Program-made: the position numbers and the translations under genes
The notes under the pieces: generated by a model
What the model was told of the DNA's origin: nothing
Database searches by the model: none
Seen by the model: only the letters and a program-made list of their open reading frames with translations
NCBI RefSeq assembly: GCF_902769175.1
Contig: NZ_CACXNW010000013.1
Span: 1-64,000 of the forward strand
From: an uncultured Methanobrevibacter sp.
Lineage (GTDB): Archaea; Methanobacteriota; Methanobacteria; Methanobacteriales; Methanobacteriaceae
Reading direction: 5' to 3'
DNA length: 64,000 bases
In this document: positions 1 to 64,000 of the stretch, one piece after another
Layout of the letters: every line of letters begins with the position of its first letter
Numbering within the stretch: position 1 is the stretch's first letter

Positions 1-65
1 TTATTTCTATAATAATAGATTGTACTTCATTGTATATAAATTTAAAGGAAAATAAGTTAAGAAAA

Positions 66-2928
66 ATGTGGGTGAGGGTCATAATCGTTACACACTCTCG
101 TTATGTTTTTTTAGTATAATTTTAATTGGAACTGGTACTGTTGCAGCTCATGAAGATGTTTGCAACACTACAGTTATAGATAAAGAAGTAGTGATAGATG
201 AGGATGTTATCCACAATAACACATTTTTCTGATTTAAGTTCAGATATTTCTCATTTGTCTCCTGGTGATGTTTATAATTTTGATAAGGATTATTATAGTG
301 ATTATGATGAAAATAACTATACTAGAGGAATTCAAATTCATACAAACAATATAATACTTAATGGTAACGGACATAAAATTGACGGAAGGAATAATTCTGC
401 AATTTTTGAGATATTAGGTAAAAATGTTAAAATTCATAATTTAATTATTACCAATTCCCATTATAATGAAGTAAGTTTGGGGAACAATGTAATTGACAGG
501 AGTCCTATTGTTTGGAAAGGAGATAATGGAGTTATTTCTAATTGTGTATTTACCGGAAATTCAGCTATCAATGGTGGGGCAATTAAATGGATGGGAAGTA
601 ATGGTATTATAAACTACTCTGTATTTATAAATACTACTGCCTCAGGTGTTGGAGGTGCAATATATATGGGTGGTGTCAATAACACCATTGATGATTCTTT
701 TTTTATCGATTCATTCTCACTATTGTCCGGCGAGGCAGTTTATATGGATCCAAACCGTAAAAACTGCAGCATATATGGTATATTCAATTACACTGATGTT
801 ATTGATGGCCATATGATTAATTTTGATCCCGAATATATGTATTATAGACACTTCATAAATCTTGCCGATAAAAAAATTGACATTGTTCTTTTATTGTATT
901 CTGCTATAATGAATAGGGTTGAAAGGAATTTATGTAATGGTGTGGAATATTCTGGTGAATTTAGAATTAATGAGTATGTTTTAACTTTAAGCCGATCTTT
1001 TGATGATGGAGTTACTTTTGAAAAGGCATATCATTTTTATGATCTGGAAAATTTCAATGATATTTTCTATAAATTAAAAAACAATGATTATAAATATGAT
1101 TTAACTTTTATTCTGAATCTTACTGTGAATAATATTGATGATTATGAGCATGTTTGTGCTTTTAACAAAACCAATCTTTATGAATTATATCCTACCTTGA
1201 AAAATATTACCGATGATTTTCAAAATAGAAGATTAATTAAATACATTTAAACGTTGATTTTGCAGATAATTTTACTTTTGCCTCTGATGCATTATGGTTG
1301 TCAAATGCTAATAATTTTAATGTAATTACTATTGATGGTCATGGTTCTAAAATCACACCTGTAAACGGTTTTAATAATAGCTTTGATTGGGCTAAAATTG
1401 ATTTCGGTAATGTTTTTATTGTATCAAATTTGGTCCTTGAAGGATATGAAACTCCTGTATATAATTCTGGAATATGTATTTTCAATAATGTCACTTTTAA
1501 GGATAATAATGGCACACCTTGTGGAATCATGAATCTGTATCATTGTGTTTGCAATAACTGTACTTTCACTAGATATCAGGCATTATGCGGCAGTGCAATA
1601 TATAATGAAGGAGGTTTAATATTAAACAATGTATCATTTAAGGATCTTTTTGTAAATAACGGTTCAGATATTTATAACTGTGGCAATGCAATTTTAATAA
1701 GAGATGGTGAAGTAACATTTAATTCAAACAATGCAAGGGATTCTGATTATAATATTTCCTATGGTTTAGAGTATATCTTTGATTATTGTAAAGATTATTT
1801 TTCTTATAAAGTAGATTTCTTAGGGGAAAAAATAGATATCATTCATTTATTTTTAAATGGAGTTACTCAATTTAACAATAATACCATTTTATATAGCAGT
1901 TATGGTAAAGACATTTTTGTTACTGTTTGTAAAGATTTTGGTGATGGAATAATTTATAAGAGAATTTATTCATTAAAAAATATTTCAGCAATATATGACA
2001 TTTTCCCTGTTTTATTAAAGGGAAATTATGATGTTAATGCATCACTATCTAAAAATCTATACATATCTAATCAAGTTGATTATGATAATGCTTTGAATTA
2101 TAATCTAGATTCTTTTAACAAGGTATATGAATTTATTAAAACTTTTGGTTATTCAGGTTATGTTTTAAAAGTATTGAATATCAATTTTGCAAAAGAATGT
2201 AATATTCAGTCTAATGGAGAATGGAATTTCGAAAAGTCTAAATTTGACTTTATTAATTTTAATGGTAATGGGTCTCTAATTAATGGTTTCTCTGCTAAGA
2301 GTGATGAAAATAAATGGCTTTACATATATAGTACAAATTCTATTGTAACAATTAATAATTTAATGATTACGGAATTTAATCAGGCTATTTATAATCTGGG
2401 TTGTGCTTGTATTTTAAATAATGTTACATTAGATAACAATAAGATGGATTATTATATGGATCCTGATATGGTGCTGGAATTAATAATTATGGACTTACAA
2501 TTTGTAATAATTGTACATTTTCCAATAATTATTGTAAAAAAGGAGGCGCAATATTTAGTAATGCATTACTATATGTAAATAATTGTACTTTTATCAATAA
2601 TAAAGCATATGGCGTGGGAAATAATATTTTAAATGTCAATGATGGTGAAGTATATGTTAATGGAACTTTAATTGAAGATAGCAAGGGTATTGTTCAATAT
2701 AGAGATAGTGTAAGTGAAGCGGTTGTATTGGGTATTGGTTTAGGTGGATTTTTCACAGGTCTCATTGCAGGTGGGATTTTAATATCTGGCTTCGAGCTGC
2801 CGATAATAGGTATACCTCTTATTGTAGTAGGTATAGGTGTACTGGCTGGTACTTTAATTTATACTGCATATAATTCATATCCTGATGGCCCGGGTGATAA
2901 GAATTATAAAAGAATAAAATTTGATTAA
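66..2928 (+). pseudogene. Adhesin-like surface protein gene, broken by four frameshifts
   Basis: This is the relic of one secreted adhesin-like protein, seen as three open stretches (198-1250, 1298-2578, 2614-2928) plus a signal-peptide remnant from ATG 66. Single-base repairs near 117 (missing T), 228 (extra T), 1247 (extra base) and 2467 (missing T) join them into one frame. The repaired product has a hydrophobic leader ending GTGTVAA, parallel beta-helix (polymorphic membrane protein-like) repeats such as NGNGHKIDG, GGAIKW and GGAIYM, and a C-terminal segment with two Gly-rich membrane helices (about 2720-2870) that would anchor it in the membrane. Proteins of this kind are surface-exposed in Methanobrevibacter. 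It is clearly paralogous to the gene at 62994. No function is likely unless the frameshifts are sequencing errors; see the findings. Confidence 0.85.
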
Positions 2929-3478
2929 AAGTAATGATATTCTATTAAAAACACACCTCGCCATTGAATATCCTTGTATAAAAATGACTAAATATTTTTA
3001 GGGGCCTGAATTTTTCAGTTCTCTATTAACTGTTGTATTATGTTTTTGAGTAAAATCCTAAGATACTATCAGTGCTCCTAAAAATACATTTAAATAAACT
3101 GTGTTTTCAACAGATTTTGGCCTATGCATTAGTAATTATTTTTATAGGGTTTTTAAACTTCTGTCATTCTAGAAAAATTTAATTAATTTTTTATATTTAT
3201 TTTTATAGGGTTTTTAAGCTTCTGTCATTCTAGAAAAATTTAATTAATTTTTTATATTTGTTTTTATAGGTTTTTTAAGTTTCTATCATTCTAGAAAAAT
3301 TTAATTAATTTTTTATATTTGTTTTCTAGAAAAATTTAATTAATTTTTTATATTATAAAAATTTAATATTATAAATGGGGTTATTCAATTTTTTTAATTT
3401 TTTAAATATTATTTTTCTATGATTGTTAAAAGTCTTTTAAAAAATTTGATTGAATAAATAATTTTTATATAATTTTAG
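2929..3478. repeat. Gene-free spacer with 61-bp tandem repeat and a 13-bp inverted repeat
   Basis: No gene is seen here. A 61-bp unit is repeated three times from 3138 (unit starts about 3138, 3199, 3260), with a partial fourth copy ending near 3354. The copies differ at only a few positions. Further upstream, 2993-3005 and 3074-3086 form a 13-bp inverted repeat with one G-U-tolerant mismatch, enclosing about 68 bp. The rest is low-complexity AT sequence leading into the promoter of the next gene. Confidence 0.8.
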
Positions 3479-5101
3479 ATGGTGAGGAAAATTAATTATA
3501 AATTAATCTTTTCATTATTATCTTTAATATTAATTTTATCAGTTTCCTCTGCTTCAGCAGAGATCTTAAGCGATGAAAATCCACTTAATTTAATGGATAG
3601 TAATGAAATTTCCATTTCAGATGGAAATATTGAAAACTTGGAAGAAGACAACACTAATGCAGATAATGGTTTAGCTATCAGTGCTGCTAATGAAAATAGC
3701 AATGCTTTAGCAGATAGTGTCGATGGTGAAGATGATGAAGATGATGATACACCAGAAGACATTGCTAAAAACACTAGCTTATCAATCATTTCTCCAGACA
3801 ACTGGAAAATATATGATGAAAATGATTATAAAGTTAAATTAGTGGATGAAGACAGCAATCCTATGGCTAATGCCAAGATTAATTTTAAGATAATTAATCC
3901 AAATGGAAAATCAAGCTCTAAAAATATCTTGACTGATGAGGAAGGCATAGCTGTTTTGCCTTTAAGCTTTAAAGTAAAAGGCTTGTACAATATTCAAGTT
4001 TCCTATTTAGGCAATTATGATTTTAATCCTGCGGAATCAGTTAGTTCCAATGTGTCATTGTTTGAAAAAACAAGAATAACAACTTCTTTTTATGGATACC
4101 AATCAACCAACCTTGCCATTAAGCTAAGCTCAATTAAAGGAGACCCTTTGGCAAAGCAAAAAATTGTTGTATATGTGGATGATGACAGATATGTCAGAAC
4201 AACTGATGAAAATGGTAAAATCTATATCAAAATGCCATCTGACAAAAAGATCATAAATCTGAACTGCACTTTTTCAGCTAATGACTTTTATGAAAAGTCA
4301 AATCGTACAATGGATTTGCCTGTGTATAAGAAAACCAATTTAACACCTTTGCGTTACTTTGTTCTTAAAGGTCAGTCATTCATTCTTTTATTGAAAGGAA
4401 TTGATGGCAAGATTCTTAAAGGTGAAAAGGTTAAAATCACAATCAACGGCAAGACATATGTGAGAACCACTAATACTAAGGGAAAGGCTTACTTTAAGGT
4501 TAGGCTTAACAGAGAGGTTTATCAAACAACCCTTGCATATGGCAACAACAGCATTTATGGCCCATCCAAAAAAACATTTTATCTTGAGGTCATAGATCCT
4601 TCTGGCCAGTTTAAGAAAGCATTGAATCAAAACACCAAATGTTCAGTTTCCAAGTACTTATATGGTGGAGGACATGCAAGAATAACCAAGGCAATTAGAA
4701 AATTGGCTAAAAAGATTACAAAGAAATATGCCACCAAATTGGAAAAGGCAACAGCCATATTCAATTATTTAAGAAACAATTTGGATTATGATAATTATGC
4801 CAATTCATTGAGGGGAGCTGCAAAGACATTGAGGTTAAAGGCAGGTAACTGCTGTGACCATGCAAACTTGATTGTTGCACTTTGCAGAGCTGTAAAGATT
4901 CCTGCCAGATATGGTCATGCACAAGGATGCAGATTTATACGTTCAGGGTCTATTGAAGGACACGTTTGGGCTCAGATATATGTTAACAAAAGATGGTATT
5001 CTGCTGATGGAACCAGCTATAGAAACAGTTTAGGACATATAAAGAATTGGGACACCAAACATTATTATAGCGTTCACACTTATATGAACATTCCTTTCTA
5101 A
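3479..5101 (+). CDS. Secreted Ig-like repeat protein with C-terminal transglutaminase-like domain
   Basis: A 540-residue exported protein. Residues 1-27 form a signal peptide (basic MVRK start, hydrophobic core, SSASA cleavage context). Residues 30-95 are an acidic low-complexity stretch. About 95-370 hold three Ig-like repeats, each with a TDEEG/TDENG/TNTKG-type strand. About 400-540 are a transglutaminase-like (papain-fold) domain. The candidate catalytic triad is Cys in AGNCCDHA, His in EGHVWAQIY and Asp in WYSADGTS. This domain occurs in methanogen surface proteins and in pseudomurein-acting peptidases, so a role in cell-wall peptide cleavage or cross-linking is plausible but inferred. 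No C-terminal membrane anchor is visible, so it is either released or held by wall binding. A two-hairpin element follows the stop codon. Confidence 0.85.
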   Translation: MVRKINYKLIFSLLSLILILSVSSASAEILSDENPLNLMDSNEISISDGNIENLEEDNTNADNGLAISAANENSNALADSVDGEDDEDDDTPEDIAKNTSLSIISPDNWKIYDENDYKVKLVDEDSNPMANAKINFKIINPNGKSSSKNILTDEEGIAVLPLSFKVKGLYNIQVSYLGNYDFNPAESVSSNVSLFEKTRITTSFYGYQSTNLAIKLSSIKGDPLAKQKIVVYVDDDRYVRTTDENGKIYIKMPSDKKIINLNCTFSANDFYEKSNRTMDLPVYKKTNLTPLRYFVLKGQSFILLLKGIDGKILKGEKVKITINGKTYVRTTNTKGKAYFKVRLNREVYQTTLAYGNNSIYGPSKKTFYLEVIDPSGQFKKALNQNTKCSVSKYLYGGGHARITKAIRKLAKKITKKYATKLEKATAIFNYLRNNLDYDNYANSLRGAAKTLRLKAGNCCDHANLIVALCRAVKIPARYGHAQGCRFIRSGSIEGHVWAQIYVNKRWYSADGTSYRNSLGHIKNWDTKHYYSVHTYMNIPF

Positions 5102-5106
5102 CAATC

Positions 5107-5215
5107 TTTTACAGTCCTTCGGACTGTAAAACCTTGACCAAAATATTTTTCATTGTTTGTATAGTTTCATGTCTTTGAAAAAATATTTTGATTAAGCTTT
5201 TTTTTTAAGTTTTGG
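5107..5215 (+). repeat. Dispersed two-hairpin element, copy A
   Basis: Six bases after the transglutaminase gene lies an 11-bp stem (5107-5117 with 5121-5131, loop TTC), followed by the conserved block ACCTTGACCAAAATATT and, at 5178-5215, a degenerate version of the distal AAGCTT...AAGTTTTGG arm. It belongs to a family also found at 9321, 11105 and 59421. It may act as a transcription terminator or as a 3'-UTR element. Confidence 0.7.
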
Positions 5216-5700
5216 GATCTTTTTAATTTTATTGTTTTTAGGGGCTTTGAAAACCTTTTTTAAAATTTAATTTTAAATCTTTTTAACATTAATTTTTAAA
5301 AATTTTTATATGAATTTATAGGATTTAACAAAGCCGATTTTAATCCATTTATTTTTTATTTTTTAAATTTTATTTTCATATTCTATTTTTTGTTTATTTA
5401 TTATGATTTTTATTTATTTTATCTAAAAATTAATTATTCTTCCTTATTTTAGAAAATGTGTTATTATCAATTTTATTTTTCAATTTTAGATATTTTTCTC
5501 AATTTTAAAAATTTTAGGTTATCCAAAACTTTATATACTTTCTCAATTAAATTATTATTATATTAAGCGATATTATATAATAACTGTTTTATCGGTTTAT
5601 TGGGTAATATTTGTACTTTTTAAATTAAATAAAATAAAAATATGAGAAAATAGTTAATTCGATTAATTAATAAAAACTTATAATTTGCCGGTGGTTATGC
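5216..5700. promoter_or_regulatory. AT-rich spacer with a probable promoter for the DtxR-family gene
   Basis: No gene is seen. A good archaeal promoter lies at 5523-5538: a purine-rich BRE-like CCAAAAC followed by TATA box TTTATATAC. Transcription would start near 5562, leaving a leader of about 140 bases before the regulator gene. The rest is T-rich sequence without recognisable structure. Confidence 0.5.
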
Positions 5701-6408
5701 ATGGCTAGGGAAATTAGTGATAACATTGAGGAGTATTTGGAAACTCTTTATAAATTCGGAAGCAAAGATTCATATGTGTCTACAACCACTCTCTCTAAAG
5801 AGTTAGGTATTGCACCAGGTAGTGTAACTCAGATGCTTAAAAAACTAGAGGATATTGGTTATATTGATTATATTCCTTATAAAGGGGCTAATTTAACAGA
5901 AGAAGGTAATAAGATAGCTCAAAAAATCACAAGAAAACACAGAATTCTTGAAAGATTCCTAAAGGATGTCTTAAAAATCAAAGATGAAAACCTTCATGCT
6001 CAAGCATGTGAAATGGAACATGCATTGTCTGATGAGGCTGAAAGAGCTATTTGTCATATGTTAGAGCATCCGGATACCTGTCCAGATGACCATTTGATTC
6101 CAGCATGTGACTTTGATTTTGCAAACTGTGAAGATTGTATAAATAGCCATAATGATATTGAAGAGATTGGCATAAGGGATTTCCATTTATTGTCTATATC
6201 TGAATTGTCACCTGGCGATGAAGGTGAAATATTGTTTATCAGAGGTGGAGACGCTTCCTTAAACAATGCCTTGAATGTTGGATTAAGCATTGGAACTAAA
6301 ATCAGAATAGCTGATTCTGACGATTCCAATAGATATAACATCTATTTGGAAGACACTTTAATCCCACTCTCAAGGGATTTGGCTAATAACATATTTCTTA
6401 AAATATAA
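5701..6408 (+). CDS. DtxR/MntR-family metal-dependent transcriptional regulator with FeoA-like C-terminus
   Basis: A 235-residue repressor of the DtxR/MntR family. Residues 1-65 are a winged helix-turn-helix (LSKELGIAPGSVTQMLKKLE). About 66-140 are the metal-binding dimerisation domain with His/Glu/Cys ligands (HRILERFL, CEMEHALSDEAE). About 160-235 are an SH3/FeoA-like domain (LSELSPGDEGEILFIRGG). The usual cPhGxpIP segment is replaced by a Cys-rich stretch, CPDDHLIPACDFDF followed by NCEDC, about residues 122-147, which could bind an extra metal. It probably represses iron or manganese uptake genes when metal is plentiful. The regulated genes are not in this window. GGTGG lies just before the ATG. 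Confidence 0.88.
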   Translation: MAREISDNIEEYLETLYKFGSKDSYVSTTTLSKELGIAPGSVTQMLKKLEDIGYIDYIPYKGANLTEEGNKIAQKITRKHRILERFLKDVLKIKDENLHAQACEMEHALSDEAERAICHMLEHPDTCPDDHLIPACDFDFANCEDCINSHNDIEEIGIRDFHLLSISELSPGDEGEILFIRGGDASLNNALNVGLSIGTKIRIADSDDSNRYNIYLEDTLIPLSRDLANNIFLKI

Positions 6409-6617
6409 ATACTAATTTATTATTTTTTAATTCCGATAATTTAGTTATTGCAACAGAATTTAACAAATGATTATTATTTCAAGCAATTATTAAATATGTC
6501 AAATAAAAAAGATTTATCTATATATTTAAAAAATTGAAAATATTAGTAATTATTTGTTTATTCATTTTTTTATTCTTTCTAATTTTATTTATTGCAGATT
6601 TTTATTCAGGTGTTTAA

Positions 6618-7133
6618 ATGCGCGGAGATTTATTTGAAGGTATTGTAACTGTCAAGATTGAAGAAGGCAATCAAAGGGCTGTTTCTCTCAATCAAAAAAG
6701 CCAGTTTGGAAAGTTATCTGAGAATTGTTTAGAACTTTCCCTTTTAGAGGCTTGCTATTTGATGGAAAGCGGACGTCTTGACATTTATGAAAACGACAAG
6801 AAATGTGATCTATCCTATATCATTGATCTAATCAAGGAAGATGAGGTCTACGGCAAATATTTGGTTTATAGAGATTTGAAAAACAGAGGATATATCATTA
6901 AGACAGGATTCAAGTATGGTTCTGAATTCAGGCTTTATGAAAGGGGAACCGGTCCAGGTCATGCACATTCAGATTTTTTAGTAAAGGTCTTGTATGAAAA
7001 AGAAGAAGTGAATGTATTAGACTTTGCAAGCTATGTAAGAGTATCACATGGCGTAAACAAGAAGCTATTGCTTGCAGTTGTAGATGATGATTTGGATGTT
7101 ACATACTATAACATAGAGTGGACAAGGCCATAA
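6618..7133 (+). CDS. endA: tRNA-intron endonuclease
   Basis: Cuts the bulge-helix-bulge motif at intron-exon junctions of archaeal pre-tRNA and pre-rRNA. The 171-residue length is that of the homotetrameric class. The C-terminal catalytic domain shows all three family residues: Tyr in FKYGSEFRLYERG, His in GPGHAHSDFLV and Lys in HGVNKKLLLAV. The N-terminal half (about 1-75) is the usual structural domain. It stands alone between the regulator and trpS, with a 209-bp AT-rich spacer upstream, so it probably has its own promoter. Confidence 0.93.
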   Translation: MRGDLFEGIVTVKIEEGNQRAVSLNQKSQFGKLSENCLELSLLEACYLMESGRLDIYENDKKCDLSYIIDLIKEDEVYGKYLVYRDLKNRGYIIKTGFKYGSEFRLYERGTGPGHAHSDFLVKVLYEKEEVNVLDFASYVRVSHGVNKKLLLAVVDDDLDVTYYNIEWTRP

Positions 7134-7437
7134 TTGATATTTTTAATTGTCCTATTTGGAGGTTATTTATTTAATCAGTGAATCAATAATTCTGATTATA
7201 GGGTTATTTATTTAATCAGTGAATCAATAATTCTGATTATAGGGTTATTTATATAAATCAGAAAATCATATTTAATTAATAGCAATATTTGTTTAATTAT
7301 AGGGTATTTTTCACTCAAAAATTAAAATTATTTTAATTAAAAATACCTATTATTATTTTAATGCTTATAGAAAATAACATATGAATTTTTATACGTTTAT
7401 TTAATTTAAAGAAAGATATTACATTTAAGGTGATTAT
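7134..7437. repeat. Gene-free spacer with 43-bp direct repeat
   Basis: A unit of about 43 bp (beginning GGTTATTTATTTAATCAGTG) is present twice in tandem at 7160-7244, and a third, partial copy starts at 7245. No gene is seen. The remainder is AT-rich sequence leading to GGTG, the probable ribosome-binding site of trpS, at about 7429-7432. Confidence 0.8.
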
Positions 7438-8529
7438 TTGATTGATCCATGGGGCTCATCTATAGTAGATTACGATAAATTATTCAATCAGTTTGGTATT
7501 AAAGATTTCTCTAAGCTTGTTGGGGATATTGAAGACCCTGCAAGATTGATGAAAAGGGGAGTTATCTTTGGACACAGAGATTTTGATAAGCTAGTTCCTT
7601 TGATAAACGGCAAAAAGGACTTTGGAGTCATGACAGGCATGATGCCAAGTGGTCAAATGCACATTGGTCACAAGATGGTTATTGACCAATTGAAATGGTA
7701 TGCTGAAAAAGGAGCTTCATTATCCTTATCCATTGCAGATATGGAATCATATGCTGCAAGGGGAATCAGCTTTGAAAAGGCTAAGGAAATAGCTGTCAAT
7801 GAATATTTGGCAAATTACATTGCCTTAGGCCTTGACTTGACTGCTGATAATGTGACTGTTTATCTTCAATCACAAAACAAGACTTTAAATGACTTGACAT
7901 TTAAGCTTGCAAAAAGAGTCAATTTCAATAATATGCATGCAATTTATGGATTTAATGAAAGCACTAACATTGCCCATTTGTATGTTCCATTAGTGCAGGT
8001 GGCAGATATTTTGCTTCCTCAAACTGAAGAGTTTGGCGGTCCAAAACAGGTTGTTGTACCTGTAGGAGTTGACCAAGACCCTCATTTAAGATTAACAAGG
8101 GACATTGCTGCTAAAATGAATGAAGAGTATGGATTCTTAGCTCCAGCTTCCACTTATCATAGGTTCTTAACTGGACTGACTGGAGATAAGATGTCAAGCA
8201 GCAAGCCTAATACTGCAATTTATTTAAATGAAACACCAAAGCAAGCTGAGAAAAAAGTAAAATCCTCTAAAACAGGTGGAAGAGAAACTCTTGATGAACA
8301 AAAGGAGTTAGGTGGAAGACCTGATGAATGTGTGATTTATGAAATACTTGTTTATCATTTGGTGGATGATGAAAAGGAACTTGGAAAGATTCGTGAAGAA
8401 TGTAAGAATGGAAGTCTTATGTGCGGTCATTGCAAGGTCCATGCAGCAGAATTGATGAAGGACTTCTTTGAAGACTTGAAAGTAAAGCAAGAGGAGTCTT
8501 TAGATATTGCTGAATCTTTATTTGATTAA
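7438..8529 (+). CDS. trpS: Tryptophanyl-tRNA synthetase
   Basis: Charges tRNA-Trp with tryptophan. It is a 363-residue class I synthetase of the archaeal/eukaryotic type. The HIGH signature is QMHIGHKMV (about residue 75) and the KMSKS loop is KMSSSKP (about 252). GVDQDPHLRLTRD is a typical TrpRS substrate-pocket segment. The start is taken as TTG 7438 (MIDPWGSS), because GGTG lies six bases upstream and family homology begins at once. The next gene begins 63 bp downstream. Confidence 0.95.
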   Translation: MIDPWGSSIVDYDKLFNQFGIKDFSKLVGDIEDPARLMKRGVIFGHRDFDKLVPLINGKKDFGVMTGMMPSGQMHIGHKMVIDQLKWYAEKGASLSLSIADMESYAARGISFEKAKEIAVNEYLANYIALGLDLTADNVTVYLQSQNKTLNDLTFKLAKRVNFNNMHAIYGFNESTNIAHLYVPLVQVADILLPQTEEFGGPKQVVVPVGVDQDPHLRLTRDIAAKMNEEYGFLAPASTYHRFLTGLTGDKMSSSKPNTAIYLNETPKQAEKKVKSSKTGGRETLDEQKELGGRPDECVIYEILVYHLVDDEKELGKIREECKNGSLMCGHCKVHAAELMKDFFEDLKVKQEESLDIAESLFD

Positions 8530-8592
8530 TCATATTTATAAAAAAGTTTAAAACTAGAAATTATGCAATAAAAACATTAGCGAGGTTATTTT

Positions 8593-9294
8593 ATGGCAGA
8601 TATAAAATATTATTTGAAGAGAGTTAAGGATGAAATCAAATCTGCATTTGTAAATAATAAAATACCTTTATTTATTTCAATCTTAATTTTTGTAATTCCA
8701 CTTATTATAGGATATTTCTATGCAGATCAGGTTGCTGAATATATAAAGCCTATGGTGGATTCATTTGAACAGAATGTTGAAAGTGGAACAGTGACTTTAA
8801 CAACTCACTCCCTATTTATCAATAATGTCAGTGTAGCTATTATAATATATGCTCTTTCAGCTCTTGGTGGAATATTAGGAGCAATTATTTTAGCTAATAA
8901 TGGATTATTCGTTGGTTTCTACGGTACAAAGTTAAACATTGTGCAATATTTGGCTTTAACTTTACCTCATGGAATATTTGAAATTCCTGCAATTATCATT
9001 GCTTCAACCGGTGGTTTTGTATTGCTTTTATTTGTACTTCGTTTCCTATGGGGTCTCATATCTCCAGATATGTCTTATTTGGATATCTTTGATCCATATT
9101 TCTCTGACGTAAAAATAACTTTAAGGCAAAGATTTGTTGCTTCATTTAATAAGAATAAAAGTAAGCTAAAGGAATCATTTGTTTTCTTATGTCTTGCTGT
9201 TGTTCTTTTAATTATTGCAGCATTCATTGAAGCAAATCTAACTATACCTATTGCTTATAAGATATTGCCATTTTTCGGAATAGGTATTCGTTAG
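8593..9294 (+). CDS. Stage II sporulation protein M-like (SpoIIM/DUF95) integral membrane protein
   Basis: A 233-residue membrane protein of the archaeal SpoIIM/DUF95 family. About five membrane segments are visible (near residues 26-44, 76-100, 115-150 as two helices, and 200-222). The family motif LPHGIFEIPAIIIA is clear, and an earlier ILANNGLFVGF segment also fits. In bacteria SpoIIM works in septal membrane remodelling; in archaea the function is unknown. It follows trpS closely and may be co-transcribed with it. A two-hairpin element follows. Confidence 0.85.
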   Translation: MADIKYYLKRVKDEIKSAFVNNKIPLFISILIFVIPLIIGYFYADQVAEYIKPMVDSFEQNVESGTVTLTTHSLFINNVSVAIIIYALSALGGILGAIILANNGLFVGFYGTKLNIVQYLALTLPHGIFEIPAIIIASTGGFVLLLFVLRFLWGLISPDMSYLDIFDPYFSDVKITLRQRFVASFNKNKSKLKESFVFLCLAVVLLIIAAFIEANLTIPIAYKILPFFGIGIR

Positions 9295-9320
9295 ACAATG
9301 ATTAAAACCATCTTTTTTGT

Positions 9321-9450
9321 CAAGCTTCACGGATTTTAGTCCGTAGAACCTTGACCCAAATTTTTTCCAAACTTTTAGAAAAAGTTTGATAATCTTTTTT
9401 TATTATTTAGATTCTAACTATTTGCAAACTTTTTAAAAAGTTTGATTAAA
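9321..9450 (+). repeat. Dispersed two-hairpin element, copy B
   Basis: CAAGCTTC leads into a 5-bp stem ACGGA/TCCGT (9329-9344) and then ACCTTGACCCAAATTTT, the conserved block of the family. The distal palindrome is present twice: about 9370-9390 with a three-base centre, and as a perfect 20-bp palindrome CAAACTTTTT/AAAAAGTTTG at 9425-9444. It lies just after the SpoIIM-like gene, in the same orientation. Confidence 0.7.
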
Positions 9451-9640
9451 AGATTTTTTATTATTTGGATTCTAACTACTCTTCTTTTTTTTTTATTCTC
9501 ATCACTTTTTAGAATACTTAACTTGAATTAAAATAAGTTTTTATAGTATGATGATTATAACTATATGATGTATATTAATTATAAGCTAATTATTTTCATG
9601 GTTTTATAATTAATTTATTGATTAAACACTGTTTTAACTA

Positions 9641-9830
9641 TTTTAAAAATGTTTAAAACTATTTTAAATGCTTAAAAGAATTTAAAAATGTTTAAAACTA
9701 TTTTAAATGCTTAATACAATTTTAAAAATGTTTAAAACTATTTTAAATGCTTAATACAATTTTAAAAATGTTTAAAACTATTTTAAATGCTTAATACAAT
9801 TTTAAAAGTGATTAAAACTACTTTAAACTA
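9641..9830. repeat. 40-bp tandem repeat in the thrC leader spacer
   Basis: A 40-bp unit (TTTAAAAATGTTTAAAACTA, then TTTTAAATGCTTAATACAAT) starts at about 9641, 9681, 9721 and 9761, with a degenerate fifth copy at 9801. The two middle copies are essentially identical. The gene-free spacer runs from 9295 to 9901; apart from this array and the two-hairpin element I see nothing in it. Confidence 0.85.
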
Positions 9831-9901
9831 TTTAAATTTATTAATGAATATTTTAATCTATTTAAAATTATTATTCATCAAAAAAACTTTAATGTGATAA
9901 A

Positions 9902-11098
9902 ATGATTAGATGTGTATCTTGTGGAGAAGAATACGAAGATGATGAAGTTATCTACAACTGTAAAAAATGTGGATCTGTTTTAGAAGTGGAAGTGGAAGTT
10001 GATGTTCCAAAATCTACTTTTGAAGGCAGAAGAGATAACTTATGGAAATATAAAGAATGCTTGCCTGTAGATGCAGATAAAAGAGTTTCCTTAGATGAAG
10101 GTGGAACTCCATTTTGCAAATGTGAAAAATTAGGTAAGGAACTTGGAATTGAACTTTATGTAAAAGTAGAAGGATCCAACCCTACTGGCAGTTTTAAGGA
10201 TAGGGGAATGACTATCGGTATGACTAAAGCTATGATGCTTGGTGTAGATACTGTAGGATGCGCTTCTACTGGAAATACTTCAGCTTCACTTGCTGCTTAT
10301 GCTGCAAGAGCTGGACTTAGATGTGCAGTATTCTTGCCTGCAGGTAAAGTTGCATTAGGAAAATTGGCTCAAGCTATGTTCCACGGTGCAGAAGTGTTCT
10401 CCATTAACGGTAACTTTGATGAAGCTTTAGAAGCAATGACCCAACTTGCTCGTGAAAAGCATTTATACTTATTGAATTCAATCAACCCATTCAGACTTGA
10501 AGGACAAAAGACCATCGGTTATGAAATCGTCCACTCATTAGGATGGGAATCTCCTGACAGGATTGTATTGCCTGTAGGAAATGCAGGAAACATTTCAGCT
10601 ATTTGGAAAGGTATCACTGAATTCCACAATGCTGGATTCATGGATGATGTTCCAATGATGGCTGGTATTCAAGCTGAAGGAGCTTGTCCTATTGCAAATG
10701 CATTCAGAGACAAAACTATGGACATGACTCCTGTGGAAAACCCTGAAACCATTGCAACTGCAATCCGTATTGGTGCTCCTGTAAGTGCTATTAAAGCATT
10801 AAGAGTTATTTATGATTCTAATGGTTTAGTTGAAACCGTAACTGATGAAGAAATCCTTGACGCTCAAAAATTGCTTGCAAGAACTGAAGGTGTCGGTGTA
10901 GAGCCAGCATCTGCAGCATCAATTGCAGGTCTTAAGAAATTGGTCGAACAAGGAGATGTAGACAAGGGAGAAAGAGTTGTTTGTGTTGTTACTGGACACT
11001 TGCTTAAAGATCCTAACACAGCTATTGATGCATGTGTTGAACCTGTCCAAGTAGATGCAGACATCAACAAGATTAAAGAGATTTTGCTTAACAAATAA
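9902..11098 (+). CDS. thrC: Threonine synthase
   Basis: Converts O-phosphohomoserine to threonine using pyridoxal phosphate, the last step of threonine synthesis. It is 398 residues long. The N-terminus carries a zinc ribbon, CVSCGEEY with CKKCGS, typical of archaeal ThrC. The PLP lysine lies in GSFKDRGMT (about residue 100). The phosphate-binding asparagine loop is STGNTSASLAAYAARAG, and PVGNAGNISA is a second cofactor loop. The gene stands alone, with a repeat-rich upstream spacer and a two-hairpin element right after the stop codon. Confidence 0.95.
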   Translation: MIRCVSCGEEYEDDEVIYNCKKCGSVLEVEVEVDVPKSTFEGRRDNLWKYKECLPVDADKRVSLDEGGTPFCKCEKLGKELGIELYVKVEGSNPTGSFKDRGMTIGMTKAMMLGVDTVGCASTGNTSASLAAYAARAGLRCAVFLPAGKVALGKLAQAMFHGAEVFSINGNFDEALEAMTQLAREKHLYLLNSINPFRLEGQKTIGYEIVHSLGWESPDRIVLPVGNAGNISAIWKGITEFHNAGFMDDVPMMAGIQAEGACPIANAFRDKTMDMTPVENPETIATAIRIGAPVSAIKALRVIYDSNGLVETVTDEEILDAQKLLARTEGVGVEPASAASIAGLKKLVEQGDVDKGERVVCVVTGHLLKDPNTAIDACVEPVQVDADINKIKEILLNK

Positions 11099-11104
11099 AC
11101 CTCC

Positions 11105-11216
11105 AAGCTTTTTGAGGCTTCGCCTCAAAAACCTTGACCAAAATATTTTATTTTCTGGTTATTTAGTTTTAAACCTTTTGAAAAAATATATTTGATCAAA
11201 CTTTTTAAAAGTTTGG
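11105..11216 (+). repeat. Dispersed two-hairpin element, copy C
   Basis: CAAGC, then a 10-bp stem TTTTTGAGGC/GCCTCAAAAA with loop TTC (11109-11131), the block ACCTTGACCAAAATATT, about 50 variable bases, then the distal palindrome CAAACTTTT/AAAAGTTTG (11197-11215). It is the cleanest full-length copy of the family and begins seven bases after the thrC stop codon. Confidence 0.75.
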
Positions 11217-11719
11217 AAATTTTTTTAGCAATCCTATCTTTTATAAATTTTGATATTTTTATAATATTTTTAACTCTCATTAGGGAGTGTATTTTTCTAT
11301 TTTTTAATATTTTTAAATCTCAATAGAATGTGTATTTTTCTATTTTTTTTTAATATTTTTAACTCTCATAAAGAGTGTATTCCTCTATTTTTTAATATTT
11401 TTCATTGATTTTGTATTATTATTCAATATTTTTAAATCTCATTAGAGAGGATATTTTTCTATTTTTTTTTTAATATTTTTCTTTTATTTTTTGATTTTTT
11501 TAATATTTTTTTATTATTTCTAATTTGTTAGAGTATTCTCTAATGAAATTTTGAAATTTTTTATATTTTTTGTTAAGATTTGATTTCAAAAATAATTAAA
11601 TTTTATTATAAATTATTAAAAGTTTAGTGTAAATGATTTTAAATTTTAAGCATTTTAATAGATATATTTATATATTAAAAAATATACAATTATTATTATA
11701 AAAATTTGAGGTGTTAAAT
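11217..11719. repeat. Spacer with AT-rich tandem repeats and the histone promoter
   Basis: Imperfect units beginning AATATTTTTAACTCTCAT start near 11263, 11306, 11352 and 11424. Each contains a short inverted pair (CTCTCAT...GAGTGT). No gene is seen. A probable TATA box, ATATTTATATATT, lies at 11664-11676, about 45 bases before the histone start. Confidence 0.7.
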
Positions 11720-11917
11720 ATGGAATTACCAATCGCTCCTATAGGAAGAATATTAAAAAATGCTGGTGCTGAAAGAGTAGCTGACGCAGCTAAAGAAGAA
11801 TTAGCTGAAGCAATCGAAGAATACGGAAACGAAATTGCTCAAAAAGCAGTTAACTTTGCACGCCACGCAGGTAGAAAAACTGTAAAAGCTGAAGATATTA
11901 AATTAGCAATTAAATAA
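11720..11917 (+). CDS. Archaeal histone
   Basis: A 65-residue single histone-fold protein that wraps and compacts DNA as dimers and larger stacks. The fold is nearly the whole protein: [18 protein letters not shown] (helix 1), the long central helix [18 protein letters not shown] and C-terminal [19 protein letters not shown], including the DNA-contacting RKTVKAEDI loop. The start is ATG 11720 rather than an earlier GTG, because GAGGTG at 11708-11713 is then correctly placed. Codon use is strongly biased, as in highly expressed genes. Confidence 0.96.
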
Positions 11918-12666
11918 GATTGCTGTTTTATCTTTTCTTGAGATTTAGATTTAAGTAATTTTTTTACTTATTTCTTTTTCTCATGTCTTTATACGAACTT
12001 ATTTTTTATTTTTTTAGAACTTTTTCTTTTTTCTGATTTCTAAATCATTAGTTTTTTTCTTATTTTAGCCTATTTTCTAATAACATTTATATAGTATAAA
12101 TTATATATTTTATTATGTCTAGTTCTCTAGAATTTATTTCATTAATACTAAATTGAAAAATTTTATATTATTAGCTAATTTTACTTAAACTAATAATATT
12201 CATTGAAAATATTAAACTAGAATAAAAATCTTTTTATGTTTTATTTTAGGCTTTATTATTTAGTGATGTGGATATAATATTTAGAGTTATAGATTAAAAC
12301 TTTAAATCTGTAATTATAATTGAATATTATTTAGCTTGATTCAAGCTAACTTTTTATTATGATATTATATTTAATAAGATTTCATGGATTTTATGTAAAT
12401 ATCATATTTTAAAAAGTTTTATCTATAATTGATTGATATTCGAATAAGGAATATTTGAATTATTATTGATTATATTTTAATATTTAATTGCTTACTGATT
12501 TTACTTATAGTAATTACTTATCCAAAATTGGATCTTGAATGTTTTTACTGTTTTAATTATTATAATTGTATTCTTTATTATTAAATCTAAAAAACTTATA
12601 GATTTATTACAGTTATAATATTTGCCGATGGATGGCAAAAGCCAGATGAAAAAGGAGGTAAATTAT
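11918..12666. other. Gene-free 749-bp AT-rich spacer
   Basis: No coding region or recognisable RNA gene is seen on either strand. Possible TATA-like stretches occur (for example CATTTATATAGTATA near 12085), but they are far from the next gene. The last 45 bases hold the candidate kink-turn described separately. The length is unusual for this genome, so an undetected small RNA is possible. Confidence 0.5.
12623..12648 (+). promoter_or_regulatory. Candidate kink-turn in the L7Ae mRNA leader
   Basis: A 4-bp stem TGGC (12633-12636) and GCCA (12641-12644) with loop AAAA is flanked by GA on its 5' side (12631-12632) and GA on its 3' side (12645-12646). That arrangement gives the tandem sheared G-A/A-G pairs of a kink-turn. 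It lies a few bases upstream of the GGAGG ribosome-binding site of the gene for L7Ae, which is itself a kink-turn-binding protein. The outer stem is weak, so the call is provisional. Confidence 0.45.
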
Positions 12667-13035
12667 ATGGCAAACATTTATGTAAAATTTGACACACCTG
12701 AAGAAATCGCTAACAAAGCAGAAGAAGCTTTAGAAGTAGCACAAAATACTGGTAAAGTAGCAAAAGGAACTAACGAAGTAACCAAATTTATCGAAAGAGG
12801 AAACGCAGCTTTAGTCGTTATCGCAGAAGATGTTGATCCTGCTGAAATCGTTGCACACATTCCTGTTCTCGCTGAAGAAAAAGAAATTCCTTACGTATAC
12901 TTAGCAACCAAAGACAAAGTTGGTGCAGCTGCTGGTTTAAGTGTTGGAACTGCTTCCGCTTGTATTGTAGATGCTGGAGATGCTGCTGACTTAGTAGCAG
13001 AAGTTGTTGAAAAAGTAGCAGAACTTAAAGAATAA
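12667..13035 (+). CDS. rpl7ae: Ribosomal protein L7Ae, kink-turn binding
   Basis: A 122-residue L7Ae/L30e-family protein that binds kink-turns in 23S rRNA, box C/D and H/ACA guide RNAs and archaeal RNase P. Family motifs are [34 protein letters not shown] and the [12 protein letters not shown] loop. The start is ATG 12667, with a strong GGAGGT upstream; the frame is open to 12622, but that extension lacks homology. It heads the cluster rpl7ae-rps28e-rpl24e-ndk, a usual archaeal order. A possible autoregulatory kink-turn precedes it. Confidence 0.96.
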
Positions 13036-13086
13036 GTATTGCGCCTTAGAAGATACATATCTTCAATATAATTAACAGGTGATAAT

Positions 13087-13293
13087 ATGGAAGAAGGAAG
13101 TCCAGCAGAAGTTATTGAAGTTCTAAACAGAACTGGTATGACTGGAGAAATCATGCAAGTAAAATGCAGAATTCTCGATGGAAGAGATAAAGGAAGAATT
13201 TTAACAAGAAATATCATGGGTCCTGTACGTGAAGGCGATATTTTAATGTTACTCGACACAATCAGAGAAGCTAAGGAGATTAGAACTCCTTAA
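13087..13293 (+). CDS. rps28e: Ribosomal protein S28e
   Basis: A 68-residue small-subunit protein with an OB fold. [20 protein letters not shown] and the C-terminal [17 protein letters not shown] stretch are diagnostic, and the length matches the family. It begins 51 bp after rpl7ae with AGGTG upstream, and is followed after 48 bp by rpl24e, so it is probably in the same transcript. Confidence 0.96.
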
Positions 13294-13341
13294 TAACATA
13301 AGTTATTATAGGCTTATCTTATTTAAAGAAGGTGTTTTAAC

Positions 13342-13503
13342 ATGAGAACTTGTTCATTCTGTGGTAAAGAAATAGAAGAAGGTACCGGTAAAATGTACGT
13401 AAAAAAAGACGGTTCTATCTATTTCTTCTGTAGTAGTAAATGTGAAAAAAATATGATTAAACTTGGCAGAGTTCCAAGAAAAGTAAAATGGGTTAAACAA
13501 TGA
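13342..13503 (+). CDS. rpl24e: Ribosomal protein L24e
   Basis: A 53-residue large-subunit zinc protein. It starts [16 protein letters not shown] and continues to [12 protein letters not shown], giving the C-x2-C...C-x3-C zinc site, and ends [15 protein letters not shown] precedes the ATG. Its stop codon overlaps the ndk start codon (ATGA at 13500-13503), which indicates translational coupling. Confidence 0.95.
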
Positions 13504-13952
13504 TTGAAAGAAGCTTTGTTATGATGAAACCTGATGCGGTATCTAGACGTTTAATGGGTCAAGTTTTAAGCCGTTTTGAAGCTAAAGGTCTCAAAATCGT
13601 AGCTATGAAATTAAGACAAATTGACGAAGATTTAGCAAAAGAACATTATGGAGAACACTCCGAAAAACCATTTTTCAACGGTTTAGTTGAATATATCACT
13701 TCCGCTCCAACTTTAACTATGGTTATTGAAGGAGACGATGCAATTTCTGTAATCAGAAAAATGGTAGGAGCTACTAATCCTAAAGAAGCAGATGTAGGAA
13801 CCATTAGAGGAGATTTCGGTATGGGTACCGGAAGAAACATTATTCACGCATCTGATGCACCTGAATCTGCAAAAAGAGAAATTGCTCTTTTCTTTGATGA
13901 AGAAGAAATTTGTGATTATTCTATGTCTGATAACGCTTGGATTTACGAATAG
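13500..13952 (+). CDS. ndk: Nucleoside diphosphate kinase
   Basis: Transfers the gamma-phosphate from ATP to other nucleoside diphosphates through a phosphohistidine. The 150-residue length is normal. It opens [14 protein letters not shown], and the active-site His lies in [16 protein letters not shown]. The ATG overlaps the rpl24e stop codon. Linkage to ribosomal protein genes and infB is the common archaeal arrangement. Confidence 0.96.
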
Positions 13953-14130
13953 ATTCAATATCAATCAATATTAAGTTTATTGAATTTTAAATTCGTTGTC
14001 TATAATCATTAGTTATATTAACCTATTGGCTTTAAGTAAAATTGGCTTATTGTGGCTTTTATATTGATTAAAATTATTATTGTTTAATTATTGTTTAAAT
14101 TTATGAATTATTTAATGTGAGTGGAGTAAA

Positions 14131-15918
14131 ATGAAGATAAGATCCCCAATTGTATCTGTTTTAGGTCATGTAGACCATGGTAAAACTACCTTATTGGATT
14201 ATATCAGAGGAAGTACTGTTGCTGATAGAGAAGCAGGCGGTATTACCCAGCATATAGGTGCTACTGAAATACCAATAGATACAATAAATGACATTTGCGG
14301 TGATTTCATAGCTCGTTTATCAATTAAAAATACAATTCCAGGTTTATTTTTTGTAGATACTCCAGGGCATGCAGCATTTACATCACTTCGTAAACGTGGT
14401 GGAGCTTTAGCGGATTTAGCTATTTTAATTGTTGACATCAATGAGGGATTCAAGCCTCAAACATATGAAGCAATTAATATCCTAAAGATGTATAAGACTC
14501 CGTTTATTGTAGTAGCAAATAAAATTGATAGAATCTTTGGATGGGATATTCATGAAGGAGCTTCATTTATGGAAAGCTTTAAACAGCAAGCTCCAAGTGT
14601 ACAAACCGAATTGGATTTAAAGGTTTACGAGCTTGTTGGAAAATTGCATGAAGAAGGATTCCAATCTGAAAGATTTGACAGAGTAAGTGATTTTGCAAGC
14701 CAAATTACAATCATTCCATTTTGTGCAAAGTCTGGTGAAGGTATTATTGAGCTTATTGCCATGTTGCTTGGTCTTGCTCAGGAATATTTAACCGAACAAT
14801 TGGAAATCCATGAAGATGCTCCTGCTAAAGGAACTGTCTTGGAAGTTAAGGAAGAAACCGGTCTTGGCGTAACTGTCGATAGTATTATCTATGATGGTGT
14901 GCTAAGAGATGGTGATGAGATTGCTTTAATGGATGCAAGCAATGTTGTAAAGACCAAAATCAGATCCATTTTAAAACCTCTCCCTCTTGAAGAGATGAGG
15001 GAATCCAAAAACAGATTCCAAAAGGTCGATGAGGTTGTTGCAGCAGCAGGTATCAAGATAGCAGCTCCAGGCCTTGATGATGTTGTTTCCGGTTCTCCTC
15101 TAAGAGTCTTGAATGACGAGGAAGATGTGGAGGCAGAATTGTTGAAGGAATTGGAAGACATTACTGTTGATACTGATGATGAAGGTTTGTTTGTTAAGGC
15201 TGATACATTAGGATCACTTGAAGCGGTTGTTCACTTGCTTAAGGAAATGGAGATTCCAATCAGGTCTGCTGAAATTGGAGATGTAAATAAGAGGGATGTT
15301 ATCGATGCCTCTATTGCAAAGGATGAAAACATTGAGCATGGTGTTATCATAGCATTCAATGTAAAGGTACATCCTAAAGCTGAAACTGATTTAAATAATT
15401 CTGGCGTTAAGCTCTTTAAGGGTGATGTGATTTACCAAATAACTGAAGATTATGAAGCTTGGGTTCAAGAAAGAAAAGAAGCTCAGAAAAAGCAATGGCT
15501 TGAAGCTATCATTAAGCCTGCTAAATTCATGATTCTTCCAAAACTAATATTCAGGCAAAGCAAACCTGCCATTTGTGGTATTGAGGTTGAAGCAGGAACT
15601 GTAAAGCACGGCTATGCTTTAATGAATGCAAATGGAGACTATGTAGGTACAATTGCCAGTATGGAAGACAAAGGTGAAACATTGCCTGCAATTTCCAGAG
15701 GTCAAAGAGTTGCTATGGCTATTGATGATGCTGTAGCAGGAAAGGACTTTGAGGAAGGGGATACCTTATATGTGGATATTCCTGAAAAGCATTATAAAAT
15801 ATTGGAAAGAGAGTTTAAGGATAAATTAAACGAAGATGAATTCATGGCCCTTGATGAGATCCTTGAGATTAAACGTAGAAACGATAGGAACTGGGGTAAA
15901 TTCGGTCTTTTTGAATAA
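14131..15918 (+). CDS. infB: Translation initiation factor aIF5B (IF-2 homologue)
   Basis: A GTPase that promotes subunit joining and initiator-tRNA placement. It is 595 residues long. The G domain holds G1 [10 protein letters not shown]3 DTPGHAAF, G4 NKID and G5 CAKSGEG. Domain II begins near residue 230 ([18 protein letters not shown]), domain III near 330, and the C-terminal tRNA-binding beta-barrel follows. The G1 motif starts within 15 residues of the N-terminus, as in archaeal forms. GTGGAG lies upstream of ATG 14131. Confidence 0.96.
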
Positions 15919-15947
15919 TGATTCAAATCATTGATTCAATAGATTAT

Positions 15948-16030
15948 GTTAATGGTGATTAAGCAATTCATTTAAAATCGTTTGATGTATTTTTCGGTTA
16001 ATGGTGATTAAGCAATTCATTTAAAATCGT
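15948..16030. repeat. 34-bp direct repeat before rps6e
   Basis: Two identical 34-bp copies (GTTAATGGTGATTAAGCAAT followed by TCATTTAAAATCGT) occupy 15948-15981 and 15997-16030, a period of 49 bp. They lie between infB and rps6e. No gene is present in the 201-bp spacer. Confidence 0.85.
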
Positions 16031-16119
16031 GATATATTATTTCACATATTTTAAGATTATAGAATAAATACTAGAGATTAAGGGAGATTAAATTCCTAAA
16101 AACAAAAGGAGGAATTTTA

Positions 16120-16512
16120 TTGGCATTTAAAGTTGTTGTATCTGAAAAAGAATTAAGTTATCAAATAGAAGTTGATGATGCAAAACAATTAAACGGCTTA
16201 AAAATCGGTGAAGAATTTGATGGTCAAATCGTTGGATTAGATGGCTACACCTTAAAAATAACTGGTGGTAGTGACAAAAACGGTTTCGTTATGAAAAAAG
16301 ACGTTGATGGTCCTAGAAGAATCAAAAGTCTCTTAACCGGTGGAGTAGGCTACAATCCTAAAGTTGATGGTGTTAAAAGAAGAAAAACTGTCAGAGGAAA
16401 CACTGTCTCTGAAGATATTGTTCAAATCAACACTATTGTTACTAAAGCAGGTAGCAAATCTATAAATGATATCTTAAACCCTGAAGAAGAAGCAGGGGAA
16501 GCAGAAGAATAA
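16120..16512 (+). CDS. rps6e: Ribosomal protein S6e
   Basis: A 130-residue small-subunit protein. Family motifs are LNGLKIGEEFDGQIVGLDGY, KITGGSDKNGFVMKKDV and RRKTVRGNTVSEDIVQINT. The C-terminus is a short acidic tail. The start is TTG 16120; AGGAGG lies about ten bases upstream and there is no better ATG. It is followed by a 483-bp spacer and then aIF2-gamma, a normal archaeal neighbour. Confidence 0.95.
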   Translation: MAFKVVVSEKELSYQIEVDDAKQLNGLKIGEEFDGQIVGLDGYTLKITGGSDKNGFVMKKDVDGPRRIKSLLTGGVGYNPKVDGVKRRKTVRGNTVSEDIVQINTIVTKAGSKSINDILNPEEEAGEAEE

Positions 16513-16995
16513 TTAGATAATTGTTGTCTGATTTAAATTCTTAGGAATTTCAGATATTAAGTGATTAATGAAATTTATAATGAAATTTATTTTCATTATT
16601 ATTTTTCGTTTTTTCATTTAATATTCTAATATTATATTTTTATTATTTAAAAAATTCAAATTTATTTATTATATTTTATTATTTCAAAATTTAAGGCATA
16701 AATCATTTAAATCATGTTTATATTAATATTGAATTATAAATGTGATTTTAATTAAGGAAAAAACGTTATTCATAAGTATAATTCAATATTAATATGAATT
16801 TATTTATTAGATTTTTATTAATTGTTATCTATTGATTGAATTAGGATAATTTAACTTATCTGATGTTCATTCAATTAATTTATTATTTAATATTCGATTA
16901 TGTTTATTATTTAATTCAAAAATTTATTATTTAATATTCGATTATGTTTATTATTTAATTCAAAAATTTATTTAAAAAAATTAAAGGTGTAATCT
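16513..16995. repeat. Gene-free spacer with perfect 44-bp tandem duplication
   Basis: 16877-16920 and 16921-16964 are identical 44-bp copies (AATTTATTATTTAATATTCG and onward). The rest is low-complexity AT sequence. No gene or RNA is seen. AAAGGTG before GTG 16996 is the ribosome-binding site of the next gene. Confidence 0.8.
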
Positions 16996-18219
16996 GTGAA
17001 AGTACAATCTGATGTTAACATAGGACTTGTGGGCCATGTCGATCACGGAAAAACAACACTTACTAAAGCATTATCTGGTGTATGGACAGATACTCACAGT
17101 GAAGAAACAAAAAGAGGTATCTCTATTCGTTTAGGATATGCTGACATTGAATTTAGAAAATGTCCTAAATGTGAAGAGCCTTTATGCTACACTACCAAGG
17201 ATGTTTGTGAACATTGTGGAAGCGAAACAGAAGTAATTAGAAAAGTGTCATTTGTAGATGCTCCAGGACACGAAACCTTAATGGCAACCATGTTATCTGG
17301 TGCAGCAATCATGGATGGTGCTGTTTTAGTTATTGCAGCTAACGAAGAATGTCCACAGCCACAAACCAAAGAACACTTAATGGCACTTGATGTTATTGGT
17401 GTTAAGGATGTAGTTGTAGTTCAAAATAAGGTGGATATTGTTCCTAGAGAAAGAGCTATTGAGAGTTACAATGAAATTAAAGAATTTGTAAAAGGTACTT
17501 GTGCAGAAGATGCGCCAATCATACCAGTATCTGCTCAACAAGGAGCTAATATCGATATACTCATTAAAGCTATCAATGATAAAATCATTACACCGGAAAA
17601 AGACTTGGAAAAACCTGCTAAAATGCATGTAGCTAGATCTTTTGATATTAATAAACCTGGTTCCCATCCTAAAAAGATTAAAGGTGGAGTAATCGGTGGA
17701 AGTTTAGTTCAAGGAACTCTTAAATTAGGAGACATCATTGAAATTAGACCTGGAATTAATATCAAGGAAAGCAAACAGAACAAATGGATGAGCTTAACTT
17801 CTGAAATCATCGGCTTGGAAGTTGGTGGAGAATCTGTTGAAGAGGTAGGACCTGGCGGTCTTATTGGTGTAGCTACTAAATTAGACCCTGCATTAACTAA
17901 AGCAGATTCATTGTCTGGTTCTGTTGCTGGTGCTGAAGGCACTTTGCCTGACGTATTGCATAGCTTTGATATGAAAACTGAACTTTTGGAACGTGTTGTA
18001 GGAACTAAAGATGAAAGAAAAGTGGATCCAATTAAAATCAAAGAACCTTTAATGATTAACTGTGGTACAACCACTACCATTGGTGTAGTAACCAAAGTTA
18101 AGAAGAATGTCAGCGTTGCATTGAAATTACCTGTATGTGCAGATAAAGGTGACAGAGTCGCTTTATCCCGTAGAGTAGGTACACGTTGGAGATTAATTGG
18201 ATTTGGTATTATTCAATAA
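16996..18219 (+). CDS. eif2g: Translation initiation factor aIF2 gamma subunit
   Basis: The GTPase core of aIF2, which brings initiator Met-tRNA to the ribosome. It is 407 residues long. The G domain holds [14 protein letters not shown], switch I with [11 protein letters not shown], a four-Cys zinc knuckle CPKCEEPL...CEHCGSE (about 56-77), [10 protein letters not shown] and NKVD. Two beta-barrel domains follow ([35 protein letters not shown]). The start is GTG 16996. The PIN-domain gene downstream is its usual archaeal partner. Confidence 0.97.
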
Positions 18220-18261
18220 ATGATTAATAAGCGAATTGTTTAATTTGTTTATATAGGGTTT

Positions 18262-18366
18262 TGCATATTGTATTTTGCACATTATATTTGCATATTGTAT
18301 TTTACAATTATATTTTACAATTATATTTTACAATTATATTTTGCACATTATATTTGCATATTGTAT
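18262..18366. repeat. Nested short tandem repeats
   Basis: The 27-base string TTTGCACATTATATTTGCAT plus ATTGTAT occurs at about 18274-18300 and again, nearly complete, at 18340-18365. Between them TTTACAATTATAT is repeated three times with a 14-bp period. The array lies between aIF2-gamma and the PIN gene. Confidence 0.75.
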
Positions 18367-18437
18367 AAATCCTTTTTATTTAATTATTGGATTGCTAAAG
18401 AACTTATCTATTAAATTAATTAGTTAACTGTGATAGC

Positions 18438-18842
18438 ATGGAATCTGAGGATAAAAGAGAGGTATTCATTGATACTAACTTTTTTATGATTCCTTTTCAA
18501 TTCAATGTGGATATTTTAGAAGAGTTTAAAAGAATCTTGCCTAATTACCATTTGGTTACAACAACTTTTCTTATCAATGAGCTTAAGGGCTTAAAGAACA
18601 ATAGCAAAGGTAAGGTAAGGTTAGCTGCAGGCTTAGGCTTGAAAATCGCTCAGTCTGAAGAGATTGAAATTAGAGAGATTCCTCTAAATGACAATGAATC
18701 AGTTGATGATGCATTGGTAAGGGTTTCTAAAGTATTGGCAACAAATGATGCTAATTTAAGAAAAAAAGCTAAGAAAAAAGGAATTGCATTAGTTATATTA
18801 AGGCAAAAGAAATATCTTGCAGTTGAAGGTTATCCTGTTTAA
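18438..18842 (+). CDS. PIN-domain ribonuclease, FCF1/Utp24-like
   Basis: A 134-residue PIN domain. The acidic metal-binding residues sit in FIDTNFFMIP, the Glu of LINELKGL, the Asp pair of SVDDALV and Asp of ATNDANLRKKAKKKG. The sequence and its position after aIF2-gamma fit the archaeal FCF1-like family, related to eukaryotic rRNA-processing nucleases, so a role in rRNA maturation is likely. A free VapC-type toxin is less likely, as no antitoxin gene lies beside it. Confidence 0.85.
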   Translation: MESEDKREVFIDTNFFMIPFQFNVDILEEFKRILPNYHLVTTTFLINELKGLKNNSKGKVRLAAGLGLKIAQSEEIEIREIPLNDNESVDDALVRVSKVLATNDANLRKKAKKKGIALVILRQKKYLAVEGYPV

Positions 18843-19208
18843 TTATTTAATTATCAGATTTAGTTTAATTATTTGATTATTAGATTTGGTTTAATTATTT
18901 AATTTTCAGATTTGGTTTAATAATTTGATTATTAGATTTGGTTTAATTATTTAATAATCAAATTTAGTTTAATTATTTAATTATAGATTATAATTAACTT
19001 TAAATACTATCTTTATTATAATTCTAATTAATATTCATTATTTCATAAAAAATTAGATAAATTATTTTTTATTTAATTTATTAATTTATTTAATTTGTTT
19101 AATTAAATTTGACTTAAAAATTTAAAGAATTTTAAATGAATAGATTTAATTGCTTTATTTAAAAATTAACTTATAAAATTTAAATTTCACTAAAAACGAG
19201 GGATTATT
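18843..19208. repeat. Gene-free spacer with 26-bp tandem repeat
   Basis: A 26-bp unit built on AGATTTGGTTTAATTATTTG is repeated about five times from the PIN gene's stop codon to about 18985. The rest is AT-rich sequence without a gene. GAGGGA at about 19199 precedes the TTG start of rpoE. Confidence 0.8.
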
Positions 19209-19790
19209 TTGTATTACATGACAACTATTGAGGGAACTGTAAGAATCCCACCTTACAGATTCGACGAACCTCTTGAAGATGTGGCTATTGAAACTTTAAA
19301 TGAAGAGTACGTTGGTCAACTTGATAAAAATTTAGGTTTGATGGTCGGTGCTTTCAGCATTGAAGAAATCGGTGAAGGAGTGCTTATTATGGGTGATGGT
19401 GCTGCTTACCACAATGTTGTATTCAATGCAATTTTCTTTAAGCCAGAACAACAGGAAATTGTTGAAGGGGAAGTTACTGATATTACTGAATTTGGTGCAT
19501 TTGTAAGAATTGGACCAATGGAAGGTCTTGTACACGTTTCTCAAGTAACTGATGATTATATTAATTATGACCCTAGAAACGCTTCTCTTTTAGGAAACGA
19601 ATCTAAAAAGATCTTAACTGAAGGAGACAAAGTCAGAGCAAGAATCGTCACTTTAAGTCTCAAAGGAAAAACCATTAAGGAATCTAAAATTGGTCTTACC
19701 ATGAGACAGCCTAACTTAGGTAAATTCGAGTGGATTCAAGCTGATAAAAACAGAGCTAAAGAAAAAGGAATGGCTAAGGTGGAAGAATAA
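19209..19790 (+). CDS. rpoE: DNA-directed RNA polymerase subunit E' (Rpb7-like)
   Basis: With RpoF this forms the stalk of archaeal RNA polymerase, which binds nascent RNA. It is 193 residues long. The N-terminal RNP-like tip domain is about 1-80, with [18 protein letters not shown]. The S1/OB domain is about 82-165, with [20 protein letters not shown] and EGLVHVSQV. The end [13 protein letters not shown] is typical. TTG 19209 gives MYYMTTI, matching the start of homologues better than ATG 19218. The stop codon overlaps the spt4 start. Confidence 0.96.
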
Positions 19791-19966
19791 TGAAAGCTTG
19801 TACACACTGTAGTTTATTGACTGAAAAGGAACAATGTCCTGAATGTAAAAACCCTACTTCTAACAATTGGAGTGGACTTTTAATAATCACTGATCCTGAA
19901 GAATCTGAAGTTGCTCGAGAATTAGGCATTACAAAACCAGGTGAATATGCTTTAAGAGTAAGATAA
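19790..19966 (+). CDS. spt4: Transcription elongation factor Spt4 (RNA polymerase subunit E'')
   Basis: A 58-residue zinc protein that pairs with Spt5 as a processivity factor. It shows CTHCSLLTEKEQCPECKN, a C-x2-C...C-x2-C zinc site, then NWSGLLIITDPEESEVARELGI and a short end. The ATG shares its A with the rpoE stop codon (TAATG), so translation is coupled. Confidence 0.95.
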   Translation: MKACTHCSLLTEKEQCPECKNPTSNNWSGLLIITDPEESEVARELGITKPGEYALRVR

Positions 19967-20201
19967 TTGTTTTTCTTACTTTTCTTTTTTTACTTTCTTT
20001 ATTACTTTCCTTTTAATTTTTAATTAATTTATTATTTATTTAATTATTTTTTTAGTTATTTTACTATTTTTTTAATTTTAATTATTTTTTAATCTTTTTC
20101 AAAAAGTATAAATATTAACTAATTAAACTTATATTTATTGAATGTTTTATTGAAATTAAAATAATTTATTAAATGTTCATTTATTTATATGGGGAATTCT
20201 G

Positions 20202-21023
20202 ATGTCTAGTTTAATTGATTTATTTAAAGAGGCTTTATTCTATCCTACAAAAGATTATAAGGCATTGCTCATTTTTGGACTAATCTTTATTATTGCAGAT
20301 TTGCAATCAATATTCCGTTCATGGCATATTAACGTTAATCCATCAATGATTGCAATATGTGGATTCATTACATTTATCTTTTATTTTGTAATTCAAGGTT
20401 ATCTTTTAAGTGCCTTAAGGGAAACAATCAATTCAAGTGATGAAATTCCGTCTTTGAGCATCCTTTCGAATTTTATGGATGGATTGCAATTATTGGTTGT
20501 CAAAATTGTTTATTATATTCTCCCTACAATTTTCGTATTGTTTGTTGGGTGGGCTTCAGGAACCTTCTCATCATTGATGAAAATTGTAAGATTAGTTGGG
20601 CGAGATGTGGTGAACACTACAGTAAATGCTACTGCTATGGCCCATTCAGTTCCTCATGAATATTATGTTGCTTTATTTAACGGCCTTATGATTACTGGGG
20701 CTGTGGCATTCATCTTATATATTCTCTTTGAACTACTAACTGAAATAGCAAAGTGCAGATTAGCTAAATATAATGAAATGGGAGAAGCTTTAAAGATTAA
20801 GGAAGTTTTCGCTGACATTAAGACAATAGGTGTTGGCAGATTTATTGTATGGTATCTTGCTTTGGTGATAATCACTCTCCTATTTGCTTTCATTATTAGA
20901 TTTGTTTCTGCCATTCCATATGTTGGCATATTGATTGCATTCTTGATAGGAACTCCATTTATAGCTTTATTTGGTGCTAGAGCTTTAGGAAACCTTTATA
21001 ATAATGTTGATAAAGATGTATGA
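20202..21023 (+). CDS. DUF4013-type multi-pass membrane protein
   Basis: A 273-residue membrane protein with about six hydrophobic segments (near residues 22-40, 47-68, 95-117, 160-185, 215-235, 240-258). It opens DLFKEALFYPTKDYKALLIFGLIFII and has the internal CRLAKYNEMGEALK segment of the DUF4013 family, which is common in methanogens. Function is unknown. A paralogue lies at 46497. Here it sits between rpoE-spt4 and the dephospho-CoA kinase/rps24e genes, splitting an otherwise usual archaeal cluster. Confidence 0.8.
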   Translation: MSSLIDLFKEALFYPTKDYKALLIFGLIFIIADLQSIFRSWHINVNPSMIAICGFITFIFYFVIQGYLLSALRETINSSDEIPSLSILSNFMDGLQLLVVKIVYYILPTIFVLFVGWASGTFSSLMKIVRLVGRDVVNTTVNATAMAHSVPHEYYVALFNGLMITGAVAFILYILFELLTEIAKCRLAKYNEMGEALKIKEVFADIKTIGVGRFIVWYLALVIITLLFAFIIRFVSAIPYVGILIAFLIGTPFIALFGARALGNLYNNVDKDV

Positions 21024-21130
21024 TTAAAGTTTTCGATCATTTGGAATAATTATTTTTTAATTATTTTTTTCTTATTTTTTTATTTTCACTCATTTTGAAT
21101 ACTTTTTCCTGATTTAAAAAGTCTAACAAT

Positions 21131-21147
21131 GCTAAACTTTATATATC
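21131..21147 (+). promoter_or_regulatory. Probable promoter for the dephospho-CoA kinase-rps24e-rps27ae transcript
   Basis: A BRE-like GCTAAAC followed by the TATA box TTTATATATC lies about 110 bases before the next start codon. The spacer around it is otherwise featureless. Confidence 0.55.
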
Positions 21148-21252
21148 TTAAATTAGATAAATATTAAAGTATAATAATTATTTTACTATATTTTTTTAAA
21201 GAATATTAAAATAAAATATTATTATTTTGATTAATTGATAGAAGGTTAAAAC

Positions 21253-21753
21253 TTGTTTGTATTAGATGAAAATTCAATAGGTGAATTTAAAAAACCATTA
21301 GGTAAATTGTATGCTGAATTTGAAGATGCAATTCCTATTATTAAGGAAGCTAGTTTTTTAATCTCTGTTGGTGATCAAACCACTAAAAATCTTGTTGATA
21401 ATGATTTGATTCCTGATTTGGGAATTATAGACAATCGTATTCAACGTAAAGATCATAATCAGGATATTATTCGTACAGAAAACATTTTAGATGCAGATAA
21501 TCCGGCAGGTACAATTACTGAAAATCTATGGGAAACCATAGAGCAGGCAATTTCTTTAACATTAGAGGATAAGGAAAATCGCCTTATTGTAGTTAAAGGG
21601 GAAGAGGATCTTGCAGTTCTTCCATGCTTATTGATTGCACCTGAAGATGCTGTAATATTATATGGTCAACCTAATGAAGGTTTGGTCTTTGTTAATGTTT
21701 CTGAAGCTAAAGACAGAGCTGCTAAGCTTATGACTTATTTTAATGAAGAATAA
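21253..21753 (+). CDS. GTP-dependent dephospho-CoA kinase (DUF359)
   Basis: A 166-residue protein of the DUF359 family, shown in archaea to phosphorylate dephospho-CoA with GTP, the last step of coenzyme A synthesis. Motifs are SVGDQTTKNL, DLGIIDNRI, NPAGTITENLW and GEEDLAVLPCLLIAPEDAVILYGQPNEGLV. The start TTG 21253 is set by GAAGG upstream and homology from residue 2. It is followed by rps24e, its standard archaeal neighbour. Confidence 0.93.
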   Translation: MFVLDENSIGEFKKPLGKLYAEFEDAIPIIKEASFLISVGDQTTKNLVDNDLIPDLGIIDNRIQRKDHNQDIIRTENILDADNPAGTITENLWETIEQAISLTLEDKENRLIVVKGEEDLAVLPCLLIAPEDAVILYGQPNEGLVFVNVSEAKDRAAKLMTYFNEE

Positions 21754-21838
21754 TTGGGCTTGTAGTTTTGATATCAATTTATTAATTTAAATTTTTATTT
21801 ATAATAATTTAAATTCAAACCCAAAAAGAGGTTTTATA

Positions 21839-22156
21839 ATGGAAATCGAGATTTTTGAAAAAAAAGAAAACGTTTTATTTGATAGAACTGAAGTTAAATT
21901 TTACTGTTTATATGAAGGAGAAGCTACTCCTAAACTTTTAGATGTCAAAAGCAAATTAATCGCTTTACTCGACACTAAAAAAGAATTAATCGTAGTTGAC
22001 AGCATTCAACCAAAATATGGTGAACCAAAAGCTGAAGGTTATGCTAAAGTATATGGCAGAGAATCATCTTTATTAGATGTAGAAAAAGCAAGTGTCATTG
22101 AAAAGAACAAAGAACCAGAAGCTCCTGCTGAAGAAGAAGATGAAGCGGAAGAATAG
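21839..22156 (+). CDS. rps24e: Ribosomal protein S24e
   Basis: A 105-residue small-subunit protein. MEIEIFEKKENVLFDRTEVK and SIQPKYGEPKAEGYAKVY are family signatures. It ends in an acidic tail. AGAGG precedes the ATG, and rps27ae follows 24 bp after the stop codon. Confidence 0.96.
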   Translation: MEIEIFEKKENVLFDRTEVKFYCLYEGEATPKLLDVKSKLIALLDTKKELIVVDSIQPKYGEPKAEGYAKVYGRESSLLDVEKASVIEKNKEPEAPAEEEDEAEE

Positions 22157-22180
22157 ATTTGAGGTTTAGGAGGAAATATT

Positions 22181-22336
22181 ATGCCTGATAAAAAAGATTT
22201 ATACACTGTAGAAGGAGACAAAATCGTAAGGAAAAACCCATTCTGTCCACGTTGTGGTGAAGGCGTATTCATGGCTGACCACGGTGACAGATTCGCTTGC
22301 GGTAAATGCGGATACACTGAAATGAAAACTAAATAA
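22181..22336 (+). CDS. rps27ae: Ribosomal protein S27ae
   Basis: A 51-residue zinc-ribbon small-subunit protein: [19 protein letters not shown] then [12 protein letters not shown], giving C-x2-C...C-x2-C. AGGAGG lies ten bases before ATG 22181. It ends the cluster before the NRPS. Confidence 0.95.
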
Positions 22337-22622
22337 TCAGTTTTCTTTTCTTTATTTTTTACTTTTTTAACTTAATTAAATAATCTATTTTTCACTTTTT
22401 TTATTTATTTTAAGTTTAATTATTTTAGTTGTTTTTTTTGTTATTTTGGATAGTTGTTTCCAATTTTTTTATGTTTATCAAGTTATTTTTTAATGGAAAA
22501 TTGCTTCTAAAAATATGAAATTTTATTATTCTAACTTTTATAATTTTTTATAGATTAATTTCTTAATCCATTTTTAATATTTATTAATATTTTTTAATGT
22601 TTTTTAATAATTGGTGTTATTT

Positions 22623-25600
22623 ATGAATGGGAATGAAAATTGTTCTGATTTTGGAATTTATTCATTAGATTCTGGTTGTCCTTTATCTGAATCTCAATTG
22701 AATGTTTATTTGGATGAAAGCGTTAAGGATATGGGAACTTCATACAATATGCCCTTTAAAATTAAGTTTTCCAAGTCATACTCTGCTGAGGAGATTAAGA
22801 AAGCAATTTACAAATTAGCTGAAATTTTTCCTGTTTTGTCTGCTAGAATTCTAGTTGATGAAAATAGGATTTCATTTAGATTTGATGGAAAATTGCAGAT
22901 AAGCATTGGTTCTATAGATGATATAGATTCATTTGTTCAACCTTTTGAACTGGATAAGTGTTTATCCCGATTTTTAATAATTGAAGAGGAATCTATTTTA
23001 TGCATTGATTGCCATCATTTAATCCTAGACTCTACTTCTAGAATAATATTTTTAAATAAATTATCTGATATTTTAGATGGAACCGCCATAGGCTCTGTAG
23101 ACGATGGAGTATTAAGACAAAGTGCTTTTGAAGAAAAATTAAGTGAAGATGATTTAAATCAAGCAAAAGAATTCTTTGACGCTATGTTGTCAGATATGGA
23201 AGAGGTCTATGATTTGATGCCTTCCATAGCTAAAGATAAATGTGATGGGGAACTTTATTGTGACTTCAATCTGGACTCTGCCTACTTGAAGTCATTTTTA
23301 GAAAATCATTCAATCACCTACATCCAGTTTTTCACCAGTGTATTCGCTTATACTTTATCCAGATTCACTGGTTCTCCTAAAGCATTCTTTAATCTTATTG
23401 TAAACGGCAGAACACACATGGATTTAAAGGATTCTGTCGGAATGTTTGTACGCACATTACCATTGCTGTTTAATTGCGAAAACCAAAAAATTGGTTCATT
23501 CTTAAAATATAACTCTACATTAATAAATTCTGCAATGAAATATGATTTTTACCCATACTCCCAATTAGCCAATGAATATGATTTCTCATCAAATATCCTA
23601 TTCCAATATGCCTATAACCTAATCTACAACTCTGACGAAAGCAAAAACATAAGCTCTGTTGAAGAATTAGAACATGATAAAGTAGGAGATTTGTCTTTCT
23701 ATGTTTATAACCATGAAAATTACTTTAAAATCAGAGTCACATATTCCAACAAATATTCTAAAGACCTGATTGAACATTTTGTGGAATCATATAAATCAAT
23801 TGCAGAAGAAATAATAAATAAAAAATCATTAAATGAGATAAAATATACTATAGATTCAGATTTGAATCTTTTAGACAATTTAAACAATACTGAAACTGAA
23901 TTAAGGTACAATAATATTTTAGCAGCTTTTAATGATAATTTAAGCAAATATCCAAATAACACTCTTGTAATTGATGACAATGCCAAATACACCTATAGAG
24001 AATCTGCCTATTTGATAAATTCATTAAATTCACTATTAAAACAAAATGAAATATCTGAAAATGAAACAGTGACCATTTTCGTAGACCGTAATCATTGGGC
24101 ATTGCTATCTTCTTTAAGCTGCTTGTCATTAGGAGTAACTTATGTTCCTATAGATGAGAATTACCCAGACAAGCGTATTGCCTTTATGATCAAGCAATCA
24201 GATTCCAAAGCAATAATCACAACAGACACTTTCCAAACACGCCTAAAGAATATAAGTGAAGAATTTGAATTAAAAACAGGCATTATCAATATTTCTTCTT
24301 TAGAGAATAATACAAGCAAGGATTCTTTAGAAAACCATGGAGACAAGACTGTTTTAAAAACTAATTCAAATAGGGATTATGTTGATTATGTTGAAAACAG
24401 CTCAAATGATGTTGCCTGTATTTTATACACTTCTGGAACAACTGGAACACCAAAGGCAGTTCAAATGACCAGATTAGGAATATTGAACCTAATAGAATTC
24501 TATATTGGCAGCACAGGATTCACTGAAGAAGATGTTCAGGGAATATTTGCATCTGTAGGTTTTGACGTATCTCTTGAACAATTTGCATCCATATTTACAG
24601 GAGGGGCAGTTACATATGTCCCTAACGAAATCCTATTAGACATCAAAAAACTAAATGACTACTTCATAAAACACAATGTAACACACACCCTAATCACAAC
24701 ACAAATAGCAAAGCTATTCGTAAATACAATCTCAAAAACTTCACTAAAATACCTACAAACAGCAGGTGAGAAGTTAGGAGACATAAGACCTCCAAAAGAA
24801 TATATCCTAAGTGATGTCTACGGCCCAACAGAAGCCAATTACATCACATCAATCGATGTTGACAAAAAGATAGGCAATTCATCAGTAGGATTCCCAAATT
24901 GGAATACCAAACTATATATTTTAGACGAGGAACAACGAAGGGTCCCATTAAGTGCTGTTGGAGAAATATACATCTCAGGATACCAAACAACCAAAGGATA
25001 CCTTGATAATCCTGATGAAAATGAAAAGGCATTATTCCAAAATCCTTTCAATGAAAACCAAAAAGGCTATGAAATAATGTATAAAACAGGAGATTTAGGT
25101 CGAATTTTACCTGACGGCAGCATTGGAATCGTTGGAAGGGCAGACTCCCAAGTGAAAATCAGAGGAAACCGTGTAGAACTGTCTGAAATCGAAGTTACAA
25201 TAAGAAATATTGATCATATACAGGATGGCACTGTCCAAACAGTAAACCATGACGGCAACAATGAACTGTCAGCATATGTAGTATTAGACAGTAAATTTGA
25301 CGGAAAGATTAAAGATTATATTCAAAATCACATCAGAGAACTTAAGCCTGAATATATGGTACCTGCATTTGTCATTCAACTTAATGAAATACCTGTTAAT
25401 GCCAATGGAAAAGTGGATAAGAGAGCATTGCCACAAGTAGATTTAAAATCCCTTCGTGCTGAATACATTGCTCCAAGAAATGAAAAAGAAAAAACCATAG
25501 TTGAAGCCTTTGAAAAGGTATTCAATCAGGAAAAAATCAGCATATTGGATGATTTCACAGTACTTGGAGGAGATTCACTAAGTGCAATCAAATTAATATC

Positions 25601-26648
25601 TCACATCCCAGACTATAATGTCTCTGCAGCAGACATCTTAAGCTTGAAGACACCTAAGGCAATTGCAGAAAGCATTGAAAAGAATGAATTTGACTTGGAT
25701 ATCTACTCCTTGGAGAATGGCTGTCCTTTAAACGAGTCTCAATTGAATGTATATCTTGATATTGCATCAGACAGTAAGGTTGATTCATATCTTGTTCAGT
25801 TTTCCATGGTCATTTCTAAGGAGTATAGTTCTGAAGACATATTCTCTGCTTTGTATGGCATGTTTGATGCTCATCCCATTTTGGAAATGTCCATAAGTGA
25901 TGATTTTGAAGTTCCTTACATGGTCAAAGGAGATAAGCCTTCAATTGAGCATATCTCTGGATTTAATAGGGATCATATCATAGAATTCTTATCTGTTCCA
26001 TTTAATCTAAAGAATAGTCTGTCCAGATATTTGATTGTTGAAACTGAAGATGAATATGTTCTCTTTGCTGTTCTGCATCATTTGATTTCAGATGCTTTAT
26101 CTTTAGATGTATTTAAAAAGGACTTTAGAGCAATTCTTAAAGGTGAAAAAGTTGGGCTTGATGACTCCTTCTTAAAGGTAGCTGCCTTTAATCATCAAAT
26201 TCAGGAAACAAAAGAATTTGAGGAAGCTAAATTGTTCTATGATAAGATGCTAGCTGAAAGTGATGATATAATCCTTTTATTAGATGATGTAAGAAGCAAT
26301 GGTCCAGGATTTGTCCATGATAAATTGAATCTTAATATTGATGGATTTTTAGATGAACATAATGTAAGTGCAAATGTATTGTTCACTAGTGTTTTTGCCT
26401 ATACATTATCCAGATTTGTTGGTGATGATAAGGTATTGTTTAATATTCTTGAAAATGGACGTAGCAGATTCAATAATTTCAATTCCATTGGAATGTTTGT
26501 AAATACCCTTCCATTAGCAGTGGATTGCAGGAACCAGGATGTGGACTCATTTTTAGAATATATATCAGACCTGATTTATGGTGTGATGAAATATAATTTT
26601 ATCCTTTCAGATTCCTTGCAAATGACTATAATGTCGATTCAAACATAA
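22623..26648 (+). CDS. NRPS fragment 1: C1-A1-T1 and most of C2
   Basis: The first open piece of the synthetase. The start is ATG 22623, with GGTG seven bases upstream. Each condensation domain begins with the phrase GCPL(S/N)ESQLNVYLD. The C1 active-site motif is HHLILDS and that of C2 is HHLISDA; both keep the second His and Asp but lack the usual final Gly. A1 has YTSGTTGTPKA (about 24425), YGPTEAN and YKTGDLGR. T1 has LGGDSLSAIK. Aligning A1 by eye with the classic pocket positions gives roughly D-V-E-T-Q-A-V-Y-I-K; no substrate is assigned. The frame ends 48 bases after a missing T near 26600, where NFILSDSLQM should read NFYPFRFLAND. Confidence 0.85.
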   Translation: MNGNENCSDFGIYSLDSGCPLSESQLNVYLDESVKDMGTSYNMPFKIKFSKSYSAEEIKKAIYKLAEIFPVLSARILVDENRISFRFDGKLQISIGSIDDIDSFVQPFELDKCLSRFLIIEEESILCIDCHHLILDSTSRIIFLNKLSDILDGTAIGSVDDGVLRQSAFEEKLSEDDLNQAKEFFDAMLSDMEEVYDLMPSIAKDKCDGELYCDFNLDSAYLKSFLENHSITYIQFFTSVFAYTLSRFTGSPKAFFNLIVNGRTHMDLKDSVGMFVRTLPLLFNCENQKIGSFLKYNSTLINSAMKYDFYPYSQLANEYDFSSNILFQYAYNLIYNSDESKNISSVEELEHDKVGDLSFYVYNHENYFKIRVTYSNKYSKDLIEHFVESYKSIAEEIINKKSLNEIKYTIDSDLNLLDNLNNTETELRYNNILAAFNDNLSKYPNNTLVIDDNAKYTYRESAYLINSLNSLLKQNEISENETVTIFVDRNHWALLSSLSCLSLGVTYVPIDENYPDKRIAFMIKQSDSKAIITTDTFQTRLKNISEEFELKTGIINISSLENNTSKDSLENHGDKTVLKTNSNRDYVDYVENSSNDVACILYTSGTTGTPKAVQMTRLGILNLIEFYIGSTGFTEEDVQGIFASVGFDVSLEQFASIFTGGAVTYVPNEILLDIKKLNDYFIKHNVTHTLITTQIAKLFVNTISKTSLKYLQTAGEKLGDIRPPKEYILSDVYGPTEANYITSIDVDKKIGNSSVGFPNWNTKLYILDEEQRRVPLSAVGEIYISGYQTTKGYLDNPDENEKALFQNPFNENQKGYEIMYKTGDLGRILPDGSIGIVGRADSQVKIRGNRVELSEIEVTIRNIDHIQDGTVQTVNHDGNNELSAYVVLDSKFDGKIKDYIQNHIRELKPEYMVPAFVIQLNEIPVNANGKVDKRALPQVDLKSLRAEYIAPRNEKEKTIVEAFEKVFNQEKISILDDFTVLGGDSLSAIKLISHIPDYNVSAADILSLKTPKAIAESIEKNEFDLDIYSLENGCPLNESQLNVYLDIASDSKVDSYLVQFSMVISKEYSSEDIFSALYGMFDAHPILEMSISDDFEVPYMVKGDKPSIEHISGFNRDHIIEFLSVPFNLKNSLSRYLIVETEDEYVLFAVLHHLISDALSLDVFKKDFRAILKGEKVGLDDSFLKVAAFNHQIQETKEFEEAKLFYDKMLAESDDIILLLDDVRSNGPGFVHDKLNLNIDGFLDEHNVSANVLFTSVFAYTLSRFVGDDKVLFNILENGRSRFNNFNSIGMFVNTLPLAVDCRNQDVDSFLEYISDLIYGVMKYNFILSDSLQMTIMSIQT

Positions 26649-26683
26649 TATTCCAATATTTCCCAAGTTGGCTAAGTGATGAT

Positions 26684-29600
26684 GTGGAAGAGACTGATTA
26701 TGTCGGAGGCATGATCAGTGAGATTATTGAGGATATGGATGATGTGATAAGTGATATGGTTGCTTACATCTTTCATGGAGAGGATGATTATGAAATCCTT
26801 ATTGACTATTCAGATAAGTTTTCAAAGGAATTCATTGAGAAATTCATTGAATCATATAAATTGATCTTACATGACCTCATAAAAGTGGATAAGTTAAGTG
26901 AGATAAATTACATTTCCACTTCTGATTTGGATTTTTACGATTCATTTAACCAAAATGGCCATGATTTGAAATACGGTAGCATATTGGAGGCATTTAATGA
27001 CTATTTGTCTAAAGCCCCTAAAAACATTTTGACTATTTCAGATGAAATCAGCTACACTTATGAAGAGTCTGCATATCTGATCAATCAGATAAGATTGCTT
27101 TTGGAAGAAAATGGCCTTGATAGTGAAGATAGGGTTGCTGTTTTTGTTGATAGGAATCATTGGGTGATTCTATCTGCTTTAGCTTGCATATCTGAAGGCA
27201 TAACTTATATTCCTATTGATGGAACCTATCCAAATCAGCGTATTTCATTCATGATTAATCAATCATCATCAAAAGCAATAATCATAAGCGATTCAAATCA
27301 ATTGCGAACTGAGGATTTGATTAGGGAATATGATTTGGATTTGAAGGTCATCAATCTTTCCTCATTGTCTGATGATGTTGGATGCTCTTCTCATGTTGAT
27401 TACGTTGAAGAATCTGTTAATCCTGTCGCTTGTATAATATACACATCTGGAACTACAGGCACTCCAAAGGCAGTTCAAATGACTAATCGTCAGATTGTAA
27501 ACTTTATGCAGTTCTATGCAGATACCTCCGAATTTGATGAAATAAGTGTTCAAGGCATTTTTGTATCAATCGGATTTGACATTTCATTAGAGCTTTTCGT
27601 ATCTGTATTTGGAGGAGGTGCTGTTACCTTTGTTCCTGAAGATATTCGTTTGGATTTAAATAGGCTTAATCAGTATTACATTAAGCATAATGTTACCCAT
27701 ACTTTTATTACAACTCAGATAGCCAAGCTGTTTGTAAAAACAATATCTGAAACTTCACTAAAATATTTAAGAACCGGTGGAGAGAAATTAGGAAGCATCG
27801 AACCTCCTGAGAATTATGTTTTGACTGACCTTTATGGTCCTGCAGAATATAATGCCGTATCTGCAATGGATATAGATAAAAAGATTTATGAGTCATCTGT
27901 TGGAATATTGAACTGGAATACCAAAACTTATATTTTGGATAATGAACATAGGAGAGTTCCTCTTGGTGCTGTTGGTGAGATATATGTATCTGGTTATCAG
28001 ACAACTGTAGGATATTTGGATAATGTGGAAGCAAATAAAAAGGTTTTGTTTGAAAATCCATTTGATGGTGATATTCCAGGATACGAAAGAATGTATAAGA
28101 CAGGAGATGTGGCACGTTACTTACCTGATGGCACTATGGGAATCGTTGGAAGGCTTGATTCTCAGGTTAAGATTCGTGGAAACCGTGTTGAACTGTCAGA
28201 GGTGGAAATCACAATTAGAGGCTTTGATTATGTTGAAGATGTCACTGTTCAAACAATGGTTCATGATGGCAACAAGGAATTGGTGGCATATGTTGTCATG
28301 TCCAGTGATTTTGAGGGTAACATAAGTGATTATATTCAAGATAATGTTAATGAGCGTAAGCCTACTTATATGGTGCCTTCATTTGTTGTTACTTTGGATA
28401 AGATTCCTTTAACTGTTAACGGTAAAGTTGATAAGCGTTCCTTGCCTGAAGTTGATATGGATTCCTTCCGTGTTGGATATGTTGCTCCAAGCACTGAAGA
28501 TGAAAGAAAAATTGTTGAAGCATTTGAAAAAGTCTTTAATCAGGAAAAGATTGGAATATATGATGATTTTCTTCGCCTTGGAGGAGATTCATTAATTGCC
28601 ATTAAACTATTGTCTTATATTGGTGATAATAATCTCACTGCAGCTGATTTATTAAGTCTACATACTCCTCATGCCATTGCAAGCAATATCAATAAGGCCA
28701 ATAATGAATTTGATTTAAATAAATATACATTAGAATCTGGTTGTCCATTAAATGAATCTCAATTAAATGTTTATTTGGATATTATTGCTCACAATAAAAT
28801 TGATTCTTATCTTCTTCCTCTTTTAATGGAAATTTCTAATGAATATTCAATTGATGAGATTTTCCAGGCAATAGAAATTGTCTTAGATTCCCATCCTATT
28901 TTGTCAATGTGCATTAGCGAGACAGAAGATGGTCCTTATTTAGTTAAAGGAAGCAAACCTCAAATAAGTGTAGAATCCAATGCAAATAGTGAATTTATTA
29001 GGGAATTTCTAACAAAACCATTTGATTTGGATAATAGTTTATCCAGGTTTTTAATAGTTGAAAATGGAAATGTATTTAATGGGGATGGAAGTGCTTTAGA
29101 TGATGCAGGAAGTGCTACAAATAATATTGGAAGTGATTATAAGTTATTTGCTGTTTTCCATCACATAATTTTTGATGCATTATCTGAAAATGTCTTTAAG
29201 GCTGATTTATTAGATGCTCTTAAAGGCAAATCCATTGATTTGGATGATTCATTTTTAAAGGTGGCTGCATTTAATCAACAAATGGAAACTTCTGATGAGT
29301 ATATTGGTGCAAAGGATTTCTATGAGTCTATGCTTGTTGACAGTGAAGAAGCTGGAGTTTTATTGGACAGTGTCATATCTGAAGGTCCAGGAACAAACCA
29401 TATTGATTTAGATTTGGATGTGGATTTATTCAAGTCATTCTTAACAGATAATGGCCTTAGTGCCAATGTTGTATTCACAGGGGTTTTCGTTTATGCTTTA
29501 TCCAGATTTGTTGGAAGTGATAAGGTCTTATTCAATATCGTTGAAAATGGCCGTGACAGATTTAATAATTTCAATTCCATTGGAATGTTTGTAAATACAT

Positions 29601-31648
29601 TGCCTCTCTTGGTTGATTGTAAAAACAGTACTGTTTCATCCTTTTTAGATAATATGTCTACATTATTCTATGATGTGGTGAAATATAATTTCTATCCTTT
29701 CAGATTGCTTGCAAATGAATATGATATAGATTCAAATATTATTTTCCAATTCTTGCCAGAGTGGGTCAAGGATTATGGATTTAGTGATGATTTCAATTCA
29801 GCAGACCTTGAAGATGCCTTGATTGATGGTATGAATGATTTCAATTCAGCAGACCTTGAAGATGCATTGATTGATGATATGGATGATTTAATTTCAGATC
29901 TCCTTGTAGAAGTCATTGTCAATGACGATAAGTATAGCTTGTATGTAATGCATTCCGATAGGTATTCCAAAGATTTCATCAAGTCATTTATGGAATCAAA
30001 CAAATTGATATTGCATGAAATGATGGATGTTAGCCATTTGGCCCAAATCAATTACACTCCAGATGAGGATATCATCTTGTTGGATAGTTATAATAAAACT
30101 GAACATGAATTGGATTATGATGATGTTTTAGATGCTTTTAATGATAATTTGTCCAGATATCCTGATAATAAGATTGTATCTATGGATGATAGGATTTACA
30201 GTTATGCAGAAGGTGCCTTTATAGCGGATAAGATTGCAGAATCATTAACTGATTTAGGTGTTGGCTTTGATGATTGCGTTGGATTTTTAACAGAAAGGTC
30301 TGAACTTTATGTTTTCTCTATTTTAGCCATTATGTCTATGGGGGCGGTTTATGTTCCTTTAGACAATAATTTGCCTGATGAGCGTATTGATTTCATATTG
30401 AATGACACTGATTCTAAAGTGCTTATTGTCAGTGATGAGACTTATAGCCGTGCTAAGGATTTGGATAATGAGGTTACTCTCTTAAACATATCACCTCTGA
30501 TTAATGGGGATATAGGAACTTTATCCTCCCTTCAAGTAAGTTATGGTGATTTGGCTTGTATTTTATATACTAGCGGAACAACTGGCATTCCTAAAGGAGT
30601 TAAGATTAGGCGTAAATCCTTGATTAATTTGGTTGAATTTTATCAAAATGAATACCATTTCACTCGAGATGATGTTTATGGGCTGTTTTCTGCCATCGGC
30701 TTTGATGTGACTAACTTCATAATAAATTGTGTTATTGCAGCTGGTGCATCTTTAGCTATTGTAGGGGAGGACATTAGGTTTAATATGCTTGAGATGAATG
30801 ACTATTTCAAAAGGCATGGGGTTACCCATTCATTCATAACTACACAAATTGGAAAATTATTTGTTGAAACTATTGATGAAAGCTCTTTGGATGTGCTGAT
30901 TATTGGAGGTGAAAAGTTAGGTGAATTTGAAAGTCCAAATGATTATCTTCTTGTAGATGCCTATGGCCCAACAGAAGCATTTACTTTCAACACATCGATT
31001 AAAAACTCAGATAAGATAGATTTCTCTTCTGTAGGCTATTTGAACTATAATACTAAGGCTTATATTTTGGATAATGAGTGTAGGCGTGTTCCTACAGGTG
31101 CTGTTGGAGAATTATATATTTCAGGATCCCAATTATCTGATGGATACTTGAATCGACTTGAAGAATCACAAAAGGCTTTCAAGGCAAATCCATTTAGCCA
31201 AAGCCAAGATTACAGCACCATATATTCAACAGGAGATATGGCAAGATTCCTCCCAGATGGATCTATAGGCATTGTTGGCCGTCGTGATAGTCAGGTAAAG
31301 GTTAGGGGAAATCGTGTAGAGCTCTTAGAAATAGAAGCTGTCATAAGGGATATGGACATTATAGATAATGTCACTGTTCAAACCATAAAGAATGGAGAAA
31401 ACAATGAATTGGTTGCTTATATTGTTTCATCCGCTGATATTTCAGATGAAGAGCTTGAATCTGCTGTTTGCGATAATGTTTCTGAATCTAAACCTGATTA
31501 TATGGTTCCCTCATTTGTGATAAGGTTAGATGATATTCCTGTGAATGTCAATGGTAAGGTTGATAAGAATGCTTTGCCTTCTGTTGATTTGCATAATTGC
31601 AAAATAAGTATTGCCCTCCATCAAATGATACTGAAAAGGCAATTGTAA
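26684..31648 (+). CDS. NRPS fragment 2: end of C2, A2-T2, C3-A3
   Basis: The second open piece; the in-frame homology actually begins near 26600, so the listed start is only the first start codon. A2 has YTSGTTGTPKA, YGPAEYN and YKTGDVAR. T2 has LGGDSLIAIK. C3 has HHIIFDA plus a low-complexity insert (GSALDDAGSATNNIGS) and a 16-residue tandem duplication at 29786-29881. A3 has YTSGTTGIPKG, YGPTEAF and YSTGDMAR. Eye-read pocket positions are roughly D-I-E-T-R-G-L-A-V-K for A2 and D-V-F-T-I-G-A-T-F-K for A3, so the three modules probably take different substrates. The frame is lost near 31597, just after the A3 end motif GKVDKNALP. Confidence 0.85.
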   Translation: MEETDYVGGMISEIIEDMDDVISDMVAYIFHGEDDYEILIDYSDKFSKEFIEKFIESYKLILHDLIKVDKLSEINYISTSDLDFYDSFNQNGHDLKYGSILEAFNDYLSKAPKNILTISDEISYTYEESAYLINQIRLLLEENGLDSEDRVAVFVDRNHWVILSALACISEGITYIPIDGTYPNQRISFMINQSSSKAIIISDSNQLRTEDLIREYDLDLKVINLSSLSDDVGCSSHVDYVEESVNPVACIIYTSGTTGTPKAVQMTNRQIVNFMQFYADTSEFDEISVQGIFVSIGFDISLELFVSVFGGGAVTFVPEDIRLDLNRLNQYYIKHNVTHTFITTQIAKLFVKTISETSLKYLRTGGEKLGSIEPPENYVLTDLYGPAEYNAVSAMDIDKKIYESSVGILNWNTKTYILDNEHRRVPLGAVGEIYVSGYQTTVGYLDNVEANKKVLFENPFDGDIPGYERMYKTGDVARYLPDGTMGIVGRLDSQVKIRGNRVELSEVEITIRGFDYVEDVTVQTMVHDGNKELVAYVVMSSDFEGNISDYIQDNVNERKPTYMVPSFVVTLDKIPLTVNGKVDKRSLPEVDMDSFRVGYVAPSTEDERKIVEAFEKVFNQEKIGIYDDFLRLGGDSLIAIKLLSYIGDNNLTAADLLSLHTPHAIASNINKANNEFDLNKYTLESGCPLNESQLNVYLDIIAHNKIDSYLLPLLMEISNEYSIDEIFQAIEIVLDSHPILSMCISETEDGPYLVKGSKPQISVESNANSEFIREFLTKPFDLDNSLSRFLIVENGNVFNGDGSALDDAGSATNNIGSDYKLFAVFHHIIFDALSENVFKADLLDALKGKSIDLDDSFLKVAAFNQQMETSDEYIGAKDFYESMLVDSEEAGVLLDSVISEGPGTNHIDLDLDVDLFKSFLTDNGLSANVVFTGVFVYALSRFVGSDKVLFNIVENGRDRFNNFNSIGMFVNTLPLLVDCKNSTVSSFLDNMSTLFYDVVKYNFYPFRLLANEYDIDSNIIFQFLPEWVKDYGFSDDFNSADLEDALIDGMNDFNSADLEDALIDDMDDLISDLLVEVIVNDDKYSLYVMHSDRYSKDFIKSFMESNKLILHEMMDVSHLAQINYTPDEDIILLDSYNKTEHELDYDDVLDAFNDNLSRYPDNKIVSMDDRIYSYAEGAFIADKIAESLTDLGVGFDDCVGFLTERSELYVFSILAIMSMGAVYVPLDNNLPDERIDFILNDTDSKVLIVSDETYSRAKDLDNEVTLLNISPLINGDIGTLSSLQVSYGDLACILYTSGTTGIPKGVKIRRKSLINLVEFYQNEYHFTRDDVYGLFSAIGFDVTNFIINCVIAAGASLAIVGEDIRFNMLEMNDYFKRHGVTHSFITTQIGKLFVETIDESSLDVLIIGGEKLGEFESPNDYLLVDAYGPTEAFTFNTSIKNSDKIDFSSVGYLNYNTKAYILDNECRRVPTGAVGELYISGSQLSDGYLNRLEESQKAFKANPFSQSQDYSTIYSTGDMARFLPDGSIGIVGRRDSQVKVRGNRVELLEIEAVIRDMDIIDNVTVQTIKNGENNELVAYIVSSADISDEELESAVCDNVSESKPDYMVPSFVIRLDDIPVNVNGKVDKNALPSVDLHNCKISIALHQMILKRQL

Positions 31649-32007
31649 ATGTCTTTGAAAAAGTGTTTAATCAGGAAAAAATAGGAGTGTATGATGATTT
31701 TAATAAATTAGGTGGTGATTCACTTAGTTCCATTAAGGTAATCTCCCTATTATCACAAATGGGCATAAAAATTAATGCAAATGTTATTTTAAATTATAGG
31801 ACTCCTTATAATATTGCTAAATACATTAATGAGAATCTCAAGACCCTTGATGATAATCTTGGTTTTGACTTGGTTAAAAAAGGAGAAACTGATCAGAATA
31901 TGTTTTTATTGCCTCCTATTGAAGGATTATCTTCTGTATTTCCTCATTTGATTGATAATATCCATTTTGATGGAAACATTTATCTTATTGATGATTTTCA
32001 AGTATGA
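31597..32007 (+). CDS. NRPS fragment 3: T3 and start of thioesterase
   Basis: A third open piece. It carries the T3 carrier domain with LGGDSLSSIKVISLL (phosphopantetheine serine near 31716) and the beginning of the terminal thioesterase (MFLLPPIEGLSS, the oxyanion-hole region). The TTG start is nominal, since the frame is entered by the preceding frameshift. It ends at a TGA created by an extra T near 31999. Confidence 0.75.
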   Translation: MQNKYCPPSNDTEKAIVNVFEKVFNQEKIGVYDDFNKLGGDSLSSIKVISLLSQMGIKINANVILNYRTPYNIAKYINENLKTLDDNLGFDLVKKGETDQNMFLLPPIEGLSSVFPHLIDNIHFDGNIYLIDDFQV

Positions 32008-32524
32008 TTTATCCTTAGATGAGATAAAGAACACTAATCATGAAGATAATTTGAATTACTATTATGATTCAATCAAAGGCCTATTCCAAGATGGAGATAT
32101 AATTGTTGGCTATTCATTAGGATGCATTTATGCATCATTGATTGCTGAAAAATTGGAAAAGGATAAGCGAATTGACAAGATTGTATTAATTGACGGAACA
32201 TTGGATTTTGTCAATGAAGATGAAGATGAGCGAGAGAATATGGTTAATTGGGTCGCTGATATGATTCAAAAGAAATCTTTGATGAATCCAAGTAAGAATA
32301 TTCGGAAAATGATTAAAAAAATTATTGAAATAAGTTATATTAATTCCTGCTGGAATTTCCATACTCCTAAAATAAACTCACATATAATTTATTTAAGTAC
32401 TTTGAATTTATTTAAAGAGGAATTAGAGTGTATTTCAGACAATTATGAGTATATTTTAATTGATTCAAGCCATCAGGATATTATTGAAAAGGACTTCGAT
32501 AAAATATCTCATTATTTCAATTAA
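31952..32524 (+). CDS. NRPS fragment 4: type I thioesterase domain
   Basis: The last piece, an alpha/beta-hydrolase thioesterase that would release or cyclise the peptide. The nucleophile elbow is VGYSLGC (Ser near 32112), a likely acid follows in LIDGTLD, and the catalytic His is in IDSSHQD near the end. The first 16 or so residues of the open frame are out-of-frame read-through; true homology begins at KYDLSLDEIK. With its residues intact, the domain would work if the frameshift were corrected. Confidence 0.78.
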   Translation: MIISILMETFILLMIFKYDLSLDEIKNTNHEDNLNYYYDSIKGLFQDGDIIVGYSLGCIYASLIAEKLEKDKRIDKIVLIDGTLDFVNEDEDERENMVNWVADMIQKKSLMNPSKNIRKMIKKIIEISYINSCWNFHTPKINSHIIYLSTLNLFKEELECISDNYEYILIDSSHQDIIEKDFDKISHYFN

Positions 32525-32864
32525 ATGATTTTTCATTCATTTTTTGGATGTTCATTATTCTCTTTCATTTGTTTTAGATATTTATATAAATTATTAAAAC
32601 AAAATCTTTATTATAATGCTTAAAAATTAATTTTAATTTAAAGAAGCTTTTAAAATTATAAATTATTTAATTCAATATAGTTAAATTATAAATTATTTAA
32701 TTTCAACAAAAGATTATTTAATTTATATTTTTTTAGTTTCAATATATTTGTTTAATTTATAAATTTTTTAATTTCAACATAAGGTTATTAATTTATAAAT
32801 TATTCAAATTCAATATACAGTTTTTAAATTATAAAATGACTAAAATTAATCAGAGTTGATATGA
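32525..32864. repeat. Gene-free AT spacer with degenerate repeats
   Basis: Units resembling TTATAAATTATTTAATTTCA recur about four times between 32655 and 32815, with differing spacing. No gene is seen. The spacer separates the NRPS from argH. Confidence 0.6.
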
Positions 32865-34283
32865 TTGAAAATTAGAACTGGCAGACTCGAAAAGGAAATG
32901 ACCGATGAGGCAGCAGTATACACTTCTTCATTGGAATTTGATAGATTTATCTTTGATGCAGATATTCAATGCAATTATGCTCACACTTCAATGCTTAAGG
33001 CTCAAGGAATCATTGATGAGGAAATCGCTGATAAAATCCTTGAAGCATTGGACAAGCTAAGTGATGAAGGTTTTGATGCACTTGAATTTGACCATTCTGT
33101 TGAGGATGTTCACATGGCTGTAGAAAACTATGTTACCAAGCTTGTAGGTCCTGAAGCAGGATTTATGCATACTGCAAAGTCAAGAAATGATCAAGTTGCA
33201 ACAGGTATAAGATTATTGTTGAGAGACAGAATAACTGAAATTCAAATTGGAATTCTTGAATTCATTGAAGGAATCCTTGAACTTGCAAAAGAGCATAAGG
33301 AAACAGTTATGATCGGATACACTCACTTGCAGCATGCTCAGCCTGTCACTTTGGCTCATCACTTGATGGCTCATGCACAGGCATTGAAAAGAGATTACCA
33401 AAGATTGGATGACACCTATAAAAGAGTCAATCTAAACCCATTAGGTTCTGCTGCAATGGCTACTACAAGTTTCCCAATTGACAGAGACTTAACCACACAA
33501 CTTCTTGGATTTGACGATTATTTGGAAAATTCTATGGATGGAGTTTCTTCAAGAGACCATATCGCTGAAACTGTATTTGATCTCAGTGCTCTTTGCACTA
33601 CATTATCAAAGATTTGTGAAGAACTGGTTCTTTGGAGCACTTATGAATTTGGAATCGTCTCAATGGCAGATGAATACTCTTCAACTTCATCAATCATGCC
33701 TCAAAAGAAAAATCCTGATGTTGCAGAAGTGGCAAGGTCTAAATGTGCTATTGTAAATGGAGAGCTTGTAACCATTTTAACCATATTGAAAGCTATTCCA
33801 TACACTTACAACAGAGATTTGCAGGAAATCACCCCTCACTTATGGAATGCCTGTGATGTAGCTTATGACACTTTAAAGATAGTCAATCACATGCTTTTAA
33901 CTGTCACTTTCAATACAGAAAGATGCTTGGAACTTGCAGGAGCAAACTTTGCTACAGCTACCGATTTAGCTGACATTATGCTAAGGGAAAGAAAAATACC
34001 ATTCAGAACAGCTCATAAGATTGTCGGAAGAATTGTTAATGAAGCTGTAGCTGAAGGAGTAAACCCAAGTGATATCGATGGTGCATATGTAGACAATGTA
34101 GCAGAAGAGCTTGGATTTGAAAAGTTGAATCTTGATGATGAATTGATTCACAATGCATTGAATCCAATTGAAAACGTCAAAATAAGAAACGTTCCAGGAG
34201 GGCCTTCTCCAGAAATGGTTCAATTGGCTATTGACAATATGAACATATTTTTAGATAATGAATTTGAAAAGCAAGGAATCTAA
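32865..34283 (+). CDS. argH: Argininosuccinate lyase
   Basis: Splits argininosuccinate to arginine and fumarate, the last step of arginine synthesis. It is 472 residues long, normal for the fumarase/aspartase superfamily. Motifs are [24 protein letters not shown] (catalytic His) and the signature loop [14 protein letters not shown]. The start is TTG 32865 ([12 protein letters not shown]), since no ATG fits and homology begins there. It appears to be a single-gene unit. Confidence 0.95.
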
Positions 34284-34529
34284 TTGTTTTTCATTTCAAT
34301 TATTTTATTTTTTTCAATAATTTATAACTATTGTTAAATAATTAGAAAAGCAGAATAAAAATTTAAAGTTTAAAAAAAAATTTGGTATAGAAAAACTCAA
34401 AGTAAAAAACTAAATATGTAAAATGTATAGTAAAAGGCTAAAAATATAAAAAATCTAAGAAAAAATTATTATTATATAATTTTAAATCATTTTAAACTAG
34501 AATTCCTAAGTTTTCTAAATGGTGAAACT

Positions 34530-35693
34530 ATGGTATATGATACTTATACTCTTTTAAAGCATATAAACAGAATCAGAGAGGAAATTGGTCATGAAACGGT
34601 GGAAATAGACATTAAGGAAGTTTTATTTGACCATGAAACAAATGAATTATGGATTATTACTGATGACCGTCCAGACAAGTCTGCAATTATTGGAAAAGGA
34701 GGATGGGTTGTTGGAAGGCTTAGGGAAGAGCTTGGAATAGGAAGCATTCATGTTGAAAGCTATTCTGATTTTCTGCAAAAAGAGTATAGAATGAATCTTT
34801 CATTAAAAAAATTGGAGTCCTATATAAAGGATAATCAAAACAAATTGGATTATGGCACTTTGATTGCATTGAATAATTTGATTGACATTTTAAGAATCAA
34901 ATTGGAAAACTTATATTCATTCAACTTTTACAGCTATTTTAAAGAATTGGAAGAAAGCCCATATAGCTATTTCGAAGCGGAAAAGCCGGTTGCTGTTGTA
35001 GCATTGTCTGGAGGAACTGATAGTAGCTTCTCTCTAATATTAGCTAAAAAATTAGGATTTAATCCAATAGCTATTACAGTTGATCCAGGTACAATAGTGC
35101 TTCCAAGGCAGTTCAAACAAAACATAGATAAGTTGGTAGCTGATTTAGACGTTTCCCATAAATATATTGAAGTTGACTATGCCGATTTGATTGAAGAGTC
35201 ATTTACAGGAAGATTCCACCCTTGCGGAAGATGTTCAAAGGTCATTGAAGAGACAGTTTATAGATATGCACTTGACAATGACATTCCGATAGTCATTTTT
35301 GGTGACATGTTGGCTACTGGAAGCCAATGCATTACAGAACAATTCCTGACAATTGGTGAAGATATTGAAAGTGGGGAAGATTCTTTAAAAATTGATGAAA
35401 CTGATAAAATTGAACCAACTGATGTAGATAAGGAAATTGAAATTAATAAAATTATTAGGCTCAACTTACCTGCTTCATTATCCGTGTCAAAATTAGAAAA
35501 CAAATCATTAACTGTGCATTATAATTTAAACAAATTTAAAGGATTTGGGTGCCCTCTCTTGTATGAAGTTCATAAGAAGTTTCCTCATATGAAAAAGTAT
35601 TCCATACAGAGAATTTTAAGGGAAACCCGTTCAGGTGTATTGGAACCTGGTGAAGCATTAGACTTGATTTGGAGCTTTTATAATACTGGCTGA
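34530..35693 (+). CDS. PP-loop ATPase with N-terminal KH-like RNA-binding domain
   Basis: A 387-residue two-domain protein. About 1-95 are KH-like, with the GxxG loop IIGKGGWVVGRLREELGI. After a helical linker, about 150-280 are a PP-loop (adenine nucleotide alpha-hydrolase) domain with VALSGGTDSSFSL and a Cys pair in HPCGRCSKVIEE. About 290-315 are an acidic insert, and the C-terminus has GCPLLYEVHKKFP. The combination suggests ATP-dependent modification of an RNA, for example a tRNA thiolation-like reaction, but that is inferred; I do not recognise a characterised orthologue. Confidence 0.75.
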   Translation: MVYDTYTLLKHINRIREEIGHETVEIDIKEVLFDHETNELWIITDDRPDKSAIIGKGGWVVGRLREELGIGSIHVESYSDFLQKEYRMNLSLKKLESYIKDNQNKLDYGTLIALNNLIDILRIKLENLYSFNFYSYFKELEESPYSYFEAEKPVAVVALSGGTDSSFSLILAKKLGFNPIAITVDPGTIVLPRQFKQNIDKLVADLDVSHKYIEVDYADLIEESFTGRFHPCGRCSKVIEETVYRYALDNDIPIVIFGDMLATGSQCITEQFLTIGEDIESGEDSLKIDETDKIEPTDVDKEIEINKIIRLNLPASLSVSKLENKSLTVHYNLNKFKGFGCPLLYEVHKKFPHMKKYSIQRILRETRSGVLEPGEALDLIWSFYNTG

Positions 35694-35857
35694 TATTTAG
35701 TGGAATTGATAATAATATTTATTGAATGTTTTTCACTTCCATTAATTTGAAAATTTTTTAATTATTGGGTGAAAATATTTTTTTGTTATTTGAAAACTTT
35801 TTAATATATTGAGTAAAAATATATTATTGTAATTTAAAAAATTATTAAGGTGATAAT

Positions 35858-36133
35858 ATGAAAAAACATGTTTGTCCACGTTGCGGTTCAAGTAATATTG
35901 ATTGGATCATTCCACAGGTTTGGTCTAAATGGGTTTGCAAGGATTGTTCCTACACAGGTCCTGCTATTGAAGCTGATGAAGATTTAATCAATGAGATTAA
36001 AGCTGATTGGGAGGAAAATAAGGAAAAGTATCTTGAAGAGGAAGATATTAGGGCTCAACGAATATTATCCGGTGAAGAAAAACGTTTAGATGATGAAATG
36101 GAATTGGAAGAGGAAGATGAATTAAGTGATTAA
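35858..36133 (+). CDS. Small zinc-ribbon protein with acidic C-terminus
   Basis: A 91-residue protein. Residues 5-31 form a zinc ribbon, CPRCGSSNIDW then WVCKDCSYTGPAI; from residue 36 it is a charged, Glu-rich helical tail. Small proteins of this kind are common in Methanobacteriales and uncharacterised. AAGGTG lies before ATG 35858. It may follow the PP-loop gene in a transcript, though 164 bp separate them. Confidence 0.7.
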   Translation: MKKHVCPRCGSSNIDWIIPQVWSKWVCKDCSYTGPAIEADEDLINEIKADWEENKEKYLEEEDIRAQRILSGEEKRLDDEMELEEEDELSD

Positions 36134-36283
36134 GAGCTTGACAAGAAATTAGAGGAATTAGATTTATAAATTCTTATGAAAATTATATTAAATTTTATAT
36201 ACTTTATTAAACAAATTATAATTTGATATATCGAATTTGTAAAATCTTATATTTTTATGAACTTTTATGTTTGAGGTGAAATT

Positions 36284-36889
36284 ATGCCTAGTTTTTTAAA
36301 TTTACGTGGAAATAACAATGACTCTAAATACCCTAGATTAGTTAGGGAAGGAATTAAATTAGGAGTTAATTATAAAAGATTTAGTAAAGAGCCTATTTTA
36401 GGCAAAAACATTTTACTTAGATCCAACACTGTTATTTATAATGATGTAATCATTGGAGATGATTTTAAAACTGGACATAATGTTGTTGTAAGGGATCATA
36501 CTACAATCGGCAATGATGTATTGATTGGTACAAACACTGTTATTGAAGGTGGATGTGAGATTGGAAACAATGTAAGCATTCAATCCAATGTATACATTCC
36601 AAGAAACAGTGTCATTGAAGACAATGTATTCATTGGTCCTTGTGCCTGCTTTACCAATGACAGATATCCTGTCAGAGTTGAATATGAATTGAAAGGACCT
36701 CAACTTAGAAAAGGATGTTCTGTTGGTGGAAATACAACATTCTTATCAAATATAGAAGTTGGTGAAGGAGCTATTGTAGCTGCAGGTGCAGTTGTAACCC
36801 GTAGTGTACCTCCTTATTACTTGGCTATTGGTACTCCGGCTAAAATCAAGCCATTACCTACTTCATTAAGAGTTCCAAATATGATCTAA
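36284..36889 (+). CDS. Hexapeptide-repeat (left-handed beta-helix) acyltransferase
   Basis: A 201-residue protein made of hexapeptide repeats: [70 protein letters not shown]. It ends AIGTPAKIK, the classic WbbJ/NeuD-type sugar O- or N-acetyltransferase close. NDRYP resembles the acceptor loop of nucleotide-sugar acetyltransferases. A role in surface-glycan sugar synthesis fits galE, galU and the ABC exporter elsewhere in the window. A TATA-like TTTTATATACTTT lies near 36192. Confidence 0.82.
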
Positions 36890-37516
36890 TTTGGAATCTT
36901 TTCTTTTTCTTTTTTTGAATTGTTTTTTTCTAAAAGTTTATATCTTATTTTTTTTAATCTTTTTATAATCGTTAATTTATTCTTTTTTCTTTTTTGAATT
37001 GTTTTTTTCTAAAAGTTTATATCTTATTTTTTTTAATCTTTTTTATAATCCTTATTTTTTCTAAAATTATTTATCATATATTTTTAAATATTTTTCATAT
37101 CGTTAATTTATTCTTTTTAAAAATCTTAATTTTTTAAATTTTTCAAATCTTAATTTTTTAAATTTTTCAAATCTTAATTTTTTAAATTTTTCAAATCTTA
37201 ATTTTTTAAATTTTTCAAATCTTTTTTGGATTTTGATTTTTTTATTTCTATAATTTTCTTTTTTTAATTAATTTATTTAGTTGAAATGCTTATTTTTTTA
37301 TTTTTATTTATTTTTTTTAACTATTTAACTAAATATTAATTAATTTTCCTTTTTTTAACCTTAAAGGTTATATATAATAAAAAAGATATAATTTTATGTT
37401 ATATACTATAATTTTATATTTAAAATATTCTGATTTCTTTCATTTTTTTGTTTAATATTTTAAATAATAGGATTTTATACTAATTATTAATTTAAATTTA
37501 TTATGGAGATAATATA
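36890..37516. repeat. Gene-free spacer with a 79-bp duplication and a 24-bp array
   Basis: A 79-bp-period duplication (about 36900-37050) carries the phrase GAATTGTTTTTTTCTAAAAG in both copies. A 24-bp unit, AAATCTTAATTTTTTAAATT plus TTTC, follows four times in perfect tandem at 37121-37216. No gene is seen. A promoter-like GGTTATATATAAT near 37368 probably drives the ferredoxin-lipid reductase pair. Confidence 0.8.
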
Positions 37517-37681
37517 ATGATATTAAAAGAGTGGTGTTCTTATTGCGGTTGTTGCGCAGGTGTTTGTGTAAGAAACTGCATAGAAGTAAAAGAATATTCT
37601 TTGGTTTTTGATGAAAACTGTAACAACTGTGGAATTTGTGTAGATGCATGCCCATTAGCAGCATTGGAAATGGAAGAATAG
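37517..37681 (+). CDS. Small ferredoxin, probable 2[4Fe-4S]
   Basis: A 54-residue protein with two cluster motifs: CSYCGCCAGVC with a further Cys four residues on, and CNNCGICVDACP. The first motif has extra Cys residues at 12 and 21 and lacks the usual Pro, so one site may be atypical. It lies 21 bp before the lipid reductase gene. Ferredoxin is an established electron donor for archaeal geranylgeranyl reductase, so it probably serves that enzyme. Confidence 0.88.
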   Translation: MILKEWCSYCGCCAGVCVRNCIEVKEYSLVFDENCNNCGICVDACPLAALEMEE

Positions 37682-37702
37682 ATAGATTGGGGATGAATTA
37701 TT

Positions 37703-38890
37703 ATGATTAAAACTGATGTATTAGTTATTGGTGCAGGACCTGCTGGTTCCACTGCTGCAAGATTTGCAGCAAAAGGCGGGGCAAAAGTAATTCTCATGGA
37801 TAAGAAATCTGAAATCGGTGCTCCTAAAAGATGTGCAGAAGGAGTTTCCAAAAGAACCTTTGAAATCTTAGAGCTTGAAGCAGATCCTCATTGGATTACC
37901 CAAGAAATTGAAGGTATAAGATTAATTGCTCCTGATGGAACTGATGTATGGCTTACTAATGATGTAGTTGAATTGCCTGAAGCAGGTTACATCTTAGAAA
38001 GAAAGGTCTTTGACAAACACTTAGCTATGGAAGCAGGTAGAGAAGGAGTAGAAATCAGAATCAAAACCCAAGCAAAAGGTCTTAAAAAAGAAGAAGACGG
38101 ATCATACACTGTTACCTGTGAATGTATGGGTGAAGTTTACGACATTAATGCTAAAATCCTTATCGGTGCAGACGGTTCTGAAAGTCATGTAGCTAAATGG
38201 GCAGGACTTAAAGCTATCACCAAACCTAAACACATGGAAGCTGGTGTACAGTTTGAAATGTGTAATGCTAAAATGGAAAGAAATTATGTTCTTGAGTTCT
38301 ACTTCGGTAGCGTAGCTCCTGGTGGTTACTTCTGGCTTTTCCCTAAAGGAGACGATATCGTAAATGCAGGACTTGCTATCATTCCTGAAATGGCTGAAAA
38401 ATCTGCATATGAATACTTGGTTGATGCTGTAAACAACTGTTATGCACTTAAGGATGCTCAACCTGTTGAATTGAATGTAGGTGGAGACCCTGTTGGCGGA
38501 CTTGTTAAGGAAATGTACAATGACAACATTATGCTTTGTGGAGATGCTGCAAGCCAAGTTAACCCATTAACCGGTGGAGGAATTACCAGTGGTATTACTG
38601 GTGGTAAGTTAGCTGGTCAAACAGCTGCTGAAGCTATTGCGGCAGGAGACTGCTCTAAAAAATTCCTTAAGAAATATGCTGAATTGGTTGACGAAGCTAT
38701 GGGTCACGTTATGGATAAATACAGCAAAGCTTGTGACTACTTATGGAGCTTAGACGACGATGACTTAAACAGCATTGCTCATGCTTTCAGAGGTCTTGAG
38801 TTTACCACACTTGGTACTACTGAACTTGTTAAGGCTTTAATTAAAGTTCAACCAAGTGCAGCTTTAAAATTACGTAAATTGTTCTTATAA
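37703..38890 (+). CDS. Digeranylgeranylglycerophospholipid reductase
   Basis: A 395-residue flavoprotein of the geranylgeranyl reductase family. It saturates the isoprenoid chains of archaeal membrane lipids. The N-terminal FAD Rossmann motif is VIGAGPAGSTAARFAAKGG. KRCAEGVSKRTFE is a family signature, and the second FAD motif is GDAASQVNPLTGGGITSGI. YFGSVAPGGYFWLFP lines the substrate cavity. It is preceded at 21 bp by a ferredoxin gene. A hairpin follows the stop codon. Confidence 0.93.
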   Translation: MIKTDVLVIGAGPAGSTAARFAAKGGAKVILMDKKSEIGAPKRCAEGVSKRTFEILELEADPHWITQEIEGIRLIAPDGTDVWLTNDVVELPEAGYILERKVFDKHLAMEAGREGVEIRIKTQAKGLKKEEDGSYTVTCECMGEVYDINAKILIGADGSESHVAKWAGLKAITKPKHMEAGVQFEMCNAKMERNYVLEFYFGSVAPGGYFWLFPKGDDIVNAGLAIIPEMAEKSAYEYLVDAVNNCYALKDAQPVELNVGGDPVGGLVKEMYNDNIMLCGDAASQVNPLTGGGITSGITGGKLAGQTAAEAIAAGDCSKKFLKKYAELVDEAMGHVMDKYSKACDYLWSLDDDDLNSIAHAFRGLEFTTLGTTELVKALIKVQPSAALKLRKLFL

Positions 38891-38896
38891 TTTGGC

Positions 38897-38923
38897 TTTT
38901 CAATTGCCTTTGGCAATGAAAAC
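38897..38923 (+). terminator. Hairpin after the lipid reductase gene
   Basis: TTTTCAATTGCC and GGCAATGAAAA pair around a TTT loop, with one mismatch, seven bases after the stop codon. The following CCGGAACCAAAATTCTTTTC weakly resembles the conserved block of the two-hairpin element family. It could be a diverged member. Confidence 0.55.
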
Positions 38924-39353
38924 CGGAACCAAAATTCTTTTCACATAGTGGAAGGAATTTCTTTTTTTATTTTCTATTTTTTTTTAAATTTTTTATTCAG
39001 TTTTTATTTTCATTTAGTTTTTTTTTTATTCTTTTTTTATTCAGTTTTTATTTCATTTCAGTTTTTTTATTCTTATTTATTCAGTTTTTATTTCATTTCA
39101 GTTTTTTTATTCTTATTTATTCAGTATTAATTTCATTTCATTTTTATTAAATTCTTATTACTTATTTCACTTTTTTTCTAATAATTTTCCTTTATTTTAT
39201 AAAATAAATGATAAAAGTTAAATATAAATTAAAATAAAGATATAATTAATATAATTAATAAAACATAGAAACTAAATTAATTTTTAAAATTAAATGAGGA
39301 ATAAATGTCTTATTGATTTTTAAAATAAGAAAATTATTAACTTTTGTGATATT
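38924..39353. repeat. Gene-free T-rich spacer with 40-bp tandem repeat
   Basis: TCAGTTTTTATTTCATTTCA recurs with a 40-bp period at 39041, 39081 and, diverged, at 39121, with a shorter copy near 38997. An open frame through it (38948-39130) encodes only Phe/Tyr/Ser low complexity and is not a gene. Confidence 0.75.
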
Positions 39354-40328
39354 ATGATTTTAGTTACTGGTGGGGCCGGATACATTGGGTCCCATGTTAA
39401 TAAACTGCTAAATAATTCAGGTTATGAGACAATAGTCTTTGATAATTTATCCAAAGGCCATAAATATGCCGTTAAATGGGGTAAACTAGTCAATGCTGAT
39501 TTAAGCGATACAGAAAAGGTCCGGGAAATATTCCAGGAAAATGACATTGATGCTGTAATGCACTTTGCTGCATTTTCATCTGTAGCTGAATCTGTTGAAG
39601 AGCCTGAAAAATACATTCAAAACAACTATGAAAATACCTTGAATTTGCTCCAAGTGATGAAGGAATTTAGAGTAAACAAATTTATTTTCTCATCTACTGC
39701 AGCATTATATGGAATACCAAAATCCATTCCAATTACTGAAGAGAATGAATTGAACCCGATCAATCCTTATGGGGAATCAAAATTAATGGTTGAAAATCTC
39801 TTAAAGGATGAATCTGATTTCGGTCCTTTAAAATATGTTTCTCTTAGATATTTCAATGCAGCAGGTGCAGACTTGGATTGTGAAATAGGTGAAGACCACA
39901 ATCCTGAAACTCATTTGATTCCTTTGGTTTTAGATGCAGCAATTGGAAAAAGAGGTAGCATTTCCATTTTTGGAGATGACTATGCCACACCTGACGGCAC
40001 ATGCATAAGGGATTACATTCATGTAAATGACTTGGCAGATGCTCATTTGAAGGCATTGCAATATTTGGAAGAGCCTTTCAATGACAGCAATATTTTTAAT
40101 TTAGGTAATGGCAGTGGATTTTCTGTAAAGGATGTTATTGAAACTTGCAAAAAGGTTACAGATGTTGACTTTGATGTAAAGATTGAAGAGAGACGTCCAG
40201 GAGATCCTGATATTTTAATTGCTGATTCCAAAAAGGCAGGAGAGATATTGAAATGGAAGCCTGAAATTACCAATTTGGAAGACATTATTGAATCCGCTTG
40301 GAAATGGCATAAAAAGATTAATCTTTAA
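39354..40328 (+). CDS. galE: UDP-glucose 4-epimerase
   Basis: Interconverts UDP-glucose and UDP-galactose for surface glycans. It is a 324-residue short-chain dehydrogenase-type epimerase. The NAD motif is GGAGYIGSH, the substrate Ser lies in SSTAALYG, and the catalytic pair is YGESK (Tyr-x3-Lys). GADLDCEIGEDHNPETHLIP and PDGTCIRDYIHVNDLA are typical GalE segments. It ends 53 bp before the coiled-coil gene and could be co-transcribed with it. Confidence 0.92.
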   Translation: MILVTGGAGYIGSHVNKLLNNSGYETIVFDNLSKGHKYAVKWGKLVNADLSDTEKVREIFQENDIDAVMHFAAFSSVAESVEEPEKYIQNNYENTLNLLQVMKEFRVNKFIFSSTAALYGIPKSIPITEENELNPINPYGESKLMVENLLKDESDFGPLKYVSLRYFNAAGADLDCEIGEDHNPETHLIPLVLDAAIGKRGSISIFGDDYATPDGTCIRDYIHVNDLADAHLKALQYLEEPFNDSNIFNLGNGSGFSVKDVIETCKKVTDVDFDVKIEERRPGDPDILIADSKKAGEILKWKPEITNLEDIIESAWKWHKKINL

Positions 40329-40381
40329 GTTTTTATATTTTATTGAATATCTTTCAAAGCTTTAGAAATTGGGGTGTTTAA

Positions 40382-41803
40382 ATGAATAATGATTTTGATG
40401 AAAATGATTACGGCTTTAATGATTTTAAAGATGATGAAAATGGTTTCTCAAATGAATTAAATCCTTTTGAATCCAAATTAGTTGACATTCGGATTATTTT
40501 GACAAATATGGATTATTTGGAATTAATATCTAAGGCTGTAAGCAATTTCGACTTATCTAATTTTAATGTAAACATCTCTTCAATAATTCCAAGCCGAAAT
40601 ATTGAAGTGGCTAAAAACACCATTGTAGGTGCAGATTTGGTTTTAATAGCTACTGAAAACAACGAGGAAGGCCATCGCCTATATGAAAATCTCAGATCTT
40701 CATTAAAAAACGATTTTAATTTCATTGAATATCTAAAGCTTCCTTCACTTGAAGAATTGAATGATTATGAATATGACTATAATGAAGACAATATCTTTGA
40801 AGATGAGATTGCAAATTCCATTATTCGAGGAGGATTATACAGCATATCCAATTTGTCTTCAATAAACAATTCAAAAAGATTGTATAATCAAATAAAAACT
40901 GATTTTGATAAGGAATCCTTGAAATTTGATAAGATTTCCAAAGAAAACGAGCTTTTAATCAAGGAATCCAATTCATTTAGGGAAAGAAATGAAAAGCTGT
41001 CTGAAGAGGTAAAGGCACTTCAAAGGGAATTGGATAAGATCAAATCTGATTATTCAGACTTGAAATCAAGATTTGAAGGTCTTCACAGCAAAAATTCATT
41101 GGAAGTTTATTCATTGAATGACTTGTGGTATGATCTCTTTGATGAACATTTATCTCAGGATACCTATAAGTTCATTTTAATCAGTACAGACAATTTCCGC
41201 CCTAAAAATCTAATGATTGGCCAAGGAGCCATATGTGCTGAATCCAAAGAGGATGCTTTAGATTGGTTAAAGATTATTAAGACTGCTTTTATCTTATCTG
41301 ATACAAATAAGCAGGATTTGGATTATAATAATTTTAAAAGCAATTTCAAATTCGAGGAAATTGAAGAATTCGCTCCAAGCCATTCAGAAAACAGGTCAGT
41401 ATTCGAAGATTTCCCTAGATTTGAAGAGGATAATTCAAATCATGCCGACAATTCCATTTTCAAAAATGAAGATAATGGATTTGATTCTTCCGATGATGAT
41501 TTCATTTATAATGAAAAATTTGAAGGAAATTCCAATGAAGATGACTTAGATGATATCTTCAATGAAAAATTGAACCAAAAAGAAAGAAACGAAGAAAGCA
41601 TTAATGTGTTCAATCTCAAATCTCTTAAATCAATGGAAGATGAAGATGATATTGAAGAGGAAATCAGCCGTTATATTAAAGATGATGCTGGTGAAGACCA
41701 GTATGTTGAGAATAATGATGGGGAAGATTATGGCTATGACGGTGAAGATGATGAAGATGATGGAGAGGAGGATTACTCTGCATTTTCCAATCTTTGGAGT
41801 TAA
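40382..41803 (+). CDS. Unrecognised acidic coiled-coil protein
   Basis: I do not recognise this 473-residue protein. About 20-150 look globular, with alternating strands and helices (VDIRIILTNMDYLELISKAV; GADLVLIATEN). About 165-235 form a coiled coil rich in Glu, Lys and Leu (ENELLIKESNSFRERNEKL). About 240-310 are a second compact region (KFILISTDNFRPKNLMIGQG). From 330 it is extremely acidic and low-complexity, ending EEDYSAFSNLWS. No signal peptide or membrane helix is seen, so it is probably cytoplasmic. Position after galE does not define its role. Confidence 0.7.
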   Translation: MNNDFDENDYGFNDFKDDENGFSNELNPFESKLVDIRIILTNMDYLELISKAVSNFDLSNFNVNISSIIPSRNIEVAKNTIVGADLVLIATENNEEGHRLYENLRSSLKNDFNFIEYLKLPSLEELNDYEYDYNEDNIFEDEIANSIIRGGLYSISNLSSINNSKRLYNQIKTDFDKESLKFDKISKENELLIKESNSFRERNEKLSEEVKALQRELDKIKSDYSDLKSRFEGLHSKNSLEVYSLNDLWYDLFDEHLSQDTYKFILISTDNFRPKNLMIGQGAICAESKEDALDWLKIIKTAFILSDTNKQDLDYNNFKSNFKFEEIEEFAPSHSENRSVFEDFPRFEEDNSNHADNSIFKNEDNGFDSSDDDFIYNEKFEGNSNEDDLDDIFNEKLNQKERNEESINVFNLKSLKSMEDEDDIEEEISRYIKDDAGEDQYVENNDGEDYGYDGEDDEDDGEEDYSAFSNLWS

Positions 41804-42257
41804 ATATTAACTTTTTTTATCTTTTTTATCTTTTTCATGCCCTTATTTTTAATTAATTTATTTTTAGTTATTTTTTTATCTTTTTCATGCCCTTATTTTT
41901 AATTAATTTATTTTTAGTATTTTTTTTGAATTATTTTATTTGCTGTATTTTTATTATAAATTATTTTTTAAATTTTTCATTCATTCATTTTTAAATTTTT
42001 TTCTAAAAAACATTATTATTTTTTTTGAATTATTTTATTTGCTGTATTTTTATTATTAATTATTTTTTAAATTTTTCATTCATTCATTTTTAAATTTTTT
42101 TCTAAAAAACATTATTATAAATATTAGAAAAATTATAAATATTTACATATGATTTTTAACTTAATTGTTTTTTTTAAGTAAGATTAATATTATATTCATT
42201 GAATTATAATTATTAAAAATTTTTTATTGTCTTAATAGGGTTAATGGAGATTAAATA
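41804..42257. repeat. Gene-free spacer with 50-bp and 99-bp duplications
   Basis: A 50-bp-period direct repeat around TTTTTCATGCCCTTATTTTT occurs at 41831 and 41881. It is followed by a 99-bp-period duplication (about 41918-42016 and 42017-42116) containing TTCATTCATTCATTTTTAAA. Copies differ by only a few bases. No gene is seen. Confidence 0.85.
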
Positions 42258-43697
42258 TTGAAAGATAAATGTGGTATTATTGGGATACATTCTAAAGAGA
42301 CCTCTATGGATGTTTCTCACTTGATTTATTACGGTTTGTATGCTTTACAGCACAGAGGACAAGAATCTGCAGGAATTGCAACTCATAATGTTAATTATGG
42401 CTTAAATTTCCACTGTGGAATGGGTTTAGTAACTGATGTTTTTGATAATACATTACTTAACAGCTTAAGTGGAAATGTTGGTATTGGTCATGTAAGATAT
42501 TCAACCACTGGCCAATCAAAAATTGAAAATTCACAGCCATTCTTTACTGAATTAGGTGATGGATTTATAGCTATGGGTCACAATGGAGATATTGTGAACT
42601 CTGGTTCCTTAAGAGATGAATTAACTAAAAAAGGATATGAATTCCAATCTGACACCGATTCTGAAGTCGTCTGTTATTTGATTAAGGAAGAATTTGAAAA
42701 TGAAAAGGACATTCTAAAAGTCATTGACACTGTTTCTCAAAAATTAATTGGTTCCTATTCATTAGTTATTTTAATCAATGATGAACTATATGTTTTAAGA
42801 GATCCTATGGCAATGAAACCTTTGATTTTAGGTCAAACTGATGATCATTTTGTAGTTGCATCCGAATCAGTTGCATTTGATGTAATAAATGCAGAAATCA
42901 TACGTGATATGGAACCTGGTGAATTATTATACTTTAAGGACAATAAGGTCAATTCATATATTTTGCCATCTGCAAAAGGTTCCAGAAGAGCACATTGTAT
43001 GTTTGAGTATGTTTACTTTGCTCGTCCTGACAGTATTATTGATGAAAAAAGCGTTTATGATACAAGGCTTAAAATCGGAGAAGCATTGTATAAGGAAAAC
43101 CCTATTGAAGCAGATTTAGTATTGCCTGTACCTGACTCATCCATTCCTGCAGCTATTGGATACGCAAGAGCTTCAGGAATTCCATTTGGTGAAGGTCTAA
43201 TTAAAAACAGGTATGTTGGCAGAACATTCATTATGCCAACTCAAGAAGAACGTGAAATTGCAGTTAAGCTTAAATTAAATCCATTAAACCATGAATTAAA
43301 AGGAAAAAGAGTTGTTGTAATCGATGACAGTATTGTTAGAGGAACAACTTCTGAATCCTTGGTTAGAATCCTTAAGGCAGCAGGTGCTGAAGAGGTTCAT
43401 ATGTTGATTGGCTGTCCTCCAGTTATTGCTCCATGTTTCTATGGTGTTGCTTTAGCTACTAAAGATGAATTGATTGCAGCTAATTTGGAAATTGAAGAAA
43501 TCAGAAAGCAATTAGGTGCTGAAACTTTAGGATATATTAGTATTGAGTCTCTCATTGAAGCTATTGGCATGGACGGAGGAGACCTCTGTTTAGGCTGTAT
43601 TACTGAAGACTATCCAACTGAGATACCTGATGATTTAGAGGCAGAGTCTTACTTAAGTTATATTCAAACTATAACCGGTCCAACAGATGAAGAGTAA
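42258..43697 (+). CDS. purF: Amidophosphoribosyltransferase
   Basis: The first committed step of purine synthesis: PRPP plus glutamine to phosphoribosylamine. It is 479 residues long. The start TTG 42258 gives [10 protein letters not shown]; the pro-segment MKDK would be removed to expose the catalytic Cys. The N-terminal glutaminase domain has [21 protein letters not shown] and MGHNGDIVN. The PRPP motif is [15 protein letters not shown]. The C-terminus has paired Cys (DLCLGC) with [13 protein letters not shown], as in the iron-sulfur class. Confidence 0.95.
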
Positions 43698-43795
43698 TTA
43701 TTTAGCCTTTATGGTTTTAAATGAAGAGTGATGATTTGGTCTTTATGGTTTTTAATGAAGAGTAATGATTGACCTTTTTAGGTTTAGATGAAGAA
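43687..43795 (+). repeat. Tandem copies of the purF 3' end
   Basis: The last codons and stop of purF (GATGAAGAGTAAT) and the following TTTATGGTTTTAAATGAAGA are repeated with slight change at about 43720-43738 and 43758-43770, with a third remnant at 43790. The period is 45 to 48 bp. The duplicated unit includes the stop codon itself, so it arose from the end of the gene. Confidence 0.65.
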
Positions 43796-43904
43796 AAATT
43801 CTTCATCTTTTTTTGTTTTTTATTTTTAGCGTGAATTTTAATTTTAAATTGCATATTTTTTATTTATGAATTATTTTTAGAAATCTTTTTTATGAGTTGT
43901 TTTT

Positions 43905-45167
43905 ATGGTAGAACTATTAGCTCCTGCAGGAAATTTCATTTCATTAGCCAGTGCATTGAAAAATGGCGCTGATGCAGTTTATATTGGCTTGGAAGATGTC
44001 AATATGAGAATAAATGCAAGTAATTTTTCACTTGAAGACATTAGGAAGGCAAGTGAAATCACAAAGGAATATGGAGCTAAATTATATGTCTGCACAAATA
44101 CCATAATGAAGGATGAAGATGTTGAAAAGCTTCAACAGCAATTGCCTTATATTAAAGAGTATGGTGCAGATGGAATTATCCTATCTGACATTGCATTAAT
44201 TGACTTGGCATGTGAAAATGGCCTTGAAGCTCATGTAAGCGTTCAGGAAAACACCACTAATTTTTATGCTTTAAAGACCTTGGAGAAATTAGGTGCCAAA
44301 AGGGCTATCCTGTCAAGGGAATTGTCATTGGATGAAATAATGGAAATCACTAAAAAGCTTAAGAAGAGCAATTCCTCTATTGAAACTGAAGTTTTCATTC
44401 ATGGTGCAATGTGTATGGCAATCTCTGGAAGATGTTTCTTAAGCTATGGCCTTTATGGCAGAAGCGCTAATTGTGGAGATTGTTTGCAGCCATGCAGAAA
44501 GGAGTGGAGGTTAAGCTTTGAAGAGGATGAAAATGATGATGTCATTAATTTCTCTGAATGTGATGATGAATCCTTCATAATATCCAATTCATATGATGAT
44601 TCATATAGGACAAATTTCTTCTCTCCAAAGGATATGGCTTTAATAGAGCATATTCCTGAGCTTATTGAAGCGGGAATTGATTCCTTTAAGATAGAGGGAA
44701 GGGCAAGATCTCCAGATTATGTTGCAACAGCAGTTAAGGTTTATAGGGAAGCAATTGACTTATATCTGAAGGATCCTGAAAACTATAAGTATAATCCTCA
44801 ATGGATGGAAGAGCTTATGAAGGTATTCAATAGAGGATTCGATACTGGATTCTACTTTAATATTCCTCATGAAATAAGCGAAAACAACCAATCCAAATTC
44901 ATTAAAAAGGATATAGCGAAAGTGGTTAATTACTATAATAAAATCAAGGTTGCAGAACTTAGGATTTGGGATGATTTGGCTGTTGGTGATGAGATCATGA
45001 TTCAAGGGCCGACTACCGGTTCCATTACTCATGTTATTGAATCTATGCAAATTGATGGAAAAGCTATTGAAAAGGCAGAAAAAGGTTCTAATGTAGCAAT
45101 AGCAATTGATGAAAAGTTAAGGGAAAGCGATTTTGTATATAAGTTGATTCCTCGGGAAGAGAAATAA
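43905..45167 (+). CDS. Peptidase U32-family protein
   Basis: A 420-residue U32-family protein. It starts MVELLAPAGNFISLASALKNGADAVYIG. The family signature EVFIHGAMCMAISGRCFLS is followed by GRSANCGDCLQPCRKEW; the four clustered Cys fit the iron-sulfur-binding U32 proteins. Some members (RlhA, TrhP, UbiU/V) carry out RNA or quinone hydroxylation rather than proteolysis, so a peptidase role is uncertain. An acidic stretch at about 205-235 (EDENDDVINFSECDDES) looks like an insert. Confidence 0.87.
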   Translation: MVELLAPAGNFISLASALKNGADAVYIGLEDVNMRINASNFSLEDIRKASEITKEYGAKLYVCTNTIMKDEDVEKLQQQLPYIKEYGADGIILSDIALIDLACENGLEAHVSVQENTTNFYALKTLEKLGAKRAILSRELSLDEIMEITKKLKKSNSSIETEVFIHGAMCMAISGRCFLSYGLYGRSANCGDCLQPCRKEWRLSFEEDENDDVINFSECDDESFIISNSYDDSYRTNFFSPKDMALIEHIPELIEAGIDSFKIEGRARSPDYVATAVKVYREAIDLYLKDPENYKYNPQWMEELMKVFNRGFDTGFYFNIPHEISENNQSKFIKKDIAKVVNYYNKIKVAELRIWDDLAVGDEIMIQGPTTGSITHVIESMQIDGKAIEKAEKGSNVAIAIDEKLRESDFVYKLIPREEK

Positions 45168-45297
45168 TCATTAATGAATTTGAGGATTTTTTAGAAATTG
45201 ATTTAGTGAAAAAATGAATTCAATTAAAATTAAAGAAAATATTAAATATTTGCATGTTTTAATTTTTATTATTTAATTTCTATTAACTGGTGTAAAG

Positions 45298-46101
45298 ATG
45301 AAAAGACAAAAGAAAATAGCTATTTATGGAAAAGGTGGTATTGGCAAAAGCACTACAGTGGCTAATATTGCAGCAGCTTATAGTGAAGATGATAAGAAGG
45401 TCATGGTAATTGGTTGTGACCCTAAATCTGACACTACAAGAACATTGTGCGGTAAAAGAATTCCTACAATAGTTAATACACTTAAAGATAATAAAAAGCC
45501 TGAACTTTCCGATTTGGTTTTTGAAGGATTCAATCAGATCAAATGTGTTGAAAGTGGAGGTCCTGAACCTGGAGTAGGCTGTGCAGGACGTGGAGTTATA
45601 GTTGCCATGAAACGTTTAGAGAATTTAAATGCCTTTGATGAAGAATTTGATGTAATTCTTTATGATGTTTTAGGGGATGTTGTTTGTGGAGGTTTTTCAG
45701 TTCCTCTTAGAGAAGATTATGCTGATGAAGTATTTATAGTATCTTCTGGAGAATATATGTCATTATATGCAGCAAACAATATTTCCAAAGGAATCAAAAA
45801 GCTAAAAGGAAACCTTGGAGGAATCATTTGCAATTGCAAAGGCATTGAAAATGAAGAGGAAATTGTAAGTTCCTTTGCAGAAAAGATCAACACTCAGGTT
45901 ATTGGAGTTATAGGAAGAATCAATTTGATTCAAAGAAGTGAATTGGATGCAAAAACAGTAGTTGAATATGCTCCTGAGTCAAATGAAGCGGAAGCTTATA
46001 GAAAATTGGCAAGTGACATTTTCATCAATGATAATTTCTCAACTCCTGAACCAATGGAAGATGAGGATTTTGAAAATTTCTTTAAGTCATTCTTAGATTA
46101 A
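45298..46101 (+). CDS. cfbC: Ni-sirohydrochlorin a,c-diamide reductive cyclase, ATP-dependent subunit (NifH-like)
   Basis: A 267-residue NifH-superfamily reductase. The P-loop is YGKGGIGKSTTVANI. The [4Fe-4S] cysteines lie in PGVGCAGRGV and DVLGDVVCGGFSVP, and CDPKSDTTRTL is the switch region. Methanogens without nitrogenase use this homologue, CfbC, with CfbD in coenzyme F430 synthesis for methyl-coenzyme M reductase. No nif genes are nearby, which supports CfbC over nitrogenase reductase. CfbD is not in the window. Confidence 0.85.
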   Translation: MKRQKKIAIYGKGGIGKSTTVANIAAAYSEDDKKVMVIGCDPKSDTTRTLCGKRIPTIVNTLKDNKKPELSDLVFEGFNQIKCVESGGPEPGVGCAGRGVIVAMKRLENLNAFDEEFDVILYDVLGDVVCGGFSVPLREDYADEVFIVSSGEYMSLYAANNISKGIKKLKGNLGGIICNCKGIENEEEIVSSFAEKINTQVIGVIGRINLIQRSELDAKTVVEYAPESNEAEAYRKLASDIFINDNFSTPEPMEDEDFENFFKSFLD

Positions 46102-46496
46102 AGATTTATTATTTCATTTTTTATTAATTTTTAATATTCTTAAATTTCTTTTTTATGTTTTTTTTTTAATTATTTTGAAGATTAAATACTTTTATTCAAA
46201 TCTGATTTTTTTAATATTTTTTTTTAAATTCATACTTTTTAATATATAATTAGACTGAACTGATATGCTCAAATCATTTAATTTTTTTTTAAATTCATAC
46301 TTTTTAATATATAATTAAACTGAACTGATATGCTCAAATCATTTAATTTTTTGAAAAAATAGTAATTTTTATGTATAATTTAAAGAAAATTCCCAATTTT
46401 ATTATTTACATTTAAATAGTAGTACTTATATAGTAATAATGTCTGAAAAGATATTATTAAATTAAAAATATAAAATTAATTTTTTAGGTGTTAAAT
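46102..46496. repeat. Gene-free spacer with 65-bp tandem duplication
   Basis: About 46222-46286 and 46287-46351 are near-identical 65-bp copies containing CTGAACTGATATGCTCAAAT. A TATA-like TACTTATATAGT lies at about 46425-46436, some 60 bases before the DUF4013 gene. No gene is seen. Confidence 0.8.
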
Positions 46497-47213
46497 ATGG
46501 ATATAACTGAAATTATAGGAGATGCAATTGCATATCCTTTACATAATGTAAAAGCATTAGTACTTTATATGCTTATTGGTATAATTGCCGGAATTTTAGG
46601 TGCGGGAAGCCTTATTGCGATGATTCCTCAAGCAAGTAACAATCATATTATTGCTGCAGGAGGATTAGGATTTATTGGAATATTAGTAATAATCATTGGT
46701 GCATTATTAATTTCCGGATATGGTTTAGATATTGTTAAATTTGGTATTGAAAGAAGAGACGATGCTCCAGGCATTGACCTTGTAAGACAAGTTTCAAATG
46801 CTATCAAAGTACTTATTGTTGGTCTTGTTTATTATATAGTTCCAGCAGTTATTGCATGGTTATTATTAACTCTCTTAGGTAAAGGTATTTTAACCTTAAT
46901 CGTTGTTCTTGTATTATACATTGTCTTTGCATTTGCTGAATTTATGGCAGTATGTAGATTAGCAAAATATGATAGTTTAGGAGCAGCTCTCTCTATCGGT
47001 GATGCTATTTCTGATATATCAGAAGTAGGTATGTTAAAAGTTCTCATAACTATTATTGCAGTTTTCGTCATTTGTTTACTTGTTGCATTTATCTTTATGG
47101 TAGTTTATGCTTATCATAATATAATTGGCGGAATATTACTCGGTATATTAGGAGTTTATGCAACATTCTTCTATAACAGAGCAATTGGGTTATTATACTC
47201 TGATGTAAACTAA
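46497..47213 (+). CDS. DUF4013-type multi-pass membrane protein
   Basis: A 238-residue membrane protein with about six hydrophobic segments. MDITEIIGDAIAYPLHNVKAL is the family's N-terminal amphipathic region, and AVCRLAKYDSLGAALSIGDA matches the conserved internal segment. The start is ATG 46497 with AGGTG upstream, not GTG 46488. It is paralogous to the gene at 20202. Function unknown. Confidence 0.83.
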   Translation: MDITEIIGDAIAYPLHNVKALVLYMLIGIIAGILGAGSLIAMIPQASNNHIIAAGGLGFIGILVIIIGALLISGYGLDIVKFGIERRDDAPGIDLVRQVSNAIKVLIVGLVYYIVPAVIAWLLLTLLGKGILTLIVVLVLYIVFAFAEFMAVCRLAKYDSLGAALSIGDAISDISEVGMLKVLITIIAVFVICLLVAFIFMVVYAYHNIIGGILLGILGVYATFFYNRAIGLLYSDVN

Positions 47214-47229
47214 ATAACCCTTTTTCTTT

Positions 47230-47350
47230 TTTTTTATTTTTTGCTTTTTTTATTATTAATTAATCTTTTTTTTAAAATAGTTTAAATTTTTATTTTTTTG
47301 TTTTTTTATTATTAATTAATCTTTTTTTTAAAATAGTTTAAATTATAATA
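47230..47350. repeat. 56-bp tandem duplication overlapping a gene end
   Basis: TATTATTAATTAATC followed by a T run and AAAATAGTTTAAA appears twice with a 56-bp period. The second copy covers the last dozen codons of the minus-strand GIY-YIG gene, so the C-terminus of that protein is encoded by repeat sequence. Confidence 0.7.
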
Positions 47351-47758
47351 TTTCATGTTTAGATTATCATATGCACTTTTTACAGAATTTACAGCATCTC
47401 TTTTTCTTTTAAAATAAATTAAATGGGAATTGCAATTGCAATCAGAACATCCGAATTTTGGAACACCTTCTCCATTTTCAGCTATTATGGCTGCCAGATC
47501 ACATTCTATCTTCTTATCTGAAATATTATAGAGAACATCCCTTATTTCACTGCTTTCATTTTTCAACAGATAATCTATATGCCAATGAAGTTTCTTCTCA
47601 TCAGATAAATGTCTATTGATTCTTGCTACAATTGAATTCATTGCTGAACCTATGTAAACATAGTATCCTTTCTTAAATTTATGGTCTTGATATAGATGCC
47701 CTATATTAAGTTTCTCACTTTTTTTCATAGATATAATTAAACAGTAGCAACCTTTCAT
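47312..47758 (-). CDS. GIY-YIG/DUF123-family nuclease-like protein
   Basis: A 148-residue protein of the archaeal DUF123 family, GIY-YIG fold. It shows [48 protein letters not shown] and [15 protein letters not shown], all conserved family blocks. Endonuclease activity is inferred from the fold. It is the last of three minus-strand genes. The Tyr/Asn/Lys-rich tail comes from a spacer duplication and is probably dispensable. Confidence 0.87.
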
Positions 47759-47854
47759 AATTTAACAACTTTTGTATTTATCTTTAATATAATTGGTGGT
47801 AATTATTATTTAATAGATTCATTGAGTTAGTGCATTTGTGATTATGTGTAAATC

Positions 47855-48196
47855 TTAATTATCAGAGCCTTTTAGATTTTTTAGTGCATCTTTATTGTTT
47901 TCAAAAATCATTCTGATTTTTTCACATTCTTCCAATTCTCCACAATCACCACATGTTTCATATTTTTTAGTTGAAGCGCATTTTCTTATAGGGCAAATTG
48001 AATCACAGAATGGAGTTTTCACTCCATCTATTCGACATCCTACACAGTTGATCATTTCAGGACTTATTTCAACAGCATTCAGTTCGCTCCAAAGCTTTGC
48101 AACTTTTTCACGTAGTTCATTGTCATCATTTACTCTTGCAATGCGGGCTTCACAAGTTTCACAATCTAATCCACAATATCCAATGTATTCATTCAT
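47855..48196 (-). CDS. DUF3795-type Cys-rich protein
   Basis: A 113-residue protein with MNEYIGYCGLDCETCEARIA, then CVGCRIDG, CDSICPIRKC and CGDCGELEECEKI. The many CxxC-type motifs are characteristic of DUF3795 proteins, which probably bind metal or an iron-sulfur cluster; the function is unknown. It lies 35 bp downstream of the DUF1848 gene on the same strand, so the two are probably co-transcribed. Confidence 0.85.
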   Translation of the reverse strand: MNEYIGYCGLDCETCEARIARVNDDNELREKVAKLWSELNAVEISPEMINCVGCRIDGVKTPFCDSICPIRKCASTKKYETCGDCGELEECEKIRMIFENNKDALKNLKGSDN

Positions 48197-48231
48197 GATA
48201 CCATTCCCTTTTGGTTTTTCTATAATTTATT

Positions 48232-49170
48232 TTAAAATAATTTGGTTTGCTTAGTCTTTTCATTAGTTATAAGGCTTTCTTGTTTTCTTTCAATGATTAT
48301 GTCGTCTTCCTTGACATCTCCAATTAAAAGAGAAGATTTTGGATTATGAAGTTTCAAATTCCTTTTGACTATTTTTTTATTTGAATTGGCATAACAGTAT
48401 AGGCATCCATGATTGCATGTGTTGTATTCACCTATATCATTATTCAAAAGGCAATAGCACTCTCCATTTCTTGCCTTCTGTTTAGTGATCTTTAGATTTT
48501 TATTTATTACTCTTTCAATTACCTCTTTTGTCATGCATCCGCTTGAATCTATTCCAAATTTTTCCAATTCCCTTCCTTCAACGCATGTTTTGACTTTAAT
48601 ATTGTATTTTTTCCCAATTTTGGCAAATTCTTCTCCAAGCTTTAGTCTTTCTGATCGGTTCACTTCATTTGCTTCTGGAAAATTGCGTTTTGTCTTTTCA
48701 TATAAGTCAATAAAGCTTATGATGGCTTCAGTTGTATAATCGGATAATGAGTTAAGAATATATTCAAATGATTCTATATGATGTTCTAAAGTGTATTTTT
48801 CATTGATGAAAATCGGGTCATACCTTAATGATACACTTGACTTTCCTAATTTCTTTGAAAGGATTTTGAAGCTTTCTAAAACTTCATTTGCTGGTGGAAC
48901 ATTAGGTTCTATCTCTTTTTCATAATTGTTGATTGTTATATGCCAATATTGATTGAACTTATCTATCTTTTCAAGATTTTCAAGCATTGGCTTTGGATTT
49001 TTAGTGCAGAACATTATGCAATCTATTAATTCTGGATTTAATTTATAGCTGTAGATTTGGTTTTTTGCATAGGGATTTCTTACATATACGAATCCTTCAT
49101 CTATTCTATTATAGAACCATTCACTAAAGAATCCTGGAATGTCTGTTCTTAAGCCAGTATTTAGAATCAT
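48232..49170 (-). CDS. DUF1848-family protein (radical-SAM-like)
   Basis: A 312-residue protein. N-terminal LRTDIPGFFSEWFYNRI and YVRNPYAKNQIYSY are DUF1848 signatures. The C-terminal NTCNHGCLYCYAN holds a C-x3-C-x2-C motif of radical-SAM type, unusually located far from the N-terminus, as in this family. Function unknown; an iron-sulfur repair or photolyase-like role has only been guessed. ATG 49170 reads leftward, first in the DUF1848-DUF3795-DUF123 group. Confidence 0.85.
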   Translation of the reverse strand: MILNTGLRTDIPGFFSEWFYNRIDEGFVYVRNPYAKNQIYSYKLNPELIDCIMFCTKNPKPMLENLEKIDKFNQYWHITINNYEKEIEPNVPPANEVLESFKILSKKLGKSSVSLRYDPIFINEKYTLEHHIESFEYILNSLSDYTTEAIISFIDLYEKTKRNFPEANEVNRSERLKLGEEFAKIGKKYNIKVKTCVEGRELEKFGIDSSGCMTKEVIERVINKNLKITKQKARNGECYCLLNNDIGEYNTCNHGCLYCYANSNKKIVKRNLKLHNPKSSLLIGDVKEDDIIIERKQESLITNEKTKQTKLF

Positions 49171-49329
49171 TAAAATCTCCTTTTTTCAATAATATTTTTT
49201 TATATTTGGTTTTTTCTGTTATTTATTTTAGGTTTTAATTTGATTTTTTTATTTTTTGATTATCTATTATTTTATTTATTTTAGGTTTTTTAAAAATATT
49301 TTTATAAAATAATTGCTATATTTCTTATT

Positions 49330-49743
49330 ATGAATTTTAAAATTAGGGCAAAGGGACATAAGAACATATTGTCTCAACATAAATCCACCTTTGAAATAAC
49401 CAAGGATAAGGATTTGACTTTATCTGGAGATTGCATAATCGGTTTAGGCATTGATAAATCAATGGAAAACTTTCCAGATGATTTTAAGGAAAAATTGGCA
49501 AATGATGATACTAAAGTCATAGTGGAGCTAAAGACTCCAAATGCATATGACAAGATAGAAGGTTTTGGACATCATGATTTAAGTCTTTCCCATCCTACAG
49601 ACATTGTTTGCAGAAAAAGCACTTTTATATGTTCCAGAACTTTAATGATTAAATCTGATAAGGCAGCTATTGATTTAAACAGGGAATTAGTTGAAGACTT
49701 GGCTAATGGTGAATCTATGGAAGTCAATATTAAACTTCTATAA
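49330..49743 (+). CDS. DUF371-family archaeal protein
   Basis: A 137-residue protein of DUF371, an archaea-only family of unknown function. Conserved blocks are IRAKGHKNILSQHKSTFEIT, GDCIIGLGIDKS, GFGHHDLSLSHPTDIVCRKS and CSRTLMIKSDKAA. It is a small single-domain protein without membrane segments. It is the first plus-strand gene after the minus-strand island and is divergent from DUF1848, sharing a 160-bp intergenic region. Confidence 0.88.
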   Translation: MNFKIRAKGHKNILSQHKSTFEITKDKDLTLSGDCIIGLGIDKSMENFPDDFKEKLANDDTKVIVELKTPNAYDKIEGFGHHDLSLSHPTDIVCRKSTFICSRTLMIKSDKAAIDLNRELVEDLANGESMEVNIKLL

Positions 49744-49808
49744 TTTTAATGACTGTTTAATTGTTTTTTTATTTATTTTTGTAGTAAGGTTTAAATAATA
49801 TAATAAAC

Positions 49809-49818
49809 ATACTATATA
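49809..49818 (+). promoter_or_regulatory. Probable tRNA-Leu promoter
   Basis: A TATA-like ACTATATAGT lies about 35-44 bases before the mature tRNA 5' end, the expected spacing for an archaeal tRNA gene. Confidence 0.55.
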
Positions 49819-49852
49819 GTACTGTATTATTAATATAACTGCTTATTTTTAT

Positions 49853-49936
<84 letters not shown>

Positions 49937-50058
49937 CTTTTTGTAATTTATTTCATTCTGCTTTTTTTAGATTTTATATTTAACAATGTTTTATTCTTTT
50001 TTTAATTGCTTTTTTCATCAAATTTATATATTTTTATTAATAAAATATTATTATAATA

Positions 50059-50215
50059 AATTAGTAATTCCCTTGAATTGCTATTTTAATTATATTAATA
50101 ACTTAGTAATTCATTTAAATTGCTATTTTAATTATTTATTAAATTAGTAATTGCTTTGTATTGCTATTTTAATTATTTTAAATTAGTAATCCATTTGAAT
50201 TGCTATTTGAACTAT
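50059..50215. repeat. Four degenerate 45- to 50-bp repeats, each with an inverted pair, before galU
   Basis: Each unit reads TTAGTAATT, a few variable bases, then TTGAATTGCTATTTTAATTA or close to it. TAGTAATTC and GAATTGCTA within a unit are inverted copies with one mismatch, so each repeat can form a small hairpin or a protein-binding palindrome. Four units lie between the tRNA and galU. Confidence 0.7.
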
Positions 50216-50255
50216 TAAAATTAATCAATTCAAAAATATATTTACTTGAGGTGAA

Positions 50256-51110
50256 ATGATGAAAGCAGTAATTCCTGCAGCAGGTTTAGGTACAAGATTT
50301 TTACCTGCTACAAAGGCCCAACCAAAAGAAATGTTGCCTGTTTATGATAAGCCAACAATTCAATATGTGATAGAAGAATCTGTAAATTCTGCTGTTGACG
50401 ATATATTGATTATTACAGGTAAAGGTAAAAGATCAATTGAAGACCATTTTGACAGGTCTTTTGAATTAGAGCATCATTTGAAAACTAAAGGAAAAGAAGA
50501 CTTTTTAAAGGAAATTGAATATATTTCTGGATTAGCTGATATTCACTTTATAAGACAGAAGAAGCAAAAAGGACTTGGTGATGCAATTTACTGTGCAAAG
50601 AAACATGTAGGAAATGATCCTTTTGTTGTCATGTTAGGGGACACAATCACTAAAGACACTGTTCCATGCACTAAGCAACTGATTAACATTTATGAAAAAT
50701 ATGACAAGTCAGTTATTGCATTGCAGGAAGTTCCTGATGAAAAGGTTGAAAGATATGGTATTATTGGCGGTGAAGAGATAGAAAATGCCATTTATAAAAT
50801 TGACAAGCTTGTTGAAAAGCCACCTCTTCGTGTAGCTCCAAGTAATTTAGCTATTATGGGAAGATATGTTCTCACTCCTGACATTTTCGATTGCATTGAA
50901 GATGTGGAGCCAGGTTATGGTGGAGAAATCCAATTGACTGATGCATTATCCAAATTGGATGAGATTTATGGACAAGTGTTTAAAGGAAAAACCTACGATA
51001 TAGGTAATCGTATGGATTGGCTAAAAACTTCTTTAATGTTTGCTTTAGAGAATGACAAGGATAGGGAGGAAATTTTATCCTTCCTTCGTGATGAAGTGGG
51101 CAAATATTAA
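50256..51110 (+). CDS. galU: UTP-glucose-1-phosphate uridylyltransferase
   Basis: Makes UDP-glucose from UTP and glucose 1-phosphate for glycan synthesis. It is 284 residues long. The nucleotide-binding N-terminus is VIPAAGLGTRFLPATKAQPKE. Other motifs are FIRQKKQKGLGDAIYCAK, FVVMLGDT, RYGIIGG, VEKP and GYGGEIQLTDAL. GAGGTG precedes the adjacent ATG codons at 50256 and 50259; either may be used. It starts a group of surface-sugar genes. Confidence 0.93.
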   Translation: MMKAVIPAAGLGTRFLPATKAQPKEMLPVYDKPTIQYVIEESVNSAVDDILIITGKGKRSIEDHFDRSFELEHHLKTKGKEDFLKEIEYISGLADIHFIRQKKQKGLGDAIYCAKKHVGNDPFVVMLGDTITKDTVPCTKQLINIYEKYDKSVIALQEVPDEKVERYGIIGGEEIENAIYKIDKLVEKPPLRVAPSNLAIMGRYVLTPDIFDCIEDVEPGYGGEIQLTDALSKLDEIYGQVFKGKTYDIGNRMDWLKTSLMFALENDKDREEILSFLRDEVGKY

Positions 51111-51244
51111 TTAGAAATTTTCTAGTTTGTTTGCATAGATTAGTTAAAACATTATTGTTTTGCTTTATTTGCTAAATCTATGCAAATCTAAATTACAATT
51201 TTCATTAAATTTTAAATTCATTGCTTAATATTGCATGTGATTAA

Positions 51245-51790
51245 ATGATTGATAAAAAGAGTCCTGAGGAAGAAATAGAAGAGCTAAAGATGCAGCTTTC
51301 CCAGTACCGTAAGGAAAATCGTGTTCTTAAGGAAAGATGTGAATCCTATGAGGATAGGATAGAGCATTTTGCAATTGAAAGGGAAAAGCTTTCCCGAGAC
51401 ATTATGCGGTTTGAATCTTTGGAATTGGAAGTTAGGCAATATGACATCGAAGAATTGGCTTTTGAAACTCAAAAACTAAAACATAGGATAGATATTCTTA
51501 GGCGATATCTTGATTCTGAAAGGACTGACAATGAAAAGCTTAATGAATATGTTAATAAGTTAACAAAAGACTTGAATGATGCCAATTATGAAATTGCCGG
51601 TTTGGAAAGAGATTTAAGGAAATCAAGAATTCGCCAAAATCAAAGAACATTCTCTTTAGAGAATCGTTTGGATATAGCATATACTAAAATGGCACAGTTG
51701 AAGTTCACTTTAAATGAATATGATGATTTGGGATTTTTTGCAAGATTACGTGGCAAAAAACCTAAAAGCTATGACGATATTGATAAATAA
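51245..51790 (+). CDS. Unrecognised coiled-coil protein
   Basis: A 181-residue, almost entirely helical protein. Long heptad-like stretches run from about residue 5 to 150 (EEEIEELKMQLSQYRKENRV; DLNDANYEIAGLERDLRKS), with mixed Lys/Glu/Arg charge. It ends in a short basic segment with GFFARLRGKKPKSYDD. No signal peptide or membrane segment is seen. Function unknown; it lies between galU and a sugar epimerase gene. The stop codon is inside a tandem repeat. Confidence 0.72.
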   Translation: MIDKKSPEEEIEELKMQLSQYRKENRVLKERCESYEDRIEHFAIEREKLSRDIMRFESLELEVRQYDIEELAFETQKLKHRIDILRRYLDSERTDNEKLNEYVNKLTKDLNDANYEIAGLERDLRKSRIRQNQRTFSLENRLDIAYTKMAQLKFTLNEYDDLGFFARLRGKKPKSYDDIDK

Positions 51791-51920
51791 GTTTTATTTA
51801 TGTGTTTTAGATATTGGTAGGTAAGTTTTATTTATTTTTGTATTTTAGACAGATAAATAAGTTTATTTATTTTTGTATTTTAGACATTGGTAGATAAGTT
51901 TTATTGATTTTTATATTATA
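51783..51920. repeat. Tandem repeats of about 38 bp after the coiled-coil gene
   Basis: The unit ATAAATAAGTTTTATTTATT plus TTTGTATTTTAGACATTGGT is repeated about four times with small changes. The first copy contains the TAA stop codon of the preceding gene. Confidence 0.75.
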
Positions 51921-51941
51921 ATTGATTGGAAAGGTGTTTTA

Positions 51942-52913
51942 ATGGAAACTCAAAGAATAATGGTTACTGGTGGAAGCGGATTTATAGGAACTAATCTTGT
52001 AAATGAGCTTAGAAGCAGAGGACATGAAGTTTTGGCTGTTGACTTATTGCATCATGAAAATGAGGCTGACTTATATTCTGATTCTTACAGCGATTATGTA
52101 AGAGGGGATATTCGTAATTATCGTCAAATGGAAAGAATTTTTGATGATAATGAGAAATTCGATTATGTCTATAACCTTGCTGCTGAATATGGTAGATGGA
52201 ATGGTGAAGGATACTATGAAAACCTTTGGGAAACAAATGTAATCGGATTGAAAAATATGATCCGTCTTCAAGAAAAATTAGGATTTAGAATGATTTCCTT
52301 TTCATCTGCTGAAGTTTATGGTGATTATGAAGGAATCATGACTGAAGATGTAATGGAAAACATGCCTATTAAGGACACTTATCAAATGAACGACTATGCA
52401 ATTTCCAAATGGGCAGGAGAATTGATGTGCATGAACTCTGCAACCATGTTTGGAACTGAAACTGTAAGAGTTCGTCCTGTAAACTGTTATGGTCCTCATG
52501 AAGCTTACTCTCCATACAAAGGATTTATCCCTATTTTTATTTATAAAGCACTTCACGGATTGCCTTATTCTGTTCATAAAGGTCATAAAAGAATTATTGA
52601 TTATGTGGAAGATACTGCAAATACATTTGCTAATATTGTAGATAATTTCATTCCTGGTGAAGTTTACAATGTTGGAAGCAAACCTGAAGGGGAAATGACA
52701 ATTGAAGAGTATTCTGATTTGGTTTTAGAAGCTGTAGGAATCGATGATTCATTAGTGACTTACACTCCTGCTGAACCATTCACTACAAAAGTCAAGACCA
52801 TTGACTTCTCAAAGGCTATTCGCGATTTAAAGCATGACCCTAAGGTTTCTCCGAAAGAGGGAATTAAAAGAACTGTTGAATGGATGAAATGGTATTACAG
52901 AATTGAAGATTAA
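51942..52913 (+). CDS. NAD-dependent nucleotide-sugar epimerase/dehydratase
   Basis: A 323-residue extended short-chain dehydrogenase/reductase. The NAD motif is VTGGSGFIGTNLV, the acceptor-site Ser lies in SFSSAEVYGDYEG, and the catalytic pair is YAISK. PVNCYGPHEAYSPYKG and the C-terminal SPKEGIKRTVEWMKWYY are typical of sugar epimerases or 4,6-dehydratases. The exact sugar is not evident. It is followed 61 bp later by a glycosyltransferase, consistent with a surface-glycan cluster. Confidence 0.88.
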   Translation: METQRIMVTGGSGFIGTNLVNELRSRGHEVLAVDLLHHENEADLYSDSYSDYVRGDIRNYRQMERIFDDNEKFDYVYNLAAEYGRWNGEGYYENLWETNVIGLKNMIRLQEKLGFRMISFSSAEVYGDYEGIMTEDVMENMPIKDTYQMNDYAISKWAGELMCMNSATMFGTETVRVRPVNCYGPHEAYSPYKGFIPIFIYKALHGLPYSVHKGHKRIIDYVEDTANTFANIVDNFIPGEVYNVGSKPEGEMTIEEYSDLVLEAVGIDDSLVTYTPAEPFTTKVKTIDFSKAIRDLKHDPKVSPKEGIKRTVEWMKWYYRIED

Positions 52914-52974
52914 TTATCTTCAATTTCCTTTTTTTTTAGCTGATTATAATATTTTTTATTTCTCAAGTGATAGA

Positions 52975-53655
52975 ATGGCAAAGATTGTAGCAATCATACC
53001 TGCATACAATGAAGAGGAATCATTAGCTGATGTCATAGCTAAAACTTCACAATATGTTGATAAGGTTATCATTATCAATGACGGCAGTAGTGATAGGACT
53101 GCAGAAGTAGCTATTGAATCTGGTGCAGAACGGATAAATCATGAGACTAATTTAGGTAAGGGAGAAGCATTAAAATCAGGTTTTAAAGCGATTAATGATG
53201 ATTCAATCATTGTAACAATTGATGGTGATGGTCAGCATAATCCTGATGAGATTCCTGATTTAATCAAGCCGGTCATTGAAGATGGTGCTGATTTGGTTAA
53301 TGGAAGCAGGTATATGAATGGGCCGGAAGAAAACACTCCCGCTTATAGAAGAGTAGGTCAAAGGGTTTTGGATATTGCTACAAATATATCCGCAGGGATT
53401 AATGTTACAGATTCCCAAAGTGGATTCAGAGCTTTTTCCAGCAGAGCTAAAGATTGCTTCAGATTTAAGGATACAGGTTTTGGAATTGAAAGTGAAATGC
53501 TTGTAGATGCTGCTGAAGCAGGATTGAAAATAGTTGAAGTTCCTATCACTGTACGTTATGATGTTGATGGCTCTACTAAAGATCCTGTAACACATGGTGT
53601 AGGAGTTTTATTGAAGATAACTAAGGATAAAATAGTTAGAACTTTTAAAAAGTAG
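52975..53655 (+). CDS. Family 2 glycosyltransferase (dolichyl-phosphate sugar synthase-like)
   Basis: A 226-residue GT-A enzyme. It opens AKIVAIIPAYNEEESLADVI; the first sugar-nucleotide Asp is in INDGSSDRTAEVA, DGDGQHNPDEIPDL holds the metal-binding DxD, and GSRYMNG and DSQSGFRAFS follow. No C-terminal membrane helices are present, so it resembles soluble DPM1-type enzymes that load a lipid carrier with sugar. ATG 52975 is preferred over an upstream start at 52903, whose extra 24 residues lack homology. Confidence 0.87.
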   Translation: MAKIVAIIPAYNEEESLADVIAKTSQYVDKVIIINDGSSDRTAEVAIESGAERINHETNLGKGEALKSGFKAINDDSIIVTIDGDGQHNPDEIPDLIKPVIEDGADLVNGSRYMNGPEENTPAYRRVGQRVLDIATNISAGINVTDSQSGFRAFSSRAKDCFRFKDTGFGIESEMLVDAAEAGLKIVEVPITVRYDVDGSTKDPVTHGVGVLLKITKDKIVRTFKK

Positions 53656-53994
53656 TTTTGAATTATTTTAGTTCTTATTCTTTTTTTTTATTGTTTTATT
53701 TTTTTATTTTAAATTATTTTTATTCTTTTTTTAATAGTTTTAAATAGATATTTTATTTTTTTAATTAGTTTTTTCATAATTTATTTTTTTATTAGTTTAT
53801 TTTTTTAAAAATAGTTTTTTTAGTTAGTTTTTTCATAATGTAATTTTTAATTAGTTTATTTATTAAAAAAAGAGAGAATAATAGTTTAAAATTAAAAAAA
53901 GATTATTTAAGTAAAAAAATATAAAATGATAGTTTAAAATTAAAAAAATTATTCTAAATAAAAAAAAAGAAAAAAAGTTAAAAGAAATAGCCAT
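53656..53994. repeat. Gene-free T-rich and A-rich spacer between convergent genes
   Basis: AGTTTTTTCATAAT and its surroundings recur at about 53767 and 53826 (period about 59 bp). Downstream the strand changes to A-rich runs. Lying between two converging genes, it probably holds terminators for both, as T runs on each strand. No gene is seen. Confidence 0.65.
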
Positions 53995-55035
53995 TTACAA
54001 ATAATTTGCAAAATCATCTATTAACTTATCAATATAGTCCAATCTAGCTATTTGTTCTAACTAATGTTGAGGAATATTGTCATATCCATAATAGATTCCA
54101 GCTAAACCCCCAGCAATTGCAGCAGTTGTATCAGTATCCTGACCTAAATTAACAGCTGCCAAAGCAGTTTCCTTATAGGAATCATTATTTAAAAGACACC
54201 AAAGTGCTGCTTGAAGTGAAGCAACTACATATCCTCGACCTTCAATGACTGATTTTGGAGTCTCTTTAATGTTTTCATCAAATATGCCATAAAAATAAGG
54301 CATTGTCTCTTTAAACTCATCATTGTTTTCATAGTATTCCTTAGCTAATTGAATTCCATTATTGACAGCTTCATCTAAGCTTAGATTTTTATCTTCAAAA
54401 CTGTTTTTCAACAATTCAATAGCTATTAAAACATATGTTCCACAGGACATTCTACTTCTTCTTGGCCCGTGGGTCAATGATGAAAGGTTATGGATTGCCT
54501 TCATCTTATCATCATCTGAAAATGAGTATTTCCTGGACAAAAAGTAAATGAAGTATGCAATAGGTAAAATTCTCATTAAAGAGCCGTTACCATTATCAGT
54601 GGGGTTTGTTCCTCCACAGGATATTGGTTCAATTCCTGCTTTATAATTGCATATTCCGTCAGCAGTTGTTCCTCCATAGTCAAAAACTTCATCATATGGA
54701 GTGAATCTTGCCTTAAAGAACCAAGCAGCAAAGTTTTTCATGATTTCATTATAATCAATGATTTCTAAAATGTCTATTTCAGAACCTTCTTCTCGAAGGT
54801 CATCTTCATTGACTCTTAATGAATAAGTCAATCCATCTACAGTGGCTAAAGTCATGGAACTGTCATCTGACCAAGTTCCAGGTGGCTGATTGTATGTTCC
54901 ATAGCCAATCATGTCTGTCATAGGTTCTCCCTCACATTTTTCTTTAGAACTGAACTCATATGGAACTCCTAATGCATCAGCTACAACAAGACCAAAAATA
55001 CCGCTTTTTGCCAAATAATTAATCTTTTCATCCAT
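53995..55035 (-). pseudogene. ADP-ribosylglycohydrolase with an in-frame amber codon near the end
   Basis: A DraG/ARH-family hydrolase that removes ADP-ribose from proteins or related substrates. The first 324 residues (55035 to 54064) contain the paired metal-binding motifs: GTWSDDSSMTLA near residue 54, and LGQDTDTTAAIAGGLAG near 297, with GNGSLMR between. Translation stops at TAG (54063-54061) after NIPQH, but the same frame continues for 21 codons (LEQIARLDYIDKLIDDFANY plus L) to a TAA at 53997-53995. That tail resembles the normal family C-terminus, in which Trp often occupies the stop position; TGG to TAG is one base. All catalytic residues precede the stop, so the shortened 324-residue protein may still work. 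Confidence 0.8.
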
Positions 55036-55326
55036 AATAAAATCCCCCTTTATACTCTTATCTTATATTCATTCAACATTTGATTATTTTTTTTTAAAAA
55101 CAATCATTCACTAATTATAAGCACACAATAATTTATAAAGGTTTTTAATTATAATTATAAAAGTTTCCAATTATAAATGTTAGTAATTCATAGCTATTTA
55201 GGGGTATAAATGAATTTAATCAAAAAAAGCAATAATTAAATAGATAAAGTTTAAGTATAAATAAATTATAAATACTTAATAGGAATATAATATTATATTA
55301 AATTACTATTTTAATTAGGTAAAAAT
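55036..55326. other. Divergent promoter region
   Basis: This spacer separates the minus-strand ADP-ribosylglycohydrolase from the plus-strand ABC permease gene, so it should hold promoters for both. It is AT-rich; a TATA-like ATTATAAATACTTA lies near 55265 on the plus strand. No gene is seen. Confidence 0.45.
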
Positions 55327-56106
55327 ATGACGTTAGAAATACTAAAAAAAGGAACTAGTGAAAATTTCTTGCTAAAGCAAATAATTAAAAAGAATTTCAC
55401 ATCCAAATACAAAGATTCATTCATTGGAGTTCTTTGGAGTTTCTTAAATCCATTGATAGAAATGGCTTTATTAACTGCAATTTTCTCAGCAGTATTTGCA
55501 AGGAGTATTGAAAATTTCCCAGTTTACTTCTTAACAGGAAGAATTGTTATTAATTTCTTCAATAGTGGAACAAAAATCGCTATGAGGTCAATTAAAGCAA
55601 ATAGGAGTATTTTTAATAAGATTTTTATACCTAGATATATTTTTGCCCTTGGTGGAATATGTTCAGAATTCCTGAATTTCCTAATGTCTGTAATTGTATT
55701 GATTGCAATAATGATTTTGACACAAGCACCATTCTATGCTATGGCACTATTTTCAGTAATTCCTATCGCAGTATTGTTCTTATTGATTACTGGAATAGGC
55801 TTAATCTTGGCAATTGTTTGTACCAAATTCACAGACATAGAATATTTATATAAAATTTTCACATCATTATTAATCTATGCTTGTGCGATATTTTATCCTA
55901 TAACAAGCGTTCCTCAACCTATAAGGGGATATATGGAATTAAATCCAGTTTATGGAATCATTGCACAATTCAGATCTTTTGTTATGGAAGGACAGTTCCC
56001 ATCAGCTAGCTTAATGTTAACTACATTTGCAATTTCTCTTGTTATTTTCATAATAGGAGTATTGGTATTCCGCAAATATCAAGATAGAATTACTTTAGAA
56101 TTATAA
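55327..56106 (+). CDS. ABC-2 type polysaccharide export permease
   Basis: A 259-residue integral membrane protein with six predicted helices. The N-terminal amphipathic KKNFTSKYKDSFIGVLWSFL is typical of Wzm/TagG-type permeases, and so is the end FRKYQDRITLEL. NPLIEMALLTAIFSAVFAR begins helix 1; ACAIFYPITSVPQ and MELNPVYGIIAQFRSF are conserved in the family. With the ATPase 99 bp downstream it would export a lipid-linked surface glycan or teichoic-acid-like polymer. Confidence 0.92.
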   Translation: MTLEILKKGTSENFLLKQIIKKNFTSKYKDSFIGVLWSFLNPLIEMALLTAIFSAVFARSIENFPVYFLTGRIVINFFNSGTKIAMRSIKANRSIFNKIFIPRYIFALGGICSEFLNFLMSVIVLIAIMILTQAPFYAMALFSVIPIAVLFLLITGIGLILAIVCTKFTDIEYLYKIFTSLLIYACAIFYPITSVPQPIRGYMELNPVYGIIAQFRSFVMEGQFPSASLMLTTFAISLVIFIIGVLVFRKYQDRITLEL

Positions 56107-56205
56107 TTTAAAAGGGGATTTAAAAAAGAAATCAACTGAAACAAAATAAAAAATTTACAATTAATCAATATTATTTAAAAATAAAATAAAAAATGGAGGG
56201 ATCAT

Positions 56206-57456
56206 ATGGATAACGAAAAAACTGAAGTTAAAAAAATCAAAACTCAAATCATACCAGCTATTCATAACACTGTCTCTCTACAATTTTATTTAAGAACAGA
56301 AGATGGAAAGCCTATTGCTAATGAAGAAGTTGTCTATAACCTTTTAAGGGAAACAGGAGAGATAAGTAATTCATATAGGCAAATTACCAATGAAGAAGGT
56401 AAGGTTCACTTAACCCTTAACCTAAAGGGTGACACAATCATACAATTATTGTATGAGGGAAGTGACAAATACGAAAAAGCTAAAGTAAATACCTTTAGAG
56501 TAAGACCTTCAAAAGAAGAGAAAGAATTGAAAAACGGTCACCCTTACCAAGTTAGAAGAAGAGAAGAAGCTCAAAAGAAAAAAGAAGAAGCTAAAAAGGA
56601 AAAAGAAGCAGCAAAATTAAGGAAAATTGAGGAATTTGCTGAAGCTCAAAATCAATTGCAGACTGTTGGTGATGATAATGTTGCAATTGAATTGAGAAAT
56701 GTTTCCCTAAGCTTTAAAATAGGTAAGGACAAGATTGATAACCTAAAGGAATATGTTATCAGAACCATTAATAGAACCAAGGAAAAGAAAACCATCTTTA
56801 AGGCAACAGATAATGTTTCATTTAAAATTTATAAAGGTGAAAAGGTAGGAATTATCGGTTTTAACGGTGCTGGAAAAAGTACATTGCTTAAGATCATTTC
56901 AGGTGTATACACTCCAGATGAAGGAGAAGTTATTGTAAATGGAAATATAGCACCTTTACTGTCCTTAGGAGCTGGATTCGATAAGAATTACTCTGGAAGA
57001 GAAAACATATTTTTAAATGGAGCGATTCTTGGATATAATGAAAAATTCCTAAATGAAAAATACGATGAAATCCTTGAATTCTCAGAGCTTGGAGAATTTA
57101 TCAACTTGCCTGTTAAAAACTATTCTTCAGGTATGCTATCAAAACTTGGATTTTCAATAGCAACCATTGTAGATCCTGATATTCTCATTCTTGATGAAGT
57201 TCTTGGAGTAGGAGACATCACTTTCAGAGAAAAAAGTAGAGAAAAGCTTCAATCATTAATGGCATCAAACACTACTGTATTGCTTGTTTCCCACTCAATT
57301 AGAGAAATTAGAAACATTTGTGATAAAGCAATTTGGATTGAAAAAGGTAGAGTGAGAGCTGTTGGTGAAGTAGATGCCATTTGTGATGAGTATGAAGATG
57401 AAGCTCAAAATGTGAGCAAAGAAAAAACCAAAAAGCTCAAACCACAAAGATTCTAA
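56206..57456 (+). CDS. Polysaccharide-export ABC ATPase with N-terminal Ig-like domain
   Basis: A 416-residue ATPase partner of the preceding permease. The nucleotide-binding domain (about 155-395) has Walker A GFNGAGKSTLLK, signature YSSGMLSKLGF, Walker B DILILDEVLGVGD and the switch His in LVSHS, matching Wzt/TagH-type transporters. Unusually, residues about 10-105 form an Ig-like/Big-type domain (TEDGKPIANEEVVYNLL, TNEEGKVHLTLNLKGDTIIQ, LYEGSDKYEKAK) like those in secreted adhesins. A highly charged Lys/Glu helix (about 118-150) links it to the ATPase. No signal peptide precedes the Ig-like part, so it should be cytoplasmic. Wzt proteins often carry a C-terminal sugar-binding domain; here the extra domain is N-terminal. 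Confidence 0.9.
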   Translation: MDNEKTEVKKIKTQIIPAIHNTVSLQFYLRTEDGKPIANEEVVYNLLRETGEISNSYRQITNEEGKVHLTLNLKGDTIIQLLYEGSDKYEKAKVNTFRVRPSKEEKELKNGHPYQVRRREEAQKKKEEAKKEKEAAKLRKIEEFAEAQNQLQTVGDDNVAIELRNVSLSFKIGKDKIDNLKEYVIRTINRTKEKKTIFKATDNVSFKIYKGEKVGIIGFNGAGKSTLLKIISGVYTPDEGEVIVNGNIAPLLSLGAGFDKNYSGRENIFLNGAILGYNEKFLNEKYDEILEFSELGEFINLPVKNYSSGMLSKLGFSIATIVDPDILILDEVLGVGDITFREKSREKLQSLMASNTTVLLVSHSIREIRNICDKAIWIEKGRVRAVGEVDAICDEYEDEAQNVSKEKTKKLKPQRF

Positions 57457-57460
57457 TTAT

Positions 57461-57482
57461 TTAGCTATTTTACAATAGCTAA
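57461..57482 (+). terminator. Hairpin after the ABC ATPase gene
   Basis: TTAGCTATT (57461-57469) and AATAGCTAA (57474-57482) form a 9-bp stem with a four-base loop, five bases after the stop codon, followed by a T run. It is a likely 3' end or terminator. Confidence 0.65.
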
Positions 57483-57861
57483 AACTATTTTTTAATTTTT
57501 AAATAATTAAGAACTATTTTAAAAAACTATTATATGATTTAAAACTCTATAAAAATGTTATTTTTTAAAATATCTTATTTTTAAATTAATTTTTTTATTC
57601 TTCTATCTTTCAATGCCATTTTTTATATTTCTATCATATTTTATTCTTCTATTTTTCAATGCCATTTTTTATATTTTCATCATCATTTTATTCTTCTATT
57701 TTTCAATACTATTTTTTATATATCCGTCATCATTCTAGCTATTGAAGTTAGTTTATAATTGAAAATTTTCATCTCAATCATCTATTCAAAATTAAATTAT
57801 ATTAATAATGACAAACAATATTATATTAATAAAATAATTTTAAAATTTAAGGAGAGATATA
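57483..57861. repeat. Gene-free spacer with 46-bp tandem repeat
   Basis: Three units beginning TTTTATTCTTCTAT and containing TTTCAATGCCATTTTTTATA start near 57594, 57640 and 57686. No gene is seen. GGAGAG before ATG 57862 is the ribosome-binding site of the Cys-rich peptide gene. Confidence 0.8.
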
Positions 57862-58080
57862 ATGAAATTTGAAGACCTTATTGCAAAATGTCCAAAATGT
57901 GGATCTACTGATAAAACTGCTCATAGGAGATTTATTGATAATCATCATGCACATGCTGAATTAAAAGAGTTCAAATGTGATAATTGCGGATATGTTTTTG
58001 AAACTGGAAGGGATAAGGAAAAATCTGAAGATGAAACAATTAAAAAAGAACTTATCACGGAATTAAATAAGAAATTATAA
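57862..58080 (+). CDS. Small Cys-rich (zinc-ribbon-like) peptide paired with radical-SAM enzyme
   Basis: A 72-residue protein: AKCPKCGSTDKTAHRRFIDN, a His-rich centre (NHHAHAEL), then KCDNCGYVF and a charged Lys/Glu tail. The two CxxC pairs could be a zinc ribbon. It lies 75 bp before a SPASM radical-SAM gene. From memory, methanogens carry a conserved pair of this sort (small Cys-rich peptides of the TIGR04165 type beside TIGR04083 radical-SAM enzymes), in which the peptide is the suspected substrate. The pairing is seen here; the modification is inferred. Confidence 0.75.
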   Translation: MKFEDLIAKCPKCGSTDKTAHRRFIDNHHAHAELKEFKCDNCGYVFETGRDKEKSEDETIKKELITELNKKL

Positions 58081-58155
58081 TTTATATTTGATTCAAAAAA
58101 GATAATTTTTTTATTTCTTAATTTTAAGTGCATAAATTTATTTTAGAGGGATTAA

Positions 58156-59295
58156 ATGACTTTTCATGTAATGATTATATCTACTTTAGGATGTCCATCT
58201 AATTGTTCCTATTGTTGGGGTTCTGAAGAAAATGCAGAATTGATGGATATTGATGTAATCAATCAAATTGTTAAATGGTTAGCTAATTTTAGAGATGAGC
58301 CTGTACATTTCACATTCCATGGTGGAGAACCTTTGCTTGCAGGTTATGAATTCTATGAAAAGGCCCTCCCTTTGCTTAATGATGCTACAACCCATGAAAC
58401 TGAAGGTTTTTCATTACAGAGCAACTTATGGCTGTTGGATGAAGAAATGGCTGACTTATTCTCAAACTATAATATAGCTATCAGTACAAGCATTGATGGT
58501 CCTAAGGAAATCAATGATTATCAAAGAGGAGAAGGCTATTTTGATAAAACCATGAAATCAGTTAAATTAGCTACTGATAAAGGCATCCAAATCAATTTTG
58601 TATGTACATTCACTTCATACTCTAAGGATTTTTCAGATGAAATCTATGATTTCTTTAAGGAAAATGGATTGAATTTAAAGATACATGCTGCTTTGCCATC
58701 ATTACGTGGAGATAATGCAGACCCATGGGCACTTCATCAGGATGAACATGGAAAATTATTGATTGATTGGCTAGATAAATACCTTTATGATTTGGACAAG
58801 TTTGTAATTATGGACTTGGACCATATTGCAAAAAGCAGCCTTAGAAGAGTTGGAACATTATGCACTTTCAATGATTGTATGGGAACTACCCTTGCTGTAG
58901 GTCATGACGGTTCAATTTATCCTTGCTATCGTTTTGTTGGAATGGATGAATACATTATGGGCAATGTTTATGATGAGCCTTCAATGGAAGACCTTGAGAA
59001 GTCTGAGGCATGGGAAAAGTTGATGGAATTCAAGAATTTTGTTGATGAGGACTGTGCAGACTGTAAGTTCATTAAGTTCTGCAGAGGCGGATGCCCTTAT
59101 AATGGTATTGTTGCCACCCAGTCTCCAAAAGCTGTTGATCCTCAATGTGAAGCTTACAAGATGATATTTGGAGAGGTTTCCAGAAGAGCGAATGAAGACT
59201 TTAAGAAAAATGCTATGGCTGCATTTGGTGGCGCTCCAAGAGTTAGAAATGAAGGAGACCCATTTTCCATTATGGATTTGATGACAAAATTATAA
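58156..59295 (+). CDS. SPASM-domain radical-SAM protein, probable peptide-modifying or sulfatase-maturase-like enzyme
   Basis: A 379-residue radical-SAM enzyme. The [4Fe-4S]-SAM motif is CPSNCSYC (about residue 13), and FHGGEPLLAG is the SAM-binding GGE motif. STSIDGP is typical of the anSME/peptide-maturase group. The SPASM region contributes further cysteines: CTFNDCMG, YPCYRF and CADCKFIKFCRGGCPYNG. Relatives oxidise or cross-link residues in proteins or small peptides. The upstream Cys-rich peptide gene is the obvious candidate substrate. A tandem array and a two-hairpin element follow the stop codon directly. Confidence 0.88.
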   Translation: MTFHVMIISTLGCPSNCSYCWGSEENAELMDIDVINQIVKWLANFRDEPVHFTFHGGEPLLAGYEFYEKALPLLNDATTHETEGFSLQSNLWLLDEEMADLFSNYNIAISTSIDGPKEINDYQRGEGYFDKTMKSVKLATDKGIQINFVCTFTSYSKDFSDEIYDFFKENGLNLKIHAALPSLRGDNADPWALHQDEHGKLLIDWLDKYLYDLDKFVIMDLDHIAKSSLRRVGTLCTFNDCMGTTLAVGHDGSIYPCYRFVGMDEYIMGNVYDEPSMEDLEKSEAWEKLMEFKNFVDEDCADCKFIKFCRGGCPYNGIVATQSPKAVDPQCEAYKMIFGEVSRRANEDFKKNAMAAFGGAPRVRNEGDPFSIMDLMTKL

Positions 59296-59427
59296 CCAAG
59301 CTTTTGACCCAAGCTTTTGGCCCAAGCTTTTGGCCCAAGCTTTTGGCCCAAGCTTTTGGCCCAAGCTTTTGGCCCAAGCTTTTGGCCCAAGCTTTTGGCC
59401 CAAGCTGCCCAAGCTTTTGGCCCAAGC
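59296..59427 (+). repeat. 13-bp tandem array, about 11 copies
   Basis: The unit GCCCAAGCTTTTG, with a HindIII-type AAGCTT core, is repeated about eleven times; most copies are perfect, one (about 59401) is shortened. It runs from the radical-SAM stop codon into hairpin 1 of the adjoining two-hairpin element, whose lead-in CCAAGCTTTTT is the last unit. It looks like a local expansion of the element's own lead-in. Open frames across it encode only a repetitive Gly/Pro/Lys/Ala/Trp string and are not genes. Confidence 0.9.
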
Positions 59428-59526
59428 TTTTTGAGCCTGCGGCTCAAAAACCTTGACCAAAATATTTTTCATGGGTTTTTAGTGGAAGCCTTAGGAAAAT
59501 TATTTTGATTAAACTTTTAAAGTTTG
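59421..59526 (+). repeat. Dispersed two-hairpin element, copy D
   Basis: A 10-bp stem TTTTTGAGCC/GGCTCAAAAA with loop TGC (59428-59450), the block CCTTGACCAAAATATTTTTC, a variable stretch, then the distal palindrome AAACTTT/AAAGTTT (59511-59525). It has the same orientation and order as copies A to C. The gene-free spacer to 59763 holds nothing else I can identify. Confidence 0.75.
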
Positions 59527-59763
59527 GAAAATTCTCATTTTTGCTATTTGCTATCTGAATATTTTACTTATTTACTGCAAATGTTTTTTTAATTTCTATT
59601 CCTTTTTTTCTTTAAATTCTTTTTTTATATATAAATATCATAGATAACTATTAATAATATGTAAATTAAATAAATAGTTATATTATATTTTATTTGCAAT
59701 AACAGATTGCATTAATATAATAAATGATTTAATAATAGAAATTTATATTTATCGAGGCATCTT

Positions 59764-60261
59764 ATGTATATTAAAATTAGGAGAGATACTTTAATAATTT
59801 TATTATTGGCTTTTATCTTAATTGTTTGTGGTAGATTAATAATCTATGTAGCATATGCGTCCTCTGCTGAAGATGTTCAAGGAGTACCTATTGCAGGTAT
59901 TATCGTAAAAGGAAATGATATTGTACCTATTGACAGTATTAGATACAATGTTCAGAATTCTGGTTTAAGAGAAGGCAGTTATATCGATGGTGATATTCTT
60001 AAGACATCCATACGGGAGCTGCCTGTGACGGAGGCCGAGGCCAATGCAGAAAGTTTTGTACGGCAATCAACAATTCCAGGTACTACCATTGCTCCTATTG
60101 CTGGAGCTGATGTAAGTGTAAATAGGGATACCGGTATTGTTACAGTAACTGTTATTGAGGATTTCTCAACAATCAATATTATTGCAAATAGTACAACTGC
60201 TACTGACAATAATAATCCTCAGTCATCAACAAGTGTTTATAATTATAGTATTGCTGGATAG
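59764..60261 (+). CDS. Membrane-anchored or secreted protein with a POTRA-like segment
   Basis: A 165-residue protein. Residues about 8-30 are a hydrophobic N-terminal anchor (IILLLAFILIVCGRLIIYVAY). Residues 43-90 (GIIVKGNDIVPIDSIRYNVQ, SGLREGSYIDGDILK) resemble a POTRA or surface-antigen fold, in which a strand is followed by V-x-G-N. The rest is Ser/Thr-rich. It lies twelve bases before the next gene, so the two are co-transcribed and probably interact at the cell surface. The POTRA resemblance is by eye only. Function unknown. Confidence 0.75.
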   Translation: MYIKIRRDTLIILLLAFILIVCGRLIIYVAYASSAEDVQGVPIAGIIVKGNDIVPIDSIRYNVQNSGLREGSYIDGDILKTSIRELPVTEAEANAESFVRQSTIPGTTIAPIAGADVSVNRDTGIVTVTVIEDFSTINIIANSTTATDNNNPQSSTSVYNYSIAG

Positions 60262-60272
60262 GAGGTTATAAT

Positions 60273-61547
60273 TTGAGTAAGAAATTCAATAAAATCATTG
60301 GTTTAGTATTTTTAGTTTTGATGCTCTTTTCAGTATTATCCGCTGTTTCAGCTACTTGTAACGTAATCGTTATTACTGACCCATCTTGTGAAGATCCGAA
60401 TGGTGCTGCTGCAGGAAGTATGTCCTTTGCTAACAACATGTTCCAATCTTCATTCATCATGTCTAAGAATGATGGTTATGCAGTGCTTTCCGGGGGGGAA
60501 GGTAACGGTACAGAAAGGAACTATGCGATTATTGATTCACTTGGTGCTATGCAACATGGTTCAAGTCCAGCTGCTGCTGCAGCTTTATCCACTGGTTTTA
60601 AAGGTATTCGTTTACTTATTGGTGGACCTACAATGGGAGCAGCTATTGGAGGGGACTATAATGCATATCTTGTTGTAGTGGATGATTCCGGAACCATTAG
60701 AGTCACTCACCACACTGGTGGTGTTGTTCAATTACCTCAAGGTTCAAAAGGAGCTATTATTCACTTGAGAAACAGTGTAGGTAACCCTATGGCCGGTACT
60801 GCAGACCGTGTACGTAGAGAAACTGCAGTAAACATAGGAAAAATGATTAGGGATGGTTATCCTGCTACCTATATCGTTGGAAAAGCTATGGAGGAAATAG
60901 CTGAAGATTCTGGTGAGAAATACGGTGGGGGTGCAGTAAACCTTGTTTCATTAATCAGCACTGGAGACATGTTTGTACCGGATAGAGTAAACACCACAGG
61001 TTATCCAATGGATGAAAACTATTCCAAAGTATGTTTAGACTGTGGTTGGGCAACCGCTTATCCTGATGCAGAAAACTATAATGTATGTCCGATTTGTAAT
61101 CATGAATTGGAGGTTCGTACTGCTACAGATGTTTTAATCAATGAGATTACAGTATCTAAAGATTCTGTTTCTGTCTCTGTTTATGGAAGTGAAAAGGCAG
61201 GACTGGGAGATATTACCCGTGAAGTTGTTAAGGCATCGGTTAAGAAGTATGGTTACAATGCATCGTCTATAGCAGGTTCGATTAATAGGGGTATCAATAA
61301 CGGTCTCATTGTTGGAGTAGATTATGTAGAGCCAAGTGATTTAAATGTAAAACCTAACATTCGTGCTGTAGGTGTTTATTATAATCCATTGCCAAATGGC
61401 AGAACTTCTCCTGCATGGAACTTGCCTATTAACTCTATATTCCTTACTATCTTAGGTTCAATTCAAACAGCTATTGGTTTTGTTTTAATTGTTCTGGTGA
61501 TATTTAGAACAAGATTGCTTAAGTCATTTAGGGATCGTGTTTCCTAA
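60273..61547 (+). CDS. Conserved Methanobacteriales membrane protein with zinc-ribbon insert
   Basis: A 424-residue protein. A signal peptide (about 1-26, VLMLFSVLSAVSAT) is followed by a large exported domain with many small residues (GAAAGSMSFANNM; GGPTMGAAIGGDYNAYLVVV). A four-Cys zinc-ribbon segment is at about 250-275 (CLDCGWATAYPDAENYNVCP, then CNH). A C-terminal membrane helix (about 389-413) and a basic cytoplasmic end (RTRLLKSFRDRVS) finish it. I do not recognise a characterised relative. TTG 60273 is the start, with AGGAGG nine bases upstream and overlapping the end of the preceding gene. Confidence 0.78.
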   Translation: MSKKFNKIIGLVFLVLMLFSVLSAVSATCNVIVITDPSCEDPNGAAAGSMSFANNMFQSSFIMSKNDGYAVLSGGEGNGTERNYAIIDSLGAMQHGSSPAAAAALSTGFKGIRLLIGGPTMGAAIGGDYNAYLVVVDDSGTIRVTHHTGGVVQLPQGSKGAIIHLRNSVGNPMAGTADRVRRETAVNIGKMIRDGYPATYIVGKAMEEIAEDSGEKYGGGAVNLVSLISTGDMFVPDRVNTTGYPMDENYSKVCLDCGWATAYPDAENYNVCPICNHELEVRTATDVLINEITVSKDSVSVSVYGSEKAGLGDITREVVKASVKKYGYNASSIAGSINRGINNGLIVGVDYVEPSDLNVKPNIRAVGVYYNPLPNGRTSPAWNLPINSIFLTILGSIQTAIGFVLIVLVIFRTRLLKSFRDRVS

Positions 61548-61563
61548 TTGCTTTTAGCAATTA
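61546..61563 (+). terminator. Hairpin at the end of the membrane-protein gene
   Basis: TAATTGC and GCAATTA pair around a short T-rich loop, the first TAA being close to or part of the stop codon; T runs follow. It is a likely transcript end for the two-gene unit. Confidence 0.55.
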
Positions 61564-61999
61564 ATCTTTTTCTTTTTTAATTTTTTATTATTCTTTTTAA
61601 TTAGTTCTTTTTTTATTCAAAAAACTTTAATTTTTTTATTTATTCATTCAATCTTTTTTAAATTTTATGATTTATTTTTTTATTTATTGAATTTAAATTA
61701 TCTTTTATTCAATTCTTTTAATTATTTATTTGTTTTTATTTAATATTTAAATGAAAATTCTTTTTTATCAATTTTAATAAGTTTTTAATAGTAATCTATT
61801 TAAATAAAAAAATATAAAATACTATATAGACTATTACTTAATATAAATCATTTATTTATGATTTATTTTGTTTTTATTTGAAAATTCAATTTTTCATATT
61901 TTTTAAAAATTTAAAATTTACTTCTTATGATTTTAAATAGTTAGATAGTTCATTTAAAATCAGTTTTTTTATTATAATTATGATATTTATAGGGATAAT
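61548..61999. other. Gene-free AT-rich spacer before the DUF356 gene
   Basis: No gene, RNA or clear tandem repeat is seen. A TATA-like AAATACTATATAGAC lies near 61818, but it is about 180 bases from the next start codon. The sequence is T-rich, with poly-T tracts that could terminate the preceding transcript. Confidence 0.5.
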
Positions 62000-62419
62000 A
62001 TGGCGTTAGTATTAATAAGAGGAGAAAATAATGCAAAGATTCTCAATGCAATTGCAGATGTTGAAAGGCATGCTAAATTAAATTTAACTACAAAACCAAA
62101 AAGGATTGATGCAAATTATGCAGATAAGATTGTTGAAAAGATATTGAATGCTCCTTTAAGAACAAAATCAAAAGTAGCTACAGCATTTCGTATTAAAGAG
62201 GACACAGCAACAGCAATTGTACAAGTAAAAAAGATTCATCCTCCAGCTCATATTGTCGTTATCAGCAATGATTATGATGATTATAAGGAATTGAATAAAA
62301 TGGTGGATAATGCAGCAGTATTCAGAGGATATTACTCTGGCAAAAAGCAATTTACTGAAATGAAAGATTATAAATCAAATAAAAAAGGAAGAAACAATGT
62401 TGTAAGTGATTATAATTAA
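62000..62419 (+). CDS. DUF356-family methanogen protein
   Basis: A 139-residue protein of DUF356, found almost only in methanogens. Conserved blocks are MALVLIRGENNAKILNAIAD, LNAPLRTKSKVATAFRI and HPPAHIVVISNDYDDYKELN. It has no membrane segments; the C-terminus is basic (KSNKKGRNN). Function unknown. It appears monocistronic. Confidence 0.85.
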   Translation: MALVLIRGENNAKILNAIADVERHAKLNLTTKPKRIDANYADKIVEKILNAPLRTKSKVATAFRIKEDTATAIVQVKKIHPPAHIVVISNDYDDYKELNKMVDNAAVFRGYYSGKKQFTEMKDYKSNKKGRNNVVSDYN

Positions 62420-62993
62420 TCCTTTTCTTATTTCCTTTATTTTTTGGTAAAACTTTTTTTTATTTATTTTTCTATACTCAATTTTTTGATATAATTTTTT
62501 TATTTTTATTTTCTGTATTCTATTTTTTTTCTATTAGTTTTTATTTTTCTTTATTTTTATTTTTTTGTATTCTATTTTTTTTCTATTGGTTTTTATTTTT
62601 CTTTATTTTTATTTTTTGTATTCTATTTTTTTATTTTTCATTATTTATTCATGACTTAAAGTCCTAAATTATATAATTTTTTATAATTTTTATAATTTTT
62701 TTTTTTATCTTTTGAAATTTTTAAATTCAAAAAATTAAATATTTTTCAAGAGAAAAAATTTTCTTCAAAAATCTTATTTTTTTATTCTTCTTATTTTTCT
62801 TTTTTTATTATTTAAAAGATAATAATTGGTTTATTTTTATAATTAACTTTATAATTTCTTTTAAATTTAAAATAAGATGTAATTATTCCTTTATTTTGAT
62901 GTAAGTAAGCACTTGCACTCGAAAACCTTTATATACTTATTCAAATATAATAATATTATATCTAAATTGAATAATCGAAAGGATGAATCTAAT
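62420..62993. repeat. T-rich spacer with 51-bp tandem repeats and adhesin promoter
   Basis: Units containing TGTATTCTATTTTTTTTCTA and TTTTTATTTTTCTTTATTTT recur about three times between 62501 and 62640. No gene is seen. A strong archaeal promoter lies at 62921-62936: GAAAACC (BRE) followed by TTTATATAC, about 60 bases before the adhesin start codon, so transcription could still occur. Confidence 0.75.
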
Positions 62994-64000
62994 ATGAAGA
63001 AAAATAATACTTTTTAAAATCTATCATTTTACTTATGGTATGTTTTTGTTTTTTTGTAGGAATCTCTTCTGCATTTGCAGCAAGTGACATTGACAATGAA
63101 GCAATCACATTCGATAATGAAATGACTATTAATAACGAAAATATAATTGGCGAATTAAATGCTGATTATCATAACACTGTCGAAAAAAATAAAAATGTTT
63201 AAAATAGCAACAATGCTTCTGGAGAATTATTTTCTGGTGCGGATGATTCTACACCAAAAAATAATTCCCCAGGAACTTATGAAGATTTTATTAATGACAT
63301 TGGCGAATTAAGTTCTGGTGCAGTAGTTGAATTAAATAGAAATTATAATTTCTCTTCTGCTAATTACAAACCACTTGTTTTAGATGTTGAAGATCTTACC
63401 ATTAACGGTAACGGACATGTAATATATGGGAACAAAAATGGCCCTAGAATATTTAACGTGACTGCTGATGGTGTATTGATTAATAATGTGACTTTTGTTA
63501 ACGTGGAATTCACTCTCAATAACACCCAGTCATTTTCTAATTGTGGACGTTACGTTTCTGGATTTAATTGTGCTTACAGTCCTATTACAGTTAGCGGAGA
63601 TTATGCTGAAATCTCTGGCTGTCGTTTCTTTGGAACTAAAGCTGTAAATGGTGGAGCAATCTTTTGGGTTGGAAGCATGGGTAAAATTAATTCCTGTCAA
63701 TTTGTAAATTGTTTTGCAAAAGCTATAGGTGGAGCAATTTATATGGACGGATACCATAATTCAATCAAAGGTTCAACATTTATAAATTGTACTACTGAAT
63801 GCACTAAAGATTTCGTCTTTTTAGGATCTGAACGTAAAAAAGTTTCTCTTAAAGATTGTTTATGTGAAAAATCTGGTCGTATATTTGATTCAAAGTCATC
63901 AGATTTTGATCCTGAAATTTTCCATTATTCTCACATGACTCGTGTTGCAGATAAGGAAATTGATTTAATTCCTTTATTATACTCTTCCATAGCAGATGGC
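62994..64000 (+). pseudogene. Adhesin-like surface protein gene, 5' frameshift and internal stop; runs off the window
   Basis: ATG 62994 follows GAAAGGATG-type ribosome-binding context and encodes MKKNNTF, but TAA at 63015 ends it. Restoring one T to the T run at 63011-63015 gives a full signal peptide (KSIILLMVCFCFFVGISSAF then AA). A second stop, TAA at 63200, interrupts the same frame after EKNKNV. Beyond it the frame stays open to the window end, with beta-helix repeats (INGNGHVIYG, GGAIFWVGS, GGAIYMDG) and DFDPEIFHYSHMTRVADKEI, which matches DFDPEYMYYRHFINLADKKI-type sequence in the broken gene at 66-2928. The two are paralogues. Surface adhesion is the inferred ancestral role. Confidence 0.85.

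What the first reader, a model, noticed from the sequence alone, without database searches (positions are those of the whole stretch)
5107..59526. A dispersed two-hairpin element follows four genes in the same orientation
Copies at 5107, 9321, 11105 and 59421 share an order: CAAGC lead-in (not in copy A), a hairpin whose stem sequence differs in every copy (ACAGTCC, ACGGA, TTTTTGAGGC, TTTTTGAGCC, each with its exact complement), the block ACCTTGACCAAAATATT, a variable spacer, then a distal palindrome like CAAACTTTTT/AAAAAGTTTG. Stem sequences vary while pairing is kept, implying selection on RNA structure. Each copy lies within about 150 bases after a stop codon on the plus strand. A diverged fifth may lie at 38897. 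This fits a 3'-UTR or terminator family, or a small mobile repeat that prefers gene ends.
Basis: partly seen in the sequence, partly recalled or inferred. Interest (0 to 1): 0.72.

Follow-up and report, generated by a model that had tools for sequence, protein, structure and literature searches.

The report
Archaeal hairpin marking gene 3' ends
A short hairpin with a fixed frame, an exchangeable stem and an unpaired tail sits right after stop codons (and some tRNA genes) in Methanobrevibacter, and the same frame turns up after tRNA genes in distant archaea, so it looks like a scattered, REP-like element that may mark or protect transcript ends.

Summary
The four copies are real; a fifth, diverged one lies at 38888. 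The unit is one framed hairpin, not two: CAAGC-TTTT-[variable stem, triloop]-AAAA-CCTTG, then unpaired ACCAAAAT. The distal palindrome is an optional second subtype (CAAAC..GTTTG-ATCAAAA), in 3 of 112 copies by a strict pattern. The host genome has 62 places at E<1e-5; 16 of 18 same-genus genomes have at least one match. Of 128 G-subtype copies examined, 80 start within 12 nt after a sense gene end and none that near an opposite-strand end. Pairing is largely kept over 55 distinct hairpins, but stems are recurring modules, often different at orthologous gene ends, and the element is present or absent between species. At one gene it supplies the last codons and the stop. A tail base co-varies with a stem pair. 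The frame and this code also occur in Altiarchaeota, a Nanoarchaeota-type phylum and Thermococcus-like genomes; 29 of 314 copies directly follow tRNA 3' ends. Y1/RAYT transposase was found in 0 of 19 genus genomes. Best reading: a REP-like dispersed palindrome kept as a transcribed 3'-end stem-loop before T-rich terminator sequence. Transcription, RNA ends and the mover are untested; RNA and DNA selection were not separated.

The parts
5102..5152 (+). Copy A: hairpin 5102-5136 (CAATC TTTTACAGTCC TTC GGACTGTAAAA C CTTG) plus tail ACCAAAATATTTTTCA; starts directly after TAA 5099-5101
   Evidence: (E=5.2e-15)
9321..9367 (+). Copy B: hairpin 9321-9353 plus tail ACCCAAATTTTTTC; 26 nt after the stop of ORF 8593-9294
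   Evidence: E=1.3e-10
9368..9388 (+). A-subtype hairpin CAAACTTTTAGAAAAAGTTTG with degenerate tail ATAATC, directly after copy B
9425..9452 (+). Second A-subtype hairpin CAAACTTTTTAAAAAGTTTG plus ATTAAAAG, within a 58-bp tandem duplication 9364-9478
11104..11155 (+). Copy C: hairpin 11104-11136 plus tail ACCAAAATATTTTATTTTC; 5 nt after the stop of ORF 9902-11098
   Evidence: E=6.9e-17
11183..11215 (-). Distal A-subtype palindrome in reverse orientation (AAAATATATTTGAT upstream of CAAACTTTTTAAAAGTTTG)
38891..38937 (+). Diverged copy E: TTTGG-C-TTTTC..GAAAA-CCGGA then ACCAAAATTC, directly after TAA 38888-38890
   Evidence: E=1.1e-4
59296..59422 (+). Tandem 5' units (CCAAGCTTTTGGC-like repeats of the 5' arm), starting directly after the stop of ORF 58156-59295
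59423..59471 (+). Copy D: hairpin 59423-59455 plus tail ACCAAAATATTTTTCA
   Evidence: E=2.7e-17
59510..59526 (-). Distal short A-subtype-like palindrome TAAACTTTTAAAGTTTG with its tail-like TTTTGAT on the upstream side
3479..5101 (+). Upstream gene of copy A: transglutaminase core with Ig-like domain
8593..9294 (+). Upstream gene of copy B: SpoIIM-family protein
9902..11098 (+). Upstream gene of copy C: PLP-dependent enzyme (threonine synthase is my inference)
37703..38890 (+). Upstream gene of copy E: geranylgeranyl-reductase-like FAD protein
58156..59295 (+). Upstream gene of copy D: radical SAM / SPASM protein

Best explanation
It is a dispersed, REP-like archaeal palindrome: a hairpin with a fixed foot (N-AARC-TTTT .. 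AAAA-x-YTT-N'), an exchangeable stem and triloop, and a conserved unpaired tail AYCAAAA. In Methanobrevibacter it is kept directly behind the end of a gene, in the sense direction, usually with T-rich sequence behind it. I infer that it is transcribed as the first part of the 3' UTR (or tRNA trailer) and works as a 3'-end stem-loop that, together with the U-tracts behind it, helps to fix the RNA 3' end and shields the message from 3'-to-5' decay. Shown: anatomy, pairing, sense position at gene ends in this genus, presence/absence between species, stem differences at orthologous places, one gene end whose last codons and stop lie in the element. Inferred: transcription, action on termination or stability, insertion as the direction of change, and how copies spread (agent unknown; no Y1/RAYT found).
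For: Position: 80 of 128 G-subtype copies start <=12 nt after a sense gene end, 0 of 128 that near an opposite-strand end. Of 149 occurrences parsed (tandem 5' units of one array counted apart), 128 had an upstream ORF and 84 of these start 0-6 nt after the stop. Of 11 G-subtype copies without a detected stop, two follow tRNA-Val genes, one is at a contig start, four (L017, L098, L132, L150) take their stop from the element. tRNAs: 29 of 314 copies start within 15 nt after a tRNA 3' end in sense, none faces an opposite-strand tRNA 3' end or lies before a tRNA 5' end at that distance (introns allowed). Ends: 103 of 107 element-bearing gene ends are convergent or >=100 nt from the next co-directional gene, against 320 of 428 without (p=5e-8); T6 within 60 nt in 78% of 115 against 52% of 319 comparable element-less ends. 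A T5 begins a median 3 nt after the CAAA of the tail. Structure: 96.3% of cells paired, 174 double changes against 50 shuffled. Orthologous places with the element in both: stems not identical in 41 of 52 pairs, a few of them differing by one to three letters. Element supplying codons and stop in 4 genomes, not in G016. Upstream genes look unrelated in function.
Against: No RNA data. The hairpin is not followed directly by a U-run. Absent at the same gene in related species (element after 2 of 15 genus orthologues of the copy-C gene read) and nearly absent in whole genera, so not essential. G.T/A.C test neutral. By a cruder ORF caller the nearest upstream ORF was antisense in 0 of 38 own, 3 of 23 relative and 5 of 77 other genus copies, and 4 of 138 fell inside a predicted ORF. 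Outside the genus the habit is weaker: Altiarchaeota 16 of 39 within 12 nt of a sense end but also 6 of 39 near an opposite-strand ORF end; Nanoarchaeota-type loci 6 of 44; G032 0 of 16, in ~93-bp intergenic repeats; 61 of 69 Thermococcus-like copies are not behind a tRNA and only some have a sense gene upstream.
Confidence: 0.5

Rival explanations
1. A selfish single-strand-DNA palindrome (REP / PATE-like): a nuclease recognises the hairpin foot and the tail and moves or copies it; gene ends are merely where insertion does no harm. The stem-tail co-variation would be a guide/target match.
For: Tail base Y2 follows stem pair R-Y1: concordant in 38 of 39 Altiarchaeota, 63 of 68 Thermococcus-like and 132 of 135 Methanobrevibacter copies, against 21.3, 42.8 and 122.6 expected (p 2e-9, 9e-11, 4e-7; copies are not independent). 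Patchy across genera. Recurring stem modules. Tandem units. Gene-end indel. REPs carry an unpaired tag at one end and GTAG REPs often provide the stop codon (PMC3733652, passages).
Against: Y1_Tnp in 0 of 19 genus genomes and in 3 of 12 other carriers; TnpB zinc ribbon over cut-off in 1 of 19. Neutral insertion does not predict 80 of 128 next to a sense end and 0 of 128 next to an opposite-strand end.
Confidence: 0.3
2. An ordinary hairpin terminator or 3' stem-loop reached repeatedly by convergence, with no common origin.
For: Gene-end placement and T-rich sequence behind it; the 60 nt behind the element are more structured than the 60 nt behind element-less ends (mean z -1.6 of 114 against -0.5 of a sample of 120; letter shuffles; the element-less set includes unfiltered ORFs).
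Against: Foot and unpaired ACCAAAA tail are nearly invariant, reversed-pattern controls are near zero and orthologues share the position.
Confidence: 0.08
3. A translation-level element: a stem-loop next to the stop codon slows or stalls the terminating ribosome, as reported for E. coli REPs within 15 nt of the stop.
For: Start 2-3 nt after the stop at the median (3 nt in relatives, 15 nt in the own genome where tandem units precede the hairpin). The RepRanger paper cites stop-proximal REPs stalling ribosomes (PMC12306157, passages).
Against: The same frame follows tRNA genes, which are not translated.
Confidence: 0.07
4. A DNA-binding site (nucleoid protein, silencer or insulator) with dyad symmetry, independent of RNA.
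For: Fixed foot and tail; dispersed intergenic copies in both orientations in G032 and Thermococcus-like loci.
Against: Sense placement at gene ends in Methanobrevibacter.
Confidence: 0.05

Closest known systems
REP sequences (GTAG- and CGTC-tagged palindromes) with RAYT transposases
   Same: Short palindromic hairpin with an unpaired conserved tag at one end, many copies, clusters, often close to or supplying stop codons (PMC3733652, passages)
   Different: Tag is AYCAAAA (TTTTGRT on the other strand), not GTAG or CGTC; Y1/RAYT found in 0 of 19 genus genomes; sense orientation behind gene ends in Methanobrevibacter; archaeal
PATEs and IS605-type palindromic termini of Haloquadratum
   Same: Archaeal, transposase-free palindrome elements with a conserved end oligonucleotide (PMC3119063, passages)
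   Different: IS605 machinery almost not found in the genus; the unit here is shorter and tied to gene ends; similarity of ends not compared
Archaeal U-tract terminators with aCPSF1
   Same: T-rich sequence lies behind the element in most copies
   Different: Those do not strictly require an upstream hairpin (PMC8716108, passages); here a conserved hairpin and tail precede the tract
Bacterial intrinsic terminators
   Same: Hairpin after the stop codon, T-runs downstream
   Different: A conserved, unpaired ACCAAAAT stretch separates hairpin and T-run

Membership tests
REP/RAYT | Unpaired GTAG or CGTC tetranucleotide at one end | tested here: not met
   Tail is ACCAAAA or ATCAAAA
REP/RAYT | Y1 (HUH) tyrosine transposase in the genome | tested here: not met
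   0 of 19 genus genomes; control rings in 5 of 14; found in 3 of 12 other carriers
REP/RAYT | Extragenic palindrome in many copies | tested here: met
   62 places at E<1e-5 in the own genome
IS605-type / PATE | TnpA/TnpB genes in the carrier | tested here: not met
   Y1 0 of 19; TnpB zinc ribbon over cut-off 1 of 19
IS605-type / PATE | Sequence similarity to IS605 ends | not tested
   No comparison was run
Intrinsic terminator | Hairpin followed directly by a U-run | tested here: not met
   ACCAAAA intervenes; T5 starts a median 3 nt after its CAAA, T6 within 60 nt in 78% of 115
Intrinsic terminator | RNA 3' ends map at the element | not testable with these tools
   No transcript data
Known Rfam family | Match at or above gathering score | tested here: not met
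   Window: only a tRNA. Permissive search of 7 loci: tRNAs and one sub-threshold match lying on a tRNA
MITE | Terminal inverted repeats and target duplication | tested here: inconclusive
   Oppositely oriented pairs in copies C and D; target duplications could not be judged in the empty/filled pairs seen

The most novel reading that the evidence does not exclude
A widespread archaeal stem-loop, N-AARC-TTTT..AAAA-x-YTT-N' with tail AYCAAAA, in which a tail base reads a stem pair (T with A-T, C with G-C, as in a base triple or a guide/target contact), is a recognised 3'-end mark of transcripts (mRNAs in Methanobrevibacter; tRNAs in Altiarchaeota, Thermococcus-like archaea and Methanobrevibacter) and spreads by an unknown, non-Y1 mechanism.
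Probability: 0.3. Interest if true: 0.82.

Novelty: new variant of a known kind. Interest (0 to 1): 0.63.

Why it matters
Archaeal transcript ends are described mainly by U-tracts, without a required hairpin. A widespread, sequence-tagged stem-loop tied to gene and tRNA ends would add a layer to 3'-end formation or mRNA stability in rumen methanogens and other archaea. It is also a REP-like family without its usual transposase, which makes the question of what moves such palindromes testable.

Tried and rejected
REP/RAYT or IS200/IS605 as the mover: not found in the genus, in 3 of 12 other carriers. Known RNA family: none. Uptake-type motif without hairpin: 28 of 29 hits of the 17-mer in the own genome lie next to a hairpin. 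Regulon: upstream genes look unrelated (synthetases, FtsZ, GlmS, S8e, aquaporin, adhesin-like); these names were read by eye from translations, only 5 carrier genes of the window were family-searched. Viral carriage: 0 viral contigs for the G-subtype pattern, 1 for an A-subtype pattern. G.T against A.C asymmetry as a test for RNA: neutral. Tree of the copy-C gene: G001 and G014 (1 and 0 copies) group at 97/99, most other forks are open; gain or loss is not resolved. The idea that the element must hug the stop because the T-tract starts there: fits the copy-C gene but among 691 element-less ORF ends the first T5 lies at a median of 68 nt (that set has unfiltered ORFs, so it is a weak test).

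Literature: the motif letters occur in 13 papers, by their titles unrelated (listing); no paper holds all four of Methanobrevibacter, palindromic, intergenic, hairpin; other searches (listings). The library lacks most subscription journals and all preprints of its own kind. The M. ruminantium genome paper PMC2812497 has no hit for palindrom, terminat, intergenic, hairpin or stem-loop (passages). P. abyssi ncRNA repeats (PMC3124441, section 8 and passages) were considered; not compared by sequence. PMC13107129 (Rep-Arvir) and PMC13155455 (hairpins across genomes), passages only, PMC3491384 passages: no match to this element seen.

Recalled, from no call: G011 (2,937,203 bp) as M. ruminantium M1 and G494 (2,088,737 bp) as T. 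kodakarensis, both by size; the group of G052 as Thermococcales; threonine synthase; features of REP guide contacts.
Full report
What is there. The window is contig 13 of a 3.12-Mb, 65-contig genome. Loci with the same pattern in a named collection are Methanobrevibacter in 68 of 72 stretches; the other four are Altiarchaeota (3) and Woesearchaeota (1) MAGs. Four copies are as described, and a fifth at 38888-38944 scores E=1.1e-4. Folding gives CAAG paired with CTTG, a C.C mismatch, TTTT/AAAA, a variable stem and mostly a TTC triloop, then an unpaired ACCAAAAT tail. The C.C mismatch is kept in 129 of 135 Methanobrevibacter copies.

Not chance. 29 hits at <=2 mismatches against 3 for the reversed pattern. 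A covariance model from 28 copies finds 62 places at E<1e-5 in the own genome and 85 at E<=0.01, four of these being antisense echoes of other copies (77 with the stricter filter). Of 60 genomes searched, the own one included, 23 have a match at E<=0.01; 16 of 18 other same-genus genomes do, from 1 (G001) and 4 (G013) up to 85 (G011); G014 and G017 have none.

Pairing. On 114 distinct rows 96.3% of cells pair; 174 double changes against 50 in shuffles; covariation 0.282 against 0.078 shuffled and at most 0.030 in slid controls (the alignment was fitted to the model, so it leans that way). 115 parsed copies have 55 distinct inner hairpins with 506 of 543 pairs formed; swapping arms between hairpins lowers pairing outside the TTTT/AAAA frame from 0.92 to 0.69. 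But the same stem modules recur at many loci. Where orthologous gene ends both carry the element the hairpin is identical in 11 of 52 pairs, against 65 of 712 within-genome pairs and 193 of 4186 other pairs: orthologues share more than chance, so there is some inheritance, yet most differ, many by the whole stem and a few by one to three letters. The double changes are therefore not so many independent events. G.T and A.C intermediates are 7 and 4, which does not separate RNA from DNA.

Place. Of 128 G-subtype Methanobrevibacter copies, 115 have a sense feature end within 150 nt upstream and 80 within 12 nt; opposite-strand ends 21 and 0. With a cruder ORF caller the nearest upstream ORF is sense in 38 of 38 own copies, 20 of 23 in relatives and 69 of 77 in other genus loci, antisense in 0, 3 and 5. 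Element-bearing ends look like ends of transcription units (103 of 107 against 320 of 428 without; loci were fetched because they hold a copy). T6 follows within 60 nt in 78% of 115, against 52% of 319 comparable element-less ends.

Coming and going. Of 15 genus orthologues of the copy-C gene read, only G000 and G011 carry the element; in the others the stop is followed by T-rich or AT-rich sequence. Of 435 orthologue-like pairs, 64 have it on both sides, 51 on one, 320 on none; presence was judged by tail letters, so a diverged copy as in L100 counts as absent, and the ORF set was not filtered for shadow frames. In L030, L063, L065 and L132 the frame ends ..KDKLL-TAG inside the element, whereas G016 ends ..KDSL-TAA without it; I read this as insertion, but loss in G016 is not excluded.

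Beyond the genus. The frame AARCTTTT-N3..30-AAAANYTTNAYCAAAA occurs in 29 of 151 genomes of the own phylum (5 reversed-pattern matches), 6 of 10 in the Altiarchaeota group (0), 45 of 279 in the phylum of the Woesearchaeota MAG (3; many have one or two copies) and 66 of 115 in the group of G052 (0), which I take for Thermococcales. The outer base pair varies and mostly stays paired: Altiarchaeota 39 of 39, Nanoarchaeota-type 18 of 20, Thermococcus-like 63 of 68. Three positions co-vary: stem G-C with tail ACC, stem A-T with tail ATC. The tail base lies outside the helix; T with A-T and C with G-C is what a base triple or a guide/target contact would give (inference). 29 of 314 copies start within 15 nt after a tRNA 3' end in sense: 18 of 39 Altiarchaeota, 8 of 69 Thermococcus-like, 3 of 144 Methanobrevibacter, 0 of 44 Nanoarchaeota-type, 0 of 17 other Methanobacteriaceae; none faces an opposite tRNA end or lies on a 5' side (tRNA introns allowed). 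These come from loci fetched for their copies, not from whole genomes.

Against a universal gene-end habit: in Altiarchaeota 6 of 39 copies lie within 12 nt of an opposite-strand ORF end; in G032 the motif sits in ~93-bp intergenic repeats, 0 of 16 near gene ends; in Nanoarchaeota-type loci 6 of 44 are near a sense end; most Thermococcus-like copies lie in other intergenic settings and 12 of 68 inside a predicted ORF.

Mover. Y1_Tnp was found in 0 of 19 genus genomes and 3 of 12 other carriers; TnpB is almost absent from the genus. No known mover was found.

Reading. A REP-like dispersed palindrome kept as a transcribed 3'-end stem-loop is the most likely reading (0.5), a purely selfish single-strand palindrome the next (0.3). 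The re-check of counts changed wording but not these odds.

Noticed in passing
59296-59431: Tandem array of about ten CCAAGCTTTTGGC-like units before copy D; more than one CAAGCTT unit in 22 of 112 copies, 11 of 31 in this genome. The units look like hairpins that lost their stem.
   Followed up: partly
L266-L276 (G032): The A-subtype frame sits in ~93-bp intergenic repeats, often tandem, in another Methanobacteriaceae genus.
   Followed up: partly
L313-L353: Thermococcus-like genomes carry the frame in longer recurring intergenic contexts (e.g. GCCAGCGCT..GAAGCTTTTGGAAAAAGCTTCACCAAAAGTTTGTAGCTC) in both orientations.
   Followed up: no
L164, L167: Altiarchaeota: head-to-tail units hairpin-ACCAAAA that start on the last bases of tRNA genes.
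   Followed up: partly
L123 (about base 862 on the - strand): One G-subtype copy without a gene or tRNA end found upstream.
   Followed up: no
L262: Single A-subtype copy on a 40-kb viral contig, 65 nt after a stop.
   Followed up: no
window 3136-3325, 9640-9868, 41914-42118, 46216-46380 and others: Many AT-rich tandem repeats of about 40-100 bp (120 overlapping TRF rows), by the ORF list mostly between genes.
   Followed up: no
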